A stretch of DNA of 64,000 bases, from contig NZ_RMVE01000001.1 of NCBI RefSeq assembly GCF_003865345.1, positions 62,001-126,000 of the forward strand, given 5' to 3'. Of the stretch, positions 1 through 64,000 are shown piece after piece. A program made the position numbers and the translations under genes. Every line of letters starts with the position of its first letter. Within the stretch, counting starts at the first letter, position 1. The notes under the pieces are model-generated. The model did no database searches. It was not told the DNA's origin and saw only the letters and a program-made list of their open reading frames with translations. This stretch comes from Nonlabens xiamenensis. GTDB lineage: Bacteria; Bacteroidota; Bacteroidia; Flavobacteriales; Flavobacteriaceae.

Positions 1-701
1 AACAAAATACCTTCGCTATCTGCCTGACCTGGCCTAATACCATGGGTAATTAATCTATCCCATAATGGATAAGTGTAATCTGCAGTAGATTGATACGTTA
101 GTACTGGTGACACTTTATTAATTGAACCTATTCCTGCAATTAGTCTACGACTATCTTCATCTAACGGATTGGCTCCTTTTACATAAAAAATGGCAATCGA
201 CTTTTTTGCTTTAATAGGTTTAAAAAATGTATCCAATAAAACATTTTGTGTATTCCTATCATATACCCATGCAGAATGAAAAGGTGGTCTTTCACCATTT
301 GGTATTTCCGGATAACTTTTTTGCAGATCTCTTTGGTTTTTTAATAACATCCACCAAAAAGGTACAGCAAAAGTACTATACGGTGGCACATCAATAATTG
401 TTGGTTCTAATACCTGATGTGGAATTTTATTCTTCTTCTTACCACTGTAAGGATGCTTGAATCGTCTTTTGTAAGCTCTTTCAGCCATAAATGCACCACC
501 TTCTGCTTTACATGGAGGTAAGCTGTCTGGACTTAAATTACTCCATGACTCTCCGCTAATTTTAGATTCTTCCGCTTCGTTTTTCTCTGCATAGATTCTA
601 GGTAAGTTAAGACAAAAAGCATTTTTACCTGGTTGATTACAAACACTACCGTTCCATTTATTGTCGTGCCATGCTACTCGTATTGATAAGTGTTTGTTCA
701 T
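1..701 (-). CDS. Unrecognised protein, 5' part only (runs off left edge)
   Basis: The reading frame starts at an ATG (701) and stays open for about 233 codons to the window edge, so only the N-terminal part is visible. It begins MNKHLSIRVAWHDNKWNGSV and contains several cysteines in the first 100 residues (VCNQPG, AFCLN, PPCKAEG). I see no signal peptide, P-loop or nuclease motif in the visible part. It is the last visible gene of a run of same-strand genes behind hsdM, hsdS and an 86-aa gene, so a role linked to restriction or phage defence is plausible from position only. The rest of the protein lies outside the window and could hold the informative domain. Confidence 0.75.
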   Translation of the reverse strand, partial: MNKHLSIRVAWHDNKWNGSVCNQPGKNAFCLNLPRIYAEKNEAEESKISGESWSNLSPDSLPPCKAEGGAFMAERAYKRRFKHPYSGKKKNKIPHQVLEPTIIDVPPYSTFAVPFWWMLLKNQRDLQKSYPEIPNGERPPFHSAWVYDRNTQNVLLDTFFKPIKAKKSIAIFYVKGANPLDEDSRRLIAGIGSINKVSPVLTYQSTADYTYPLWDRLITHGIRPGQADSEGIL

Positions 702-738
702 TTGCTAACTATTTTATTTTAATTACCTATTCTATATT

Positions 739-999
739 CTACTCCCATGCATGACTTCCATCTCGTGATGTAAAACTTACTGCAATAGCGTGATGCACTG
801 AGTTATCTATTTTTTCCCATGCTTTGTAAGCAGAAGACACAGACCTGCCTATACCTAAATTACTATCTTCTGAATACGGCATACCTTTTTCTTTAAGAAT
901 AGCTTTTAAAGAGTCAAAACTAATTTGAATGTTCTGAGACTGCAATGCCACTGCTAGTTTACCCATAAAATCGTAGGCTTGATTATGTGTAGTTTTCAT
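739..999 (-). CDS. Small hypothetical protein (86 aa) behind hsdS
   Basis: A short ORF with an ATG start, 14 bp after the hsdS stop and 37 bp before the next gene, in the same orientation, so probably co-transcribed with the restriction-modification genes. The product is soluble and mixed in character, with a GRSVSSAYKAWEK segment and a C-terminal HHAIAVSFTSRDGSHAWE segment. I do not recognise the family. No DNA-binding motif is evident. Its position between hsdS and the large partial gene suggests an accessory defence component, but that is inference from context. Confidence 0.7.
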   Translation of the reverse strand: MKTTHNQAYDFMGKLAVALQSQNIQISFDSLKAILKEKGMPYSEDSNLGIGRSVSSAYKAWEKIDNSVHHAIAVSFTSRDGSHAWE

Positions 1000-1013
1000 A
1001 TTTGTTTTTTAAA

Positions 1014-2255
1014 TTAATCTTCTTCATCCACAACAACCCCAACCCTACCAGTCAACAAATCCTGCATCAATCCTGCTTTGAGTTGCTGGTATTTCCCTAA
1101 AGTCTGTTGCTCGGTTTGGATTTTTGATTCAATAGGTTTTATGGTTTGAATAATTCTATTTTGCTCATCGATTTGAGGCTTCAAAACCTGCAATTGATGT
1201 AGTCTACTTCCTTTTATACCTTTTACAGTGCTTCCAGTTGATTCTGCTTCTAATTCCTTTTGGAAATATTCAGACATCATAGAGTGTTTTAAAAAATCAT
1301 TCAACATTTCATTCTCAAGACATCTGTATTTAATTACTCGCTGTGCTAGAGCCAAGCCTTCAATATCAATTTGAGCAATATTACCTAAAGGTGCTTCTGT
1401 TGTTATTAACACATCACCTTTTTCTGGTATTCCCCTAGACATTGTTGCTTTGTAAGATGAATGAAGAATGTATTCTTTAGAGATTTCATAATCTATATAT
1501 CCAAACTTTATATTTTTAGCTGTAACTAAGAAAATTCCTTTATCAGATTTTGGTGGTGTTTTCCCTCTATAATCTACATAGCTAGTAATATTTTCTAAAG
1601 TTTCTAATTCCCATTCCCTAGGGATCAATCCCAAAGCACTTTCTTTATACAACTCTGGTGCGTCTTGTGGTGATGGGCGCAGTTTGCCTGTGTAGATGTC
1701 GATACCGCGTGTGAATAGATCGTGCATTAAACCTTGTTTAATGGCCTCATATTTGGCAATGGCGGTCTCGGTTTGTTCTATGACTTCATCTACCGTAGAT
1801 AGGATCTGGGCAATCTTTTTTTGTTGTGGTAGTGGTGGAAGATTAACTTTGAACTTTTCGAGACTTTTCCTTGTGACATGCTTCATTGTTGAGCCTTGAG
1901 ACTCATCAGCTAGTTTGCTCAAATTAAAGTCAATTAGATAAGCAACGTAGTACCTATCAAATCCTTTCTTTTCATCTACTTTAAACAGATGTTGATTTAA
2001 GACCGCCTTTCCTCCTTTCCATACGACTACTTTCAAAGTTGCACTCCAAGAAAAAATTACATCACCAGTATTAATTTCATTTTTCTTAGCAAAATTACCT
2101 TGATAAAAATCCCAATTAGCAGTTTCAGGTCTAGTTATTTGTTCGATTCTAATTATTGGAACTCCTTCTTTTTTCCAGTGAATGGGTTTAAACGCCATTC
2201 CATTATGGAAGTCCGCAATATCAGTAAGAAAATAATCTTTCCAATTATCCTTCAT
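1014..2255 (-). CDS. hsdS: Type I restriction-modification specificity subunit HsdS
   Basis: HsdS supplies the two target-recognition domains that direct the methylase/restriction complex to a bipartite DNA sequence. The 413-aa product has the expected two-fold build. A first target-recognition domain (about residues 1-130) is followed by a conserved helical spacer with [20 protein letters not shown] and a [10 protein letters not shown] stretch. A second domain (about 200-350) follows, ending in a second helical repeat ([29 protein letters not shown]). The start codon overlaps the hsdM 3' end by 11 bp, so the two are translationally coupled. The specificity cannot be read from sequence. No HsdR is visible; it may lie left of the window. 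Confidence 0.93.
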
Positions 2256-4836
2256 ATCCCAATTCCGTTAAAAAGTTATTCAATTGGTTAGCGGCTTTGG
2301 TTCTACGGTCTAGAATGCTGACTAGGGTGTTTTGATATTTGGTATAGCGTGATTCTAACTCGGTAATTAAAGCGCGTTCATAGCGGTTTACATAATCCAT
2401 TACGGTATCGTGCAAGGTGGCTTTAAAACGTGTAAGTATTAAATCTTTGGCTTCTTCTGGCGTGATTTTTTCTCGTGCTTTTTCTACCAGGTCTTCCTTT
2501 TTGGCTTTGATCTCAGTGATGGTCGCCTTGCAGGTTTTGAGTTCGGCAGTTAATTCATTGTGTCGTGCCAGTCGCTGGTTGAGTTGTGCGGCTTGGGTTT
2601 CTGTTTGTTTTAATTGAAGCTGGTATTGGTTACGCTTTCGCGAAAGCGGAATGACCACATCATCACTGCTCCCATCTTTCTCATGTGCCTTGATACGTAT
2701 GCCTAGATCTTTTATCTCTTTCTTATGCTGGCGTATGCTGGTGTTGTACTCTTTAATACTGGCTTTTAATTCTTTGAGTACTTCTTTAGGGAATACCTCA
2801 TATTCCTCTTCATCAAAGGCGTCTTCTTCCAGCTCATTGACTTCGTTAAACATGGTGTCCAGCTCGTCACGTCTAGCCTCGTTATTTGCTAGTTCTTCCA
2901 GAACGTCTGGAAACTGTGATTGTAGAATATCATCTGCAGGGATCAAGTCTGCATTCCAGCCACTGGCAGCAATGGACTTTAAATCGGTCTCGAGACTGTT
3001 CCAATAGGTAGCAAAAGCGCCTCTACTTTTATGTAGATCGAGAATACCCAGCGCGCTAAAATTACTCGCAATGCTGTGCGAGAAGTCACGATACAGTTCA
3101 AAGACATTTTGCTGCACAGGCAGTGCTTCTAGTTTAGGCACATTTGCCGTCCACCAGTCGTTAACGCCTGCGGTGTATTGTTCTCTTTTAAGAATGACAT
3201 CATCATGGTTCAACACTAGGTTCTTAAGATCTTCTTTTGAGCTTACCGCATCTGTAAAAGCATCATAACCTTCTTTAGGTGATTTATGAAGTAGGGCCGT
3301 TCTTAAATGTAGGTAGTTATCCCAGTAGGACTGTAGCTCATCTACCTCTACCGTAGGAATACCTCCGTGCAAGTGTGCATTTACATCTTGCGGTTGTGCT
3401 GGTGGGCTGTTATCTACATACCTGCGTATGTTGAAATTATAATCTTCTTTTTCTAAGCCTTCTTTAGTAATCAATCGCGAGTAACCATCTAGCTCTTCTT
3501 TGCTTTTATAGATGTAACTGATCTTTGCGATGTCCTCTGGACGTAGTTTGTTCTGGTTTTTGCCTTCTTTATATTCACGGTCTGCATTTATAAACAAGAC
3601 ATTATCGCGTTGTGCCGCTCCTTTTTTGTTAATGATCAATACAGAGGCAGGAATACCTGTACCGTAAAACAGTCCCGATGGCAACCCTACTACGGCTTCT
3701 AGATAACCACGATCTACGAGCCATGCTCTCATGTTTTTTTCTTCGCTTCCGCGAAAAAGTACACCATGGGGCATCACGACCGCCATACGACCATTATCTT
3801 TTAGAACAGAAACCATGTGCTGGACAAACATGAAGTCTGCCTTTTTCTTTTTAGGCATCCAGTGATGAAAGCGATCGCGATAGTTTTTAATGTCGCTATA
3901 ATTTGCCGAAAATGGTGGATTTGCTATCACGATGTCAAAGCGTTTTAGCTCTCCATTCTCTACATGCAAAGGGTTTGCTATCGTATCACCTTGTAGGATC
4001 TCTGCATCAAAAATATCATGAAACAGCATGTTCATTTTACACAAGGACCATGTGGTACCACTTAATTCCTGACCAGCAAAACTTAATCGCGAGGCATCGC
4101 CATAACGTGCCTGCACATAATTCTTATTCTCGATCAACATACCACCAGATCCACAAGTAGGATCATAGATAGAAGATTCTTCTCCAGGTTCTAGCAGGTT
4201 AACCAGTAGTTTAACTACCTCGTTAGGAGTGTAAAACTCACCACCTTTTTTACCAGCGCTATCTGCAAAATATTTGATTAAGTATTCATAAGCCGTACCT
4301 AAAAGATCCGGGAATTCAAATCGTTTATCAGTAAGTGTTACCTTATCAAAATGCGTGATGAACTCGATGAGCTTTTCATCACTTAATGCGTTTTTGTTCT
4401 TACCTATGGTGCGGTTAAAGTTCACATTAGTAAGTACACCAGAGAGCTTATCTGGGTTTTCTTCTTCAAGTGCTTCCAGCGCTTTATTTAAATGATCACC
4501 TACGTCTTTTTTAAGGTGTAGGATACCATCATTAATTTCTTGACCGTTCTCGTTAGTGGTCTTATAGTTCCATCGTGCGCGAGCTGGTACGTAATACTGG
4601 TATGCGTTTGCACGTTCTAGTGCTTCTTTTATTTTAGCTTCTGGTAAACCTTTGGTTTGTAGTTCCTTTAATCGTGCAGCGCGATCTTCTTCAAACTTAT
4701 CGCTCAATCGTTTTAAGAATAACATTCCAAAAATGTATTCTTTAAACTCTGAGGCATCCATATTACCTCTTAATATATCGCAGGCATCCATCAGGAAGCC
4801 TTCTAGCCAAGATAGGGTTAGTTTTTTGTGGGTCAT
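2245..4836 (-). CDS. hsdM: Type I restriction-modification methylase subunit HsdM, long form
   Basis: This is the N6-adenine DNA methyltransferase subunit. After an N-terminal HsdM helical domain, the catalytic domain shows the SAM-binding motif DPTCGSGG (residues 225-232) preceded by GGEFYTP, and the catalytic NPPF (306-309). At 863 aa it is much longer than classical HsdM (about 500-530 aa). From about residue 655 there is a charged, predicted coiled-coil region ([20 protein letters not shown] onward). Some Bacteroidota type I methylases have similar extensions. One copy of the 16-bp palindrome (2633-2648) lies in this extension and is read there as PLSRKR. It overlaps hsdS and probably begins the operon or follows the 169-aa gene 46 bp upstream. 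Confidence 0.95.
2633..2648. repeat. 16-bp palindrome copy 1 (CGCTTTCGCGAAAGCG)
   Basis: A perfect copy inside hsdM, starting at codon position 2 of the gene and read as LSRKR. It lies in the linker and coiled-coil extension, not in the catalytic domain. Confidence 0.97.
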
Positions 4837-4882
4837 TAGGTTTTTTAGTTTCTTTTATTGTGGTGGTTTATTGATCTTATGA

Positions 4883-5392
4883 TCAAAGATTATCAACCTT
4901 GTTTTTCAAATGAGTAAATAAGCCGTAATAGGAATCAAATTGTCCCTTTTGCTTGATCAGAATAGAATTGATAATAGGTACATTAAAATAATAGACCATT
5001 CCGTTTTCCCATGCTTTCCAAACTTCATCAGGTATTCGATATTTACGCCTCCATAAATATTCTTCTGCACAGAGATTGAAGTATCTAATAATTAATTCCT
5101 CATCATCGTCAGAAATTTTCACAGTATTATTCTCATGTTTTTCTACTATGTCATCTAATTGATTTCTAAACTCAGTATCATACTTTTTATTAAAGTCAGT
5201 AAACAATTCTTGAAACATTCTATCATCTTGAATCTTAGACTGCATGAAAGCAATGGAAAGTGAAATACCTGTTGCAATGGTTGCTGCAAAAACCTCAATT
5301 CTGTCAGACCAGTAATAAAGTCCTATTCCTAAAGTAAGGAATAAGGTATTTATAAGAATGACATCTTTGTTTTTACTTATTTTATGGAGCAT
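4883..5392 (-). CDS. Hypothetical membrane protein (169 aa)
   Basis: Two hydrophobic stretches occupy about residues 12-50 (ILINTLFLTLGIGLYYW and a second one around AATIATGISLSIAF). An acidic, soluble C-terminal domain follows, with an IIRYFNLCAEEYLWRRKY segment. That layout, two membrane helices and a cytoplasmic domain, resembles small membrane proteins common in mobile and defence islands, but I cannot assign a family. It lies 46 bp upstream of hsdM in the same direction, so co-transcription is possible. Confidence 0.75.
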   Translation of the reverse strand: MLHKISKNKDVILINTLFLTLGIGLYYWSDRIEVFAATIATGISLSIAFMQSKIQDDRMFQELFTDFNKKYDTEFRNQLDDIVEKHENNTVKISDDDEELIIRYFNLCAEEYLWRRKYRIPDEVWKAWENGMVYYFNVPIINSILIKQKGQFDSYYGLFTHLKNKVDNL

Positions 5393-5495
5393 ATGGTTGG
5401 TTATGTAATCAGGTCAATTAAGATCATATTTTCAAGGCAACAAGCTAATTAAAAACATAGATCTTTCTTACGGATTCCCTCAATTTAATGTGGAG

Positions 5496-5783
5496 TTATC
5501 TTTTATATTTTAATGATTTCACTTCGGACAAAGCATTATCGATAGAAGCCGTTTCAATTAATTTTCTATTTCCAACTTTGCGAGCTTTAATTATGCCACG
5601 TTTTATATAGCTGCGTACGGTTTGAGTTGACACCTTTAATCTCTTGGCAGCTTTCTGGATAGTTGTATAAGTTTCCTTTGATTTTTCTAACTCCTTTTCT
5701 TAAAAATAGGCTTCGATTCCTTTTCTAACGGAAGTTTCTATTAGTTCTTGAAGCTCTTCTTTGGTGGTGATGATTAGGTTCAT
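5496..5783 (-). pseudogene. Excisionase/MerR-like HTH protein with one in-frame stop
   Basis: From an ATG at 5783 the frame reads 27 codons (MNLIITTKEELQELIETSVR, then KGIEAYF). It hits TAA at 5702-5700 and then continues in the same frame for 67 codons to a natural stop at 5498-5496. The second part is a clear helix-turn-helix module of the excisionase/helix_turn_helix_17 type (TIQKAAKRLKVSTQTVRSYI, KRGIIKARKVGNRKL). Frame and motif continuity across the stop suggest a single nonsense mutation in a 95-aa gene. Internal restart is possible, because the HTH part is intact. Such proteins often serve as recombination directionality factors for integrases like the one at 9.4-10.6 kb; that link is inference. 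Confidence 0.75.
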
Positions 5784-5802
5784 GGAATAACGATTACTCT
5801 AA

Positions 5803-7164
5803 CTATATTTTTAGGAAATTTGGCAAAAATTGTATTCCTATTAAAGTTTTACCGTCTGACAGCGAGTCCTGCGAACTAAATGGTTTAAAAGTAAAAGCTA
5901 TTCGGATAGAGTTACTTATGGTAACACCAGATGATATGGTTCCAAAATCAAAATAGTCTTCATCTACTGCTAGGTTGGTGCGAAATTCGTTGGAACCTCC
6001 ATATAACCCATATCGAATATGTATGTAAAAATTGAATTCTTTATTGTCGCTCGTAAGACTAGCAAAAACATTCCCTGTTCCTGAATACATACCACTTGTT
6101 GTATCAACATCATCAGAAAACTCGCTAATTTCCAGAGATCCTCGCAGTCCTAAATATGTATAAAATGTGAATCTATTAGTACTAAAATATCCTATAGGAA
6201 GCTCTGCACTCAAATATGTATTTCCTCCTCCTGTAATAAGCCTCTGTATGCTTTCTTGATTAGCTTTTAAATCCATTGTGGTGTCTTGGGTTTCCGCGTT
6301 GGATTCATTTTGATTGCTAATTACAGTTCCAAAATTCAGCTTTAATGGGCCCATGAAAGCAGTTGCCAACTCCGTATCGACAATTGAACCTTCATTATTG
6401 AATTGCAAGGTAGCTTCATTTGCTAGATATATTCTTTCATTTTCTTTTGAATAAATTCTTTGCATCCACCTGCTTATTGGCTCATCATTCAAACCAATAA
6501 AAAATTCATTGTAATTATCCTCCTTGGCTTCAGTAAATTTTCCTTCTAATTCATCCCTATCCTTTTTAAGACTTGCTACATATGCTTTAAGACGTTGCGC
6601 CTCGAAATTCCTATTTGAATTTTCTAAAGCAACTACAGCGGTTTCTTTCTCATTTATTTCACGATCCAATTGTTTGATTTTATTAGAAAATATGAATAAA
6701 TTTTCTTTTACAGCTGGTAGTTCTCCAACAATTAAATTTTCATTTAGAAATTCATCAAGCTCCATATTCTCAAAATTCGTAGATCCGATGACCACGTGCT
6801 CTCCGTCTATTGCTATTTGGACTTCATTTTTGATTAATCGGTATAGCTTTTCCTTTTCTGGATCCCAATTGAAACTAGGTGTAATTGCTGTGGAATCAGT
6901 TTTAAACTCAGTTGATGTTTTACTTACTATTACGCTTGAAGTGACATTTGAATAAATCTTATCCTTTAAAAATTTGTCAAACTCTAGCTTTTTAACTTTC
7001 CACGTATTTGTTGAATCGATAGCAAAATCAGGTAGTCCAGACTGTTTTTGAGTTTGAAAACTATACTCGTAATTTCGGAAACCTTTTTCTTTGATGCTAG
7101 GATATTGTGAAAACGCTAGTTGAAAACTGAATAAAATTAATAAATGGCTAATTTTGAATTTCAT
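5803..7164 (-). CDS. Secreted/outer-membrane-associated protein of unknown function (453 aa)
   Basis: The product starts with a clean signal peptide (MKFKISHLLILFSFQLAFSQ) with a likely cut before QYPS. A charged, probably coiled-coil middle follows (about 170-215, EINEKETAVVALENSNRN and beyond). The C-terminal third alternates short hydrophobic and polar segments (NTYLSAELPIGYFSTNRF, FYTYLGLRGSLEIS, EFNFYIHIRYGLYGG) as in outer-membrane beta strands. I do not recognise a named family. The coding sequence is AT-rich like the rest of the island. A TACTTTTG -7 box about 20 bp upstream suggests its own promoter. Confidence 0.8.
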   Translation of the reverse strand: MKFKISHLLILFSFQLAFSQYPSIKEKGFRNYEYSFQTQKQSGLPDFAIDSTNTWKVKKLEFDKFLKDKIYSNVTSSVIVSKTSTEFKTDSTAITPSFNWDPEKEKLYRLIKNEVQIAIDGEHVVIGSTNFENMELDEFLNENLIVGELPAVKENLFIFSNKIKQLDREINEKETAVVALENSNRNFEAQRLKAYVASLKKDRDELEGKFTEAKEDNYNEFFIGLNDEPISRWMQRIYSKENERIYLANEATLQFNNEGSIVDTELATAFMGPLKLNFGTVISNQNESNAETQDTTMDLKANQESIQRLITGGGNTYLSAELPIGYFSTNRFTFYTYLGLRGSLEISEFSDDVDTTSGMYSGTGNVFASLTSDNKEFNFYIHIRYGLYGGSNEFRTNLAVDEDYFDFGTISSGVTISNSIRIAFTFKPFSSQDSLSDGKTLIGIQFLPNFLKI

Positions 7165-7517
7165 AACTGATGATTTGGTTGACTACAAAAGTAACAAAAT
7201 CCTTACTTTACAGGAATACCCTTGAATGGGTATTATTACTTCAATTTTTCTAAAATCCAAATAACTAATAAATTCGTTTACAAATCTCAAGTAAAGTACT
7301 TACCAAAATTTCGTGGTAAATAGCTGCTAACTCACGCTAGTGTTTAGAGAGTTCTTTTTACACTTTTCGTATGCAATACTAATAGTTATTAATTATCTAT
7401 TTTTATATAATTAACTTTTGACCTTATAAAATCTCTAACAAGAAACATCAAGCAAATCGTAACTTTATCAAACCTGCGTTTCTTTTAGGTTCACGTAATT
7501 CTTCAAGTCTTTGTAGG
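7165..7517. other. AT-rich intergenic region with promoter and inverted repeat
   Basis: 353 bp without a convincing ORF. It contains the -7 box of the leftward secreted-protein gene and, just upstream of it, a perfect 7-bp inverted repeat AATACCC-N6-GGGTATT at 7215-7234 that could be an operator or short hairpin. The remaining part, up to the truncated PLD gene, shows nothing further I can name. Confidence 0.6.
7186..7193 (-). promoter_or_regulatory. Bacteroidota -7 box TACTTTTG for the 453-aa gene
   Basis: On the minus strand TACTTTTG matches the TAnnTTTG consensus of the Bacteroidota primary sigma factor, 21 bp before the ATG at 7164. A clear -33 TTTG is not seen. Confidence 0.5.
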
Positions 7518-8081
7518 TTATAAATTTATATTATAAGAATTAAGAACGTGTTCCCACTTCAAGTCCACTTTCTTTGGAATCAAAATACTTTCTTCATTCG
7601 CTATTTTTTGTCCTTTTTCTTTGTTAAATGATAGGAAATTAAAACTACCTTGGATATAATAATCATTGTCTTTTATAATCAGCTTCCTGTGTGTTCCCGT
7701 CATTTTATAGTTTCCTTGTTCTTCAAAATGAGTTGGTAAATGCATTAAATGGAAATTCTTTTGGTATTTGCTTTTTAGATTTCGCAGTTTTTCAATTGTT
7801 CCGTAATGATGTTCATCATTACTTTCAATTCCATACAATATGATAACTTCTACACATCTTAGTAATGCTTTTTCAATACTATTTATATATTTTAAAGTAG
7901 CACGTTTTACCCAAGGACTTTCTATTAGTATTTTAGATTTAACTGTCTTTAGTGCTTCTGCTAATTTTTCTTGCGTTTGCCAAACTGAAAGTGTTTGTGT
8001 TTCGGTTATCTTTTTCTCGTTTTCAGTTAATTTTGAAGGCTTCCCTGTTTTTGAAGGCTTCCCTGTTTTTGAAGGCTTCCC
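7518..8081 (-). pseudogene. C-terminal fragment of a PLD-like (HKD) nuclease/phospholipase protein
   Basis: The frame is open from the IS junction to the stop at 7518, about 188 codons, with no start of its own other than internal TTG codons. It reads a linker of three KTGKPS repeats, then a helical segment (TLSVWQTQEKLAEALKTVKS). A PLD-type domain follows with ILIESPWV, VEVIILYGIES and the catalytic-type motif THRKLIIKDNDYYIQGSFN (H-x-K...GS-x-N). The 5' part is missing: upstream is the IS3-family element, and no matching coding sequence is found beyond the other IS end. This is therefore a truncated remnant. Proteins of this kind often accompany helicase or nuclease defence genes, but the lost N-terminus prevents assignment. 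Confidence 0.8.
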
Positions 8082-8088
8082 TGTTTTT
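8035..8088. repeat. Three 18-bp tandem repeats at the IS/PLD junction
   Basis: GAAGGCTTCCCTGTTTTT is repeated three times without mismatch (8035-8052, 8053-8070, 8071-8088). In the leftward PLD frame each unit encodes KTGKPS. The last eight bases of the third unit (CTGTTTTT) coincide with the left tip of the IS element. Confidence 0.95.
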
Positions 8089-8120
8089 CATACAGTTTAA
8101 AAATCAATTAATTTTAAATT

Positions 8121-8387
8121 ATGAAGAAAAGCAGATTTAACGAGGCACAGATAGTATCTATGCTTCAACAGTACGATTCAGGAATGAAGGTCACGGACAT
8201 TTGTCGAGACAAAGGCATAACCACAGCTACATTTTATAGTTGGAAGCGTAAGTACGCGGGTATGGATGCTCAGCAACTTAAAGAGCTTAAGTCTTTACAA
8301 GAAGAAAATCGACGATTAAAGCAGATGTATGCGGATTTGAGTTTAGATCACAGGGTTCTTAAAGATATTATCGAAAAAAAGCTCTAA
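8121..8387 (+). CDS. IS3-family transposase OrfA
   Basis: The 88-aa product binds the IS ends. The N-terminal half is a transposase_8-type helix-turn-helix (FNEAQIVSMLQQYDSGMKVT, then DICRDKGITTATFYSWKRKY with the conserved W). The C-terminal half is a leucine-zipper-like helix (LKELKSLQEENRRLKQMYAD) used for OrfA/OrfAB multimerisation. The gene ends just after an A7G run (8374-8381), the usual slippery site for a -1 frameshift into OrfB. Confidence 0.95.
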   Translation: MKKSRFNEAQIVSMLQQYDSGMKVTDICRDKGITTATFYSWKRKYAGMDAQQLKELKSLQEENRRLKQMYADLSLDHRVLKDIIEKKL

Positions 8388-9256
8388 AGCCCTGTGAGCG
8401 CAAAGAGCTTGCTCAAACGATTGTAGAAGAGGAAGATCTTAGTATTCAGAGATCTTGTGCTATTGTTAGTTTGAGTCGGTCTATGTGGCATTACAAGTCT
8501 ATCAAGGACGACAGTGAGGTTATAGACAAGCTCATAGAGATGAGCGAGATCAAGCCCAATCGAGGATTTGACTACTACTATCACCGCATACGCAAACAGG
8601 GCTTTATATGGAACAGAAAACGAGTGTTGAGGATTTATAGATTACTGGGATTGACATTACGCAGGAAGAGCCGTAAAAGACTTCCTGCTCGTATTAAAAC
8701 ACCTTTGGAACAACCAGCGCAACCTAGAGAAGTATGGAGTATGGATTTTATGTCCGATAGCTTAACCACGGGACGACGGTTCAGGGTATTGAATATTATA
8801 GATGATTATAACCGACAAGCGTTATGCACGACATCCGAGTTTTCAATGCCATCCATTCGTGTGGTAGCACACTTAAAACAAGCGATAGAAATATATGGTA
8901 AACCTTTAGAGATACGAGTAGACAACGGCCCTGAGTTTCTATCTCGACTATTTGTTCAATTCTGTGAAAGTGAGTCCATCCACATCAAGTATATCCAGCC
9001 TGGAAAACCATCGCAGAACGGATATGTAGAACGATTCAATAAAACATATAGAGAGGATGTACTAGACGCTTACCTGTTCAGAAACTTAGAAGAAGCTAGG
9101 GCTCAATCAGAGGCGTTCAGGGAAGATTATAACGAAAATCACCCTCATGAATCGTTAGGAAGGAAAAGCCCAAACGAATTATTAGACGATTTTCTCAAAG
9201 GGGCTAGCCCCTTTGAGAAACATTTTGTTATTTATGCACTGTGTGAAAAAAGGTAA
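8378..9256 (+). CDS. IS3-family transposase OrfB (DDE integrase), made by -1 frameshift
   Basis: OrfB carries the rve-type catalytic domain. After an HTH_21-like region (KPNRGFDYYYHRIRKQGF), the acidic residues are visible in SMDFMSD, RVDNGPEF and the conserved glutamate of NGYVERFNKTYRED. OrfB lies in the -1 frame relative to OrfA, and its frame is open back to the A7G run (8374-8381), giving KALKPCERKELAQ after slippage. Expression as an OrfAB fusion is therefore expected. A separate start near 8471 (TTG) is a weaker option. The stop codon falls at the extreme right end of the element. Confidence 0.92.
   Translation, partial: KALKPCERKELAQTIVEEEDLSIQRSCAIVSLSRSMWHYKSIKDDSEVIDKLIEMSEIKPNRGFDYYYHRIRKQGFIWNRKRVLRIYRLLGLTLRRKSRKRLPARIKTPLEQPAQPREVWSMDFMSDSLTTGRRFRVLNIIDDYNRQALCTTSEFSMPSIRVVAHLKQAIEIYGKPLEIRVDNGPEFLSRLFVQFCESESIHIKYIQPGKPSQNGYVERFNKTYREDVLDAYLFRNLEEARAQSEAFREDYNENHPHESLGRKSPNELLDDFLKGASPFEKHFVIYALCEKR
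9191..9220. repeat. 30-bp perfect palindrome inside the 3' end of IS orfB
   Basis: TTTCTCAAAGGGG, CTAG, CCCCTTTGAGAAA reads identically on both strands. As RNA it would form a 13-bp stem with a 4-base loop about 30 bp before the IS right end. It encodes the FLKGASPFEK part of OrfB. Confidence 0.95.
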
Positions 9257-9417
9257 GTCTTCAGTTACAACCAGCGGTTAGCCATAGGTGATTCCTGTAA
9301 GCACAATTACTATTTGATTGACAGTCAACGCTTTTAGACATAAATCAATTAGATAACCACCAGTTTTTTTGTTGACTTTACTTAGTTAATACAAAACCTA
9401 TGGTTAGATATAAAGTA
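9257..9417. other. Non-coding stretch between IS and integrase
   Basis: 161 bp with no ORF. It carries an imperfect inverted repeat around CCATAGGT (near 9292) and ACCTATGG (near 9398). No missing PLD-gene 5' part is found here, so the IS insertion was accompanied by loss or rearrangement of flanking DNA. Confidence 0.5.
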
Positions 9418-10599
9418 TTACAAATTAAATGTAAAACGCTCACTGTAATCTGGCGGCAACATTGCACCTACCTCTCGTAAATAAGACGTTAATTCTTTCT
9501 CGCTCTTATGTCTTGTAATTGGTAAAAGCTTATTTACTATTTCAGAATGTGATAAACCTTCCTTTAAATAAGATTGATATAAATGATAAATCGCAGTGTG
9601 TCTAAAACGGTATAAACCATAGGTTGCATCCAGCCCTAATTGATCTTTAATTTTCTTAAATCTGCGAGTAAAGACATTTGTTTTAGCTTTTTCACTTGCC
9701 GTCCAATGCATTGGTTTATTTTGATAACTCAATAGGTTATCTTCATCTAGTTTTGATTCATTAACTAGTTTGTTAACCAATGGTTTTAACTTGTCAATAA
9801 TGCTTATAGTTGCCATCCCCTTTTTTGTATCTACAAAAATCAAATCATCTTTAATTGATGATTTTTTAAGGCGGATAACCTCTCGTGGACGCAACATGGC
9901 ATAGATCATGAACTTAATAAAGTGAATTAAATACAGATCTACTTCATTACACTTTTCAATTATAGCATTAAACTGCTTTACCGTAAATGGTCTATTTTTT
10001 AATGGCTTACTAGATTTAGTAACAATTCCAGCTATAGGATTCACTTCAATCACAAAATCTGCAACCAGTTTACTAAACAGTGCACTTATAGCTCTCTTGT
10101 TATTATTAATACTTGTGGGATTGTTACCTTGATCGCTTAAATAATTTAAATATTGAGGAAACTGTTTACGTTTAAATTGATTTACCTTGACTCCTGCAAA
10201 GAAATGGTCTTTACACCATTCCATAAACCTATTATAAGCAGTCTGATACTGACCATAGGTACTCTCTTTAAGATTATTCTTTTCATAGCTTAATGCACTT
10301 AAAAGAGCTTTCTCTAAGGTTGGAACGAAAACATGTTCAGATTTATTTATAGAATCCTTCTCTGGCGACCATCCATTATTCAACATTGCAGTATATACCT
10401 CTTTAAGGGCAATACCCATTGTGCGTCTTTCAGAAATAGGTGAGAATTTATTGAGGCCCTTATAAAATTTGTAAAGCTTACCATTGTATCTAAAGTAAAC
10501 ATACCATCTTTTCCCAGATGCTATTGTAGGTACCTTTTTACCATTTACTAAGGTTTTAGGTACAAAAAATTTGGGTTGTTCGTAGTTTTTCTTTGCCAA
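9418..10599 (-). CDS. Tyrosine recombinase/integrase of the island
   Basis: A 393-aa phage-type site-specific recombinase that would integrate and excise the island at the neighbouring tRNA-Leu. The N-terminal part holds an arm-binding-like domain (KRWYVYFRYNGKLYKFYK) and a SAM-like core-binding domain (about 110-200). The catalytic domain shows the first arginine in MLRPREVIRL, the H-x-x-R-like box in LYRFRHTAIYHLY, and ITRHKSEKELTSYLRE with the nucleophile tyrosine in its final part. No in-frame ATG precedes it; TTG at 10599 is the most likely start. It faces away from the tRNA, with two att-like repeats between. Confidence 0.92.
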   Translation of the reverse strand: MAKKNYEQPKFFVPKTLVNGKKVPTIASGKRWYVYFRYNGKLYKFYKGLNKFSPISERRTMGIALKEVYTAMLNNGWSPEKDSINKSEHVFVPTLEKALLSALSYEKNNLKESTYGQYQTAYNRFMEWCKDHFFAGVKVNQFKRKQFPQYLNYLSDQGNNPTSINNNKRAISALFSKLVADFVIEVNPIAGIVTKSSKPLKNRPFTVKQFNAIIEKCNEVDLYLIHFIKFMIYAMLRPREVIRLKKSSIKDDLIFVDTKKGMATISIIDKLKPLVNKLVNESKLDEDNLLSYQNKPMHWTASEKAKTNVFTRRFKKIKDQLGLDATYGLYRFRHTAIYHLYQSYLKEGLSHSEIVNKLLPITRHKSEKELTSYLREVGAMLPPDYSERFTFNL

Positions 10600-10673
10600 A
10601 GTAATTTTATAATAATACTCGCGTTGATACTCACTTTGATTTAAGTCCTGTTTTTTAAAATGTGCAAAAACAA

Positions 10674-10701
10674 CAAAAGCCGCTGTGGCAGCGGCTTTCT
10701 A
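10674..10701. terminator. GC-rich hairpin upstream of the integrase
   Basis: AAAGCCGCTG-TGG-CAGCGGCTTT forms a 10-bp stem with a 3-base loop, followed on the minus strand by a T-rich tail. It would stop transcription entering from the tRNA side before the integrase gene. Confidence 0.75.
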
Positions 10702-10708
10702 GATAAAG

Positions 10709-10819
10709 TACGGATGACAGGAATCCCTTCGTCTACTGCTCAGGGTCAACTTCTCTTCCTGTCATTGATCTTATTTCACAAAAAAAGAGACGAACATACA
10801 GCTTGTCTCTTTCCTTTAG
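10709..10819 (-). repeat. att-like tandem repeat A (tRNA-Leu 3' end copy plus terminator)
   Basis: A 111-bp unit with seven differences from repeat B (about 94% identical). It starts with a degenerate copy of the tRNA-Leu 3' end (ACGGATGACAGGAATC, one change). It ends with the same AAAGAGAC/GTCTCTTT terminator hairpin that follows the real tRNA. It is the copy closest to the integrase, so probably the inner attachment-site side. Confidence 0.88.
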
Positions 10820-10930
10820 TGCGGATGACAGGAATCCCTTCGTCTGTTGCTCAGGGTAAACTTCTCTTCCTGTCATTGATCGTATTCCACAAAAAAAGAG
10901 ACGAACATACAGCTTGTCTCTTTCCTTTGG
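10820..10930 (-). repeat. att-like tandem repeat B (tRNA-Leu 3' end copy plus terminator)
   Basis: A 111-bp unit directly abutting the tRNA gene. It begins with GCGGATGACAGGAATC, identical to the 3' end of the tRNA (10932-10947). Within the unit a 10-bp inverted repeat, ATGACAGGAA (10825-10834) and TTCCTGTCAT (10867-10876), flanks a 32-bp spacer. The terminator hairpin (10895-10923) serves the tRNA transcript. Confidence 0.88.
10889..10923 (-). terminator. tRNA-Leu terminator
   Basis: On the minus strand, AAAGAGAC, a 13-base loop, GTCTCTTT and then a T run immediately follow the tRNA CCA end. An identical hairpin lies 111 bp further on in repeat A. Confidence 0.85.
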
Positions 10931-11012
10931 TGCGGATGACAGGAATCGAACCTGCACACCTTGCGGCACTAGATCCTAAGTCTAGCGTGTCTACCAGTTC
11001 CACCACATCCGC
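10928..11012 (-). tRNA. tRNA-Leu (anticodon UAG), CCA encoded
   Basis: The minus strand starts GCGGATGTGGTGGAACTGGT and ends with the T-arm GGTTCGATTCC and acceptor CATCCGC-A-CCA. The acceptor stem GCGGATG/CATCCGC pairs perfectly. The anticodon loop CTTAGGA gives UAG. A long variable arm (TGCCGCAAGGTGT region) confirms a class II leucine tRNA. It is the insertion target of the adjacent integrase: its last 16 bases recur in the two repeats beside it. Confidence 0.97.
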
Positions 11013-11123
11013 ATGACTGATATCCCTTATTTGGGACGGCAAATATACATACTTTTCCAATTTTACAAACACTTTGTTTAAATAAAATAACCGCTTGCTT
11101 ATCTTTACCACAAACCCTTCTTT

Positions 11124-12509
11124 ATGAACACCAGATCCTACGTAGATCAGCACCAAGAAAGATTTATTAAAGAGCTAATTGAATTGCTCAAAATACCCTC
11201 CATCAGCGCTGACCCAGCCTATAAGGAAGACGTGCTTAGAACCAGTGAAGCGGTCGAGAAAGCCTTGAAAGATGCGGGCTGTGATCAGGTCGAGATCTGC
11301 GAGACGCCAGGCTATCCAATAGTTTATGGAGAAAAAATAGTGGATCCAACTCTACCTACTGTGTTGGTTTACGGACATTATGATGTTCAACCACCTGATC
11401 CAGTAGAACTTTGGGACAGCCCTCCTTTTGAACCGGTCATCAAAAGTACAGAGATTCATCCTGATGGGGCTATTTTTGCCCGTGGTGCTTGCGATGACAA
11501 AGGTCAGATGTATATGCATGTCAAGGCGCTGGAATATATGACCGCCAACAACCAGCTACCTTGCAACATCAAATTTATGATCGAAGGAGAAGAAGAGGTT
11601 GGTAGCGAATCGCTGGAATGGTTCCTGACCAAAAACCGGGAAAAATTGGCCAATGATGTCATCCTGATCTCTGACACAGGTATGATTGCTAAGGAAACAC
11701 CCAGTATTACTACTGGCCTGCGCGGTTTGAGCTATGTCGAGGTGGAGGTCACTGGCCCTAACCGTGATTTGCACTCGGGATTGTATGGTGGAGCCGTAGC
11801 CAATCCCATCAACATCCTTTGCGATATGATCGCGCAGCTGCACGATGAAAACAACCATATCACTATTCCTGGTTTTTACGATAAAGTGGACGAACTCAGC
11901 CAAGAAGAACGAGCAGAAATGGCAAAAGCTCCTTTTTCTCAAGAGGAGTACAATAAAAAATTAGACATCGCTCAGGAACACGGTGAGAAAGGTTATACCA
12001 CCAATGAGCGCAACAGCATACGTCCTACCCTTGATGTCAATGGTATCTGGGGAGGCTATACAGGTGAAGGTGCTAAAACTGTGATAGCGAGTAAGGCTTA
12101 CGCCAAAATTTCCATGCGATTGGTTCCCGATCAGGACTGGCATGAAATTACAAAGTTATTTAAAGAACACTTTGAGCAACTAGCACCGCCTAGCGTAAAA
12201 GTCTTGGTCAAGCCCCATCACGGTGGAACTGCTTATGTTACGCCTATAGATAGTTTAGGCTACCAGGCAGCGAGCAAAGCCTACGAAGATACTTTTGGTA
12301 AAACACCTATTCCGCAACGTAGTGGAGGGTCCATCCCCATCGTCGCATTATTTGAAAAGGAACTTCAGAGCAAGTCGATTCTTATGGGCTTTGGTCTTGA
12401 TAGCGATGCGATTCATTCTCCCAACGAACACTTTGGGGTATGGAATTATCTTAAAGGTATTGAGACCATCCCGCATTTCTACAAGCATTTTACCGACTTG
12501 AAAAAATAA
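11124..12509 (+). CDS. M20 family dipeptidase/metallopeptidase
   Basis: A zinc-dependent cytosolic peptidase of the carnosinase-like M20 family, 461 aa, cleaving small peptides. The metal-binding signature is visible as VLVYGHYDVQPPDP, followed by the bridging aspartate in ARGACDDKGQ, the catalytic glutamate pair in MIEGEEEVGSES, and a C-terminal IHSPNEHF histidine. A lid/dimerisation domain lies between (LHSGLYGGAVANP region). No signal peptide. It stands alone, just beyond the tRNA-Leu that bounds the island, and is the first chromosomal-type gene on the right of it. Confidence 0.92.
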   Translation: MNTRSYVDQHQERFIKELIELLKIPSISADPAYKEDVLRTSEAVEKALKDAGCDQVEICETPGYPIVYGEKIVDPTLPTVLVYGHYDVQPPDPVELWDSPPFEPVIKSTEIHPDGAIFARGACDDKGQMYMHVKALEYMTANNQLPCNIKFMIEGEEEVGSESLEWFLTKNREKLANDVILISDTGMIAKETPSITTGLRGLSYVEVEVTGPNRDLHSGLYGGAVANPINILCDMIAQLHDENNHITIPGFYDKVDELSQEERAEMAKAPFSQEEYNKKLDIAQEHGEKGYTTNERNSIRPTLDVNGIWGGYTGEGAKTVIASKAYAKISMRLVPDQDWHEITKLFKEHFEQLAPPSVKVLVKPHHGGTAYVTPIDSLGYQAASKAYEDTFGKTPIPQRSGGSIPIVALFEKELQSKSILMGFGLDSDAIHSPNEHFGVWNYLKGIETIPHFYKHFTDLKK

Positions 12510-12632
12510 ATGCTAACTGGGCTTTTAGCTCAAGGGATCTGAATAAACTTCGCCACGTGGACTTCCACCCACTTCTAAGCTAAAGGTGCTTTAGGGAAGA
12601 TGGTCGAACAAATTCGCACTACAAAAAATACT

Positions 12633-12692
12633 CTACACTTGTAGAATTAAAATTTTATTTCTACGTTTGTAGAGTTAATTCTAATTTTGTAG
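12633..12692 (+). promoter_or_regulatory. BlaI/MecI-type operator cluster
   Basis: Three dyads precede the regulator gene: CTACACTTGTAG (12633-12644), CTACGTTTGTAG (12661-12672) and a weaker CTAATTTTGTAG (12681-12692). They resemble the TACA-nn-TGTA operators bound by BlaI/MecI repressors and end just before the ATG at 12695, consistent with autorepression of the pair. Confidence 0.75.
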
Positions 12693-12694
12693 AG

Positions 12695-13066
12695 ATGAAG
12701 CTGTCAAAATCTGAGGAAGAACTGATGAATCATTTGTGGAGGCTTAAAAAGGCTTATATGAAAGATCTGTTATATGCCTACCCTGAACCCGTTCCAGCAA
12801 CCACTACCGTAGCCACGCTCCTCAAGCGCATGACCGATAAAGGTGTGATAGGCTACACGACCCACGGACGCAGCCGGCAATATTATCCACTCATAGAAAA
12901 GGAGGCTTATTTTGCACAACAAGTGAATGGCCTAATCAAGAATTTTTTTAACGACAGCGCCAGTCAATTCGCCTCATTTTTTACTAAGGAAACCAATCTT
13001 TCCCAGCAACAATTAAAAGAGTTGAGGGACATCATTGACGACCAAATCAAAAGTTCGAAGTCATGA
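12695..13066 (+). CDS. BlaI/MecI/CopY family transcriptional repressor
   Basis: A 123-aa winged-helix repressor. The N-terminal domain (LSKSEEELMNHLWRLKKAYM, then TTTVATLLKRMTDKGVIGYT) is the Penicillinase_R DNA-binding fold, and the C-terminal helices form the dimer interface with the cleavage region. In BlaI/BlaR systems the repressor is removed by proteolysis after the membrane peptidase senses a signal. The next gene is that peptidase and overlaps by 4 bp. Dyad operators sit directly upstream. The signal in Bacteroidota is often not a beta-lactam, and no beta-lactamase gene is nearby. Confidence 0.92.
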   Translation: MKLSKSEEELMNHLWRLKKAYMKDLLYAYPEPVPATTTVATLLKRMTDKGVIGYTTHGRSRQYYPLIEKEAYFAQQVNGLIKNFFNDSASQFASFFTKETNLSQQQLKELRDIIDDQIKSSKS

Positions 13067-14769
13067 TGGAATATGTGATCAATAGTTCGATTTGCCTGTT
13101 TGTTTTTTGGCTTACCTACCGATTGTTATTGGAAGATAGCTCATGGCACTCCATGAAACGATGGTACCTTTTAGGAAGTTTAATGCTTTCCTTTCTGATC
13201 CCTACTATCGTGGTCAGTACTCAAACTATTCCCATCGTTGAAGTAGTAATGTCTGACTATGTGGCCACACCCGTTGAAGATTCTTCAGTACAACAACTAT
13301 CAGCTTTTAACTGGTGGTATCTCGCATTGGGGGTTTATATCCTTGGATGGATATTGATGGCCTGGCGGTTTGTACGCAATGTCAGATCATTTCGGATCGA
13401 AGAGGAAGATCTGGTCACTTATTTTGCTCAATATCGCCTTGTTCTTAAGGCTAGATTTACGGTGCCTCACTCCTTTATCAATCGCATTTTTGTGGCCAAA
13501 AAGGATTATGAAGACCCAGGCTATCCCAGTATTATTTTAGAACACGAAAAAGCACACTTGGATCAAAAACACAGTCTGGATATATTACTGATCGAACTAA
13601 TAACTGTTTTCTTGTGGTTCAATCCGTTGATGTACTTGATCAAATACAGTATCAAACTCAATCACGAGTTTTTGGCTGATCGGGCGGTGCTTCAACAAGG
13701 TATGCCTACCCATGAATACCAAGAGCTTATACTTCGACACGCTACCTGTAACTACGAAAAAAACCTGTCCAACACCTTTCATTTTCCCATAATTAAAAAA
13801 AGATTCAACATCATGAAAACAAAAACATCCTACCCCAATGGCCTACTTAGAGGCTTCATCCTTCTTCCAATAACTGCGCTTTTAATTTACAGCTGCGGCA
13901 AGGAAGAAGTCCAGTTTGAAGAAATTCAAGAGATTGTAGAAGAACCTATGCCAGCTCCATTGTCCGTAGAAGAAAAGGAGACTATTGAAGTAATCGAAAT
14001 CATACCGGATTTAAACGCAAGTCATATCGCCGACTATAATAGACTAGCGATCAAACATAAGGAATACATGGATGAAAACGATATGCTGATCGTTTTCAAA
14101 GATGACACTTCCTACATGCAGACGATCTTCTACTCCATGACAGAACAACAGCGAGCAGATGCAGAACCTTGGCCTTATTTAGGCAGATTAGATGCTGGCG
14201 AATTGAAGCCAGGTGAAATTCCGCCGCCACCGCCACCAGCGCCTGCAATGGAAGACCTTCCTCCCCCTCCACCACCTGCAAAGTCAAAAGAAGATCTACC
14301 ACCGCCACCACCGCCCATGTCGGCCATTGACTATATCAACGCACACCGAGAAGAGCTTAATTATTATATCAATGGTAAAAAAGTGCAGGCCACAGAAGCC
14401 ATCAAAATCATTGAGGATAAAGGACAAAACGGAGTGGAGATTAGTCGAGATGCTACGGGTAAAAATGCCATCAAAATCAATTTCTCCAGCAATGATCTGA
14501 ATGCCGAACCTGATCAAATGGCACAGTATCCTAGCTCTTCCGACAGTCACATTAATATTGATGACCCAGCACGTTTGATCAAATTACATCAAGACAACTA
14601 TGAATATTTACTTGATGGCAAGAGCGTATCTCACAAAACCTTGCTCCAATTGCTGTCCCATCAACCGGTTTATAATTCTCATTTTAGGTACGTCAACCGT
14701 GTAGGCACCTTATCTGTCAACACTAAAAATATCCAGGCAGGACCCACAGGCTTGCCACGTAGATGTTAA
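13063..14769 (+). CDS. BlaR1/MecR1-like M56 membrane metallopeptidase, 3' end probably frameshifted
   Basis: The N-terminal half carries several membrane helices and the zinc peptidase site in LEHEKAHLDQKHSLD (HEKAH, a variant of HExxH), followed by FLADRAVLQQG, as in M56 anti-repressor peptidases. The C-terminal half, after a further helix ending in a cysteine (LIYSCGKEE), is extracytoplasmic. It contains three runs of six prolines around residues 385-420, not a penicillin-binding domain. After a CCC run (14743-14745) the frame ends quickly (TGLPRRC, stop). Removing one C would extend it to 14854 with HVDVNAYEFYPSWMIEKKEN, so a one-base insertion is likely. It is co-transcribed with the repressor. 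Confidence 0.88.
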   Translation: MMEYVINSSICLFVFWLTYRLLLEDSSWHSMKRWYLLGSLMLSFLIPTIVVSTQTIPIVEVVMSDYVATPVEDSSVQQLSAFNWWYLALGVYILGWILMAWRFVRNVRSFRIEEEDLVTYFAQYRLVLKARFTVPHSFINRIFVAKKDYEDPGYPSIILEHEKAHLDQKHSLDILLIELITVFLWFNPLMYLIKYSIKLNHEFLADRAVLQQGMPTHEYQELILRHATCNYEKNLSNTFHFPIIKKRFNIMKTKTSYPNGLLRGFILLPITALLIYSCGKEEVQFEEIQEIVEEPMPAPLSVEEKETIEVIEIIPDLNASHIADYNRLAIKHKEYMDENDMLIVFKDDTSYMQTIFYSMTEQQRADAEPWPYLGRLDAGELKPGEIPPPPPPAPAMEDLPPPPPPAKSKEDLPPPPPPMSAIDYINAHREELNYYINGKKVQATEAIKIIEDKGQNGVEISRDATGKNAIKINFSSNDLNAEPDQMAQYPSSSDSHINIDDPARLIKLHQDNYEYLLDGKSVSHKTLLQLLSHQPVYNSHFRYVNRVGTLSVNTKNIQAGPTGLPRRC

Positions 14770-15048
14770 TGCATACGAGTTCTATCCTAGCTGGATGATT
14801 GAAAAGAAAGAAAATGAATCAATCGTGGAACTGAAAAACTTAGATGGCAAATAAGCGAGGCTGAACGATTTTCTGGCCTACATGGAAATAGGAATTTGAT
14901 CTATTCGAGTTCGACTTTACGGAAATTTTCTTCTTTTCGTCCCAACCATGGATCTTCAAGAACGAAAACTACAATTTAGTTCGCTCAGATGGTGTAACAA
15001 TTCTCCAATTCATACGTTATTAGTGTTCAGCCATTTAAATCCATACTT
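14770..15048. other. Intergenic region holding the displaced 3' end of the M56 gene
   Basis: The first 85 bp carry the out-of-frame continuation of the M56 gene, with its stop at 14852-14854. The remaining part before the DUF4407 gene contains only short, unconvincing ORFs and no clear hairpin. Confidence 0.55.
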
Positions 15049-16149
15049 ATGCAATCCTTTTTCATTTTCTGTAGCGGTGCCGACGCTGACCTTTTGGATC
15101 AGTGCAGTGCTGGTGAACGCAACAAATACGCCGGTATTGGTGCAACTGTATTTTTCACTGCCTTGATGGCATTTTTTGCCGCGAGTTATGCACTTTTCAC
15201 CGTTTTTGACAATTATTGGATCGCAGGCTTTTTTGGTTTTGTTTGGGGGTTGCTCATTTTTAATCTGGACCGCTATATCGTTTCTACCTTAAAAAAAGAC
15301 GAAAAGAAGATCAATGAAATCTGGCAGGCTACGCCGCGTATTTTGCTGGCCATCATCATCGCAGTTGTCATTTCTAAGCCACTCGAACTCAAAATATTTG
15401 AAAAGGAGATTGATCAAGTTTTGTTGGAGGAGAAAAATGCGATGACCTTGGAAAATCAGGAACAGGTTGCCGCCTTATATGCTGTGGAAGAGTCCGCTTT
15501 CGCGAAAGCGATACAAGATCTAAAGTCTGAAATAGCCTTTAAGGAGGCCGAAGTCAATCAATTATATGACACTTACATTGCCGAAGCTGAAGGAACTTCT
15601 GGCACCAAAAGACTAGGCAAAGGTCCAGTATATGCAGAAAAACGAGAGAAGCACGATACAGCACTAGCCGAGCTCAATGCATTAAAAATCAGCAATGCTG
15701 AAAAAATAGCGGCCTTAGAAACCCAAATGTCCGACCTTGCCCAAACTGAGAAACAGCAACTGGCGGCCAACCAACCAGTCATAGATAATTTTGACGGACT
15801 GATGGCACGGATTACTGCACTCAATCAGCTGCCGTTCCTCACCTCATTTTTTATATTTCTGCTTTTCCTGGCTATCGAGACTTCTCCCATCATCGCCAAA
15901 TTATTGGCGCCTAAAGGAGCTTATGACTATAAATTGGAGGAACAGTTGGGTGTTGTTTCCACTTGGGTAGCACAACAGGCACAACAACAGAAAGTATTAT
16001 TGCAAACCGATAAAGAAGTCAATAACCGTGTCTATGCCGATATTGCCGAGGAAGATGCGCTATATGATTATAAGAAAAAGGTCGCCAGGGAGCTGATGCA
16101 GCAACAGGCAGATGCCTTTTATAAAAAACAAAAAGGTATTTTAGGATAA
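15049..16149 (+). CDS. DUF4407 membrane protein
   Basis: 366 aa with the DUF4407 layout: CSGADADLLDQCSAGERNKY at the N-terminus, two adjacent membrane helices (about residues 28-80), the FNLDRYIVSTLKKD motif, another helix (LLAIIIAVVISKPLELKIF), a long charged coiled coil (about 120-240) and a last membrane helix (PFLTSFFIFLLFLAIETSPI). The function of this family is unknown. A palindrome copy (15495-15510) encodes AFAKA at the start of the coiled coil. The 3' end overlaps the convergent pdeM gene by 9 bp. Confidence 0.88.
   Translation: MQSFFIFCSGADADLLDQCSAGERNKYAGIGATVFFTALMAFFAASYALFTVFDNYWIAGFFGFVWGLLIFNLDRYIVSTLKKDEKKINEIWQATPRILLAIIIAVVISKPLELKIFEKEIDQVLLEEKNAMTLENQEQVAALYAVEESAFAKAIQDLKSEIAFKEAEVNQLYDTYIAEAEGTSGTKRLGKGPVYAEKREKHDTALAELNALKISNAEKIAALETQMSDLAQTEKQQLAANQPVIDNFDGLMARITALNQLPFLTSFFIFLLFLAIETSPIIAKLLAPKGAYDYKLEEQLGVVSTWVAQQAQQQKVLLQTDKEVNNRVYADIAEEDALYDYKKKVARELMQQQADAFYKKQKGILG
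15495..15510. repeat. 16-bp palindrome copy 2
   Basis: A perfect CGCTTTCGCGAAAGCG inside the DUF4407 gene, read as AFAKA in the coiled-coil region. Confidence 0.97.
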
Positions 16150-16776
16150 TTCCACAACTTCCCGATCTGCAATAGCAAAGATGCGGTCTCCTTTTTTGGG
16201 ACTCATTGTATAGGTTCCCGTAAAATCGCCAAAAGCGGGTAGTATCATATTGTGTTCTGTGCAAAAAAAACAGGGGAGTTTAAGGCGTTGGAGCCCCATG
16301 CCTTTTAAACGCACGGCAGGATGAACGTGACCAGCAATATTAAAATGACCTTCCAAATCCATGGGATGATGGGTTAACACAAATTTTCCCATCCGCAGAG
16401 ACTCGTAGGTTTTAACGCCCAGACGCTCAAATTCTGCTCGGGAGATCACATCGTGATTACCCATTACCAGGGCCAGATCGATGGGCTGTGAGCGCACCCA
16501 TTGTTCAAAAAAATGCCACTCGGCGTTGCGGTAAGAATGAAACAAATCCCCCAAAAACCAAAGCCTAGAAGGTTGAAAAAACGAAATGACCTCATTGAGC
16601 TTATCGTATTCCCGATCATCTGCCTGTGCCGGCACTGCCATACCGTGTTTTCTAAAATGCCCGCTCTTACCAAGATGTACGTCTGCGAGTAAAACCACAT
16701 CCTGCTCCTCCCAATAACATGCGCCAGTAGGGTGAAGTATAAAATGTTGATCTTTAAGTTGTACTTGTAAAGACAT
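16141..16776 (-). CDS. pdeM: Ligase-associated DNA damage response endonuclease PdeM
   Basis: A 211-aa calcineurin-like metallophosphoesterase. Metal-binding motifs are visible: LADVHLGKSGHFRKHG (D-x-H), FLGDLFHS, VMGNHD (GNHD box) and IAGHVHP (GHxH-type). In other bacteria PdeM is encoded with a DNA ligase and a helicase in a DNA-repair cluster. Here it is the last gene of a porZ-recO-TonB receptor run, 8 bp after the receptor stop, so co-transcribed with recO. Confidence 0.88.
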   Translation of the reverse strand: MSLQVQLKDQHFILHPTGACYWEEQDVVLLADVHLGKSGHFRKHGMAVPAQADDREYDKLNEVISFFQPSRLWFLGDLFHSYRNAEWHFFEQWVRSQPIDLALVMGNHDVISRAEFERLGVKTYESLRMGKFVLTHHPMDLEGHFNIAGHVHPAVRLKGMGLQRLKLPCFFCTEHNMILPAFGDFTGTYTMSPKKGDRIFAIADREVVELS

Positions 16777-16784
16777 CGAAAGGT

Positions 16785-19190
16785 CTAAAAAGAATAGTTC
16801 AACGCCAGAATCAGATTTCTACCAGCCGCAGCGATTCCGGATGAGTAAGTACGATATCGCTGGTCTGTGATATTTTCCAAAGTGGCTACGGCGCTTAGGT
16901 GATCTGAAAAACTATATTGAGACCTGAGATTGAGGGTATACCATCTTGGAGAAAAAGGATTGCCATCAGCGTCCAACGCATATAGATAGGGCCTGGACTG
17001 TTGGCTGGGCGCCAATTCGTCAAAATCAAACTGACCATTAAATACGGTAAAGGCATCCAACTTAAATCGCTGGCCTTTGTATACTACATGTGCATCGCCA
17101 AAATCTGGCGCCACGTGTCTAACCGCTACCTCTGATCCATCAGCCTCTTCCTGAGTGCCGTCCAGATGGGTATAATGCCCGTATATTTCCAACTGATCAG
17201 TTAATTCGTATCGCATAGCAAGCTCAATACCGTAAATACGCGCCTCTTCCCCATTCTGAATGGCTTGAACCTGGCTAATCTCCCCTTGGTACTGAATCAT
17301 ATCCTGCCCATTCAATTCAAAGTCACGTAAGACAAGTGCATCTTTCAAATAAGTATGATACCCGGCTACCTCAACACTCAGCTTATCATTGAATCTTTTC
17401 TTGATGCCTATTTCCGTATTATAGGAATACTCAGATTCCAAATCTGGATTGGGTACAACCACTGTCTCAGGTGCAGGATCAAATATTTTACCAATGTCGT
17501 CAATATTGGGTGCTCTGAAAGCCGTGCTGAGATTGGCCCTAAATTCCCAACCCGGTTCTGGTCTATAGGTAGCGCCAAATGCCCCTGTTAAGGCTCCCGT
17601 ATTGACTGTAGCTTCATCAAAGGGGAAATCAAAAAAACCATCATTAAATTGAGCATCAATCCAGATATGATTGTATCGCAAACCGGATTGTAGGGTCAAA
17701 TTGTTCAGCACTCGCCATTGATAGCTTGCATAGCCCGCCAGAGAACGCCAGGAAGCACCATCTGGATATCTGGAGGCAGCGGGAGCACGTTGTTCTGTCT
17801 CTATATCAAATACACTTCCCCGGGAGTCTACCCGATTATGAAGAAATTCTGCCCCATAAAATAGCACATTGTTCTCCCTATTGCGACGTTCAAAATCCAG
17901 CGAACTCGATATTACATCAACCTGCTCCTTATTTTGGAAGAGTTCGCTGTCCATAAATGACCGGTTGTTTCTACTTTCTGTAAATCGCTGATAAGCTTGT
18001 GTAAACACGGCTTTATCGTACCATCTTCCGTTGCCTCGATGGGTAGCTTTCAGATGGGTCAAAAGCCATTTCTGCGGACCGTAGTACCACTGAGCTTCTC
18101 TGGGGTTTCCGCTTTCGCGAAAGCGGGTCAATGCATCATATCGTGAAAAGTCGCTGGTAGCTGAATAAATAATCCCCAAATCAAACTCCCACCTTAGATT
18201 AGGCCGATATCTGAATTTTTGTAGAAGATTATATTGATCATAGGCCGTGGGCACCTGCCGTTTTGGATCTGGATTGTCTATCAATACATCTTCCCCATCA
18301 CGACGATCAACAAATTGCGGTCGTAGATATTCATCAGGCCCATGACTACCCATGGTTAAATCGCCAAAAGAATTAATACTTAGACTGGTAGCGGTAGCAA
18401 ATTTCTTTGAACTATAACTGAAATCTAGATGGGCCGTATTCTCTTCATTGGCAGTCGCATATCTGATCAGAGCGTTACCGGCAAACGAAGTACTGTCAGC
18501 TTCAAATTTCGGTTGAAGTGTATAAAAATTCATCACTCCACCTATAGCATCACTTCCATAAACTACACTGCCAGGCCCCAATATTACCTCCGTTCGTTCG
18601 ACGCTCAGTGGATCAATTGAAATTACGTTTTGGAGGTTTCCACCCCTGAATATTGCGTTATTCATACGCACACCATCAACAGTAATCAAGAGTCGGTTAG
18701 TAGAAAAACCCCTGATTAAAGGACTACCGCCACCTTGTTGGGATTTCTGAATATAAACCTGTCCAGATTGCTGCAACAAATCGGCACTAGTTTGCGGATT
18801 GTTACGCAGGATTTCCTTTCTCTTGGTCGAAATGATTTTTTGGGGTATGTCCTGTTTACGTTGTTCAAATTTTGAGGCAGAGATCACTATGGGATTGATA
18901 CGTTCAGAACTGGGTTGTAGATAGACGATGACGAGACTGTCATCGATAGATCTTTTAGTAAGCACGTAGGTTTTAAATGCCATGCTTTGGAAGTAAATTT
19001 TTTCTTCCTCGTCAAAACCAGAGAGATCTACCCTTCCTTCAAAATCCGTAATGGCACTTACACTCTTATCTTTATTATACACAATCACAGAAGGCAGTAC
19101 TTCATTTGTATCTGCATGCTTCACCACGGCTGTCTGCGCCGATGAAAGTAAGCCAAAACCAATCAAAATCAGTGATAGTAAATATTTCAC
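16785..19190 (-). CDS. TonB-dependent outer-membrane receptor
   Basis: An 801-aa outer-membrane transporter. After a signal peptide (MKYLLSLILIGFGLLSSAQ) comes a carboxypeptidase-regulatory-like domain (TNEVLPSVIVYNKDKSVSAI, about 25-100). The plug follows (about 115-240: NPIVISASKFEQRKQDIP, SPLIRGFSTNRLLITVDGVR, GPGSVVYGSDAIGGVM), then a beta barrel ending in F (LILALNYSF). The substrate is unknown; the barrel resembles heme/siderophore/vitamin receptors generally. Translation starts at a GTG that overlaps the recO stop (GTGA). A palindrome copy at 18110-18125 encodes RFRES in a barrel loop. Confidence 0.93.
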   Translation of the reverse strand: MKYLLSLILIGFGLLSSAQTAVVKHADTNEVLPSVIVYNKDKSVSAITDFEGRVDLSGFDEEEKIYFQSMAFKTYVLTKRSIDDSLVIVYLQPSSERINPIVISASKFEQRKQDIPQKIISTKRKEILRNNPQTSADLLQQSGQVYIQKSQQGGGSPLIRGFSTNRLLITVDGVRMNNAIFRGGNLQNVISIDPLSVERTEVILGPGSVVYGSDAIGGVMNFYTLQPKFEADSTSFAGNALIRYATANEENTAHLDFSYSSKKFATATSLSINSFGDLTMGSHGPDEYLRPQFVDRRDGEDVLIDNPDPKRQVPTAYDQYNLLQKFRYRPNLRWEFDLGIIYSATSDFSRYDALTRFRESGNPREAQWYYGPQKWLLTHLKATHRGNGRWYDKAVFTQAYQRFTESRNNRSFMDSELFQNKEQVDVISSSLDFERRNRENNVLFYGAEFLHNRVDSRGSVFDIETEQRAPAASRYPDGASWRSLAGYASYQWRVLNNLTLQSGLRYNHIWIDAQFNDGFFDFPFDEATVNTGALTGAFGATYRPEPGWEFRANLSTAFRAPNIDDIGKIFDPAPETVVVPNPDLESEYSYNTEIGIKKRFNDKLSVEVAGYHTYLKDALVLRDFELNGQDMIQYQGEISQVQAIQNGEEARIYGIELAMRYELTDQLEIYGHYTHLDGTQEEADGSEVAVRHVAPDFGDAHVVYKGQRFKLDAFTVFNGQFDFDELAPSQQSRPYLYALDADGNPFSPRWYTLNLRSQYSFSDHLSAVATLENITDQRYRTYSSGIAAAGRNLILALNYSF
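18110..18125. repeat. 16-bp palindrome copy 3
   Basis: A perfect copy inside the TonB receptor gene, starting at codon position 1 and read as RFRES, in a likely extracellular loop region (DALTRFRESGNP). Confidence 0.97.
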
Positions 19191-19909
19191 GCGTCGAAAA
19201 GCTGTTTGAGAATGGATAAAGAATTGGGTTTTTTAAAGATTTGCAAATGTACCTGAAAATAGTCGATCACCAGACCCAGCATACGGGTACGCATTTCTCT
19301 GTTCATTTTGATCTGTTCAATTACATCAAATTTCGTGCCGATGAACTGTTTTAAAAGCCTACTTTCTTGCTCTGAAAGATGGTGCGGTTGGAGACCATTT
19401 TGATCAAATTTTCCGTCCAATAGATTAAAATAGGTTTTGTCGCTGGACTCTACATCTGGATGAAAACCTAAAAACGCAGTGATGTCCACCAGCACTTTAA
19501 TGGAAAAGTTGGCCACCTGATCTGCCTGGTCCAGATATTGGAAGACCGTTGAGAGATAGTCAAACAGATCTGGATCGGGCTGTAGTTCGGTAAGGATTTG
19601 AGAAAGCACCTCAGAAAAGAATAGTGCAATACTACTTTTTACCATATCCATAGGGATTTGTTGGTAAGGTGAATGTACACGTGCTTCCTTGATGTATTCT
19701 AATTGGCCTTTTCCCCTGTGTTGGGTCTCCATCTCGAGCTGCACCAGCGGCTGAAAAAAAGCGGAACGCAATTTCCCCTTACGCGATTTACGGATGCCTT
19801 TCAAGATATACGACTGAGCGCCGAGTTCGCGAGTGTAGAGCCTAGCGATCAGGTCAGCTTCGGCATATTTTATGGTGGATAAGACAATAGCGGGTGTCCT
19901 GACGAGCAT
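19187..19909 (-). CDS. recO: DNA repair protein RecO
   Basis: A 240-aa recombination mediator that helps load RecA on gapped DNA together with RecR. The N-terminal OB fold is recognisable (TPAIVLSTIKYAEADLIARL, YTRELGAQSYILKGIRKSRK), and the C-terminal RecO helical domain follows. The family zinc-finger cysteines are absent, as is common in this phylum. The gene starts within the stop codon of porZ (TAATG) and ends on the start of the TonB receptor, so the three are tightly coupled. Confidence 0.93.
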   Translation of the reverse strand: MLVRTPAIVLSTIKYAEADLIARLYTRELGAQSYILKGIRKSRKGKLRSAFFQPLVQLEMETQHRGKGQLEYIKEARVHSPYQQIPMDMVKSSIALFFSEVLSQILTELQPDPDLFDYLSTVFQYLDQADQVANFSIKVLVDITAFLGFHPDVESSDKTYFNLLDGKFDQNGLQPHHLSEQESRLLKQFIGTKFDVIEQIKMNREMRTRMLGLVIDYFQVHLQIFKKPNSLSILKQLFDA

Positions 19910-22188
19910 TATCTGATGATCATAAGTTTGGCGACCTTGGTCTCAATAAAATCATCTGTTGAGATCAGCAGCAGATAGACTCCAGATGCTACTTTATTTC
20001 CTGAAAAACTGCGTGTGTCCCATGGAATGCTTCCTCCTTGAGAAATTGCCTCGTATACCAGATTTCCTTCAATGTCAGTGATTTTTACCCTTGCGCGATC
20101 CGTGAGTCCATCAATCGTGACATTTCCATCGAAGCCCGGCCGTACGGGATTGGGAAACGCCCTCACCATTTCCAAGTCTTCCTGAGGTTTGCTGGAGCGC
20201 TGACCTTGAAAGGCTACCAGGCCTTTGTCCGTTGCAAAATATACTTTGCCGGTCTCTTCATCGATGGCAATATCGTTGACTGTATTGGTAGGTAAGGGTG
20301 AGTTATTTGTTGTAAATTGAAAAATGGTTTCCCGTCCAGAAGGGGAAAAAAGAAAGGCACCAGAGCCACTTGTTGCAACCCATTTATTATTATTACCGTC
20401 CACTTCGATATCCAAAACGGCTACATCTGCAAGAAGTTCTCTGGCAATACCATTGGTATCTTCAATAATAATGGCTCTGGCATCGGGTGGGTTTTCTTGG
20501 AAAATAGATTCAGCGCTAAATAAAACTCTCAAACCTAAATTAGATCCAATCCACAGTTGTCCATTGAGGTCAATACGTAGCGCACCTATGTAATTGTTGA
20601 CCAAGTTGTTTTGTTCCTTAAAACTTACTGCTCGATCATTGGAAGTGTCATAACCTATAAGTCCGATAAATGTGGTTCCGTAAATAATATTTCCTGATCG
20701 GGTGATCACCATTTTTGTACCACTAGTGGCTATATCCGACAAGTCATTTTCCAAGTCAAATGAGGTCCATTGTCCACTGGTAGATCTCCTGTGTAAAGAT
20801 TCCCCTGTAAAACTCTGTAACACCCATAAATTACCTTCTTGGTCAAATTCACTGTCGGGAATCCTAAAAAATATTCGCCCGTTGTCATCTGTTGGAACAA
20901 ATGTACTATTAGTGTTATCAAAAAGCGTAGTAGCGGTGTCATCCACAAATTCGACCATGCCATCGTTCAAAGAATTAAGAAACAACTGTGCTGGATCGGC
21001 TGGATTGATAGTGATATTCCCGATACTTCTTATTCCAAGGACTTCATCAAATCCAAAATTTTCCCATCCCTCTTCCTCTACAAAATGACTGATGCCAAAA
21101 CTTTCAAGAGGAAATGGATTATAAAAAACATTATAATCGCCGTATCCTACCCATAACTCTCCTGGAGCACTGGACACTGAAAAAACACGATTGCGTGTCG
21201 GACCATCGGCATTAATTTGGTTGACATCTGTCAAATCGTTGATATTTACTTCCAATACACCAGAGTCCGTTGTGCCCAGATACAATCGATCATCGCGTAA
21301 CAATCCAGCGGTATAGGTATAACTCTGACCATCAATGTCTGTGATTACCAAACTTTGCTGCAGATTGGAATCCAGAACAATCACCTGATTATCCATGGTG
21401 ATGACAAGTCGGCCATCACTGGAAGATGCATCTCGAACCGTCCTGGGAAAACGAATACCAGTACCGGCAAACTGGCTGCCATTAAATTCTGAAAAAAACC
21501 TTCCTACGGTGGTTGCCAATAATCTGTCGTCAAATTGAAAAACCTCATTCCAGGTATCGTTGTTGATTTGTTGCCAGTTGGCAAAATCGATCAAAAACGG
21601 ATTATTGATCGGCGCCCTTCTCATCCCTCCCGAACCATCCAGTGTAGCGGCATATAAAAACCCACCATCGATCTCCAGACTGGCAATACGCAGTTGGCTG
21701 GCGTTATCCCCAATAAAATAAGTATCATCAAATTCTAGCCTCGACAAGTCATAAATAGCAATACCAAAATCTGTTGCGATATAAATCAGATCTCCACTTT
21801 CTTTGAATTCGTTTATACGTTTACGGTCTGGCGGAATCGTTTGTTTGTCTTTGATAGCCACAACGGAAGTTACCTCATCATCTGGCGAAACAATCTGTAT
21901 AAGTCCATTCACATAACCGATCACTAGTAATCCGGTGGATTCGCTATAGTGAATTTGGCTGATATCGTCACCACTAAGCCCATTAACCGTCGTCAGTGTT
22001 TCAAAACTACGCGTACCCAGGTCGTATAGAAATATTGCATTTTGACTGGCTGCATAAATGGTAGAGCTCGACTCATCAATATCTACAATATTGTTGAAAG
22101 AAAACAATCCCGTCCAAGAATCCGAAAAATCTTGGGCTTTGACCAAACAGTGGGAAGAAAGTAATAACAACAGGAACAAATATCTCAT
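19909..22188 (-). CDS. porZ: PorZ-like T9SS protein (beta-propellers plus C-terminal sorting domain)
   Basis: PorZ is a surface component of the T9SS attachment complex that delivers anionic LPS to cargo. The product has a signal peptide (MRYLFLLLLLSSHCLVKAQD), two beta-propeller regions with repeated GxxxGL/WxxT blades, and a C-terminal T9SS sorting domain (RAFPNPVRPGF, ARVKITDIEGNLVYEA, ASGVYLLLIS, KLMIIR). The start chosen is the ATG at 22188, directly before the signal peptide; the frame is open 22 codons further, but a terminator lies at 22257-22286. Location before recO is, to my knowledge, typical in flavobacteria. Confidence 0.85.
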   Translation of the reverse strand: MRYLFLLLLLSSHCLVKAQDFSDSWTGLFSFNNIVDIDESSSTIYAASQNAIFLYDLGTRSFETLTTVNGLSGDDISQIHYSESTGLLVIGYVNGLIQIVSPDDEVTSVVAIKDKQTIPPDRKRINEFKESGDLIYIATDFGIAIYDLSRLEFDDTYFIGDNASQLRIASLEIDGGFLYAATLDGSGGMRRAPINNPFLIDFANWQQINNDTWNEVFQFDDRLLATTVGRFFSEFNGSQFAGTGIRFPRTVRDASSSDGRLVITMDNQVIVLDSNLQQSLVITDIDGQSYTYTAGLLRDDRLYLGTTDSGVLEVNINDLTDVNQINADGPTRNRVFSVSSAPGELWVGYGDYNVFYNPFPLESFGISHFVEEEGWENFGFDEVLGIRSIGNITINPADPAQLFLNSLNDGMVEFVDDTATTLFDNTNSTFVPTDDNGRIFFRIPDSEFDQEGNLWVLQSFTGESLHRRSTSGQWTSFDLENDLSDIATSGTKMVITRSGNIIYGTTFIGLIGYDTSNDRAVSFKEQNNLVNNYIGALRIDLNGQLWIGSNLGLRVLFSAESIFQENPPDARAIIIEDTNGIARELLADVAVLDIEVDGNNNKWVATSGSGAFLFSPSGRETIFQFTTNNSPLPTNTVNDIAIDEETGKVYFATDKGLVAFQGQRSSKPQEDLEMVRAFPNPVRPGFDGNVTIDGLTDRARVKITDIEGNLVYEAISQGGSIPWDTRSFSGNKVASGVYLLLISTDDFIETKVAKLMIIR

Positions 22189-22256
22189 AAGGGGATAACG
22201 CTTGGGCAGTATAAATATGATGCTAGCTACAAAAATACCTTTATTTAAGGGCATTA

Positions 22257-22286
22257 AAAAACCCCTGTGAAATATACAGGGGTTTT
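22257..22286 (-). terminator. Rho-independent terminator of gdhA
   Basis: AAAACCCCTGT, a 7-base loop, ACAGGGGTTTT, with a T6 run on the minus strand, 20 bp beyond the gdhA stop. It separates gdhA from the porZ operon. Confidence 0.9.
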
Positions 22287-22306
22287 AATAATACGAATGT
22301 TTATGA

Positions 22307-23650
22307 TTACACTATACCTTGGGCAAGCATTGCATCTGCAACCTTGACAAAGCCAGCAATATTGGCTCCCTTGACATAATCTACGTATCCGTCATCTTGT
22401 TTTCCGTATTGTACACAAGCCTCATGGATATCATTCATGATGCCGTGAAGTTTATTATCCACTTCTTCGGCTGTCCAACTGTACCTCATAGAGTTTTGGG
22501 ACATTTCCAAACCAGAGGTTGCAACGCCACCAGCATTAGAAGCCTTTCCAGGAGAAAATAGAATCTTGTGTTTATGAAATACCTCAATGGCTTCTGGCGT
22601 ACAAGGCATATTGGCACCTTCCCCTACACATATACAACCATTTTCAACCAATGTTTTGGCTTCCTCGCCATTTAATTCATTCTGAGTAGCACAAGGCAAG
22701 GCAATATCACAATCCACGGACCATGGACGCTCACCTTCGTGGTATGTGGCATCTTTGTATTGATCGAGATATTCATGAATCCTTCCTCTCTTATTATTTT
22801 TCAGATCCATGATAAAGGCTAGTTTTTCACCATCGATACCTTCTTTATCGTGGATATATCCTCCAGAGTCAGACATAGTCAATACCTTCCCGCCCAGTTG
22901 AATAATCTTTTCAGCTGCATACTGGGCAACATTACCAGATCCAGAAATAACTACAGTTTTACCTTTGATATCTTCACCCTTTGTTTTCAGCATGTTCTGC
23001 GCAAAATACACATTACCATAACCAGTAGCTTCTGGACGAATCAAGGAACCACCATAGGATTTACCTTTACCAGTGAGTATGCCAGTAAATTCATTCCGCA
23101 ATTTTTTATAGTAGCCGAATAAATATCCAATTTCTCTAGCCCCGACTCCGATATCACCAGCAGGTACATCTGTATCGGCGCCAATGACTCTTTGTAATTC
23201 AACCATAAATGATTGGCAAAAACGCATGACTTCACGATCAGATTTTCCTTTAGGATTAAAGTCAGAACCACCTTTACCACCACCCATAGGCAGGGTAGTC
23301 AAGCTGTTCTTGAATACCTGTTCAAATGCCAAGAACTTAAGAATACTCAAATTGACCGATGGGTGAAATCTCAAACCACCTTTATAGGGACCGATAGCAC
23401 TATTCATTTGTATGCGGTATCCGCGATTGACCTGGACCTCATTATTATCATCAGTCCAAGGCACGCGAAACATAGTGACACGCTCAGGCTCAGCCATACG
23501 CTCCAACAATTTATCAGAACCGTATTTAGGATTTTCCTTGATAAATGGGATTACAGCTTCCGCTACTTCGGTAACTGCTTGAATAAATTCTGGCTCGTTA
23601 GGATTTCTTTGTTCAACGAGATCAATAAAATCCTGAATATTTTTTTCCAT
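22307..23650 (-). CDS. gdhA: Glutamate dehydrogenase (probably NADP-specific)
   Basis: A 447-aa enzyme interconverting 2-oxoglutarate plus ammonia and glutamate. Visible motifs are PYKGGLRFHPSVN and LTTLPMGGGKGGSDFNPKG (the catalytic lysine block), CQSFMVELQRVIGADTDVPA, and the Rossmann GSGNVAQYAAEK for the cofactor. Length and motifs fit the small hexameric GdhA type. It is monocistronic: own -7 box upstream and terminator downstream. Confidence 0.96.
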   Translation of the reverse strand: MEKNIQDFIDLVEQRNPNEPEFIQAVTEVAEAVIPFIKENPKYGSDKLLERMAEPERVTMFRVPWTDDNNEVQVNRGYRIQMNSAIGPYKGGLRFHPSVNLSILKFLAFEQVFKNSLTTLPMGGGKGGSDFNPKGKSDREVMRFCQSFMVELQRVIGADTDVPAGDIGVGAREIGYLFGYYKKLRNEFTGILTGKGKSYGGSLIRPEATGYGNVYFAQNMLKTKGEDIKGKTVVISGSGNVAQYAAEKIIQLGGKVLTMSDSGGYIHDKEGIDGEKLAFIMDLKNNKRGRIHEYLDQYKDATYHEGERPWSVDCDIALPCATQNELNGEEAKTLVENGCICVGEGANMPCTPEAIEVFHKHKILFSPGKASNAGGVATSGLEMSQNSMRYSWTAEEVDNKLHGIMNDIHEACVQYGKQDDGYVDYVKGANIAGFVKVADAMLAQGIV

Positions 23651-23694
23651 TATAATATAAATTTTCTTTTAAGAAAACGTTTTCGTTAGCCTTG

Positions 23695-23702
23695 CAAATA
23701 TA
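23695..23702 (-). promoter_or_regulatory. -7 box TATATTTG of gdhA
   Basis: On the minus strand TATATTTG matches TAnnTTTG and lies 45 bp before the gdhA ATG, giving a leader of about 35-40 nt. Confidence 0.6.
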
Positions 23703-23849
23703 AGATTCCTCAGATAAGCGCGTTTTTTTTTACGAATATTTTAGCCTAAACCAATATTCCCATCCGCCTTGACGTTAACCAATTGGTGCAGTTTGTCTAT
23801 TCCTAGACCTATAATTATAAGGATTTTACTCCCATGAACTACATTTTGC

Positions 23850-23857
23850 TATATTTG
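23850..23857 (+). promoter_or_regulatory. -7 box TATATTTG before the THC0290_0291-type gene
   Basis: TATATTTG lies downstream of the longest possible start codon (23834) and 25-34 bp before the ATGs at 23882 and 23891, so it argues for one of the internal starts. Confidence 0.5.
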
Positions 23858-23881
23858 TCGCGACCACAAAGTCTTTTGAGA

Positions 23882-24655
23882 ATGACTCTAATGCACAAAT
23901 CCCTTATCGCCTTAATGCTTGCAATGTCTGTCAACGCATTGAGTACAGCTCAACTGGGCTTCTCCCATGAATTGGGTATTATCACTGGACCCGTTGCCTT
24001 TCAAAGTGACTATGGGGAACGTTACGATTTTGATACCAATAAAGGAAATGTCGGAATTGGTGTAGGATTAATCCATTACATCAATTTTGCCTACCGCGCT
24101 GACTGTGATTGCTATTCACGAGATACTTATTGGAATGATCACTTTAAAATACGCAGTGAAATAGGTTATCATGTCACTACCCTGAATCATTTAGGTCCAG
24201 AAGCTGAGAAACCTTCTGTAGGTGGACTTCAATTAAGATCCATGCAAGGTAAGGCCAAGGTTTTTGAAGCTGGTGCACACATTGAGTGGTATCCTTTAAG
24301 TATTCGCGATTTCCAAAGTGGCTACCCTAAATGGGCTCCTTACATAGGTGTTGGAGCACATTATGTTAACTATCGCCCAGAAGCAACCAGTAGTCTTGGA
24401 CCGCTGAATAATCCAGTGACCACTTTTCGCACCTTTATTGACCGTATTGACACCTCTCAAGGAAGTGCTATCGCTATTATTGGTGACTTAGGTGTGCGAT
24501 ATAAAGTAAGTCCTTTGAGCGATATCCTGATTTCCTCTAAATGGCATTATTATGTTGATGACAACTACGTGGACGGATTGAGTCCGCGTAATGTAAACAA
24601 TCGAGCCAACGACTGGATCTGGTGGTTTAATGTAGGTTATATCTTCTATCTATAA
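23882..24655 (+). CDS. THC0290_0291-type outer-membrane protein
   Basis: After a signal peptide (MHKSLIALMLAMSVNALSTA, with a cut near AQLG) the product consists of amphipathic beta segments (LGFSHELGIITGPVAFQ, GVGLIHYINFAY, IRSEIGYHVTTLNHLG, WIWWFNVGYIFYL), as in small outer-membrane barrels. I recognise it as the flavobacterial THC0290_0291 family, of unknown function. A longer frame opens at 23834, but a promoter-like box inside that extension and the signal peptide favour ATG 23882 or 23891. It is monocistronic. Confidence 0.82.
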   Translation: MTLMHKSLIALMLAMSVNALSTAQLGFSHELGIITGPVAFQSDYGERYDFDTNKGNVGIGVGLIHYINFAYRADCDCYSRDTYWNDHFKIRSEIGYHVTTLNHLGPEAEKPSVGGLQLRSMQGKAKVFEAGAHIEWYPLSIRDFQSGYPKWAPYIGVGAHYVNYRPEATSSLGPLNNPVTTFRTFIDRIDTSQGSAIAIIGDLGVRYKVSPLSDILISSKWHYYVDDNYVDGLSPRNVNNRANDWIWWFNVGYIFYL

Positions 24656-24825
24656 TTACTTCAACCTCATTTCCAATTTCTCTGAAGCGGTGAACCGATT
24701 AGCTCGGGTTGAATGCGCAACAAATCATGTTGTTTTCTGTTGAAATTCCAGCGTTAGTGATGAGCTATCACTGAATATGATAGTGATTCTATACGCTAGA
24801 AAACTCATTGAATGAATAGCGATGA

Positions 24826-25155
24826 TTAAAGCTCTACATTAGGTTCCCAGTAGATTTCTTTAAAATTCTGCACCTGATCATCCACTACTTCTATGCCTTC
24901 ACTCTCCAAAAGTTGTTGCATCAGATGGGTACCAGGAAAATGATGCTTACCCGTCAGCAACCCATTACGGTTGACCACGCGATGGGCTGGAACATCTGGA
25001 CGACTGTGAGAAGCGTTCATGGCATATCCTACTGCCCTGCTGCTTTTTGGTGTGCCTAGGTATTTGGCGATGGCTCCATAGCTTGTTACCCTGCCTTGAG
25101 GAATCTGACACACTACATCATACACAAGCTGGAAAAAATCTACGCGCTTGTCCAT
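24826..25155 (-). CDS. Alkyltransferase-like protein (MGMT family, no catalytic Cys)
   Basis: A small 109-aa DNA-binding protein of the O6-alkylguanine-DNA alkyltransferase fold. The helix-turn-helix and active-site loop are present (IPQGRVTSYGAIAKYLGTPK, SSRAVGYAMNAS). The catalytic PCHR motif reads PAHR, so alkyl transfer is not possible. Such ATL proteins flag O6-alkylguanine for nucleotide excision repair. The ATG at 25155 overlaps the stop of the upstream lysE-type gene (TGATG). It is the last gene of the trmB-lysE-atl run. Confidence 0.9.
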   Translation of the reverse strand: MDKRVDFFQLVYDVVCQIPQGRVTSYGAIAKYLGTPKSSRAVGYAMNASHSRPDVPAHRVVNRNGLLTGKHHFPGTHLMQQLLESEGIEVVDDQVQNFKEIYWEPNVEL

Positions 25156-25778
25156 CAATAAATTCTTATCAAGGTAAAAATGGCGATGGACAACAGTAAA
25201 CCTGCCAATAAATAGTTGATTTTACGCGCAAAAGTATGGCTGTCAAAACCGAATTTTTTCACATATTTAATATAGGCCAATAACATGATAAAAGTCCCAG
25301 AAGCCGCACCAATGATAAACATATGTGCGGTTGGATATTCAAAAACAAACAGGCCTTTTCCCGCGAGAAATGAGCTAAACCCTATGTAGAATGGTATAGG
25401 AAATATATTCAGCACAGAAAGAATAATACCTTGGGCATAAAGTTTTGCATCGGAACTAGTAATATCCTTGACCTCTGGACTACCAGAATCCAATCTTGCC
25501 CGAATAAAGAAGAATATAGCTAAACCAATAAATGCTGCGATGGCAAAACGTTCCACCATGATCAAAATCTCTTGGTTCTGGGTCAAAAGCTTTGAAAAGA
25601 AAACCCCTACATACACCTGAGCGATCACTACAGTTGAGGCTCCCGCCGCAAAAATGATCGCAGAACGTCTACTTTGGTTCACACTGATTTTGGCAGCTGT
25701 CAAATTGAGTAATCCAGGCGGTATCACCCCCACAAAACCTACAATTAGACCAAAAATCAAATGGAACAATGAGGACAT
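25155..25778 (-). CDS. LysE/RhtB family amino-acid exporter
   Basis: A 207-aa inner-membrane protein with about six hydrophobic segments. The N-terminal block IFGLIVGFVGVIPPGLLNLT is typical of LysE/RhtB exporters, with the second half reversed in topology (AQGIILSVLNIFPIPFYIGF). The substrate is not predictable. It overlaps trmB by one base and the ATL gene by one base, so it is part of a three-gene operon. Confidence 0.85.
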   Translation of the reverse strand: MSSLFHLIFGLIVGFVGVIPPGLLNLTAAKISVNQSRRSAIIFAAGASTVVIAQVYVGVFFSKLLTQNQEILIMVERFAIAAFIGLAIFFFIRARLDSGSPEVKDITSSDAKLYAQGIILSVLNIFPIPFYIGFSSFLAGKGLFVFEYPTAHMFIIGAASGTFIMLLAYIKYVKKFGFDSHTFARKINYLLAGLLLSIAIFTLIRIY

Positions 25779-26446
25779 CAGCGCAGGGTAAATTTAATGT
25801 AAGTGATGGCTTTTCCCTTTTCCAGATATTGCTGCTCATAAAAAGTTTGGGTGCCCACTACTTCTTCTGGCGCTTCTGTGTTGCTATAGATATCGTGATG
25901 GGAATATAAAATATCGTCCTCTCTGGCTTGCAATAATCCTAAAGTATACCCATGCATGAATTCTGAATCTGTTTTCAGGTGCATCACACCATCAGGAACA
26001 AGAATGTGCTTATATCTGGCCAGAAATTCAGGGTTGGTCATGCGATGCTTGGTACGCTTGTACTTTATTTGAGGGTCTGGAAATGTGATCCATATCTCAT
26101 TGACTTCCGCTTTCGCGAAAGCGTGATCCACCAACTCAATCTGAGTACGTAGGAAAGCTACATTATCCAGCTCCTCTTGAAGAGCAGTTTTGGCACCTCT
26201 CCAAAATCTAGCTCCCTTGATATCTATTCCAATAAAATTGCGGTCAGGATATTTACGGGCCAATGCCACTGTATATTCACCTTTCCCGCATCCAAGCTCC
26301 AGGGTAATGGGGTTGTCATTGCCAAAAAATTCGTTCCATTGGCCCTTGTACTTGAAGTTGCTGGTCATTTCTTCCCTGGTAGGCTGAATGACATTTTTGA
26401 ATGTTTCGTTTTCGTTAAATCGCTTGAGTTTGTTCTTGCTTCCCAA
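25778..26446 (-). CDS. trmB: tRNA (guanine-N7-)-methyltransferase TrmB
   Basis: A 222-aa SAM-dependent enzyme that makes m7G46 in tRNA. Motif I is ITLELGCGKGEYTVALA, followed by NFIGIDIKGARFWRGAKTA and the family signature EIWITFPDPQIKYKRTKHR (the aspartate and basic residues bind tRNA). A palindrome copy (26108-26123) encodes AFAKA just before this signature (VDHAFAKAEVNEIW). It is first in the operon, with its own -7 box in a divergent promoter region. Confidence 0.95.
   Translation of the reverse strand: MGSKNKLKRFNENETFKNVIQPTREEMTSNFKYKGQWNEFFGNDNPITLELGCGKGEYTVALARKYPDRNFIGIDIKGARFWRGAKTALQEELDNVAFLRTQIELVDHAFAKAEVNEIWITFPDPQIKYKRTKHRMTNPEFLARYKHILVPDGVMHLKTDSEFMHGYTLGLLQAREDDILYSHHDIYSNTEAPEEVVGTQTFYEQQYLEKGKAITYIKFTLR
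26108..26123. repeat. 16-bp palindrome copy 4
   Basis: A perfect copy inside trmB, read as AFAKA in a surface segment directly before the conserved EIWITFPDPQ motif. Confidence 0.97.
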
Positions 26447-26477
26447 TACAATTATTTAAAGGTTACTTAAAAGATTA

Positions 26478-26485
26478 CAAATATA
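26478..26485 (-). promoter_or_regulatory. -7 box TATATTTG of the trmB operon
   Basis: On the minus strand TATATTTG lies 32 bp upstream of the trmB ATG. It is 19 bp away from an identical box for the divergent gene. Confidence 0.6.
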
Positions 26486-26504
26486 ATTGAATGTGAAGGC
26501 ATTG

Positions 26505-26512
26505 TATATTTG
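26505..26512 (+). promoter_or_regulatory. -7 box TATATTTG of the glycosyltransferase gene (near-leaderless)
   Basis: TATATTTG ends only 4 bp before the ATG at 26517, so the transcript is expected to begin at or next to the start codon. Confidence 0.6.
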
Positions 26513-26516
26513 AGGT

Positions 26517-27626
26517 ATGCAAATATCCAAAAACATTTTGGTAGCACCATTGAACTGGGGGCTGGGACATGCCACCCGATGCATTCCTATCATTAGGTCT
26601 ATTTTGCAAAATGGGGATATTCCTATAATCGCAAGCGACGGTAACGCACTTGCTTTGCTTAAAAAAGAATTTCCGTCACTGCTTGCACTAAAACTGCCGT
26701 CCTACAAAATAGAGTATTCCAAGAAAGGGCAAGATTTACGTTTGAAATTATTGAAAGACTCCCCAAAGATATGGATGGCGATACGCAACGAGCATAAATT
26801 GCTCAATCATCTTATCTTAAAACATGAGATCAGTGGGGTGATCTCCGACAATAGACTGGGACTTTATAGCGCTTTGGTGCCTTGTGTCATTCTTACTCAT
26901 CAATTACAAGTTCTCTCAGGAAATACGACTTGGTTAAGCACCCAACTGCATTTACACTACATCAAGAAATTTGATGCCTGCTGGATTCCAGATGTGAATG
27001 GCGTTAACAATCTCAGCGGGAAGTTATCATTCAATGAGGATGCCGACCTTGAAAAAGTATATCTGGGCCCACTATCCAGATTTCAACTTGGTTCCCCAGG
27101 TGATAAGAAATATGATTTATTGGTTTTGCTCTCTGGACCAGAACCTCAACGCAGCATTCTTGAAAAAAAATTGTTGGAAGAGGTTAAACAATACGAAGGA
27201 AAGATACTTTTTGTGGCGGGTAAAGTGGAAAAGAAGCAATTCACCAAAAAAAATAAAAACCTAACTTATTACAATTATTTGTCCACCGATAGCTTGCAAA
27301 AAGCTATGGACCGCAGTGAGTTGGTACTGTGCCGCAGTGGTTATACAACCATCATGGATCTGAATAAATTGGGTAAGAAAGCCTTCTTTATTCCTACTCC
27401 TGGGCAATTTGAACAGGAATATCTGGCAGAAAGTTTGGCCCAAAAAGGAATTGTTCCCTTTGCTACCCAAGAGCAATTCAATATTGAAATGCTCAATCAG
27501 GTAGAAAATTATGCCGGATTAGGCGCTATTCAATCAGATACCACCTCCATATCAGAGATTTTGGCGGAAACCTTCTCTAAGGTAAAGGAAAACTCAGAAC
27601 CGATTCCCAACTCGCTGTCCACGTAA
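26517..27626 (+). CDS. Glycosyltransferase, GT-B fold (family 28-like)
   Basis: A 369-aa cytoplasmic glycosyltransferase. The N-terminal Rossmann domain starts NILVAPLNWGLGHATRCIPI, with the glycine-rich loop typical of MurG/MGT-like enzymes. The C-terminal donor-binding half contains LLVLLSGPEPQRSILEKKLL, RSELVLCRSGYTTIMDLNKL and FIPTPGQFEQEYLAESLAQK. Donor and acceptor are unknown. Its 3' end overlaps the convergent histidine-kinase gene by 97 bp, unusually long. Confidence 0.85.
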   Translation: MQISKNILVAPLNWGLGHATRCIPIIRSILQNGDIPIIASDGNALALLKKEFPSLLALKLPSYKIEYSKKGQDLRLKLLKDSPKIWMAIRNEHKLLNHLILKHEISGVISDNRLGLYSALVPCVILTHQLQVLSGNTTWLSTQLHLHYIKKFDACWIPDVNGVNNLSGKLSFNEDADLEKVYLGPLSRFQLGSPGDKKYDLLVLLSGPEPQRSILEKKLLEEVKQYEGKILFVAGKVEKKQFTKKNKNLTYYNYLSTDSLQKAMDRSELVLCRSGYTTIMDLNKLGKKAFFIPTPGQFEQEYLAESLAQKGIVPFATQEQFNIEMLNQVENYAGLGAIQSDTTSISEILAETFSKVKENSEPIPNSLST

Positions 27627-28624
27627 ATACGCTCGCCGTGGGCATCCAGAATATGTTTTACAATGGCGAGTCCCAAACCAGATCCACCTTCTTTACGTGA
27701 ACCCGTGCGATCCACTCTAAAAAATCGTTCAAAAAGTCGTGGAATGTATTCAGCCTTGATTCCTTCCCCGTTGTCCGTCACCCTGACAATGACTTTATTA
27801 TCGATTAGGTCTTCTATGGCTACTTCAGTAGTTCCGTTAGTACGTCCATATTTGAGGGAATTAACCACAAGATTGGCCACCACTTGCTGGATCCTGTCCT
27901 GATCACCGTAAACCAGAATAGGTTGAGTATAGTTCATATCAAATATGAGCGAAATATTCTTCTTGGCTGCCTTCATTTCAAACTGGTCGAAGACTTGGCG
28001 GATGAGTTCGACCACATCAAACTCTTCTTTATCTAAACTCATATCACCTACCTCCAAACGGGTGATCATATCCATATCCTGAACGATATAGGTTAATCGC
28101 TCGACACCTTTTTGGGCTCGTTGGAGATACTTTTTACGAATAGCCTTATCCTTATGAGCGCCATCAATTAAGGTGTCTATATAACCTTGTACAGTAAACA
28201 ATGGTGTTTTAAGTTCGTGTGATATATTCCCTAAAAACTCTTTTCTGTAATTTTCACGGACCTTCAAGGTTTCAATTTCAATTTTTTTGTTCTTAGCAAA
28301 CCTTTCCACCTGTTCTCTTAGGGTGCGCATATCTGTTGCGATTTCTTGTTTACTCAGACTGGTTGATTCCAAGAGGGAAACGTCTTCGTAGATTTTTTTG
28401 ATCCGCCGGTATATAAAGCGTTGCACCCTGAATTGAATAATAAAATATGAGCTCAAAAAGACGACTGCAAACACTAATGCGAGCAACTCCCAAGGATAGG
28501 AAATTTCAAAAACCGAAAAAAGAAGATATAATGAAGCAGCTGTGACCAATGAAATATATACGGAAGACCGTATGGCAAATTTGTAACTCTTTCTTTTGGG
28601 CACTACATTGCTGTTATTTGACAT
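27530..28624 (-). CDS. Two-component sensor histidine kinase (PhoR-type)
   Basis: A 364-aa membrane kinase. Two membrane helices (about 15-65) are followed by a short linker, a dimerisation and phosphoacceptor region with the H-box FLGNISHELKTPLFTVQGYI, and a catalytic ATP-binding domain with N-box VVANLVVNSLKYG, G1 VTDNGEGIK and G2 GGSGLGLAIVKHIL. The membrane topology and partner (a PhoB-type regulator overlapping by 11 bp upstream) fit a PhoR/PhoB-like phosphate or stress system; the signal is not known. It overlaps the convergent glycosyltransferase 3' end. Confidence 0.93.
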   Translation of the reverse strand: MSNNSNVVPKRKSYKFAIRSSVYISLVTAASLYLLFSVFEISYPWELLALVFAVVFLSSYFIIQFRVQRFIYRRIKKIYEDVSLLESTSLSKQEIATDMRTLREQVERFAKNKKIEIETLKVRENYRKEFLGNISHELKTPLFTVQGYIDTLIDGAHKDKAIRKKYLQRAQKGVERLTYIVQDMDMITRLEVGDMSLDKEEFDVVELIRQVFDQFEMKAAKKNISLIFDMNYTQPILVYGDQDRIQQVVANLVVNSLKYGRTNGTTEVAIEDLIDNKVIVRVTDNGEGIKAEYIPRLFERFFRVDRTGSRKEGGSGLGLAIVKHILDAHGERIYVDSELGIGSEFSFTLEKVSAKISDMEVVSD

Positions 28625-29315
28625 ATTTATAGCCTACACCTTTGACTGTCTTAAAGCTGCGGTCGCCAAGTTTCTCACGGAGTTTTCTGATATGTACATC
28701 AATGGTACGACCTCCCACAACTACCTCTATTCCCCAAACTACGTCAAGTATCTCTTCCCTGGTAAACACCTTTCCCGGTTTACTGGTCAATAGGGCCAGC
28801 AATTCAAACTCTTTGCGAGGCAATACCATCTCATCACCTTTATAGATGATTTTGTATTGATCCTTATCAATAGTCAGATCTCCTAATTTAAGGATGTTGC
28901 CTGATTTCTGCTCGGGATTTTTCTTTCTGCGCAATAGTGACTTTACTTTGGACACCAATACCCTGGGTTTGATCGGTTTGGTGATATAGTCATCGGCTCC
29001 CGTATCAAAACCAGCGATCATGGAATAATCCTCTCCTCGAGCTGTAAGAAAAGTGATGACTGTATTGTCTAGATCCTTTACCTTCCTCATTTTTTCACAG
29101 GCCTCGATCCCGTCCATAACGGGCATCATGACATCAAGAATGATTAAGTCCGGTTTTTTCTTTTTGGCTTTTTTTAAGCCTTCCTCTCCATTTTCGGCAG
29201 TGTATACTTTATAACCTTCATTCTTTAGGTTGTAACCAACGATCTCCAGGATATCTGGTTCGTCATCCACAAGTAGGATTTTGGCTTTAGCTTCTTTCAT
29301 TTCTTCTTCTGTCAT
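28614..29315 (-). CDS. OmpR/PhoB family response regulator
   Basis: A 233-aa DNA-binding regulator. The receiver domain shows ILLVDDEPDILEIVGYN, the phospho-acceptor in DLIILDVMMPVMDGIE, the conserved T in TFLTARGE, and K in DDYITKPIKPR. The C-terminal winged helix ends with GGRTIDVHIRKLREKLGD and VKGVGYKYV. It is co-transcribed with the downstream kinase gene (11-bp overlap). A TAAATTTA box about 25 bp upstream is a weak promoter match. Confidence 0.95.
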   Translation of the reverse strand: MTEEEMKEAKAKILLVDDEPDILEIVGYNLKNEGYKVYTAENGEEGLKKAKKKKPDLIILDVMMPVMDGIEACEKMRKVKDLDNTVITFLTARGEDYSMIAGFDTGADDYITKPIKPRVLVSKVKSLLRRKKNPEQKSGNILKLGDLTIDKDQYKIIYKGDEMVLPRKEFELLALLTSKPGKVFTREEILDVVWGIEVVVGGRTIDVHIRKLREKLGDRSFKTVKGVGYKYVK

Positions 29316-29551
29316 GGTCTGAATCGCTAAATTTAATAAGATGTACGGCCAAGGGTTTTAAGCCGATGTTAGTATTAGGTTAACTCATTGTTTCCAATCG
29401 GGAATTTAAGGAAAAAAATTACGGGAAATGAAGTCAAATGTAGAGCACCTGAAATTTGTGAAATAAAAGTCTGATAATCAGGAGTCATCGAGCAAATGTT
29501 ACCTAATTATTAAATATCTGAGAACCAATTGATAGACCTCAATGATAAACG

Positions 29552-29559
29552 TATATTTG
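29552..29559 (+). promoter_or_regulatory. Bacteroidota promoter of the T9SS cargo gene
   Basis: TATATTTG (-7) at 29552-29559 with ATTG at 29528-29531 (-33 region, 20-bp gap), 16 bp before the ATG. This is one of the better two-box promoters in the window. Confidence 0.65.
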
Positions 29560-29575
29560 CAAAAAATCACATATA

Positions 29576-31321
29576 ATGAAACAAATTTACACGTTTTACC
29601 TATTGCTATTGGTCTCCAGCATATCCATGGCACAGGTCATGTACAACGAAGACTTTAGTACACCAATTGATAACACAGGTGTGGAAGGTATAACCGGCGG
29701 TGGTATCATTAACATCGGTGACTATCCTTCAAATGTTGCCTGGACTATAGATGCCAGCGCAGCTTCACTTACCGCAAATTCTGATTGGGCCAAATTGACT
29801 GGCGGAATTTTCAGTTTCCGTGATACGGACGGACCTACCATATGGGAGTCAGAATCTATAGACATTTCCACTGCTACCGGTGCATTTAATTTTTCTGTAG
29901 CTGCTTCCAACAACAATGGAGGATTTGAATCTAGTGACTATTTGGATATTCTTTATTCTATCGATGGTGGAGCTTACGTCCTGGTTCAGGACTGGAACAA
30001 CCTGGGGGATGCAACCCACACTTTTCTTGGTGAAAAAAATGGAACGGATTGGAATGGTACAACTCCTGAAATTGTAACTGTTTCTGGACTTACCGGAACC
30101 AGCACTTTGCAAATCCGCGTGGTGGCTGAAGTTAATGCAGGTGGAGAAGAAATGTTCTTTGATGATATTAATGTGTTTGAAGGTGCGCCTGCTCCTAGTC
30201 TTTCCATCACAAGCCCAGCCGATAATGAAGTACTTGCCTCTGGTGATTTCAATGTATCATTCCTTGTCAATAACTTCAATGTAGCTCAGTCTGGTGGCGA
30301 CGGTTATGTTCAATACGCACTAGATGCTGCTGCACCGGTGGATAAATTTGATACTACGGATATCAGTTTCACTGGAATAGCTTCTGGACAGCACAGTATC
30401 ACTTTAGAATTAGTAGACAACAGTGGGAATTCTTTGACACCTTCTGTATTGCAAACCGTAAATTTTGAAGTAGCTGCTAGCCAACAAGTTGCTAATATTG
30501 CAGCTTTGAGAGCAGTAACTCTCCCTTCTACAACAGTGTATACAGTCACTGGCGAAGTATTTGTTACACATACAGAATCTTTTAGAAATCAAAAATGGAT
30601 CCAGGATGCTACTGCAGGAATCGTTATCGACGATAACAACGGTATCATCACCACTGCTCTTGTAAGAGGCGACGGTGTGACAGGAGTAACAGGAACCTTG
30701 AGTGAGTTCAACGGTTTGTTGCAATTGACACCAACCGCAGATACAGGAGCGCCAACATCTACTGGTAATGTAACAACACCCGAAATAGTAACTATAAGCG
30801 ACTTGAATACTAACCCAGAGGATTATGAATCTGAAATCGTACAAATCAATGGTGTTACTTACGACAATGCAGATGGAGTTATTACATTCTCTAATGGGAG
30901 TGAAGAGCCAATTTCTGTAGGAAGTGATACCTTCATGCATAGATCTTTGTTTGGGGCCTCTTACGATGGTGAGATTGTACCCACCGCCCCAACAGACCTT
31001 GCCGGTTTTATCACACAGAGATCTAATGGATATTTTATTCAGCCCAGGAATAATGACGATATCTCAACCTTGTCCACTGGCTCTTTGAACCAGGCTCAAT
31101 TCATAATGTATCCTAATCCTGTTGATAATGGAATCGTACGTATTGAGAACAGAAATGCTGGAGATTTTGAGGTAACAATCTATTCCGCATTGGGACAAGC
31201 AGTTCTTCAAACTAAAAATATACAGTCTGAAATCAATGTATCCAACCTAGATGCAGGTCTTTACATTGTAAAGATCAGTCAAAATGGTGCAGCACAAACA
31301 CGTAAGCTGGTCATCAAATAA
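29576..31321 (+). CDS. Secreted multidomain protein with T9SS C-terminal sorting domain
   Basis: 581 aa. A signal peptide (MKQIYTFYLLLLVSSISMAQ) is followed by a jelly-roll-like beta domain (about 20-210, with YLDILYSIDGGAYVLVQDW). An Ig-like segment (about 210-300, SLSITSPADNEVLASGDFNV) and an OB-like segment resembling the DUF5689/extracellular-nuclease accessory type (about 305-480, YTVTGEVFVTHTES and VRGDGVTGVTGTL) come next. A type A T9SS sorting domain ends it (MYPNPVDNGIVRI, ASNLDAGLYIVKIS, KLVIK). No catalytic site is apparent. It is a cargo of the system whose SprA and PorZ are also in this window. Confidence 0.85.
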   Translation: MKQIYTFYLLLLVSSISMAQVMYNEDFSTPIDNTGVEGITGGGIINIGDYPSNVAWTIDASAASLTANSDWAKLTGGIFSFRDTDGPTIWESESIDISTATGAFNFSVAASNNNGGFESSDYLDILYSIDGGAYVLVQDWNNLGDATHTFLGEKNGTDWNGTTPEIVTVSGLTGTSTLQIRVVAEVNAGGEEMFFDDINVFEGAPAPSLSITSPADNEVLASGDFNVSFLVNNFNVAQSGGDGYVQYALDAAAPVDKFDTTDISFTGIASGQHSITLELVDNSGNSLTPSVLQTVNFEVAASQQVANIAALRAVTLPSTTVYTVTGEVFVTHTESFRNQKWIQDATAGIVIDDNNGIITTALVRGDGVTGVTGTLSEFNGLLQLTPTADTGAPTSTGNVTTPEIVTISDLNTNPEDYESEIVQINGVTYDNADGVITFSNGSEEPISVGSDTFMHRSLFGASYDGEIVPTAPTDLAGFITQRSNGYFIQPRNNDDISTLSTGSLNQAQFIMYPNPVDNGIVRIENRNAGDFEVTIYSALGQAVLQTKNIQSEINVSNLDAGLYIVKISQNGAAQTRKLVIK

Positions 31322-31347
31322 CTAGGTATACATTACCTTATACATCA

Positions 31348-31378
31348 AGCGCCGCAATCATCTGCGGCGCTTTTTTTA
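31348..31378 (+). terminator. Rho-independent terminator of the T9SS cargo gene
   Basis: AGCGCCGCA, a 6-base loop, TGCGGCGCT followed by a T7 run, 27 bp after the stop codon. Confidence 0.93.
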
Positions 31379-31393
31379 TTTACTTTTGCTGGC

Positions 31394-32380
31394 ATGACCG
31401 CTCCCGATCCCTCATCTATTTTTAACATTGATTCAGATGCTTCTTTTGAAGATATGGCATGGAGAATCTACCTGTACCAAAGGGAGCACAATGAAGTCTA
31501 TCAGAAGTTTTGTGATTTATTGGATCGGCCGGTAAAAGATGTTGAACAAATACCGTTTCTACCGATTTCTTTGTTTAAATCTCATGAGGTATTCATCCCT
31601 AAACACGACCCGCAAATTGTTTTTACCAGCAGTGGCACCACCGGTATGGAGCGATCAAAACACTATGTAAGCGATGTGGATATTTATCATCAAAGTCTGG
31701 ATAAAAGCTTTGCAAGGATTTATGGAAATCCGGAAGATTATGTGATCTTGGCCTTGTTACCGCATTACCTCGAGCGCACCGGGTCTTCTCTGGTTCACAT
31801 GGCCCAGCGATGGATCAATCAGTCCAATCACCCAGATAGCGGATTCTACCTCAACGAACTTGAAACGCTTTCCCAACTTCTCAAAGAGTTATCCAATTCT
31901 TCCAGAAAAATTATCTTGTTGGGAGTTAGCTTTGCCTTGTTAGCGTTGGCAGAAAAATTTCCGCAGCAACTTGAAAACACCTATATCATCGAGACTGGTG
32001 GAATGAAAGGTATGCGCAAAGAAATCATCAAATCTGAACTGCATGACATTTTGAGAAATGCTTTTCCGGGTGCTCAAATCCAAAGTGAGTACGGAATGAC
32101 CGAACTACTATCGCAAGCCTATGCTTTAAACGGGCAACTATTTGAGACACCGCCCTGGATGAAAGTGCTCACCCGCCAAACCAATGATCCACTTTCCCTA
32201 GCTCCCCATGGAAGAACAGGAGGAATAAATGTCATCGATCTGGCCAATCTCCATTCCTGTTCTTTTATCGCTACACAAGACCTGGGCAAAACTCACCCCA
32301 ACGGCAAGTTTGAGGTACTAGGTAGATTTGATCATTCAGATATCAGGGGTTGTAACCTGATGGCTGTTGGTTCTCATTAA
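31394..32380 (+). CDS. LuxE/PaaK-like acyl-protein synthetase
   Basis: A 328-aa member of the adenylate-forming enzyme superfamily, close to LuxE (acyl-protein synthetase). Visible motifs are VFTSSGTTGMERSKHYV (phosphate-binding loop), a central ILLGVSFALLALAEKFPQQL region, and a carboxylate-activating core ETGGMKGMRKEII with SEYGMTELLSQAY. No lux genes are nearby, so it is not a luminescence gene; the acyl substrate is unknown. It is monocistronic, immediately after a terminator. Confidence 0.85.
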   Translation: MTAPDPSSIFNIDSDASFEDMAWRIYLYQREHNEVYQKFCDLLDRPVKDVEQIPFLPISLFKSHEVFIPKHDPQIVFTSSGTTGMERSKHYVSDVDIYHQSLDKSFARIYGNPEDYVILALLPHYLERTGSSLVHMAQRWINQSNHPDSGFYLNELETLSQLLKELSNSSRKIILLGVSFALLALAEKFPQQLENTYIIETGGMKGMRKEIIKSELHDILRNAFPGAQIQSEYGMTELLSQAYALNGQLFETPPWMKVLTRQTNDPLSLAPHGRTGGINVIDLANLHSCSFIATQDLGKTHPNGKFEVLGRFDHSDIRGCNLMAVGSH

Positions 32381-32404
32381 GTAGGGAAATCAAGCTTATC
32401 TATG

Positions 32405-33706
32405 TCACTCATCTAGAAGTACTAAAAAGTAAGTCGTTTTACCGCGTTGTAGTAGGATCATATTGTCGGCTATCACATCGTCCTCAGACACCATTTTACC
32501 TGCCGAAACTTTGTTTTTGTTGATACTGAGGCTATTTTCCTTGAGAGCGCGACGCACTTCAGCATTCGAATTGAGAAAACCGGTAATTTCATTGCAAAAT
32601 TCTACAATATCTACACCGTCTTTGATCAGGCTCCTGTCAATAGTCACTTGCGGGACCCCTTCAAAAATTTCTAATAGGGTAGCATGGTCCATTTTACCCC
32701 ATTGTTCTGGTGTGACCTTTTTAGAGAAAAGAATCTTTGAAGCCTCAACCGCAGTGTCATATGCTTCTCTTCCATGCACCATTACCGTTACCTCCTCAGC
32801 GAGGCGTTTTTGTAAGACCCGGTAGCCTGGATCCTTTTGATGTTCATCGATTAGCGATTGGCAAGTTTCCTGATCCAAAAAGGTAAATATCTTGATCCAA
32901 TTAGCCGCATCTTCATCTGTAGACGTTACCCAAAACTGATAAAATTGGTAAACGCTGGTTTTATGTGCATCCAGCCATATATTTCCGGATTCAGTTTTCC
33001 CAAACTTAGTTCCGTCGGCTTTGGTTACAAGAGGCGTAGTAAGTGCATAAGCTTTTCCCCTGGCTTTTCTGCGGATTAACTCCGTTCCTGTAGTGATATT
33101 GCCCCATTGGTCGGATCCGCCAATTTGCAGTTTACAACCCAAGGTTTCATATAAATGCAGGTAGTCATAGCCTTGGAAGAGTTGATAAGTAAATTCAGTA
33201 AAACTCATTCCATCTCCTTCTCCAGATACACGTTTTTTAACTGATTCCTTGGCCATCATATAATTGACGGTAATATGTTTGCCAATATCCCGTGCAAAAT
33301 CAATCAATCCAAAATCCTTCATCCAGTCATAATTATTGACCATCAAAGCTCTAGATTTTTTTTTCCCTCCTTCAAAATCAATAAATCTGGATATGACAGA
33401 TTTGACACCAGCGATATTTTTTTCCAAAATATCTTGTGTCAACAGGTTGCGTTCTGCACTCTTTCCGCTTGGGTCACCAATCATTCCGGTTGCTCCTCCT
33501 ACAAGCGCCACTGGTCGATGGCCTGCCCGCTGAAGGTGCATCAACAGTATAATTTGTACCAGACTACCTATATGTAGTGAGTCGGCAGTGGGGTCAAAAC
33601 CGATATAACCTGTCACGGTTTCTTTCTGCATCATTTCTTCAGTTTCAGGCATGATATCATGTACCATTCCCCTCCATCTCAATTCTTCTACAAAATTGTA
33701 AGCCAT
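32405..33706 (-). CDS. tyrS: Tyrosine--tRNA ligase
   Basis: A 433-aa class I aminoacyl-tRNA synthetase. The HIGH-type signature reads [19 protein letters not shown]. Tyrosine-binding residues are in [20 protein letters not shown] with GGSDQWGNI, the KMSKS-type loop is [12 protein letters not shown], and a C-terminal S4 RNA-binding domain follows. Length and motifs are typical of bacterial TyrS. It is monocistronic with its own -7 box upstream. Confidence 0.97.
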
Positions 33707-33725
33707 ACTACTAGATTTATGCCTG

Positions 33726-33733
33726 CAAATATA
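33726..33733 (-). promoter_or_regulatory. -7 box TATATTTG of tyrS
   Basis: Minus-strand TATATTTG, 20 bp upstream of the tyrS ATG. No clear -33 TTTG is seen. Confidence 0.55.
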
Positions 33734-33789
33734 TATGCTTTGGCTTTCATGCCCGCCTTTTTCAGATGGGGATTGCTTACTTTTACCAC

Positions 33790-34782
33790 ATGATATTGGT
33801 AACTGGAGGTACCGGACTTGTTGGTGGACATTTGTTGTATCGCTTTCGCGAAAGCGCAGAGCAAATCACCGCCATATATCGCGACAAAGAGCAGCTAGAA
33901 AAAACCAGGTATATTTTTGAGTCTTACGGTCAAGGGCAGGCTGCCTTTGTAGATCAATTCAATTGGATTCAGGCGGAACTTCTTGATATTCCCAGTTTAG
34001 ACCGGGCCATGCAGGGAATCCAGCAGGTATATCATTGTGCCGCATCCTTGAAGGAAAATCACTTTGAAGTGATGAAAGCGATTAATATGCGCGGTACTGA
34101 GAACTTGATCAATCTGGCCTTGAGCAAAGGCGTGAAAAAATTCTGCCATGTCAGTAGTATCGCAGCGCTGGGTGATCCAATAGGTCAATCAGAAGTCACT
34201 GAGGAAGATTACTTCAACCTGGATGGAGAACATACGGATTACGCCATTACTAAATTTGGTGCAGAAATGGAGGCCTGGCGGGCAACTCAGGAAAACATGC
34301 AGGTGATCATTGTCAATCCAGGGGTAATCTTGGGAGAAGGTAATTGGCAACAAGGCTCAGGCCAACTTTTCGGTCGCACAGCCAATGGGAATTTATTTTA
34401 CACCTCTGGCGGCAGCGGGTTCATTGATGTCAGAGATGTGGTGCGATGTATGCAGTGGTTGATGGAAAACAATGTCAAAAACGAGCGTTTTATTCTGGTT
34501 TCTCGCAATCTTAAATACAAAGACCTTTTAAGTGAAATAGCCAAGCAATTGAAAGTGAAACCCCCCAGAATCCTTCTCCCCAAATGGCTTGTCCAGCTAG
34601 CATCTGCCTTTCTCAAGATCCCAGATCTTTTAGGTTTCCCAAGACGATTGAGTAGTGCTACTGTTACTAGTCTTTATTCGACAACTTCTTATTCGAATGA
34701 AAAAATTCAGCAACTTATTCCATTTACCTTGATACCACTCGAGGAAAGTATCCAAAGAATTTCCACCTATTACCGTAGATAG
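33790..34782 (+). CDS. NAD(P)-dependent epimerase/dehydratase (extended SDR)
   Basis: A Rossmann-fold short-chain dehydrogenase. The dinucleotide site is [18 protein letters not shown] and the active-site YxxxK is in [13 protein letters not shown]. Start: an upstream frame opens at 33766 (MGIAYFYH), but the ATG at 33790 directly precedes the glycine motif and is preferred, giving 330 aa. A palindrome copy (33841-33856) is read as RFRES right after this motif. It could be a dihydroflavonol-reductase- or steroid-dehydrogenase-like member; the substrate is unknown. It converges on the DUF4296 gene. Confidence 0.88.
33841..33856. repeat. 16-bp palindrome copy 5
   Basis: A perfect copy near the 5' end of the epimerase gene, starting at codon position 1 and read as RFRES. 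Confidence 0.97.
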
Positions 34783-34785
34783 TCT

Positions 34786-35229
34786 TTAATACTCTTCATC
34801 TGGATCAAGTTCTCTCAATTGGATATCTGGTAGAATAGAGTCTTTCGGGATCGGTTTTTCCTCGGAATACTGCTGGTTAATACGCTCTTGCCTGACGGCC
34901 AAAGAATCTTTAAGCACCTCTACCTTTTTCTCTACTCTTTCCATTAAAGATTGGTACTTTTCTATACGATCTAGATAATAGAAAAGGTTTTCTTGGAATT
35001 GTAAACTGTCCGTATTGTATTTCTTATAAATATACGGCGAGGGTTGTATGTTAGTTTCTTCATAAGCCCGCTTATTTGAAGAAATAGCCGATTCCATAAT
35101 ATAAATATCGGTCATGATGTCCACCATTTTTTCTTCCGAATAAAGGCGTTCAGGTTTTTTGGAACGCTCTACACTGGTACAGGAAAATAGGCAACCAATC
35201 AATAGTAAAATGCTGATTAAAATTTTCAT
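34786..35229 (-). CDS. DUF4296 lipoprotein
   Basis: A 147-aa protein with a lipoprotein signal peptide (MKILISILLLIGCLFSCTSV, lipobox cysteine). The DUF4296 domain EEKMVDIMTDIYIMESAISS is followed by a helical, charged C-terminus. The function is unknown; it is found widely in Bacteroidota. It overlaps the dihydroorotase stop by 4 bp, in a run of polyprenol-P mannosyltransferase, dihydroorotase and this gene. Confidence 0.88.
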   Translation of the reverse strand: MKILISILLLIGCLFSCTSVERSKKPERLYSEEKMVDIMTDIYIMESAISSNKRAYEETNIQPSPYIYKKYNTDSLQFQENLFYYLDRIEKYQSLMERVEKKVEVLKDSLAVRQERINQQYSEEKPIPKDSILPDIQLRELDPDEEY

Positions 35230-36566
35230 CTCTCAAAAGCTAGTTCTGTTCCATATTTGGCATCTGTCACTTTGAAATTATGGTAAGCCAGCTGACCATT
35301 GACAAAAGTATGTGTAATACGACTCTTGAAGGTGACGCCCTCAAATGGCGACCAACCACATTTGGCAATGACGTTTTCTTTTGTGACCGTCCAGGGGTTG
35401 TTAGGATCGACAAGAACCAGATCAGCCTTATATCCTTGCCTGATAAATCCGCGTTCCTTGATATCAAATAATAAGGCTGGATGATGACACATTTTTTCTA
35501 CGACTTTTTCAATACTTATCCGTTCTTCATGAACAAATTGCAGCATAGCCGGAAGTGCATGTTGAACTAACGGGCCTCCGCTCGGACAAGATGTATATGG
35601 GTTTTGCTTTTCTTCCCAGGTGTGAGGTGCATGGTCTGTGGCAATCACATCAATGCGATCATCTAGCAAAGCCTCCCATAATTGCTCACGGTCTTTGGGT
35701 GATTTTACCGATGGATTCCACTTGATCAACTTACCACGTTGCGCATAATCCTCATCACTGAACCAAAGGTGATGTATACATACCTCTGAAGTTATTTGTT
35801 TTTCCTGAATAGGTACTTGATTATCAAACAAGGAAGTTTCTTTTCCAGTGGACAAATGAAAAACGTGTATACGCGCGCCTGTCTCTTTGGCCAGCGCAAC
35901 GGCATTGCTGCTGCTTTTATAGCAAGCCTCCTCATTTCTGATCACCGGATGTTGATCTATAGGAATATCTTCACCGTATTTCGCAACAGCTTGCTTCATA
36001 TTGGATCTGATTGTTTCTTCATCCTCACAGTGCAAGGCAATACGCAATTTTACCTTGGAAAAAATTTCTCTCAGTACTTCCTGGTCATCTACAAGCATGT
36101 TTCCAGTCGAGGAGCCTAAAAAAAGCTTCAATGCTGGAACCCTGGCAGTATCCACCCGTAAAATTTCCTTGAGATTGTCATTGGTCCCTCCAAACATAAA
36201 GGCGTAGTTGGCATGGCTATCCCTAGACGCTATGTCCATTTTATTTTCCCATTCTTCAATGGTTGTAGTTTGAGGTTGGGTATTGGGCATTTCCATAAAA
36301 CTCGTGATACCTCCTGCCACCGCTGCCGCACTTTCAGTAGAGATCGTCGCTTTGTGGGTTAACCCGGGTTCTCTGAAATGAACCTGGTCATCAATGACTC
36401 CTGGCAACAAATATTTGCCTTCTGCATCAATAATTTGGGTATCTGCATTCTTGGCGCTTATACTATCTGCGACCTCTATGATCGTATCTCCTTCAATATA
36501 CACATCACCATTTTGGACCGTGCCGTCATTAACGATTTTTGCATTTTTGATGAGTATCTTTTTCAT
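35226..36566 (-). CDS. pyrC: Dihydroorotase (class I)
   Basis: A 446-aa amidohydrolase for the third step of pyrimidine synthesis. The metal-binding signature reads GVIDDQVHFREPGLTHKA. The carboxylated lysine is in VPALKLFLGSSTG, with further ligands in IALHCEDEETIR, IHVFHLSTGKE and the catalytic aspartate in IDVIATDHAPHTWEEK. This class includes allantoinase-like relatives, but the motifs fit dihydroorotase well. It overlaps the mannosyltransferase upstream by 4 bp and DUF4296 downstream by 4 bp. Confidence 0.9.
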   Translation of the reverse strand: MKKILIKNAKIVNDGTVQNGDVYIEGDTIIEVADSISAKNADTQIIDAEGKYLLPGVIDDQVHFREPGLTHKATISTESAAAVAGGITSFMEMPNTQPQTTTIEEWENKMDIASRDSHANYAFMFGGTNDNLKEILRVDTARVPALKLFLGSSTGNMLVDDQEVLREIFSKVKLRIALHCEDEETIRSNMKQAVAKYGEDIPIDQHPVIRNEEACYKSSSNAVALAKETGARIHVFHLSTGKETSLFDNQVPIQEKQITSEVCIHHLWFSDEDYAQRGKLIKWNPSVKSPKDREQLWEALLDDRIDVIATDHAPHTWEEKQNPYTSCPSGGPLVQHALPAMLQFVHEERISIEKVVEKMCHHPALLFDIKERGFIRQGYKADLVLVDPNNPWTVTKENVIAKCGWSPFEGVTFKSRITHTFVNGQLAYHNFKVTDAKYGTELAFER

Positions 36567-37294
36567 ATCTCAAGTTTCCCTATCAGGCTTTTTAATTTCA
36601 TTTTAAGCACTCCGGTGACGGCTTCGTTGAAGATACCGCTGCTCATTTTGGATTTCCCTCTTGATCTATCTGTAAATATAACAGGTATTTCTACAATCTT
36701 TGCCTTGAGCAACCAGGCCTTGAACTTCATTTCAATCTGAAACGCGTAACCCACAAATTTTATCTTATCCAATTGGATTTTTTCCAAAAGTGACCGGTGA
36801 TAACATTTGAATCCGGCCGTTGTATCATGAATATCCATGCGAGTTATCAAACGCACATACTTAGAAGCAAAGTAGGACAACAGGACCCTGCTCATGGGCC
36901 AATTCACCACATTTACACCTTTCACATAACGGCTCCCGATAGCTAATTCTGCTCCCCCTATTGCGCAAGCTTCATACAAGATGGGAATGTCGTTAGGATC
37001 ATGTGAAAAATCAGCATCCATTTCAAAAATATATTGATATCCGCGCTCCAGGGCCCATTTAAAGCCGTGTATGTAAGCAGTACCTAATCCATTTTTTTTC
37101 TCGCGCTCTTCTAAGAATAACCTTCCTGAAAATTCCTCCATTTGATCTTTCACTAATCGGGCAGTTCCATCTGGCGAATTATCATCTACCACTAACAAAT
37201 GCAAGTTTTCATCCAGCGACAATACAGCCTCCATCATCAATTTGATGTTTTCCGATTCGTTGTAAGTGGGGATTATGATGAGACAGTTTTGCAT
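36563..37294 (-). CDS. Polyprenol monophosphomannose synthase (GT2)
   Basis: A 243-aa DPM1-like glycosyltransferase that transfers mannose from GDP-mannose to a polyprenyl phosphate. The GT-A core is visible as LIIIPTYNESENIKLMMEAV, HLLVVDDNSPDGTARLV, the metal-binding QYIFEMDADFSHDPNDIP and GSRYVKGVNVVNWPMSR. No C-terminal membrane domain is present, as in soluble bacterial DPM1 forms. It is first in the operon with pyrC and the DUF4296 lipoprotein. Confidence 0.92.
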   Translation of the reverse strand: MQNCLIIIPTYNESENIKLMMEAVLSLDENLHLLVVDDNSPDGTARLVKDQMEEFSGRLFLEEREKKNGLGTAYIHGFKWALERGYQYIFEMDADFSHDPNDIPILYEACAIGGAELAIGSRYVKGVNVVNWPMSRVLLSYFASKYVRLITRMDIHDTTAGFKCYHRSLLEKIQLDKIKFVGYAFQIEMKFKAWLLKAKIVEIPVIFTDRSRGKSKMSSGIFNEAVTGVLKMKLKSLIGKLEI

Positions 37295-37355
37295 ATCTGA
37301 GGTCCAAAAATAACCAATAAATTTCCCCGCTGAACAAAGTGGTGTTAAATACTCT

Positions 37356-37363
37356 TACTTTTG
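37356..37363 (+). promoter_or_regulatory. -7 box TACTTTTG of the DUF4271 gene
   Basis: TACTTTTG lies 11 bp upstream of the ATG at 37375 and downstream of the alternative GTG at 37339, so it supports the shorter gene model. Confidence 0.5.
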
Positions 37364-37374
37364 CAGGCAAGCCT

Positions 37375-38022
37375 ATGAATTCACTGAGGGACATAGTATC
37401 ACAGGACTGGATCAGCATGCTGTTATTGCTTTGCCTGGTGTTGATTGTTTTTTGCAAATGGACCTCCAGCATGAGACTATCTGAACTACTCAGTGCATTA
37501 CTGACTAGCAAGGTTATAAAAATCTACAGGACATCAGAAGAACGATTTTCGTTAATGGTATCGGGGAGTTTAGTGATTTATACTGTCTCCTGGTCGCTCT
37601 TACTATATTTAGTGTATGTGCAGTGGAGTGACAGCATTGTAAAGCTGAATCATTTTTTGATAGCATTGACAATGGCTTCGGTTTTTTTATTGGTCAAAAT
37701 TATTCTAGGGAAATTAGTAGCCAACTTGGGTGATTTTGAAACCCTTTATGGAAGTATAGATCACCAGCGAAATATATACCGAGCTGCATTGGGTTATGTG
37801 GTTTTGTCCCTGGCTGTGATCAGCATAATTGTCTTGAAAAGAAATCCGCAGGCTATCATTTTTAGTCTGATACTTGCTGCAGCGATTGTTTTGCTCTATC
37901 ATATCATCATTTTATACCAGTATCGTAGGCAGATTATTTCATCAGCTTTCTATTTTATTTTGTACCTTTGCGCGCTTGAAATCACACCCTATTTGCTTTT
38001 ATATAAGTATTTTATGGTGTGA
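37375..38022 (+). CDS. DUF4271 membrane protein
   Basis: A 215-aa inner-membrane protein with five to six hydrophobic segments (WISMLLLLCLVLIVFCKW, VIYTVSWSLLLYLVYV, AIIFSLILAAAIVLLYHI and others). It ends in YFILYLCALEITPYLLLYKY, a hallmark of the DUF4271 family of Bacteroidota. The function is unknown. The chosen start is ATG 37375 rather than a GTG at 37339. It lies 28 bp upstream of hemD and is probably co-transcribed with it, a pairing I believe to be common in flavobacteria. Confidence 0.88.
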   Translation: MNSLRDIVSQDWISMLLLLCLVLIVFCKWTSSMRLSELLSALLTSKVIKIYRTSEERFSLMVSGSLVIYTVSWSLLLYLVYVQWSDSIVKLNHFLIALTMASVFLLVKIILGKLVANLGDFETLYGSIDHQRNIYRAALGYVVLSLAVISIIVLKRNPQAIIFSLILAAAIVLLYHIIILYQYRRQIISSAFYFILYLCALEITPYLLLYKYFMV

Positions 38023-38050
38023 GGAGATTATTTAAAAGAAAATAACGCAT

Positions 38051-38803
38051 ATGAAAGTGAAAACAATTTTAGTTTCCCAGCCTGAACCTAAAATGGAAAA
38101 TTCACCCTACCAAAATCTGGTGGACAGAACAAAGGTAAAAATCGATTTTCGCTCCTTTATTCATGTAGAGGGCGTCTCTGCTAAGGAGGTTCGTGAACAA
38201 AAAATAGATTTGACCAAATTTTCTGCCATCATCCTTACCAGCCGAAATGCAGTAGATCACTTTTTTAGAGTGGCCGAGGAAATGCGTTACAAGATTCCAG
38301 ATACCTTGAAATATTTTTGTCAAAGTGAGGCAGTAGCCTATTATTTGCAGAAATATGTGGTGTACAGGAAACGTAAGATTTATGTGGGAAAACGTACATT
38401 TCAGGAATTAATTCCTCTGATCAAAAAGCACAAAAATGAGACTTTCCTGATCCCCAGTTCAGATAAACTAAAGGGAGCAGTACCAGACGAATTGGACAAG
38501 TTGGGTGTTAAATGGAAAAGCGCCATTTTTTTCCGTACGGTTATCAGTGATCTTTCAGATCTAGCCGATGTTAAATATGATGTACTCGTATTTTTCAGCC
38601 CGAGTGGAATAGAATCTCTTTTCAAAAACTTCCCAGAATTTACTCAAGACCAAACCAGAATTGCTGTATTTGGGAATACAACAATGCAGGCAGCCAAGGA
38701 TATGGGTTTACGTATCGACATCCAGGCCCCTACACCAGAATCACCTTCCATGACCATGGCCATAGAAAATTATATCAAGTCAAAAGCTAATCAACAAAAC
38801 TGA
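38051..38803 (+). CDS. hemD: Uroporphyrinogen-III synthase
   Basis: A 250-aa heme-pathway enzyme that closes hydroxymethylbilane. The family is poorly conserved but the two-domain HEM4 pattern is visible: KTILVSQPEPKMENSPYQNL, FSAIILTSRNAVDHFFRVAE, YFCQSEAVAYYLQKYV, FLIPSSDKLKGAVPDELDK, and DVLVFFSPSGIESLFKNF with AVFGNTTMQAAKDMGL near the end. It follows the DUF4271 gene and is closed by a strong terminator. Confidence 0.9.
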   Translation: MKVKTILVSQPEPKMENSPYQNLVDRTKVKIDFRSFIHVEGVSAKEVREQKIDLTKFSAIILTSRNAVDHFFRVAEEMRYKIPDTLKYFCQSEAVAYYLQKYVVYRKRKIYVGKRTFQELIPLIKKHKNETFLIPSSDKLKGAVPDELDKLGVKWKSAIFFRTVISDLSDLADVKYDVLVFFSPSGIESLFKNFPEFTQDQTRIAVFGNTTMQAAKDMGLRIDIQAPTPESPSMTMAIENYIKSKANQQN

Positions 38804-38825
38804 TTGCTGAAAATTATTAATATTA

Positions 38826-38857
38826 AAAACGTCCCAAATCAGATTTGGGACGTTTTT
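38826..38857. terminator. Bidirectional terminator between hemD and pckA
   Basis: AAACGTCCCAAATC-A-GATTTGGGACGTTT, a 14-bp stem flanked by A and T runs, lies between two convergent genes and can serve both. Confidence 0.92.
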
Positions 38858-38886
38858 CTATTTAACAGCAAAATTGCGTTGTTTTA

Positions 38887-40506
38887 TCAGAGCTTTTTAG
38901 GTGGCCCACCAGCCAATGTTTCCTCTGAAGCAAACTCCTCAAACTGTTTGAAATTATCCATAAAGAATTGTCGTAACCTTTCTGCTGTTTCATAATAGCC
39001 TTTATCATTGTTCCAAGACTTTCGCGGACTCAATACTTCGGTTGGAACATTGGGACAAGTTCTCGGTTGTGCCACACCAAACATGGAGTGTACGTGATAA
39101 TTATCTTTATTGGCTTCTTCCAGTGTTCCATCCAGCGCTGCAGCTATCATGGCTCTGGTGTATTTTAACTTCATTCGATGTCCGACACCGTAAGGTCCGC
39201 CAGTCCATCCGGTGTTGACCAACCAGACTGTTACTCCATTTTCTTTCATTTTCTTACTGAGCATTTCAGCATATTCAGTAGGGTGAAGAGGCATAAATGG
39301 TGCGCCAAAACAAGCTGAAAAGCTAGGTTGTGGTTCATTTACCCCAGCTTCTGTACCCGCTACCTTGGCCGTATAACCACTGATAAAATGATAGGCTGCT
39401 TGCCCTGGTGTGAGTTTAGATATTGGAGGCAACACCCCAAAGGCATCGGCTGTGAGGAAAAAGATATTCTTTGGGTTTTTACCTACCGATGGTTTTTTGA
39501 TGTTATCAATGTGGTAAATGGGATAAGAAACCCTGGTGTTTTGTGTAATACTAGTATCAGCAAAATCAACTGATTTGTCCTCGTTAAAAATCACATTTTC
39601 TAAAATCGCACCTGGCTTAATTGCATTGTGAATCTCAGGCTCCCCTTTTGGATCCAGATTGATGACCTTGGCGTAACAACCTCCTTCAAAGTTAAAAACC
39701 TCATTATTTGCAGTCCAACCATGCTCATCATCACCAATCAGCGCTCGATCGGGATCGGTGGAAAGGGTGGTTTTTCCCGTACCACTAAGACCAAAAAAGA
39801 TAGCGGTATTCCCATCTTTACCTACATTAGCACTACAGTGCATAGGCAAAGTGTTTTTATAGACAGGCAAGATAAAATTCAATGCACTGAAAATTCCTTT
39901 TTTGATTTCCCCAGTATAGCCAGTTCCACCGATCAAGGCAATATTTCTGGAAAAGTTCAAGATGGCAAAATTATGTTGTCTGGTACCGTCAACGGCTGGA
40001 TCTGCCATAAACCCAGGAGCATTGATCACAGTCCATTCTGGCGAAAAGTCGGCCAATTCCTCCTGTTCAGGACGCAAAAACATATTATGCGCAAACATAT
40101 TGGACCAGGGGTATTCATTGATCACCCGTAGATTGAGTCGGTAATCATCGTGCGCACAAGCATAAGCATCCCTGACAAATAGCTCCTTCCCATCTAAATA
40201 GGACGTCACTTTATCAAGTAGCGCATCAAATTTATCAGACGCAAAAGGAATGTTGATTTTCCCCCACCAGACTTTGTCTGCCGTCACCTCGTCCTTGACA
40301 ATAAACCTATCCTTAGGTGACCGGCCGGTAAATTCGCCCGTATGAACCGCAAGAGTGCCATTATCAGTTTCTTTACCGCCGTAATCTTTAACAGATCGCT
40401 GTTGCAGTTCACTAGGCGTGAGTTGGTAATTGATTTTGGAATTTTTGATTCCCCATTCGGTTAACGCAATCGTTTGCGTAGTTAAGGTGTTTGACCCCAT
40501 GATCAT
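38887..40506 (-). CDS. pckA: Phosphoenolpyruvate carboxykinase (ATP)
   Basis: A 539-aa gluconeogenic enzyme converting oxaloacetate to PEP. Key motifs are the P-loop FFGLSGTGKTTLSTDPDRAL, the metal- and substrate-binding LIGDDEHGWTANNEVFNFEG, and the arginine in FTGRSPKDRFIV. Two in-frame ATGs are possible (40506 and 40500); the second has an AAAGG box at normal distance. A -7 box TATTTTTG sits 22 bp upstream. Length is typical. Confidence 0.97.
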   Translation of the reverse strand: MIMGSNTLTTQTIALTEWGIKNSKINYQLTPSELQQRSVKDYGGKETDNGTLAVHTGEFTGRSPKDRFIVKDEVTADKVWWGKINIPFASDKFDALLDKVTSYLDGKELFVRDAYACAHDDYRLNLRVINEYPWSNMFAHNMFLRPEQEELADFSPEWTVINAPGFMADPAVDGTRQHNFAILNFSRNIALIGGTGYTGEIKKGIFSALNFILPVYKNTLPMHCSANVGKDGNTAIFFGLSGTGKTTLSTDPDRALIGDDEHGWTANNEVFNFEGGCYAKVINLDPKGEPEIHNAIKPGAILENVIFNEDKSVDFADTSITQNTRVSYPIYHIDNIKKPSVGKNPKNIFFLTADAFGVLPPISKLTPGQAAYHFISGYTAKVAGTEAGVNEPQPSFSACFGAPFMPLHPTEYAEMLSKKMKENGVTVWLVNTGWTGGPYGVGHRMKLKYTRAMIAAALDGTLEEANKDNYHVHSMFGVAQPRTCPNVPTEVLSPRKSWNNDKGYYETAERLRQFFMDNFKQFEEFASEETLAGGPPKKL

Positions 40507-40527
40507 CCTTTAATTAAGATTTATCCG

Positions 40528-40535
40528 CAAAAATA
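40528..40535 (-). promoter_or_regulatory. -7 box TATTTTTG of pckA
   Basis: Minus-strand TATTTTTG matches TAnnTTTG, about 22 bp before the first possible pckA ATG. Confidence 0.55.
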
Positions 40536-40555
40536 AAACGATTAAATGGCTCTCT

Positions 40556-40951
40556 CTAATTATTGGCCGACTTATATCCAATGAATTTCCACAGGGCAAA
40601 AATCCAGCCTGAGATCAACAATAGCCCACCGATAGGAGTAATTGGTCCTAAGAACGACAAGTCAATTTGCCAATATGCCGACATACAAAGCATATAAATA
40701 CTGATTGAAAACAGTAAAATTCCGCAGGAAAAGAGTACAATGATGACTTTTTTTGAAGATGAAATTAGGAATTCGGTTTGGGCAAACAACAGTAAAGCCA
40801 GCGCATGATACATCTGATATGTTACTCCCGTCTCAAAACTGTCTAATTGTTCCGGTGAAAGAATTTTTTCTAAAGCATGAGCACCCAAAGCACCCAGTAC
40901 TACAGCGCTGACCGCAAATAAAATACCTATGATGAACATTTTTTTCTGCAT
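40556..40951 (-). CDS. DUF423 membrane protein (YgdD-like)
   Basis: A 131-aa inner-membrane protein with four hydrophobic segments. It has the family start GILFAVSAVVLGALGAHALE, the FETGVTYQMYHALALLLFAQ motif, and a GPITPIGGLLLISGWIFALW C-terminal helix. The function is not established. It is divergent from the saccharopine dehydrogenase gene. Confidence 0.9.
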   Translation of the reverse strand: MQKKMFIIGILFAVSAVVLGALGAHALEKILSPEQLDSFETGVTYQMYHALALLLFAQTEFLISSSKKVIIVLFSCGILLFSISIYMLCMSAYWQIDLSFLGPITPIGGLLLISGWIFALWKFIGYKSANN

Positions 40952-40991
40952 TGGCTTTTAGAATTTATAACAAGTCCTTTACCTTGGGGAC

Positions 40992-40999
40992 CAAATTTA
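40992..40999 (-). promoter_or_regulatory. -7 box TAAATTTG of the DUF423 gene
   Basis: Minus-strand TAAATTTG lies 41 bp before the DUF423 ATG and just upstream of the divergent ATG at 41008. Confidence 0.5.
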
Positions 41000-41007
41000 C
41001 GACACAC

Positions 41008-42372
41008 ATGCGTGAGATCTTGATTATAGGAGCAGGAAAGTCTACAGGGGTACTGGTTGATTATTTATTGAAAAAATCAGAAAAACACCAACTTCAATTG
41101 GTGATTGCCGACAAAAATCTTCAAAGCGCCCAATCATTGGCAGCAGATCACCCCAAAGCTTTGCCTCTCGAGCTCGATATCTTTAACCCATCGCAAAGAC
41201 AGCAGCAGATTGAAAAAGCCGACTTGGTGATATCAATGTTGCCAGCCCGTTTTCATATAGAAGTTGCCAGAGATTGTATCTCCTTTAAAAAACATCTGGT
41301 CACTGCCAGTTACGTGAGTCCTGAGATGGAAGAATTACACCAACAAGCGGTGGAGAATGGTTTGGTTTTTATGAATGAAATTGGAGTGGATCCAGGGGTA
41401 GATCATATGAGTGCCATGCAAGTGATTGACCGTATCCGGGCAAATGGCGGACATATGCTGTCCTTTGAATCGTTCACAGGTGGCCTTGTGGCTCCAGAAG
41501 ATGATAATAATCTTTGGAATTATAAGTTTACCTGGAACCCCAGAAACGTTGTTGTGGCTGGTCAAGGAGGTGCCGCCAAATTTATCCAGGAAGGGAAATA
41601 CAAATACATTCCCTATCACAGACTGTTTAGAAGAACTGAATTTTTGGACGTGGAGGGCTATGGCAGATTTGAAGCACTCGCTAACCGAAACAGCTTAAAG
41701 TATAGAGAAGTTTACGGGCTTCAGGACATCCTTACCTTATATAGGGGTACCATGAGGCGCGTAGGTTTCAGCAAGGCCTGGAACATTTTTGTGCAGCTAG
41801 GTATGACTGATGACACTTATCACCTGGAAGGCTCTGAGGATATGAGCTACCGGGATTTTGTCAACAGCTTTCTACCCTATTCGCCAACGGACAGTGTGGA
41901 ACTCAAAATGCGTCACGAGTTAAAGATAGACCAAGACGATTTCATGTGGCTCAAATTGGAAGAACTGGATCTTTTTAATCCCAACAAAAAAATAGGGATA
42001 CGCAACGCCACTCCAGCCCAAATGCTGCAGAAAATACTGGAAGATTCCTGGACCTTACGTCCGGGAGAAAAAGATATGATTGTGATGTATCACAAATTTG
42101 GCTACGAATTAAACGGAGAAAATAAACAGATTGACAGCACCATGGTGTGTTTAGGCGATGGCCAGCTGCAAACCGCCATGGCCAAAACTGTAGGACTTCC
42201 AGTAGGAATAGCGGCACTTAAAATCCTGGATGGTAAAATCAGCACCCCAGGCGTTCAAATTCCCATCAGTAAGGAGGTATATCAACCAATTCTGGAGGAA
42301 TTAGAGACTTTTGGTGTACGCTTTCGCGAAAGCGAGACCGAATACCTGGGTTACAATAAACTCAGCCTTTAA
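41008..42372 (+). CDS. Saccharopine dehydrogenase family protein
   Basis: A 454-aa oxidoreductase resembling eukaryotic LYS9-type saccharopine dehydrogenase (glutamate-forming). The Rossmann motif is REILIIGAGKSTGVLVDYLL, followed by DLVISMLPARFHIEVARDCI, FMNEIGVDPGVDHMSAMQVI and ESFTGGLVAPEDDNNLWNYK. The frame opens at 40951, but the ATG at 41008 directly before the glycine motif is the likely start. A role in lysine degradation is inferred from family only. A palindrome copy (42319-42334) encodes RFRES close to the C-terminus. Confidence 0.9.
   Translation: MREILIIGAGKSTGVLVDYLLKKSEKHQLQLVIADKNLQSAQSLAADHPKALPLELDIFNPSQRQQQIEKADLVISMLPARFHIEVARDCISFKKHLVTASYVSPEMEELHQQAVENGLVFMNEIGVDPGVDHMSAMQVIDRIRANGGHMLSFESFTGGLVAPEDDNNLWNYKFTWNPRNVVVAGQGGAAKFIQEGKYKYIPYHRLFRRTEFLDVEGYGRFEALANRNSLKYREVYGLQDILTLYRGTMRRVGFSKAWNIFVQLGMTDDTYHLEGSEDMSYRDFVNSFLPYSPTDSVELKMRHELKIDQDDFMWLKLEELDLFNPNKKIGIRNATPAQMLQKILEDSWTLRPGEKDMIVMYHKFGYELNGENKQIDSTMVCLGDGQLQTAMAKTVGLPVGIAALKILDGKISTPGVQIPISKEVYQPILEELETFGVRFRESETEYLGYNKLSL
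42319..42334. repeat. 16-bp palindrome copy 6
   Basis: A perfect copy close to the 3' end of the saccharopine dehydrogenase gene, read as RFRES in GVRFRESETEYLGYN. Confidence 0.97.
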
Positions 42373-42440
42373 AAAGCGCTTTAAGTCAAACAAGAAAAAA
42401 ACCAGCTTTTTTCAATAAAAGAAACCTTATGAGTCGTCTA

Positions 42441-43142
42441 CTATCTCCTACGCAGGAAAATGGACAGGAAATATAATAGGGTTGCCAGAGAACCAATAGC
42501 CGCTACAAGATAAGTACGCGCAGCCCATTTGAGAGCATCTTCTGCACCTTCGTGTTCTTCCCTGGTTAACATTCTGTTGTTTTCCAGCCAGGCCAACGCT
42601 CTTTTACTGGCATCATACTCCACAGGTAGGGTTACAAAAGCAAACAAAGTTCCCATTCCATACATGATAATACCTATCAACAACAACCAGTTCCCAAAAG
42701 CGGTTGTGGCCATTAAGGCAATCCCACCGATGATCACCCATTGAGAAAGCTTAGAAGCTACACTTACTACTGGCACCAGAGTAGATCTCATACCGAGCCA
42801 GTTATAAGCAGTAGCATGTTGTACTGCATGACCTACCTCATGGGCAGCCACAGCAGCGGCAGCAGCATTACGTTGGGAATAAACAGGTTCGCTTAAATTG
42901 ATGGTTTTGTCCCGCGGATTGTAATGATCGGTCAACTGTCCAGCTACAGATATGACCTTTACATCGTGGATGCCATTATCATCCAGCATCTGCTGGGCGA
43001 TTTCAGCTCCCGACATGCCGTTTTGCAACTTCAGTTTGGAATAATGTCTGAACTTGGATTTAAGTTTATTGCTTACGTACATGCTCACGAGCATGACCAA
43101 TCCACCGATGAGATAATAGCCCATCCAATCGCCGCCCATCAT
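42441..43142 (-). CDS. Neutral zinc metallopeptidase (YugP-like)
   Basis: A 233-aa membrane protease of the zinc-metallopeptidase-2 family. An N-terminal helix (YYLIGGLVMLVSMYVSN) precedes SGAEIAQQMLDDNGIHDVKV and the active site AAHEVGHAVQHATAYN (HEVGH). Two to three membrane helices follow (VVSVASKLSQWVIIGGIALM onward). The substrates are unknown. It is convergent with the saccharopine dehydrogenase gene and monocistronic. Confidence 0.9.
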   Translation of the reverse strand: MMGGDWMGYYLIGGLVMLVSMYVSNKLKSKFRHYSKLKLQNGMSGAEIAQQMLDDNGIHDVKVISVAGQLTDHYNPRDKTINLSEPVYSQRNAAAAAVAAHEVGHAVQHATAYNWLGMRSTLVPVVSVASKLSQWVIIGGIALMATTAFGNWLLLIGIIMYGMGTLFAFVTLPVEYDASKRALAWLENNRMLTREEHEGAEDALKWAARTYLVAAIGSLATLLYFLSIFLRRR

Positions 43143-43253
43143 AATATATTGTATTTTATAGTTATGATCTAAAATTACTCCAATCCCCTCAGACTTTGTT
43201 CTAGTTTTTTCTTAAAACTGATCGATTGAAGTTTCCCTGAGCTGAAATATGTA

Positions 43254-45362
43254 TTATCGATCATAAGACCAATTCATGATATCCGTACGAATACCAAAGT
43301 TGATCCAACTGGTACGCTCGTCTCTGACCACAGTATTATTGAATTCTGGAAATGTATTGCGATAAATCCATTGGGCATAGACTTTCAAGTTACTGGCAGG
43401 ATTGATGAGGTAACCTGCCTCTAAGTGTCCGTAGTAGAAATCTGTGGTATTCCCCTGGCCAAGTTCATTACCATTATCAGATATCCTGTTGTCTTCAGAC
43501 CTGTAGATATTGCCACCATAAAAGGCATTATCAGTATCACTCAACACATCAAAACCGCGTTCTCCATAGATGAATTTTGCGATTCCATACCATCGATTTT
43601 TGGTATAACGACCAATAAGAATTGCTTCATAAAAATTGGCTCCCCAAGGATGTGCCAGGGCTTGATTACTATTTCCATAGTTCAGGACGATACTGTTGTG
43701 TGAATAAGTGTAGGGCCTTACCCTGTTATACTCTGCTTGTAGAAAAAGCCCAGGTGTTTTAAAAGCGTTTTGCCATTTCAGACCCAATTGATATCCACTT
43801 TTGTTTTGATAACTGCCATCTCCACTGGCCACAGATCCACCTGAAAACTCGTCCAGCACCAATTGGGCGTAGGCGGTGACATAATCTGTTAATTTGTATT
43901 TGGCGGTAGCGCCTAACAAGGCATTTCCCCCTCTGGACCCTGTTTCCAATTCAACGGTCTGGTAAAATATGACAGGGTTGACGTAATTAAAATCAAACCC
44001 ACGCTGATTATCATCCTGCCAAAGTACGCTCTCAAACAAACCGATATTGAGCCTTTTGGTAGCGTTCCAACTCAGGTAATGGTGCGTCATAAACTTTGTA
44101 CGAAAAGATTCATCGGCTGTAACCGCGCTCCTTACATCTCTCAAAGAAGTGTAGAGAACGGTGTAATCCAACTTCCAGAATTTTGCATTGACTTTAAAAT
44201 AGGGAAATGGCTGTGAATTATCACTCAACACCAGCGATCTATATCCGTCACCTATGAAATGCTGACCATGCCCCAGTTGTAAATTAAAATATTTGCTGGG
44301 GTTGTAATTGACATATCCTGTAGCCACTGGATAGTCGAATATGAGTTCGCCACCATCTTCTGCGATACCTCTACCTGGTACAATTCCTGGATTCCCGCCG
44401 TCTGGTGCACGTCGTTGGACCTCACGTTGGAACCAACCTGGAAAACGAGCCTGAGATTCTTGTATACTGGCACCGAAGGTAATTTGTCGGCCGACCCCAC
44501 CAGTAATATGAACCAATCTTGTGTTATTATAAGTATTTATTTCTTCCACCACATCGCGCCCCAGCTGCAAGTCCACTCCGGGATCTATGGTGAACCAATA
44601 ATTCTTACCTGCAACTTCAAAAAAATGTTCATTCCACCATTTCCTTCCCAACCAGGTGGAACGCTTTTTGGTAAGCGATTCTCGTTCTGCTTCCAGGTCA
44701 AAATATTGATCTACATAATTAAAAGAATAGGGTTTTACGGCAGTGTGTGCATTATTTCCGATGCGATTCATGGCAGCTTCATACCTGTGGTAACGCTGAT
44801 AGGATAAAGGGATCAAGGCATCAGATCTCAATTGATTGGCCTCATAAGCATCAGAAACGATCTGATCGTATTCTTGATTCGCTTTCGCGAAAGCGAGACT
44901 ATCATTATGTTGTTGTTTAGACTTTTTATTAGCGTCGTTTGTAGTGCTGTTGCTATATACCTTAAAATTTCCTCCCTCTTCGAGGGGTACTGGCACATTG
45001 AGCACAAATTGCATGTAAGTTGTGTTGCCGTTAAAAGTGGGCGGTTGTATTTGTGGAAGATCAGAAAAAGCACTCGTCATGGCTGCCTTTATTTCTGGTT
45101 GTAAAGCATCGGCGGTTATGAGTATAAATTTACCTTCTTCATTTACCTCAAATCTCAGTGCTGCTGTTGATCTCTCTACCACTATATCTGGATGCAGATA
45201 GGCTTTCTTGAGCGCAGAGTACATGGAGTTGTAAAAGCAATCTTCTAGGGCTTTTCCCGCTTGAGACTCACAATCGGGAAAAATGGGGAATCTCTCGATG
45301 TCCGATTGGGCAAAAGCACCCGCTCCAACAATAAAGAATAACAGACTCAACAAATATTTCAT
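43254..45362 (-). CDS. RemB-like gliding motility/outer-membrane barrel protein with TonB-C-like N-terminal domain
   Basis: 702 aa. A signal peptide (MKYLLSLLFFIVGAGAFAQ) is followed (about 25-140) by a domain with FPIFPDCES, a second cysteine in LEDCFYNSM, then AALRFEVNEEGKFILITADA and FVLNVPVP. This pattern matches the C-terminal domains of the two TonB-like genes next door. The rest is a Wzi-like 18-strand-type barrel (GVDLQLGRDVVEEINTYN, LQLGHGQHFIGDGYRSLVLS), the type annotated as RemB in gliding flavobacteria. A palindrome copy (44880-44895) encodes AFAKA in the linker between the two parts. RemB is my best identification, not certain. Confidence 0.72.
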   Translation of the reverse strand: MKYLLSLLFFIVGAGAFAQSDIERFPIFPDCESQAGKALEDCFYNSMYSALKKAYLHPDIVVERSTAALRFEVNEEGKFILITADALQPEIKAAMTSAFSDLPQIQPPTFNGNTTYMQFVLNVPVPLEEGGNFKVYSNSTTNDANKKSKQQHNDSLAFAKANQEYDQIVSDAYEANQLRSDALIPLSYQRYHRYEAAMNRIGNNAHTAVKPYSFNYVDQYFDLEAERESLTKKRSTWLGRKWWNEHFFEVAGKNYWFTIDPGVDLQLGRDVVEEINTYNNTRLVHITGGVGRQITFGASIQESQARFPGWFQREVQRRAPDGGNPGIVPGRGIAEDGGELIFDYPVATGYVNYNPSKYFNLQLGHGQHFIGDGYRSLVLSDNSQPFPYFKVNAKFWKLDYTVLYTSLRDVRSAVTADESFRTKFMTHHYLSWNATKRLNIGLFESVLWQDDNQRGFDFNYVNPVIFYQTVELETGSRGGNALLGATAKYKLTDYVTAYAQLVLDEFSGGSVASGDGSYQNKSGYQLGLKWQNAFKTPGLFLQAEYNRVRPYTYSHNSIVLNYGNSNQALAHPWGANFYEAILIGRYTKNRWYGIAKFIYGERGFDVLSDTDNAFYGGNIYRSEDNRISDNGNELGQGNTTDFYYGHLEAGYLINPASNLKVYAQWIYRNTFPEFNNTVVRDERTSWINFGIRTDIMNWSYDR
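44880..44895. repeat. 16-bp palindrome copy 7
   Basis: A perfect copy inside the RemB-like gene, read as AFAKA in the linker (DSLAFAKANQEYD) between N-terminal domain and barrel. Confidence 0.97.
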
Positions 45363-45413
45363 GCCAACAGTTTAAGGCGTAAATATACTGGATTTAACAA
45401 GCCTTTAAAACAA

Positions 45414-45441
45414 GAAAGCCATGAATTGAATCACGGCTTTG
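45414..45441 (-). terminator. Terminator-like hairpin after the tonB-like gene
   Basis: On the minus strand AAAGCCGTGA, loop TTCAAT, TCATGGCTTT (one G-T pair) is followed by a T-rich stretch, about 25 bp after the stop at 45467. Confidence 0.7.
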
Positions 45442-45466
45442 TCTCATTTCTGTTAGGGTAGTTCAT

Positions 45467-46294
45467 TTAACGTTCCACCTTGAAATTTATGGGCAAGGTA
45501 TAAGTTACGTTTACAGCTGCACCGTCCACCTTACCTGGCGTCATTTTGGGTAGATTGGAAATCACTTTTCTAGCCTCCTTTTCCAAATCGGCATTTGGCG
45601 CTCTTACAAGTATATCTTTAGGAAGCCCATCCACACCGATCGTAAATTGTACCGTGATTTTAACCAGGTCTTTGTCGATATTGTCTCCCAGGCTCGTGTC
45701 AAATTTACGTTGGACAAATCTGGCCATTTTTTTGTTGAGGCAATCAATACGTCCAGCTCTATCTAAACCTGCGCTACAACCGGGAAACAAAGGAACCTCG
45801 TGCACTGTGGCGATCAGTGAATTGCTTGGAGCCTTAGGTGCGCTTACAGGTGCATCCGTACCTGCAGAGTCAGTTGAGTGATCAGAATTAACCAAAGGCT
45901 TTGAGTTTGGGTGATCATCTTGGGCGGGTTGATCGTCGATGATTTGATCGTCGTCTACAGGAACAGGGGGCAATACCTTATCAATTTTTGGTTGCGGTTG
46001 GTCGTTATTGGGTTGAGGCTTTGCCGGCTCGACCTTAACCGGTTCATTGGGTACAATTGTAAATGCACCGACATAGGGTTCCACAGTTAAGGTCTTTGTT
46101 TTTGGTTTCGGAATAAAACTATCATTACTGATCGCTGTATTCATTTCAATAATTAAAAAGGCAGCTACCAAGGCAGCAATAAGACCAATCTGGAAATTGA
46201 TCACATTATTGACCTTGGTATTGACTGATTTCTTGTCTTGCCTTCTGGTTGTCTTTGATGTTGCAGCATCATTGTTTTGAATAGAAGTGTTCAT
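45467..46294 (-). CDS. TonB-like energy transducer (275 aa)
   Basis: One N-terminal membrane helix (NVINFQIGLIAALVAAFLII), a long proline- and acid-rich periplasmic linker (about 70-165, with KPQPNNDQPQPKIDK), and a C-terminal TonB_C-type domain: VPLFPGCSAGLDRAGRIDCL, ITVQFTIGVDGLPKDILVRA, VISNLPKMTPGKVDG. TonB proteins transmit proton-motive energy to outer-membrane receptors. The neighbouring gene encodes a paralogue, and the RemB-like protein carries a similar domain. Confidence 0.88.
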   Translation of the reverse strand: MNTSIQNNDAATSKTTRRQDKKSVNTKVNNVINFQIGLIAALVAAFLIIEMNTAISNDSFIPKPKTKTLTVEPYVGAFTIVPNEPVKVEPAKPQPNNDQPQPKIDKVLPPVPVDDDQIIDDQPAQDDHPNSKPLVNSDHSTDSAGTDAPVSAPKAPSNSLIATVHEVPLFPGCSAGLDRAGRIDCLNKKMARFVQRKFDTSLGDNIDKDLVKITVQFTIGVDGLPKDILVRAPNADLEKEARKVISNLPKMTPGKVDGAAVNVTYTLPINFKVER

Positions 46295-46343
46295 AATAAA
46301 ATGGTTTTGTATTATTTCAAGATATTCTCAAGAAACGTACCAC

Positions 46344-46376
46344 AAAAAAACCCGATCACTTTGATCGGGTTTTTTC
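46344..46376 (-). terminator. Terminator after the upstream tonB-like gene
   Basis: AAAAAACCCGATCA-CTT-TGATCGGGTTTTTT, a perfect stem with a T run on both strands, 20 bp beyond the stop at 46396. It separates the two TonB genes into independent units. Confidence 0.93.
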
Positions 46377-46395
46377 ATTTATGAACGCTAAGTTG

Positions 46396-47124
46396 TTAAT
46401 CTTGCACTTGGAAGATAATTGGCAAGGCATAAATCACACCAACTGGTTTTCCACGTTGCATTCCAGGAGTCATGCTCGGGAGTTTGTTGATCACCCTTGC
46501 AGCTTCTTTTTGAAGAGCTGGGTGTTTAGCACGTGATTGGATTCCGACCACATTACCTTTTTGATCAATCTTAAATTGAACGGCAATTTTTTGTCTTCCT
46601 TCCAGACCTAAATCATTTGCCAAGCCTGTATTAAATTCTTTATTCACAAATCGTGTAATTTTTTCACTCATACACTTTTTGCGGTCAGCATTATTCTTTT
46701 TGTCCTCACAACCGGGATAAATCGGAACATTTTCAATGATTGCAAAAGGAACATCAGCGATTACTTCTTCAACCCCTACCTCTTCTGCCACTTCTTCTAC
46801 CTCAACGATCTCTTCCTCGATATCAGTTTCGGTATCTTCAATAACTACCTCTTCTATCTCTACATCATCTTCTACGACCTCAATAACCTCGGGTGCCGGT
46901 GGTGGTGGCGGTGGTGGCGGTGGTGTATCCAACATTTGAGTAATAGGGATTTCTTCCTCTGGCATAAAGACTTCAGACTCTTCAAACACTTCTTCTACTT
47001 CGACAGTTTTAGATTCATATTCCAGTCCTTGCCAAGAAAGCAATAACATAAACGCTAATCCTGAAAGGGCATAGAGCGTAATGTTCTTACGTAAATCTGC
47101 TTTTTCTGATTTTTTAACTTCCAT
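46396..47124 (-). CDS. TonB-like energy transducer (242 aa)
   Basis: A single N-terminal membrane helix (ITLYALSGLAFMLLLSWQGL), a linker with nine consecutive prolines followed by a very acidic E/V-rich stretch (about 75-125), and a TonB_C domain: NVPIYPGCEDKKNNADRKKC, IAVQFKIDQKGNVVGIQSRA, VINKLPSMTPGMQRGKPVGV. It is a paralogue of the gene at 45.5 kb, with the same two-cysteine pattern. It is closed by a strong terminator. Confidence 0.9.
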   Translation of the reverse strand: MEVKKSEKADLRKNITLYALSGLAFMLLLSWQGLEYESKTVEVEEVFEESEVFMPEEEIPITQMLDTPPPPPPPPPAPEVIEVVEDDVEIEEVVIEDTETDIEEEIVEVEEVAEEVGVEEVIADVPFAIIENVPIYPGCEDKKNNADRKKCMSEKITRFVNKEFNTGLANDLGLEGRQKIAVQFKIDQKGNVVGIQSRAKHPALQKEAARVINKLPSMTPGMQRGKPVGVIYALPIIFQVQD

Positions 47125-47179
47125 AATCGTGGTGGTATTAAAGGCTAAAAATAATCAATTCTTTCACCTATCAAAAGAA

Positions 47180-47599
47180 TTATGAATTTTTAGTTCTGTT
47201 AAATGAATGATTGATAACAACCAAAATAATTGCAGCAATAACAATGCCAACACCGTTGGCCAGGACGTCATATATATCCATTTGACGTTCAGTTGAGACA
47301 AATCCTTGTCCAAGCTCGATCAAAATTCCAATCAAGAATGAAAGAATTACTGCGCCTACCGCCATTGGTTTTGAAAAGTTGGACAACACCACTCCAAGTG
47401 AGATCTTGAGATGGGACTGCTTAGCCATAAAACGCACATAAAAGAACCCATACCATAGCAAGGTCATCAACAAATATGCGGTAGCATGATAGAGCTTATC
47501 GACGTGGGAAACACTTACCTGGGGCATGACGTTGGAAGACATGGATCCCCAAATCACGACGAGTGTATAGGCAGGAGCCAGCCACTGGAGAATTTTCAT
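47180..47599 (-). CDS. VanZ-like membrane protein
   Basis: A 139-aa inner-membrane protein with about four helices. It has the VanZ-family features HVDKLYHATAYLLMTLLWYG and a C-terminal GILIELGQGFVSTERQMDIY with DVLANGVGIVIA, where the E/Q-R-D residues are conserved. VanZ-like proteins are of uncertain function outside glycopeptide resistance; there is no van cluster here. Starts GTG 47602 or ATG 47599 follow the gcvH stop immediately, so the two are co-transcribed. Confidence 0.85.
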   Translation of the reverse strand: MKILQWLAPAYTLVVIWGSMSSNVMPQVSVSHVDKLYHATAYLLMTLLWYGFFYVRFMAKQSHLKISLGVVLSNFSKPMAVGAVILSFLIGILIELGQGFVSTERQMDIYDVLANGVGIVIAAIILVVINHSFNRTKNS

Positions 47600-47602
47600 C
47601 AC

Positions 47603-47980
47603 TTATCCTACCAGTTCTTTGTAGGCATCAGCTGTCATCAGGTCTTCTACCTCTGTCTCGACAGACATAGTTACTTTAATCATCCAACCTTCTCCGTAAG
47701 GATCAGCGTTCACCAATTCAGGTTCGTCTTCCAATTTCTCATTAAATTCGACGATAGTTCCGGAGACAGGCAAGAACAAATCTGATACAGTCTTTACCGC
47801 TTCCACTGTTCCAAAAACCTCTTCTCTATCCAAGGTTTCATCAAGGGTTTCTACCTCTACGTAGACAATGTCACCCAACTCGCTTTGGGCAAAATCGGTG
47901 ATCCCAATAGTGGCGGTATTGCCATCAATCTTGATCCACTCGTGATCTTTTGTATATTTTAATTCTGCAGGAATATTCAT
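47603..47980 (-). CDS. gcvH: Glycine cleavage system H protein
   Basis: A 125-aa lipoyl carrier that shuttles the aminomethyl group between the P and T proteins. The lipoylation lysine is in [20 protein letters not shown], and the N-terminal [20 protein letters not shown] is characteristic. Length is normal. It is followed at once by the VanZ gene. The other gcv genes are not in this window. Confidence 0.96.
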
Positions 47981-48114
47981 GTACTCTTTAATTTAAAGGC
48001 GTAAATTTAATGATTGTCCCATCAACTTCAAGCTGGTTAATGCTCCTATTTTAAGTAATCCAGAAATACGGGCTAATCGGTGACCAAATCTTTTCTTAGC
48101 TCAAAGCAAAGATT

Positions 48115-51100
48115 TTAATTACCAAAAGTATATCTCAAGGTGATCCCGCTGCGTATTGTCGTTTGCGGAAAAGCAGTAGATATCGCAAATTCTGAGAATG
48201 TATGGTCGTAGTAGAAAATTGCGGTAAACGCCTGACTTAAATTGTAGTCGGCACTAAATTTAAGCCCATAGATGGTCTGACCTGCCGTCGCCTGACTGTT
48301 GTCCAGATCTAGATAGCGCACAATAGTCACATTATCTCGTACACTGCCGTCCAATCTCATGTTCAAATCGCTTTTAATCACTCTACTTCGACCGCCCCAG
48401 CTGGTGCGGAACCTCAAGTCTTTGATCCGATAACCCAATCCCAAAATCAATTCGTTTCCATTAATCTCAGTTAATAGGTTATTGTCAAAACTCAATGAGA
48501 TAGCACGGTCTTTACGCCATTCGGCGGCAATAGAAACACTGTTTTTCATTTCAAAGTCAAGCTTTACCAGTGGACTAAACTGTTCGGCAAGATTGATATT
48601 GAAATACAAATTGCTGGCTTTAAAATCACCGTTTTGGTTAAGCGCCTGCGGATTCTGGTCCTGATATTCTAAAGCGCCGTTACCAGGAGCAAAGTCCAGG
48701 TTGGTCTGGAACCTGTTGATCGTGTAACTAGAGCGATAGCCATGGTTCAACGAGAAACGGCGGAATCTCTTCTTGAACCATTTTAGGTTCATCAGTCCAG
48801 TATATTTAACTGTCCAGTTGGGCAACGGGATGTCCTTAAAGACGTTGTTGTCTTGCTTTTGAACATCACGACCTTCATAAGCGGCTACAAATGCCGGAAA
48901 CAATACACGCTGACTGTTGCGTGAGAAACCTTCTGGGAAACCAAATTGGTCTCGGTTAAAGGCAGTATTTCCGTAAAATTCTTCGGCCAGGCGATTGGCT
49001 ACCAATAGTCTATTGTCTTTAAAAGTCTCAAAAGTGTCTGACTGATCAATCGTGCTGGGCTGGAAAGCTGTGCGTATCATCATATTGCTGATACTAAAAT
49101 TACCAAAAGTGTTGGGGGTCAATTGTTGGTATCTCAACTCGTCTGGATCGATCCTGAAATTTTCATTATAAGTCTCTTGATAAGCCCGATTCCCCAAGAT
49201 GTCAATAGAAAGATCTTTAAGCAGGTCTACTTTAAAATTATAATCTAATTTTCTAGTTTCTACCTCGCTATACTGCTGGTTAAAATCCTGGAATAGGGTC
49301 AACCAACCTCGCCTTGCGGCCAGATCACGTATCTCTGCCTGGCTACCAAAAACAAATCCAGTAGTAGGTTTTAGCGTACCGATGAAACCAATGTCCTGAG
49401 TGTACCCAGGAAGGAAAATACCATTGGTTTCCTCATAATTAATCTGTGCGCGTTTCACAGCAGTGACTAGGCCGATTAAGGTATTGTATGCCTGGTTCCC
49501 AAAATTCTTTTTCGGAACTTTTTTCTTTTCTTCTTCCTTCTGGTCTTTTCCATTGTTTGCGTTGGCATTTGGCAATCTGCCTCTGGAACGTGACCTGGTT
49601 CTGGAACGGTCCTGATTGGCAGTTCTGCCAAACTTCAGCTTTTCCAAACCTACATAAGTGTACAGCTTATCAAAGTCCAAGGTACCATTGATGCGGTGTG
49701 TATTGGCATTTTGGACAGTATTTCCTAATTCAGGTATTCCGTCCAGTTGCGCAAATTGCTGCGAATTTCTAGACCATTGGAAATTGGAGGTGTAGGTATA
49801 GTTCGCTTTCGCGAAAGCGAGAAAAGGAAACTTGTCGAAAGGCAACTTATACGTCATTTGTAACTGTTGGGAATGCGTATTGGGAACACCCTCATCAAAA
49901 AAGTCCGTCCACAAGGTATAATCCTCATTTATACTTTGATCATCCTCAATATAACTCCGTATAATACGATCATTATTGGCCGATACGTTCAACTGCAAAG
50001 ATTTGGTCAAATCCCAATTGATAGCATATTGATGATTCATTGTGAAATTTCTGTTGGTCAATGGTGCAATACTAATATTTCGCGCATCTGGTATTCCGTC
50101 CCCATCTAAATCTACAGGATTGGTATCCAGCTGTAGATCGCGGAATTTCTGAGTATTGTACTGTCGAACTACGTTGAGCCCTGCTGTAAAGTTGTTAGGC
50201 AGCGGGTTAAAGTTCAAGTCTTTAATGAACTTGAGGTAATTGTTATCCAGGAAGCCAACATTTTTAAAGGGCTCTAATTCTGCCTTGGGGAAGGCATAGT
50301 TGTAAGTTCCGCCCACATTTACAGATTGGTCCTGAAATTCCTCTACTTCAAAATTGCGTTGATCAACCTGGTTATAGGATCCCGAAAAAGTAAAGTTTTC
50401 AATATCATAAGGCATGGGCTTAGCATCACCAGTCCTGTCCTTGCGTACACCAATGAGGTTAACACTCTGTCGTTTGGTATAATTTTCAGATTGCTCCCTG
50501 ATGGCATCGCGCTCTGCGTCACTTTCTGCGTTGTCCAATCGGGTTTCCAATTCTATGTCTTCAAATTGCGGATCAAATTGAGGGGTAATCGTTTCCTCGC
50601 CGATGCTATAGGAAAACGGCAGTGAAACTCCCCATTTTTTTGGCAATAACTGTCCTAAACTCAAACTGGTGGTCACGTCGTATTGGGTCAAATTCTCGCG
50701 ACTGCGCTCTTGTGGCCCTTGCTCAATAGCGCCAAATCCAATGGTACTTCTGCGGCCCGTAGCACTTACCGTGGCAAAATCTGCAACATTGGCATCCATA
50801 TTCATCACAGCGGCATAACCGCCCTGATTTTTTAAACCCGCCAGACGCATTTCGTTGAACCAAACCTCGCCACAAACATCATTTAACGACCTGTTGCGCA
50901 CGCCGATCATCAACGTACGGATATCACCAAAGTTAGGATTCCCTTTGATTCCGTATTGGTGTTGGTTAAGTGCGCCTGCCGATGAAGGATCTAAGGTTGT
51001 CTGATCAAAGAAATTTACTTCATTAACGTTTAAGGTTGGGTCTCCCAAAACTCGTGCTTTGATTTCTTGTAAAAGGGCAAGATCAATATCAAAGTTATTG

Positions 51101-54100
51101 GCTTCGGGCCACACCTCACCGCGTACATTTGTATTGGGTGCCGTAACCTCTAAGGGGAGGCGTATTTCATAATAATTCTGGGTAAAGTCCACACCCATTC
51201 TGACAAAAGCTTCCAGTTCGCCGTCAGCTGCAGTCATTCCGGGTAAGTTACCATTATCAGCATGAACAAACATTTTTAAGGATTCATATTGACGCATATC
51301 AATACGAATGTTTTTAAATACAGCGCGTCCATCCTCTGGTTGCAGCTCACAGACCCTTAAGGCAAGAGACTGTTCATTTTGCCTGATGTTTTGGTTTTGT
51401 GTACGCAATTCTTCCCGTTCTACTCCTGGTGGTAAAACATAGGGAACTGGTTGTCTGGTCGAATTGTTTTCGATATTGACTCCCTGTACTTCAAAGGTGG
51501 TGTTGGAGCTTGGTGTACCGCCATCGGCTCGTAAAGTTCCGTCATATTGTCTATAATCACCACGCACTAAGTCAAGTGCACCAAATCTCAAATACGTATC
51601 CTGTTCAAAGCCTGACAGGTACATTCTCATAAAACGTATCGCCCTGAAATCACCGATATTTCCAACTACTCTATAGTTGGGGTTATTCGCTTCCAATTGA
51701 CGCAAAGGCACCCTGAATTGCACCCATCTGGTACTGTAAGGATTTCCGTTGGGGTAAGTGTCGTCATAGATTACTTCATCTGAGATGTATTCATTGACCA
51801 TCCTGTTATTGACATTCTGCAGCACAACATCATACTCGTAGTAACTATCAATGGTGTTCATGGTATTGTCACGATTGATGTCTTCTACATCAGGCAAGGT
51901 GGTAGATCCGCGGTTATTCTGGCTCACCTCAACAGGTGAATTTCCTTCGGTACCGTTGTAGTTTTTATAACGAGTGGGAATATCTCCACTAGCGGCCACA
52001 AAAAATTCGTAGTTGTCTCCGGCTGGATCTATTGGTCCGAAGGCAGGGAAATCCACATTTTCTTCAGCATCGCTGTATCCGTCCAATCCAATATCCTGAT
52101 TGGCTCTTTCCTGCCCTTCGGTATCAAAGGCATACACCAAAGACTGATTGGCAGGAACCTTACCGTAGGCTGTGTTAATAGTAAGCATGTCACCTCCATC
52201 TTCTGGAAGTCCGTTTTCGTATTGTTTCCTGTTGTCCTTTAGGATGTCTTCTGAAATGCTTCCCAGGTTCAGCGTGATCGTTCCTCCCTGGTTGTTTCCA
52301 TTCCCATTGTTTTCCGGACCTTCGGCATAAAATGGGTCCATCACCCAAAACTGGATGTATTCTACGTTGGTCTGTTCAAAGTCCGTACTACTGAATTGAC
52401 GTGTGATACCTGCCCAACTTTCATCTGGATTGGGTAGAATATTGGTTCCCGCAGCTTGCGGATTATAATTATACGGACCACGCTCGTCTGGATAGTAGGC
52501 CAAGTCCAAGGTATTGATGACCTGCTGCTGACCTTGTTGTAAATCTGTATTGGGAAAAATTTCTTCAATAAAAACACGTCTGGAGCGGTAGTCAGAAACA
52601 TCCTGATCAGTAATACCATCTGGACGCTGATTCCCGTAAAAAATGGGGTCGATCGAATACCAGGCTAATTTTGCGCGATTAAAATTATATGCCAGCGGAT
52701 TCGACATACTGCCCATCCCTTCAAATGCCACTGGGGTACTGGCCAGTGTCCAAGCAAAAGGAGAAAGAATATCTACCGTGGTTTGAGAGCCTTCAAAGTC
52801 GTCCACATAGGCTGCCGCTTCTCCACCAAAATTATCCCCTTCAGGAGATCCAGGAAATAAATAGGCCACTTCCCCACGTAGTGAGAGATTGGAAGGTACA
52901 TCTGTATCAATATTGGGAAGTTTATTGGCCATTCTGGTTAAGAATGGAACCTCAGTGTTATAAAGAAAATTTAGTCCTAAAATAGTATTATTGATGGGCT
53001 CAAAACCATAAGTAGATTTTTGGGTAATGGGCCTCTCCTTCAGGTTAAGGAAAGTACCTCCCAAAATAAAGTCTTCGTTGAAGGTATGTTCTACATTAAT
53101 TCCCGTAAAACGTTTGGTCTGTTGGTTAAATACTGAGTTGTTTTCCGTAGAAACCTGAATAGGAGTATTAGAATTGAGTAAAGCTTGGTCGAGAATGATG
53201 ACCCTTCCCAAGTTATAATCTACGGTATAATCAATCCCTTCCTGTAAGGTACGCCCGCCTGCAGTTACTGTTACAGAACCTCTGGGTACGTTAAAGGCAC
53301 CGATAGGAATTCCTTCCTGACCTGTGGCCTTGTATTGACCTTTAATTAAATATTTGTTTTTCTCAGCGTTTTGTAGTGCCTGAGCTTTAGTAGTCCGATA
53401 CATTTCCCTATACACATATTGCGCTTGATTGGCGTTATAGGTGGTGGGTTGATCATAATCTTCTGGACCAACTCCTGGAGTATTGTCCAGCTCGTCAAAC
53501 AGGTGTCTACCAAAAGGCTCTACCGTAGTAAAGATAATTCGTCCATTTTCAGGGTCAATGGTCAGTCCTGGAATAAAGTCAAAAAAGCCATCTCCATCGG
53601 GCAACGGATCCTGCTGCTGATTCAAACGATCTAAGTTAAATACGCGCAGTAAGGTGGTTTCTTGAACATCCTCTGGAAGTGGAACCGCAGGGTTAGTCAT
53701 TGTACCTGGTGAAGCTGTTAAATAATTCAGTTCAGGTGGATACTGATAAAAGATGTTTAACCTAAAATCCTCTTGGGCCAGTTGAAATCCGCCCAGATTA
53801 TAAATGTTTTTCATCATCAGATCCCAATTAGGCTCTGAGACATTTGTCAGGTTACTCTTCAGCAATTTCACCACGAGATTCTGATTACTTACAGGTGGCT
53901 GATTAGGATTGGGGTTATCCTGGACATCTGTAGCTACTACTCCATCATTGGCAAATTCTCCCACTTGAAAGACACGACCACCGACTGTATATTGAAAGGC
54001 GACTGCAAGAACCTCATCATTGTTGAGTCTTTGTCTCAAGGAGATGTATCCCAATTGAGTGTTTAGGGTGTATTCTTGGGGATCAAGTTTTCTTGCATTT

Positions 54101-55374
54101 TCCAAGGTCACAAAATCCACTCCTTCATTCACCTGGACCCCACCAAAACCTTGCTGTACGGTTGCTGTTTCCCTGATTTGTGGATTGAGCACGGTTTGAC
54201 CACCACCATTTATGCCTTCAGGGTTAAAATCATTATTCGGGTTATCAGGAAAACTTCCTTCAGGAACATTGATAAAACCACCTGGAGGGGTGTCCAACCC
54301 AATATTGGAAGGATCAGATTCACCTATGTCTTGGAGGGCCACAAGATTACGCACATCTTGGGTTCTGTTCCCACGGTTGGTGATCCACACTTCCGCACGT
54401 GTAATTTGAATATTGGTATTGATAAACGGATAATTCTCTAGGGCACGGTCATAGTTATCCCGGAAATAGTGCGCCAGAAAGTAGTGCCTATTCTCATCAT
54501 AATCTAGAGAAAAGAAGTCAAAATCATTAACCGTGGCTCCACCTGCCGCCTGAACCGTACGAGATTCTGACTGCTGTTCTGAAAAGACTGCGGTGATTCT
54601 GGTCTTACCGAACTGCAATTCGGTTTTAATACCAAAAAGACTTTGCGCTCCACGGATCAATTGAGAATTAAGCGGCATAGCCACGTTACCCACCTCAATA
54701 CTTTGTAAGATATCATCTTCGGTAGGGGTGTAGTCCAACTTGATTTGGTTCTGGAAATTAAAAGTGCTTTGTGTGTCATAATTGGCATTCACCTGTAGCT
54801 TGGTACCTACTTTACCTACAAGACTTAAATTGATGCGTTGATTGAAATCAAAGGTTAGGTTTTGGCGATTTCTGGGAGAAAAACTAGGATTGTCAGACCT
54901 ATTGAACAACAGGCCTAAATCCACCTCTACCGAACCCTGCGGATTAATATCAATTTCATTTCCACCGAAAATTGAGGAAAATAAATCTGAGTTCACGTAA
55001 AAATTAGGCAGTAGATCCTTTTGCTTCTTTTTGTCTTCTTCGGTTTTCCCAGCAATGGCGGCGTATTTTTCCTTAAAATATTCCCTAATCTGTTCTTTGG
55101 TTACTAAATCAAGGTACTGCTCTCTTGTCAACACAAATGGATAATCGATATTATATCCGTTGAAAGTACTGGAGAAAATATAGCGATCCATCTGTGGATC
55201 ATAAACATATAGGCTGGTAATACTGGGTGGATCTGGCAACGTCAGTTTCCCCAATTGAGGGGTACTGGTGGTGTCCTGAGGCGTTGCAGTTGGGTTCTGC
55301 GCTTTCGCGAAAGCGAGAACAAACAAACAAATAAGAAAAGAAAGTTCCCTAGGGGTTAAAATACTGTTTCTCAA
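48115..55374 (-). CDS. sprA: T9SS outer-membrane translocon SprA
   Basis: A 2419-aa protein, the giant 36-strand barrel through which type IX cargo leaves the cell; it is also required for gliding in flavobacteria. It begins with a signal peptide whose cut site (FVLAFAKA, then QNPTAT) is itself encoded by a palindrome copy (55300-55315). SprA features include the plug-like repeats with GNVAMPLNSQLIRGAQSLFG and FFSLDYDENRHYFLAHYFRD, and many barrel strands down to a C-terminal GITLRYTFGN. A second palindrome copy at 49804-49819 encodes AFAKA in a strand/loop near the C-terminus. It starts 3 bp after ruvA, so the two are co-transcribed. Confidence 0.95.
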   Translation of the reverse strand: MRNSILTPRELSFLICLFVLAFAKAQNPTATPQDTTSTPQLGKLTLPDPPSITSLYVYDPQMDRYIFSSTFNGYNIDYPFVLTREQYLDLVTKEQIREYFKEKYAAIAGKTEEDKKKQKDLLPNFYVNSDLFSSIFGGNEIDINPQGSVEVDLGLLFNRSDNPSFSPRNRQNLTFDFNQRINLSLVGKVGTKLQVNANYDTQSTFNFQNQIKLDYTPTEDDILQSIEVGNVAMPLNSQLIRGAQSLFGIKTELQFGKTRITAVFSEQQSESRTVQAAGGATVNDFDFFSLDYDENRHYFLAHYFRDNYDRALENYPFINTNIQITRAEVWITNRGNRTQDVRNLVALQDIGESDPSNIGLDTPPGGFINVPEGSFPDNPNNDFNPEGINGGGQTVLNPQIRETATVQQGFGGVQVNEGVDFVTLENARKLDPQEYTLNTQLGYISLRQRLNNDEVLAVAFQYTVGGRVFQVGEFANDGVVATDVQDNPNPNQPPVSNQNLVVKLLKSNLTNVSEPNWDLMMKNIYNLGGFQLAQEDFRLNIFYQYPPELNYLTASPGTMTNPAVPLPEDVQETTLLRVFNLDRLNQQQDPLPDGDGFFDFIPGLTIDPENGRIIFTTVEPFGRHLFDELDNTPGVGPEDYDQPTTYNANQAQYVYREMYRTTKAQALQNAEKNKYLIKGQYKATGQEGIPIGAFNVPRGSVTVTAGGRTLQEGIDYTVDYNLGRVIILDQALLNSNTPIQVSTENNSVFNQQTKRFTGINVEHTFNEDFILGGTFLNLKERPITQKSTYGFEPINNTILGLNFLYNTEVPFLTRMANKLPNIDTDVPSNLSLRGEVAYLFPGSPEGDNFGGEAAAYVDDFEGSQTTVDILSPFAWTLASTPVAFEGMGSMSNPLAYNFNRAKLAWYSIDPIFYGNQRPDGITDQDVSDYRSRRVFIEEIFPNTDLQQGQQQVINTLDLAYYPDERGPYNYNPQAAGTNILPNPDESWAGITRQFSSTDFEQTNVEYIQFWVMDPFYAEGPENNGNGNNQGGTITLNLGSISEDILKDNRKQYENGLPEDGGDMLTINTAYGKVPANQSLVYAFDTEGQERANQDIGLDGYSDAEENVDFPAFGPIDPAGDNYEFFVAASGDIPTRYKNYNGTEGNSPVEVSQNNRGSTTLPDVEDINRDNTMNTIDSYYEYDVVLQNVNNRMVNEYISDEVIYDDTYPNGNPYSTRWVQFRVPLRQLEANNPNYRVVGNIGDFRAIRFMRMYLSGFEQDTYLRFGALDLVRGDYRQYDGTLRADGGTPSSNTTFEVQGVNIENNSTRQPVPYVLPPGVEREELRTQNQNIRQNEQSLALRVCELQPEDGRAVFKNIRIDMRQYESLKMFVHADNGNLPGMTAADGELEAFVRMGVDFTQNYYEIRLPLEVTAPNTNVRGEVWPEANNFDIDLALLQEIKARVLGDPTLNVNEVNFFDQTTLDPSSAGALNQHQYGIKGNPNFGDIRTLMIGVRNRSLNDVCGEVWFNEMRLAGLKNQGGYAAVMNMDANVADFATVSATGRRSTIGFGAIEQGPQERSRENLTQYDVTTSLSLGQLLPKKWGVSLPFSYSIGEETITPQFDPQFEDIELETRLDNAESDAERDAIREQSENYTKRQSVNLIGVRKDRTGDAKPMPYDIENFTFSGSYNQVDQRNFEVEEFQDQSVNVGGTYNYAFPKAELEPFKNVGFLDNNYLKFIKDLNFNPLPNNFTAGLNVVRQYNTQKFRDLQLDTNPVDLDGDGIPDARNISIAPLTNRNFTMNHQYAINWDLTKSLQLNVSANNDRIIRSYIEDDQSINEDYTLWTDFFDEGVPNTHSQQLQMTYKLPFDKFPFLAFAKANYTYTSNFQWSRNSQQFAQLDGIPELGNTVQNANTHRINGTLDFDKLYTYVGLEKLKFGRTANQDRSRTRSRSRGRLPNANANNGKDQKEEEKKKVPKKNFGNQAYNTLIGLVTAVKRAQINYEETNGIFLPGYTQDIGFIGTLKPTTGFVFGSQAEIRDLAARRGWLTLFQDFNQQYSEVETRKLDYNFKVDLLKDLSIDILGNRAYQETYNENFRIDPDELRYQQLTPNTFGNFSISNMMIRTAFQPSTIDQSDTFETFKDNRLLVANRLAEEFYGNTAFNRDQFGFPEGFSRNSQRVLFPAFVAAYEGRDVQKQDNNVFKDIPLPNWTVKYTGLMNLKWFKKRFRRFSLNHGYRSSYTINRFQTNLDFAPGNGALEYQDQNPQALNQNGDFKASNLYFNINLAEQFSPLVKLDFEMKNSVSIAAEWRKDRAISLSFDNNLLTEINGNELILGLGYRIKDLRFRTSWGGRSRVIKSDLNMRLDGSVRDNVTIVRYLDLDNSQATAGQTIYGLKFSADYNLSQAFTAIFYYDHTFSEFAISTAFPQTTIRSGITLRYTFGN
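49804..49819. repeat. 16-bp palindrome copy 8
   Basis: A perfect copy in the C-terminal third of sprA, read as AFAKA in FPFLAFAKANYTYTSN. Confidence 0.97.
55300..55315. repeat. 16-bp palindrome copy 9
   Basis: A perfect copy at the signal-peptide cleavage region of sprA, read as AFAKA with the predicted cut directly after it. Confidence 0.97.
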
Positions 55375-55377
55375 ATC

Positions 55378-55959
55378 CTACAATTGTTTAAGTGCCTGTT
55401 TTATAAGTTGTTCTGTGGTTGCTTCTGGTTGATCTGACAGGATCTTGTCCACCACTTTTTGCGCTTGTTTGCGTTGATAGCCCAGCGTCTCCAGTGCAGA
55501 TAACGCTTCTTCCCTGCCAGTATTGCTTGAAACCACAGATAATTGAGGATCATCCAGCACTTGAAGTATTTTATCTTTTAAATCAAGAATTACCCTTTGG
55601 GCAGTTTTAGCACCTATACCCTTGACGCTTTGGATGGTACGTACATCTCCAGCTGCAATGGCCTGGGATATTTGTTGAGGATCTAAACTAGACAACATAG
55701 TCCTGGCTGTATTGGCTCCAATTCCAGAGACAGAAAGCAAGAGCTTGAATACCTCGCGCTCACTTTTTTCAACAAATCCAAAAAGTCGTTGGGAGTCTTC
55801 CTTGACCAAAAGATGGGTGTACAATTTGATGAGTTCGCCATCCGGAATCAGCGAATAAGTATGCAGGGAAATTTCTACAAAATACCCAACACCACCGCAA
55901 TCGATAACTACATCGGTAAGATTTTTTTCCACCAATTGACCCTGAAGCTGTGCAATCAT
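55378..55959 (-). CDS. ruvA: Holliday junction branch-migration protein RuvA
   Basis: A 193-aa DNA-junction-binding subunit. It has an N-terminal OB fold (MIAQLQGQLVEKNLTDVVID), helix-hairpin-helix motifs (LLSVSGIGANTARTMLSSLD and IQSVKGIGAKTAQRVILDLK), and a C-terminal RuvB-contact domain (EEALSALETLGYQRKQAQKV). The partner ruvB is 4 kb upstream, not adjacent. It has its own -7 box TACATTTG and is co-transcribed with sprA (3-bp gap), a pairing seen in flavobacteria. Confidence 0.96.
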   Translation of the reverse strand: MIAQLQGQLVEKNLTDVVIDCGGVGYFVEISLHTYSLIPDGELIKLYTHLLVKEDSQRLFGFVEKSEREVFKLLLSVSGIGANTARTMLSSLDPQQISQAIAAGDVRTIQSVKGIGAKTAQRVILDLKDKILQVLDDPQLSVVSSNTGREEALSALETLGYQRKQAQKVVDKILSDQPEATTEQLIKQALKQL

Positions 55960-55982
55960 ACTTTAACAATTTGTAAGGGTTT

Positions 55983-55990
55983 CAAATGTA
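55983..55990 (-). promoter_or_regulatory. -7 box TACATTTG of ruvA-sprA
   Basis: Minus-strand TACATTTG, 24 bp before the ruvA ATG, matches TAnnTTTG and is the likely promoter for the ruvA-sprA pair. Confidence 0.6.
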
Positions 55991-56011
55991 TGAAAATATA
56001 ACTGATGCCTC

Positions 56012-58309
56012 CTAGGCGTTTTGGGACTGTTTCTGGTAATGTTTTTCCTTTTGTTGAGCATCGATAACGGCCACAGCAGCCATGTTAACGATCTCATCCA
56101 CACTGGCTCCCAACTGCAGGATGTGCGCAGGTTTCTGCATACCCATCATGATTGGACCTATGCTATCAATTTGATTGAGTTCCTTTAACATTTTATAAGT
56201 ACTATTGGCACTTTCCAAATTGGGAAAAATAAGGGTGTTTACTTTTTTTCCAGCCAGTTTGGAAAATGGAAACTTGCTTTGCAACAATTCTGGATTTAAT
56301 GCAAAGTCGGTTTGAAGCTCCCCATCCACTACCAGGCTGGGATAATACTGATGTAAATATTTCACCGCTTCGGTCACCTTGGTGGCATGGGGATGTGAGG
56401 AGGAACCAAAATTGGCATAAGAGGTCATCGCAATAACCGGTGAAATTCCAAACATACTTGCGGTGCGTCCGGTCATTTGAGCAATCTTGGCCAGTTCAAG
56501 GGCATCCGGATCTATATTGATGGAGGTATCCGAAACAAAAAGTGGTCCTCTGGCAGTGATCATCAGGTTGGTGGTTGCAATCTTATCCACACCTGGGGAC
56601 TTCCCGATGACCTCCATCATAGGTCGTACAGACCTCGGGAAAGATTGTGCCACCCCAGTGATTAAAGCATCAGCGTCACCTACCTTGACCATCATTGCAG
56701 CAAAATAATTGCGTTGTCTCAGGTATTTACCCGCATCAAATTCTGTTACACCTTTACGTTTCCTGAGTTGCCAAAACTCGTGGGCATAGCGATCCCTTCT
56801 GGCCTTTTCTTCATCTGATTTGGGGTCAATAATCATCACAGGTTGCTCAAAATCCAATTCGGCCATCAGCCCTTCGATGATATCTTTTCTACCTAGCAGA
56901 ATAGGTGTACCTATACCTTCTTCCAACACGATTTGCGCTGCTTTCAGCACATCCATGTTATCAGCCTCGGCAAAGACGATGCGCTTGGGATTGATACGTG
57001 CGCGATTTAAAATGAGTCTGACCAACTTATTGTCAGATCCCATACGACTCAACAACTGCTCCTCATATTTCTCCCAATCTGTAATAGGCTCTCTGGCCAC
57101 ACCGCTTTCCATCGCTGCCCTGGCAACCGCAGGTGGAATGGTAGCAATAAGCCGCGGATCAAAAGGTTTGGGTATGATGTAATCTTTCCCAAAAGCCAAT
57201 TTTAACTCTCCGTAAGCGATGTTCACCTGCTCGGGAACTGGCTCCTTGGCCAACTGTGCAATGGCTTTGGTCGCAGCCATCTTCATTTCTTCATTGATCT
57301 TAGTGGCTCGCACATCCATGGCTCCTCTAAAGATAAAAGGAAAACCCAACACATTATTGACCTGATTAGGGTGATCACTGCGCCCTGTGGCCATAATAAT
57401 GTCCTCACGGGAGGCCATGGCAAGATCATAATCTATCTCGGGAGTCGGGTTGGCCATGGCAAAGACGATGGGTGAATCATTCATAGAGCGCAACATATCG
57501 CCATCGACAATGTTACCTACTGAAAGACCTAAAAACACATCGGCTCCTTCAAAAGCCTCGCGTATTCCCACTTTCGGGCGGTCAGTAGCAAACTGCATTT
57601 GTTCCGGACCAAGATCGGTTCTGTCTTTGGTAATCAATCCGTCCACATCATACATCATGATGTTTTCCTTTCTTGCTCCCAGGTTCACGTAAAGACTTGT
57701 ACAAGAGATCGCGGCACTTCCCGCACCAGAGATAACAATTTTTACATCCTCAATCTTTTTTTCTGCCAGCTCAAGGGCATTAAGTAAAGCTGCACTAGAA
57801 ATGATAGCTGTACCGTGTTGGTCATCGTGCATGACCGGAATATCCAATTCGGCTTTCAGCCTACTCTCGATTTCAAAAGCTTCGGGTGCTTTGATGTCCT
57901 CAAGATTGATTCCTCCAAAAGTAGGGGCGATATTTTTAACGGTTTGGATAAATTCCTCCACATTTTTGGTATCCACTTCGATGTCAAAACAATCCAGGTC
58001 GGCAAAAATCTTGAATAGCAATCCCTTTCCCTCCATGACCGGTTTGGAAGCCTCGGGACCTATATCGCCCAGGCCTAATACTGCCGTACCGTTGGAGATC
58101 ACCGCCACCAGGTTTCCTTTAGTCGTGTATTTGTAAACATTGGAAGGGTCTTTGGCAATTTCCAAGCAAGGTTGTGCAACACCTGGGCTATAAGCCAGAG
58201 ATAGATCACGCTGGCTACTGTATTTTTTTGTAGGAACTACCTTGATCTTTCCTGGTTGTGGCTTGGCATGATATACCAGTGCTTCCCTACGTTTACTTTC
58301 TTCGCTCAT
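56012..58309 (-). CDS. maeB: NADP-dependent malic enzyme, MaeB type
   Basis: A 765-aa bifunctional-looking enzyme. The N-terminal malic domain is complete: YSPGVAQPCLEIAKDPSNVY, VLGLGDIGPEASKPVMEGKG, MHDDQHGTAIISSAALLNAL and the NADP site VISGAGSAAISCTSLYVNLG. From about residue 430 a phosphotransacetylase-like domain follows (RIVFAEADNMDVLKAAQIVL, TNLMITARGPLFVSDTSINI), usually regulatory and inactive in this family. It has its own -7 box TACCTTTG. Confidence 0.95.
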   Translation of the reverse strand: MSEESKRREALVYHAKPQPGKIKVVPTKKYSSQRDLSLAYSPGVAQPCLEIAKDPSNVYKYTTKGNLVAVISNGTAVLGLGDIGPEASKPVMEGKGLLFKIFADLDCFDIEVDTKNVEEFIQTVKNIAPTFGGINLEDIKAPEAFEIESRLKAELDIPVMHDDQHGTAIISSAALLNALELAEKKIEDVKIVISGAGSAAISCTSLYVNLGARKENIMMYDVDGLITKDRTDLGPEQMQFATDRPKVGIREAFEGADVFLGLSVGNIVDGDMLRSMNDSPIVFAMANPTPEIDYDLAMASREDIIMATGRSDHPNQVNNVLGFPFIFRGAMDVRATKINEEMKMAATKAIAQLAKEPVPEQVNIAYGELKLAFGKDYIIPKPFDPRLIATIPPAVARAAMESGVAREPITDWEKYEEQLLSRMGSDNKLVRLILNRARINPKRIVFAEADNMDVLKAAQIVLEEGIGTPILLGRKDIIEGLMAELDFEQPVMIIDPKSDEEKARRDRYAHEFWQLRKRKGVTEFDAGKYLRQRNYFAAMMVKVGDADALITGVAQSFPRSVRPMMEVIGKSPGVDKIATTNLMITARGPLFVSDTSINIDPDALELAKIAQMTGRTASMFGISPVIAMTSYANFGSSSHPHATKVTEAVKYLHQYYPSLVVDGELQTDFALNPELLQSKFPFSKLAGKKVNTLIFPNLESANSTYKMLKELNQIDSIGPIMMGMQKPAHILQLGASVDEIVNMAAVAVIDAQQKEKHYQKQSQNA

Positions 58310-58332
58310 GAATCCTTTAGAATTTGCGCCTA

Positions 58333-58340
58333 CAAAGGTA
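58333..58340 (-). promoter_or_regulatory. -7 box TACCTTTG of maeB
   Basis: Minus-strand TACCTTTG lies 24 bp upstream of the maeB ATG. Confidence 0.55.
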
Positions 58341-58470
58341 GGTTATATATGGGATTAAACATTTCCAGCGGTTTGGTTTTATCGGCGCACAACATGCCAA
58401 CTGCTATATCCTCTGTATTGAATTGAGCCTTTCATATCTTGTCATCGTGATTGGATGAAGCGATTGACTT

Positions 58471-59817
58471 TTAATCTAGTGACGAAAAAATGATGTTGGC
58501 ATTCTTGGGTTTTAAGGTAATCAGTGGGTGGTAATCAATCTGCTCATTGGTCTTTTCCAGATGAAAGCGTTGAAGTATTCTGGCAAGAACCAATATCATC
58601 TCAAACATGGCAAAGTTATTTCCTACACACATACGAGGCCCGGCACCAAACGGAAAATAAAATTCGCGGTAGGCTTTTGCTTTTTCAGGAGCAAATCTTT
58701 CTGGAATAAAATCTTCAGCGTGTTCCCAAAGGTCTTTTCTACGGTGCATTTCATAAAAGGAGATCAGCCAGATGCTACCTTTATCCATGACCAAATCTTC
58801 ACATTGATCTTTTGAGAGCGCAACACGATCAGTAACATATGCTGGGGGATAAAGCCTCAACGTCTCCTCTATACATTGCTTGATGAACGGCATACACATC
58901 AGCTGTGGCATTAAATCCCCTTCTTTGAGCGTTAGAGCCTCTTTCCTGGCCTTTTCCAAGCTTGCTGGGTGTGTAGCCAATAACTGCACGGCAAAGGTCA
59001 GTGCATTGGCGGTTGTTTCATGACCTGCAATAAACAAGACGAGAATTTCATCGACCAACTGATCATCTGGCATATGGCTGCCATCTTCATAGGTACTATG
59101 CAATAACATATCCAGCAGATCTCCAGGCTCTTTATTACTTTCCTTTCTGTTTTTGATGATCTTGCGTAAAATTGTTCTGGCCTCCTCCACCAGTTTCAAG
59201 GCGTGAGGTACGCTGTTTTCTCCTGCCAGCCATTCCCGGTCAAAATACCATTTCATCCATGGAATCCTCAACTCTTTGATCAACATCTTTTGGGCTTGTT
59301 CCGTGATGTGTTGCAACCTTGAAATCTTTCCATCCAAATCGTCGATATCCCCAAGGTCAAAAAGACTGCGTGCCACAACCTTAAAAGCAAGGTCGTTGAA
59401 AATTGCATAAACGTCTACTTCTTTGCCCTTTTTGATCTGATCGAGCTCATCACCAATGACCTTATCCATGGTAACCATAAGTGTGGCAATGGATTTTTTA
59501 TAAAATGCTGGCTGAATCAGTTTGCGATTGGCGCGCCATTTTTCCCCATTTTCTGTAAGCAAACCATGTCCTATGTATTTCCCTAAATCATCTGTTTGAA
59601 GGGAAGATTTATCATAGTTTTTCTGATTTTTTTGCAGGATATGTTGGGTAATTTTCTCGTCACAAGTAAAATGAATCATCAATCCTGGCTTAGGACTGAT
59701 CTTAAACGTATGGCCGTATTTTTGGAAATTTTCACGGTGAAAAGGCAGCGGATCTCTATAAATCTGGCGCGATTTTGCCAGAAATGTAAGTGCAGGTACC
59801 TGATGGATGTGTTTCAT
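58471..59817 (-). CDS. Cytochrome P450
   Basis: A 448-aa soluble monooxygenase. The I-helix [14 protein letters not shown], the ExxR motif [11 protein letters not shown], the PERF-type [14 protein letters not shown], and the heme-binding loop [20 protein letters not shown] with its proximal cysteine are all intact. No redox partner is adjacent, and the substrate is unknown; it resembles the fatty-acid or hydrocarbon type (CYP102-like oxygenase part). It overlaps the ruvB stop by 4 bp, so probably co-transcribed with ruvB. Confidence 0.93.
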
Positions 59818-60845
59818 GATTGGTCGAATAACCCTCCCGTTGTGCCAGCCTTGATTTTTCCCAAATGCTTATAGGCCGCTTCTGTAACTTCTCTTCCCCT
59901 AGGAGTGCGTAAAATAAAGCCCTGTTGGATCAAAAATGGCTCGTATACCTCTTCAATGGTTTCTGCACTTTCTGAAACAGCTGTGGACAGTGTAGTGATC
60001 CCAACGGGACCGCCTTTAAATTTATCGATGATCGTAGATAAAATCTTATTGTCCATCTCATCCAGTCCGTGTGCATCCACATTTAAGGCCTTTAGGGAAT
60101 ATTGAGAAATATCCAAATCGATACGGCCATTTCCTTTGATCTGTGCAAAATCCCGAACGCGTCTTAAAAGTGCATTGGCGATACGAGGCGTCCCGCGGCT
60201 ACGGCCAGCGATTTCGATAGAAGCATCGTTATTGATGGGCACATTTAATATTTCAGCACTACGAGTGACGATGGTAGAGAGCAGCTCGGTCGAGTAGTAT
60301 TGTAACCTAGAGGAAATACCAAATCGCGCCCTCATGGGAGCCGTAAGAAGTCCAGACCTGGTCGTCGCACCAATCAATGTAAATGGAGCAAGGTTGATCT
60401 GCACTGTTCTAGCGTTGGGACCAGTCTCAATCATGATATCGATCTTATAATCCTCCATCGCGCTGTAAAGGTATTCTTCCACAATCGGACTTAGTCGATG
60501 GATCTCATCAATAAAAAGCACGTCTCGTTCATCTAGATTGGTCAGCAATCCGGCAAGATCACCAGGTTTATCGAGTACTGGACCAGAAGTCACCTTGATA
60601 CCTACGCCCAACTCATTGGCAAGTATATGGGCTAGCGTGGTCTTTCCTAAACCTGGAGGGCCATGAAAAAGCGTGTGGTCCAAAGCATCACCGCGACGGT
60701 TTGCAGCTTCCACAAAAATCTTGAGGTTTTCCAACACCTGATCTTGTCCTGCAAAATCATCAAAAGACAAGGGTCGTAACGCGCGCTCGATATCTTGTTC
60801 TTCATGGGAGAAGCTTTCACCGGTAGGATCTAGGTTTTCATTCAT
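59814..60845 (-). CDS. ruvB: Holliday junction branch-migration ATPase RuvB
   Basis: A 343-aa AAA+ helicase motor. Walker A is [20 protein letters not shown], Walker B is [12 protein letters not shown], sensor 1 is [20 protein letters not shown], and a C-terminal winged helix has the [15 protein letters not shown] region. The start chosen is the ATG at 60845 ([12 protein letters not shown]); a longer frame opens at 60872. A -7 box TATCTTTG ends 5 bp before this ATG, so the transcript is nearly leaderless, which excludes the longer frame. Confidence 0.96.
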
Positions 60846-60849
60846 AAAC

Positions 60850-60857
60850 CAAAGATA
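60850..60857 (-). promoter_or_regulatory. -7 box TATCTTTG of ruvB (near-leaderless)
   Basis: Minus-strand TATCTTTG ends only 4 bp before the ruvB ATG, so transcription should start at or beside the start codon. Confidence 0.55.
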
Positions 60858-60906
60858 AGGTCTAGATGGCAATACACTTTCATGGGTTGATGATTTGTTA
60901 TCTATC

Positions 60907-60922
60907 CGCTTTCGCGAAAGCG
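60907..60922. repeat. 16-bp palindrome copy 10 (intergenic)
   Basis: A perfect copy between the PfkB kinase gene and ruvB, about 60 bp upstream of the ruvB start. It is the only copy in the window outside a gene. Confidence 0.97.
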
Positions 60923-61002
60923 AACCTCAAAATAACTCCAACTACATACAGCCTTAATACCTAAACGATCAATCTAACACTGGGACTGTCTTCTAAGTCA
61001 AC

Positions 61003-61953
61003 TTAAAGGCTTTCCAAATCAATCTTTTCAGGAAGCCTTCCCATGTGCTGAATTTTAATGGAAGCCAATTTTTGGGCGGTTAGGACACAGCGCTCGAGAT
61101 CCCATTTCTTGAGAGTGGAATACAAAAATCCTGTCCAAAATGCATCACCAGCTCCGGTAGCATCGATTACCGTTTTTACTTCTTGGGCGGGTTGGCGTAT
61201 CAAACCATGATGAAGGTCTGAAACAACAACCCCATTCTTTCCTTTGGTCAAGCAAATGGTTGAGGCGCCTTGACCATGGAAGTAGTCAAATATAAATTCC
61301 TCAGTTTTATGGGACTTAAAAAGTCTAAGACAATCATCCTCACTTATTTTGACCAACGGATCAAAGCTCAGGAATTGCTGTATCACCTGTATGGCCTCTT
61401 GGGTTTCTGGCCATATCTTTTCTGAATAATTGATGTCAACACTCAGGGTCAATCCCAATTCTTTGGCTCTAGCGGCCCTGTTTAAGATGGTATCTCTTGC
61501 AGGATTTCTGCTCAATGCAAAACAACTGGTATGAAAAATAGTCGCCTCTTTCAACATTTCGTCGGGTAATTGCTCCTCCAGAATGTCGCCATCTGCTTCC
61601 CGGTAGGCGATGAAGTCTGGTGTTTCCGTCGTTCTGGAAACCAATATCGTAGAAGTAGGCTTATGGGGCGTGGACCTCAGACACCAAGGTTTTACACCGT
61701 GTTTGTGTAATTCATCTACAATATACAGACCCAAACTGTCCTGACCACATGTGGCCACCAGTGCTGATTTCATTCCGATCATTGCCGCATTCACAGCGAC
61801 ATTAGTTGGCGACCCTCCCAAGAATCTACGAAAACTGGTGGTATGCACCAGGTTTTCATCGGTTTGCATTCCAATGAAATCAATCAGTACTTCTCCCACA
61901 CAAATGATATCAATTTTTTCCAAATCAGAAGAATAGTTTAAAGTTATGGTCAA
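61003..61953 (-). CDS. PfkB family carbohydrate kinase (fructokinase-like)
   Basis: A 316-aa ribokinase-fold sugar kinase. Visible are the N-terminal DIICVGEVLIDFIGMQ, the sugar-binding FLGGSPTNVAVNAAMIG, and the ATP site VIDATGAGDAFWTGFLYS with the catalytic aspartate in GAGD. Context with an invertase-like glycosidase and a sugar transporter suggests fructokinase. Starts are both TTG: at 61953 (29-bp overlap with the upstream gene) or at 61923 (LEKIDIICV, directly after its stop). It is last in the operon. Confidence 0.88.
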   Translation of the reverse strand: MTITLNYSSDLEKIDIICVGEVLIDFIGMQTDENLVHTTSFRRFLGGSPTNVAVNAAMIGMKSALVATCGQDSLGLYIVDELHKHGVKPWCLRSTPHKPTSTILVSRTTETPDFIAYREADGDILEEQLPDEMLKEATIFHTSCFALSRNPARDTILNRAARAKELGLTLSVDINYSEKIWPETQEAIQVIQQFLSFDPLVKISEDDCLRLFKSHKTEEFIFDYFHGQGASTICLTKGKNGVVVSDLHHGLIRQPAQEVKTVIDATGAGDAFWTGFLYSTLKKWDLERCVLTAQKLASIKIQHMGRLPEKIDLESL

Positions 61954-63115
61954 TAGCTCTGGTCAGCATAACGGTTGATGACGCGCTCCATGCACAATTA
62001 GAGACACCATTAGGATCCCCTGTGGCCGAATTGAAACATTCATAAAATGCGTAGTCATCTTTTGCATTGGCAAGATTCACATGTTCTAGTATCTGACTGG
62101 CCTCATCCTGATCATTTTGAGACAATAGGGCCAAGCCATAAAACCCATTGACCATTGTCCAGCTGCCGCCATTGTGAAACTCATAGGGAAAGTTCCTGAA
62201 CTCAAATTTGCAATTGTCCCTAAGCAAATGCCATTCTGGGTCTTCTTCAAATACTGGTGGCCAAAAAGCAGGAAGTATTTTTAAATCCAGTCCCTGACTC
62301 AGCTTTTTGCCATACAGTTGCATTGCCGATCTGAGCTCGGGATCACCTATATCCAGCAGAAACGCCAAGGAGGTTGCCAATGCATCAAATTTATTTTTAT
62401 ATCCTGCCGGGGAAAATGAAGCTGGAATATAGGCGTCAAAATGGAGTTTATCGTAGGCCTGTTGGTGCACTTTCTCACCTGCTGTATGGGGAAGAAAATT
62501 ATGTTGAATCGCTATTTCAACTGCCTGGATTTTTTTCTTCAGCATTTCAGAAGGTTTGAAATGATGATAACATCGTAAAGCCCAAAGCCTGAGCAATTGA
62601 TCGTATAGCACGTATCCATCGGTGATATATTCATCTGCCCAATTTCCTGAAAGTGGTACATAAACCAAATCTCTATTGTTGAATTCCCAGGTCTCCAACA
62701 GATGCAAGCACTTACTGATATGTACTTCATATTGCTGAACGATTTCTGGTTCATCCAGATACTTGGCCAATTGACAAACGCCAATGACAAACCAGGTAAG
62801 CGCGTCCACCCTCCCAGCCAGACCGCCATAACTCACCTCACCGGTCTCTGGTTGAACGTTTGACGGGATTGTACCTAATCTATGTTGATGTTCGGCCAGG
62901 GTTGCGATGGTCTGCCGAAAGGTCTGTATCAACTGTTGATCTCCAGATGCCAGGGCTGCCAGTCCACAAATCACACCATCCCTTGCCCAAATACGTTTAT
63001 AATTGGAGACATCATCAGCACTGGCCAGAAAGCCTTTTCCAGTTGAGGCTCTGCGCAGCAAATCTATGGCTTTGTCATATGCTTGGCGCTTCATAAGGAG
63101 GGTCTTTTCTAACAT
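61925..63115 (-). CDS. Glycoside hydrolase, GH100/amylo-1,6-glucosidase-like (putative invertase)
   Basis: A 396-aa (alpha/alpha)6-barrel glycosidase without signal peptide, so cytoplasmic. Visible motifs are NYKRIWARDGVICGLAALAS, LGTIPSNVQPETGEVSYGGL, the GRVDALTWFV block (probable acid aspartate) and a C-terminal YEFHNGGSWTMVNGFYGLAL. These fit neutral invertase (GH100) and related clans. With the adjacent transporter and PfkB kinase, intracellular cleavage of sucrose or a sucrose-like sugar is the best hypothesis. It overlaps the transporter gene by 41 bp if ATG 63115 is used; ATG 63094 is the alternative. Confidence 0.82.
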   Translation of the reverse strand: MLEKTLLMKRQAYDKAIDLLRRASTGKGFLASADDVSNYKRIWARDGVICGLAALASGDQQLIQTFRQTIATLAEHQHRLGTIPSNVQPETGEVSYGGLAGRVDALTWFVIGVCQLAKYLDEPEIVQQYEVHISKCLHLLETWEFNNRDLVYVPLSGNWADEYITDGYVLYDQLLRLWALRCYHHFKPSEMLKKKIQAVEIAIQHNFLPHTAGEKVHQQAYDKLHFDAYIPASFSPAGYKNKFDALATSLAFLLDIGDPELRSAMQLYGKKLSQGLDLKILPAFWPPVFEEDPEWHLLRDNCKFEFRNFPYEFHNGGSWTMVNGFYGLALLSQNDQDEASQILEHVNLANAKDDYAFYECFNSATGDPNGVSNCAWSASSTVMLTRAIDHNFKLFF

Positions 63116-64000
63116 TAATTAAAAAGGTAAACAAGGCCGCGACCAACAACAATATACCGGCAAAACTAATTGCATTGCGAGGATCATTACCCAGAAAGTT
63201 TTTCAAAATATATCCGAATGATAAGGTTTGAATAATCATAGGCACTACGATCATCATGTTAATGATACCCATATAAACACCATAGCGTTCTTTTGAAATG
63301 TTCCCTATTACCATGAGGTAGGGGATTCCCATCATACTGGCCCAACCTATTCCAAAACCAGTAATGGCAACCAAAAGCAAAGCTTTGTTCTCAATATGCG
63401 GAAAGCTCAGAAACCCGACAGCTGCAAGGATCAAGCAAATGGCATGGACATATTTGGCGCCATATTTTTTAGCCATCCAGACCAAACCAAAAGCTGTTAA
63501 AAAAGTAACTGTGTTATACCAACCATTGATAAGTGCCGTCCAGCTGACAGCTTCCTCATAGGCTTGTGGATCACTGGAAGGGGTGGCGTCATATACGGAG
63601 AGGGCTACACTTTTAGAAGCATTTTGCCAATAGCAGAAGAGCGCGTACCACTGGAACAGGTAAACCAATGCAAGTTGCCACATTACTCTGGGCATGTCCC
63701 GAATAGCTGCTGCGATCTCAATAAAAGGAGCAAAAACACCTTTTTTATTCTCCCTCAAGGCTGCAAGTTCCTGTTCCGATGGAGGTATTTCTTTAGTGCG
63801 GCTCATGCTCCATAGAATAGATGCGATGGAACAAAATGCCCCTAGAAAGAAAGAGACATACACCCAATTGGGAAGTGAGCCAGTATAACCAATGATGATC
63901 ATTGGGAAAATAAAAATGGATAGGTTAGCCAACACTTGTCCCAGCCCAGTGAAAAAACTTTGCATCTGAAAGCCTAAGGGTTGTTGTTCTGGCACCAATT
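63075..64000 (-). CDS. MFS sugar transporter (SLC45/sucrose-symporter-like), 5' part outside the window
   Basis: The frame is open to the right edge, so at least the first membrane helices are missing; about 308 codons are visible. It shows many helices (LANLSIFIFPMIIIGYTGSL, VYVSFFLGAFCSIASILWSM, MPRVMWQLALVYLFQWYALF), ending FLINVRKDPPYEAPSI. The W-A-L-F-C-Y-W-Q region and gene context match the GPH/SLC45-like sugar:cation symporters found beside invertase-like and PfkB genes. The first gene of the operon lies, at least partly, outside the window. Confidence 0.85.
   Translation of the reverse strand, partial: LVPEQQPLGFQMQSFFTGLGQVLANLSIFIFPMIIIGYTGSLPNWVYVSFFLGAFCSIASILWSMSRTKEIPPSEQELAALRENKKGVFAPFIEIAAAIRDMPRVMWQLALVYLFQWYALFCYWQNASKSVALSVYDATPSSDPQAYEEAVSWTALINGWYNTVTFLTAFGLVWMAKKYGAKYVHAICLILAAVGFLSFPHIENKALLLVAITGFGIGWASMMGIPYLMVIGNISKERYGVYMGIINMMIVVPMIIQTLSFGYILKNFLGNDPRNAISFAGILLLVAALFTFLINVRKDPPYEAPSI

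What the first reader, a model, noticed from the sequence alone, without database searches (positions are those of the whole stretch)
2633..60922. Ten perfect copies of one 16-bp palindrome, CGCTTTCGCGAAAGCG, in 64 kb
Positions: 2633, 15495, 18110, 26108, 33841, 42319, 44880, 49804, 55300 and 60907. With equal base use, about 0.00002 copies of a given 16-mer would be expected, so the excess is enormous. Nine copies are in genes of unrelated function (methylase, receptor, tRNA methyltransferase, SprA and others), so shared ancestry of the genes cannot explain it. Density is one per 6.4 kb; if constant, a 3-Mb genome would hold hundreds. This resembles highly iterated palindromes such as HIP1 of cyanobacteria or sites for nucleoid, segregation or uptake systems. 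I do not recall a described function for this one.
Basis: partly seen in the sequence, partly recalled or inferred. Interest (0 to 1): 0.88.

Follow-up and report, generated by a model that had tools for sequence, protein, structure and literature searches.

The report
Genome-wide 16-letter palindrome of marine flavobacteria
Some marine bacteria (Nonlabens, Dokdonia and one unnamed genus) carry several hundred near-perfect, evenly spaced copies of one symmetric DNA word, in Nonlabens kept at the same places across species, which looks like an unknown system that reads the whole chromosome.

Summary
The host genome, a Nonlabens, has 422; the reversed-word control has none. All 23 Nonlabens genomes searched carry 180-737, a Dokdonia 630 and one unnamed genus 153; other Flavobacteriaceae genomes searched have 13 or fewer.

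The 16-mer is the centre of a symmetric element of about 48 bp. A-rich, G-poor half-site flanks occur in Nonlabens and Dokdonia, and the halves do not covary, so a protein rather than a hairpin probably reads it. Four copies around SprA are exact in 59 of 73 comparisons between species, against 2 of 511 at control positions. Copies avoid each other, arose by substitution where tested, and also sit in phage contigs and metal-resistance islands. Two cultured Nonlabens phages lack it.

Best reading: the dsDNA site of an unidentified dimeric protein that organises, segregates or repairs long-lived replicons. Uptake signalling is the main rival; 17 of 18 genomes lack a type IV pilus ATPase match above cut-off. 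No protein was found.

The parts
2633..2648 (.). palindrome copy 1, inside a type I HsdM-like N6 DNA methylase ORF (2245-4836, - strand)
15495..15510 (.). palindrome copy 2, inside a DUF4407 protein ORF (15049-16149, +)
18110..18125 (.). palindrome copy 3, inside a TonB-dependent receptor ORF (16785-19190, -)
26108..26123 (.). palindrome copy 4, inside trmB (25778-26446, -); exact at the aligned place in relative G002
   Evidence: (C5 position 88108)
33841..33856 (.). palindrome copy 5, inside an epimerase-type ORF (33766-34782, +); exact in G002
   Evidence: (C5 position 95841)
42319..42334 (.). palindrome copy 6, near the end of a saccharopine dehydrogenase-like ORF (40951-42372, +); exact in 12 of 17 aligned Nonlabens relatives, 15 of 16 bases in the other 5
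44880..44895 (.). palindrome copy 7, inside a 702-aa ORF without a Pfam match (43254-45362, -); exact in 14 of 18 aligned relatives
49804..49819 (.). palindrome copy 8, inside sprA at codon 1851 (frame reads AFAKA); exact in 16 of 19 aligned relatives; made by substitution, not insertion
55300..55315 (.). palindrome copy 9, in the N-terminal AFAKAQ segment of sprA (codon 19), by its look a signal peptide; exact in 17 of 19 aligned relatives
60907..60922 (.). palindrome copy 10, between ruvB (59814-60872, -) and a pfkB-family gene (61003-61953, -); exact in 4 of 8 aligned relatives
48115..55374 (-). sprA (T9SS translocon), host gene of two copies, used as anchor for the comparison between species

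Best explanation
The 16-mer is the invariant centre of a two-fold symmetric element of about 48 bp that is the double-stranded DNA site of an unidentified homodimeric (or tetrameric) sequence-specific protein. Shown: copies are genome-wide, spaced with too few close neighbours (mean 4.5-5.9 kb for the 14-mer core in three Nonlabens), kept in place across Nonlabens species, made by substitution where tested, patterned per half-site, and also present on phage contigs and mobile islands. Inferred: the protein acts on the replicon as a whole, by organising, anchoring or segregating the nucleoid or by marking DNA for break repair, so that each stretch of several kb needs one site and a second one close by adds nothing. 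Replicons that live long in these cells (chromosome, prophage, integrated islands) therefore acquire and keep sites, while phages that only pass through need not.
For: Counts: 422 copies, control 0; 23 of 23 Nonlabens with 180-737. The 12-mer core is in high number only in Nonlabens, Dokdonia and genus g214 among 397 family genomes; the next highest count is 21. Conservation: 59 of 73 cells exact and 72 of 73 at 14 or more of 16 bases, against 2 of 511 control cells exact and 16.6% at 14 or more; G000 against G002, 14 of 17 aligned sites exact (41 of 58 could not be aligned) against 1.5% of random aligned 16-mers; of 42 G022 14-mers 20 could be aligned, each at 13 or 14 of 14. Spacing: 99 intervals, CV 0.60 against 0.99 random, minimum 1928 bp against a random median minimum of 58, 0 of 20000 simulations as even; intervals under 1 kb 0, 3 and 5 in three species where 11, 17 and 18 are expected. 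Half-site pattern: A at +3, +4, +7, +10 and +13 and avoidance of G to about +17, also at intergenic sites of Nonlabens and also in Dokdonia, without covariation between halves (2079 matches seen, 2079 on re-pairing). Lone half-sites are near expectation (5, 2, 10, 5 seen; 4.0, 1.1, 6.8, 3.3 expected). Replicon-level logic: sites at aligned places in related phage contigs (a set chosen for having the word) and in metal islands, none in two cultured Nonlabens phages.
Against: No binding protein was found. The one candidate family tested, ParB, has no extra copy that tracks the motif, and its recognition-helix differences do not track it by eye. The site holds about 34 bits in G000 and 40 in G002 (core plus flanks beyond the core), while about 12 bits would suffice to find 857 sites in 3.9 Mb; such excess exactness is more typical of drive-maintained signals. 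Dokdonia and Nonlabens arrays sit mostly at different places (1 of 23 comparable positions the same, 2 more within 60 nt; some of the 23 may be paralogues), so no single place is essential. G004 lacks overall even spacing. No origin-terminus pattern was shown.
Confidence: 0.47

Rival explanations
1. DNA uptake (mate-recognition) sequence of a natural transformation system, kept by molecular drive as DUS and USS are.
For: DUS are highly conserved in place, with spacing linked to conversion fragments (abstract and passages of PMC2397512); significant even spacing has been noted for uptake sequences (passages of PMC1939737, whose author also finds them less even than compaction would need); G022 and g214 relax the outer pair like a dialect; natural transformation with preference for own DNA is reported in a Flavobacteriaceae member, Riemerella columbina (passages and sections 14 and 16 of PMC7965970); excess information.
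Against: No PilB/T2SSE match above cut-off in 17 of 18 genomes, among them 6 of the 7 motif-bearing genomes searched; other uptake machines remain possible. Uptake sequences are not palindromes (PMC1939737). Sites recur at aligned places in phage contigs of about 65% identity, though that set was chosen for having the word.
Confidence: 0.27
2. Chi-like or self-mark role: a bidirectional signal that stops a nuclease or loads recombinase at DNA ends, sparing self DNA.
For: Density of one per 4.5-5.9 kb resembles that of E. coli Chi (recalled); a palindrome works from either side; present on chromosome, islands and phage contigs and absent from two cultured phages.
Against: Known Chi sites are short, asymmetric and read as single strand (recalled); a 48-bp two-fold element patterned per half-site points to dsDNA binding.
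Confidence: 0.12
3. HIP1-like by-product: methylation or mismatch repair biased towards creating the word, with no function.
For: One-mismatch variants cluster at the ends (16 of 20), as reported for HIP1 (abstract and passages of PMC4390886).
Against: 48-bp half-site flanks with the same A positions in two genera, avoidance of close neighbours, and no excess of the inner TCGCGA and little of half-sites outside the word.
Confidence: 0.08
4. RNA-level element or terminator (hairpin in transcripts).
For: The RNA can fold into a 6-bp hairpin (-4.3 kcal/mol). Intergenic DNA has two to three and a half times its share of sites.
Against: Not clearly stabler than shuffles (z -0.79); 60 of 73 (G000) and 61 of 88 (G002) sites overlap ORFs; flanking halves do not covary.
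Confidence: 0.03

Closest known systems
HIP1 (GCGATCGC) of cyanobacteria
   Same: highly iterated perfect palindrome, variants biased to the outer bases (abstract and passages of PMC4390886)
   Different: other sequence, 16-bp core inside a 48-bp element, about one per 5 kb with mutual avoidance; GCGATCGC not enriched here; link to a methylase not tested
DUS/USS uptake sequences (Neisseriaceae, Pasteurellaceae)
   Same: hundreds of copies, stringent positional conservation, even spacing, dialect-like variation, use as tracer of island origin (passages of PMC2397512, PMC1939737 and PMC7371117)
   Different: palindromic; type IV pilus ATPase match lacking in 17 of 18 genomes tested; present in phage contigs
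parS/ParB and Noc sites
   Same: palindromes of the same length class bound by a dimeric HTH protein (recalled)
   Different: hundreds of sites instead of some ten to seventy (recalled); the single strong ParB is shared with motif-poor genera
SegB sites of Sulfolobales
   Same: palindromic motif scattered over the chromosome, over 80% intragenic, tied to chromosome organisation (passages of PMC12284271)
   Different: 13 bp and 46 sites in S. solfataricus; here 422 in the host and up to 737 in relatives
Chi sites
   Same: density and genome-wide spread (recalled)
   Different: Chi is short and asymmetric (recalled)

Membership tests
HIP1 | word GCGATCGC enriched | tested here: not met
   6 seen, 5.5 expected in 446 kb
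HIP1 | host is a cyanobacterium | tested here: not met
HIP1 | co-occurring orphan methylases for the inner word | not tested
   no methylome and no profile of methylases made
DUS/USS | raises uptake of DNA in competent cells | not testable with these tools
   needs an assay
DUS/USS | type IV pilus-type uptake ATPase in bearers | tested here: not met
   PF00437 over cut-off in 1 of 18 genomes (G000 only); weak matches below cut-off in the others, including the other 6 bearers searched
DUS/USS | stringent positional conservation and even spacing | tested here: met
   in G004 only the lack of short intervals, not overall evenness
DUS/USS | absent from recently acquired DNA | tested here: inconclusive
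   an NRPS stretch has none but islands and phage contigs carry it
parS/Noc | ParB-family protein dedicated to the site | tested here: not met
   one strong ParB match in each of 18 genomes, rich in the motif or not; a weaker second match only in G015; helix residues do not track the motif by eye
Chi | asymmetric short word recognised from one side | tested here: not met
   perfect palindrome with symmetric flanks
mobile palindromic insertion elements (RPE/REP type) | copies arise by insertion | tested here: not met
   tested at one place: sprA codon 1851 aligns without gap to 15 SprA proteins of other genera that lack the word there
intrinsic terminators | hairpin at gene ends | tested here: not met
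   60 of 73 and 61 of 88 sites overlap ORFs

The most novel reading that the evidence does not exclude
A previously undescribed whole-replicon maintenance code in Bacteroidota: an array of several hundred two-fold symmetric 48-bp sites with regular spacing, adopted also by resident phages and integrative islands, read by an unknown protein that gives the chromosome its unit length of several kb for folding, segregation or repair.
Probability: 0.43. Interest if true: 0.93.

Novelty: new variant of a known kind. Interest (0 to 1): 0.86.

Why it matters
Genome-wide words that selection keeps by the hundred are few (HIP1, DUS/USS, Chi, KOPS; recalled), and HIP1 still has no agreed function (recalled; PMC4390886 passages say little is known of its significance). 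This one is longer than those, dictates protein sequence inside genes such as sprA, and lives in marine genera with sequenced isolates (Nonlabens, Dokdonia). A single pull-down with the 48-bp element could identify the reader protein. The motif may also act as a tracer: clusters of copies mark metal-resistance islands in motif-poor genera that probably came from motif-bearing hosts.

Tried and rejected
Rejected: restriction avoidance or methylase-core enrichment (TCGCGA outside the word 37 seen, 37.9 expected). ParB as reader. Insertion element, tested at one sprA place. Hairpin or terminator. Relics of a lost array in sister genus g100: all 19 core copies of G136 lie in one 78-kb stretch and 20 of 21 of G346 in two stretches, so I read them as islands. 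Led nowhere: megablast of window bases 1-24000 against plasmids (no match). Three close pairs of sites in 400 kb of G002 (none in 446 kb of G000) showed no regulator-like gene by eye. Paper searches: no paper holds the 12- to 16-letter words; 15 papers hold the 10- or 11-letter parts, seen as a listing and unrelated by title; theme searches listed no description of it, judged from titles and abstract starts. Only open PMC papers were searched. Conservation counts included rows aligned over few flank bases; one search drops 7 of 80 rows for the four sites at 42319-55300 (73 cells left) and 11 of 19 rows for 60907.

Results against my reading: excess information, arrays not shared between genera, no protein. 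G004 showed too few short intervals but no overall even spacing (CV 0.92, 1232 of 5000 simulations as low). In the reverse direction, 56 of 74 G002 sites could not be aligned; of the 18 aligned, 14 are exact in G000, 1 has one mismatch and 3 are not there. The phage-contig comparison used only contigs found by the word, so it overstates conservation. That the two P12024 phages are lytic was not shown; no integrase is named among the 59 features of P12024S and the 47 of 58 seen for P12024L. Not done: origin/terminus mapping; methylome; conservation of the outer flanks between species; host assignment of the viral contigs. ORFs in scripts came from a simple longest-ORF caller.
Full report
OBSERVATION. 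The window lies in G000, a 3,684,258-bp genome in 13 contigs, at C5:62001-126000. The genome has 422 exact copies and the reversed-word control none; with up to 2 mismatches 630 and 4. In 446 kb of C5 that I read, counts at 0, 1, 2 and 3 mismatches are 58, 20, 4 and 3; shuffled-half palindromes average 0, 0, 0.07 and 1.1. Of the 20 one-mismatch copies 16 change the outermost base.

WHO HAS IT. G266 is Dokdonia sinensis by the same test. All 23 genomes of the genus have 180-737 exact copies and 288-857 of the inner 14-mer. Among 397 family genomes the inner 12-mer is abundant only in Nonlabens (581-685 in the four drawn), Dokdonia (917) and an unnamed genus g214 (445); the next highest count is 21. 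Among 395 genomes of the order, those outside the family have at most 2 copies of the 14-mer. A SprA tree puts Nonlabens, Dokdonia plus g214, and motif-poor g27 plus g100 together on one side of a branch (root at the midpoint), so the array was either gained twice or gained once and lost without a trace that I saw.

THE ELEMENT IS LONGER THAN 16 BP. Read outward from the 14-mer (+1 is the outer pair of the 16-mer), both sides show A at +3, +4, +7, +10 and +12 or +13 and avoidance of G to about +17. The sum over +1 to +17 is 5.9 bits per half in Nonlabens G002, 5.7 in G022, 4.9 in Dokdonia, 3.4 in G000, and only 1.4 in g214. The pattern is present at intergenic sites and on both sides of coding sites in the three Nonlabens examined, so it is not a codon effect. 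Halves do not covary: 2079 complementary matches in 330 Nonlabens sites against a mean of 2079 after re-pairing; 556 against 552 in 87 Dokdonia sites. That fits a protein reading each half and not a hairpin. The core alone holds 30-32 bits (sites chosen at up to 3 mismatches, so slightly inflated). In G022 the outer pair is relaxed (634 14-mers, 255 16-mers), a dialect-like change also seen in g214.

CONSERVATION. I fetched the sprA neighbourhood of 20 Nonlabens relatives. For the four copies at 42319, 44880, 49804 and 55300, 59 of 73 aligned cells are 16/16 and 72 of 73 have at least 14; thirty control positions in the same stretch gave 2 of 511 cells at 16/16 and 16.6% at 14 or more. The copy at 60907 is exact in 4 of 8 alignable relatives. 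Against 400 kb of G002, 17 of the 58 C5 sites could be aligned: 14 exact, 2 with one mismatch, 1 lost; random aligned 16-mers are identical in 1.5%. In reverse, 18 of 74 G002 sites could be aligned: 14 exact, 1 with one mismatch, 3 not there. Of 42 G022 14-mers, 20 align to G000 or G002 and every one is 13 or 14 of 14. At sprA codon 1851 all 19 Nonlabens proteins in the alignment read AFAKA where 15 from other genera read varied residues without any gap: the DNA word arose there by substitution and dictates the protein. Between genera the arrays mostly differ: of 52 Dokdonia sites in ORFs 23 have a Nonlabens homologue across them, some perhaps paralogues; 1 shares the place and 2 more lie within 60 nt. 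g214 shares 2 of 6 with Nonlabens and 2 of 4 with Dokdonia; one of the two Nonlabens cases is a gapped match.

SPACING AND PLACE. In C5 99 intervals average 8.2 kb with CV 0.60 and a minimum of 1928 bp; none of 20000 random placements was as even. For the 14-mer, intervals under 1 kb number 0, 3 and 5 in G000, G002 and G004 where 11, 17 and 18 are expected; overall evenness is significant in G000 and G002 but not in G004, which has a few very long gaps. Twenty 20-kb samples round the complete G002 hold 72 copies (75 expected) with no gradient by eye; one sample is empty and lies in an NRPS cluster. By a simple ORF caller, sites overlap ORFs in 60 of 73 (G000) and 61 of 88 (G002) cases, which still means a two- to three-and-a-half-fold excess in intergenic DNA.

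MOBILE DNA. Some genera that lack the array have a few copies with repeated spacings of 933 and about 2446 bp. In the 20 stretches I read these lie at fixed positions in RND efflux, outer-membrane efflux and heavy-metal P-type ATPase genes, and in a small protein that looks Fur-like by eye but had no Pfam match at 1e-10. In G136 all 19 cores are in one 78-kb stretch, of which I read 35.5 kb. I read this as transfer from motif-bearing hosts. There are 41 viral-contig stretches with the word. Eight proteins from six of them were scanned: portal, terminase, tape-measure, head-protease and, in one stretch, integrase families were found in seven. Between stretches of at most 90% identity, 34 of 50 aligned 14-mers are exact, 13 have one change and 3 are lost; the cells are not independent, and the set was found by the word itself, so conservation is overstated. 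The Nonlabens phage P12024S (35.7 kb) and 30 kb of P12024L have no copy even at 3 mismatches.

MECHANISM. Shown: an exact, symmetric, dsDNA-type site under strong selection or drive, spread over the chromosome with too few close neighbours, and found in resident mobile DNA. Inferred: a dimeric reader that services the whole replicon. Uptake is the strongest rival, because DUS share conservation and spacing (passages of PMC2397512 and PMC1939737), but 17 of 18 genomes, among them 6 of 7 bearers searched, have no type IV pilus or type II secretion ATPase match over cut-off, and uptake sequences are not palindromes. Other uptake machines cannot be excluded: R. columbina of the same family takes up its own DNA preferentially.

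LIMITS. No reader protein, no assay and no methylome. Only open-access papers were searched, and no paper holding the 12- to 16-letter words was found there. Statements on Chi, parS, Noc and KOPS are recalled.

Noticed in passing
window 8031-8084: Three perfect head-to-tail copies of an 18-base unit, outside the ORFs of 100 aa or more.
   Followed up: no
G000:C12:16568-17587: G000 alone of 18 genomes has a strong type II/IV secretion ATPase match (E 2e-121), perhaps on an acquired contig.
   Followed up: no
G266 and G250 sprA (L236, L235): SprA of Dokdonia and g214 matches in two pieces broken near query residues 483-493, and the open frames are 30-90 aa longer than SprA of G000.
   Followed up: no
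L354 (G136:C3:63001-78500): Island stretch with many small membrane and basic proteins and motif copies; by eye an unusual mobile element.
   Followed up: no
L157, L161: Viral contigs of 47-48% GC with two exact motif copies each, richer in GC than the window (41%), so a further motif-bearing host may exist.
   Followed up: partly
window 2245-4836: A type I restriction-modification HsdM-like gene, usually an accessory gene, carries a perfect copy, so sites are not confined to core genes.
   Followed up: no
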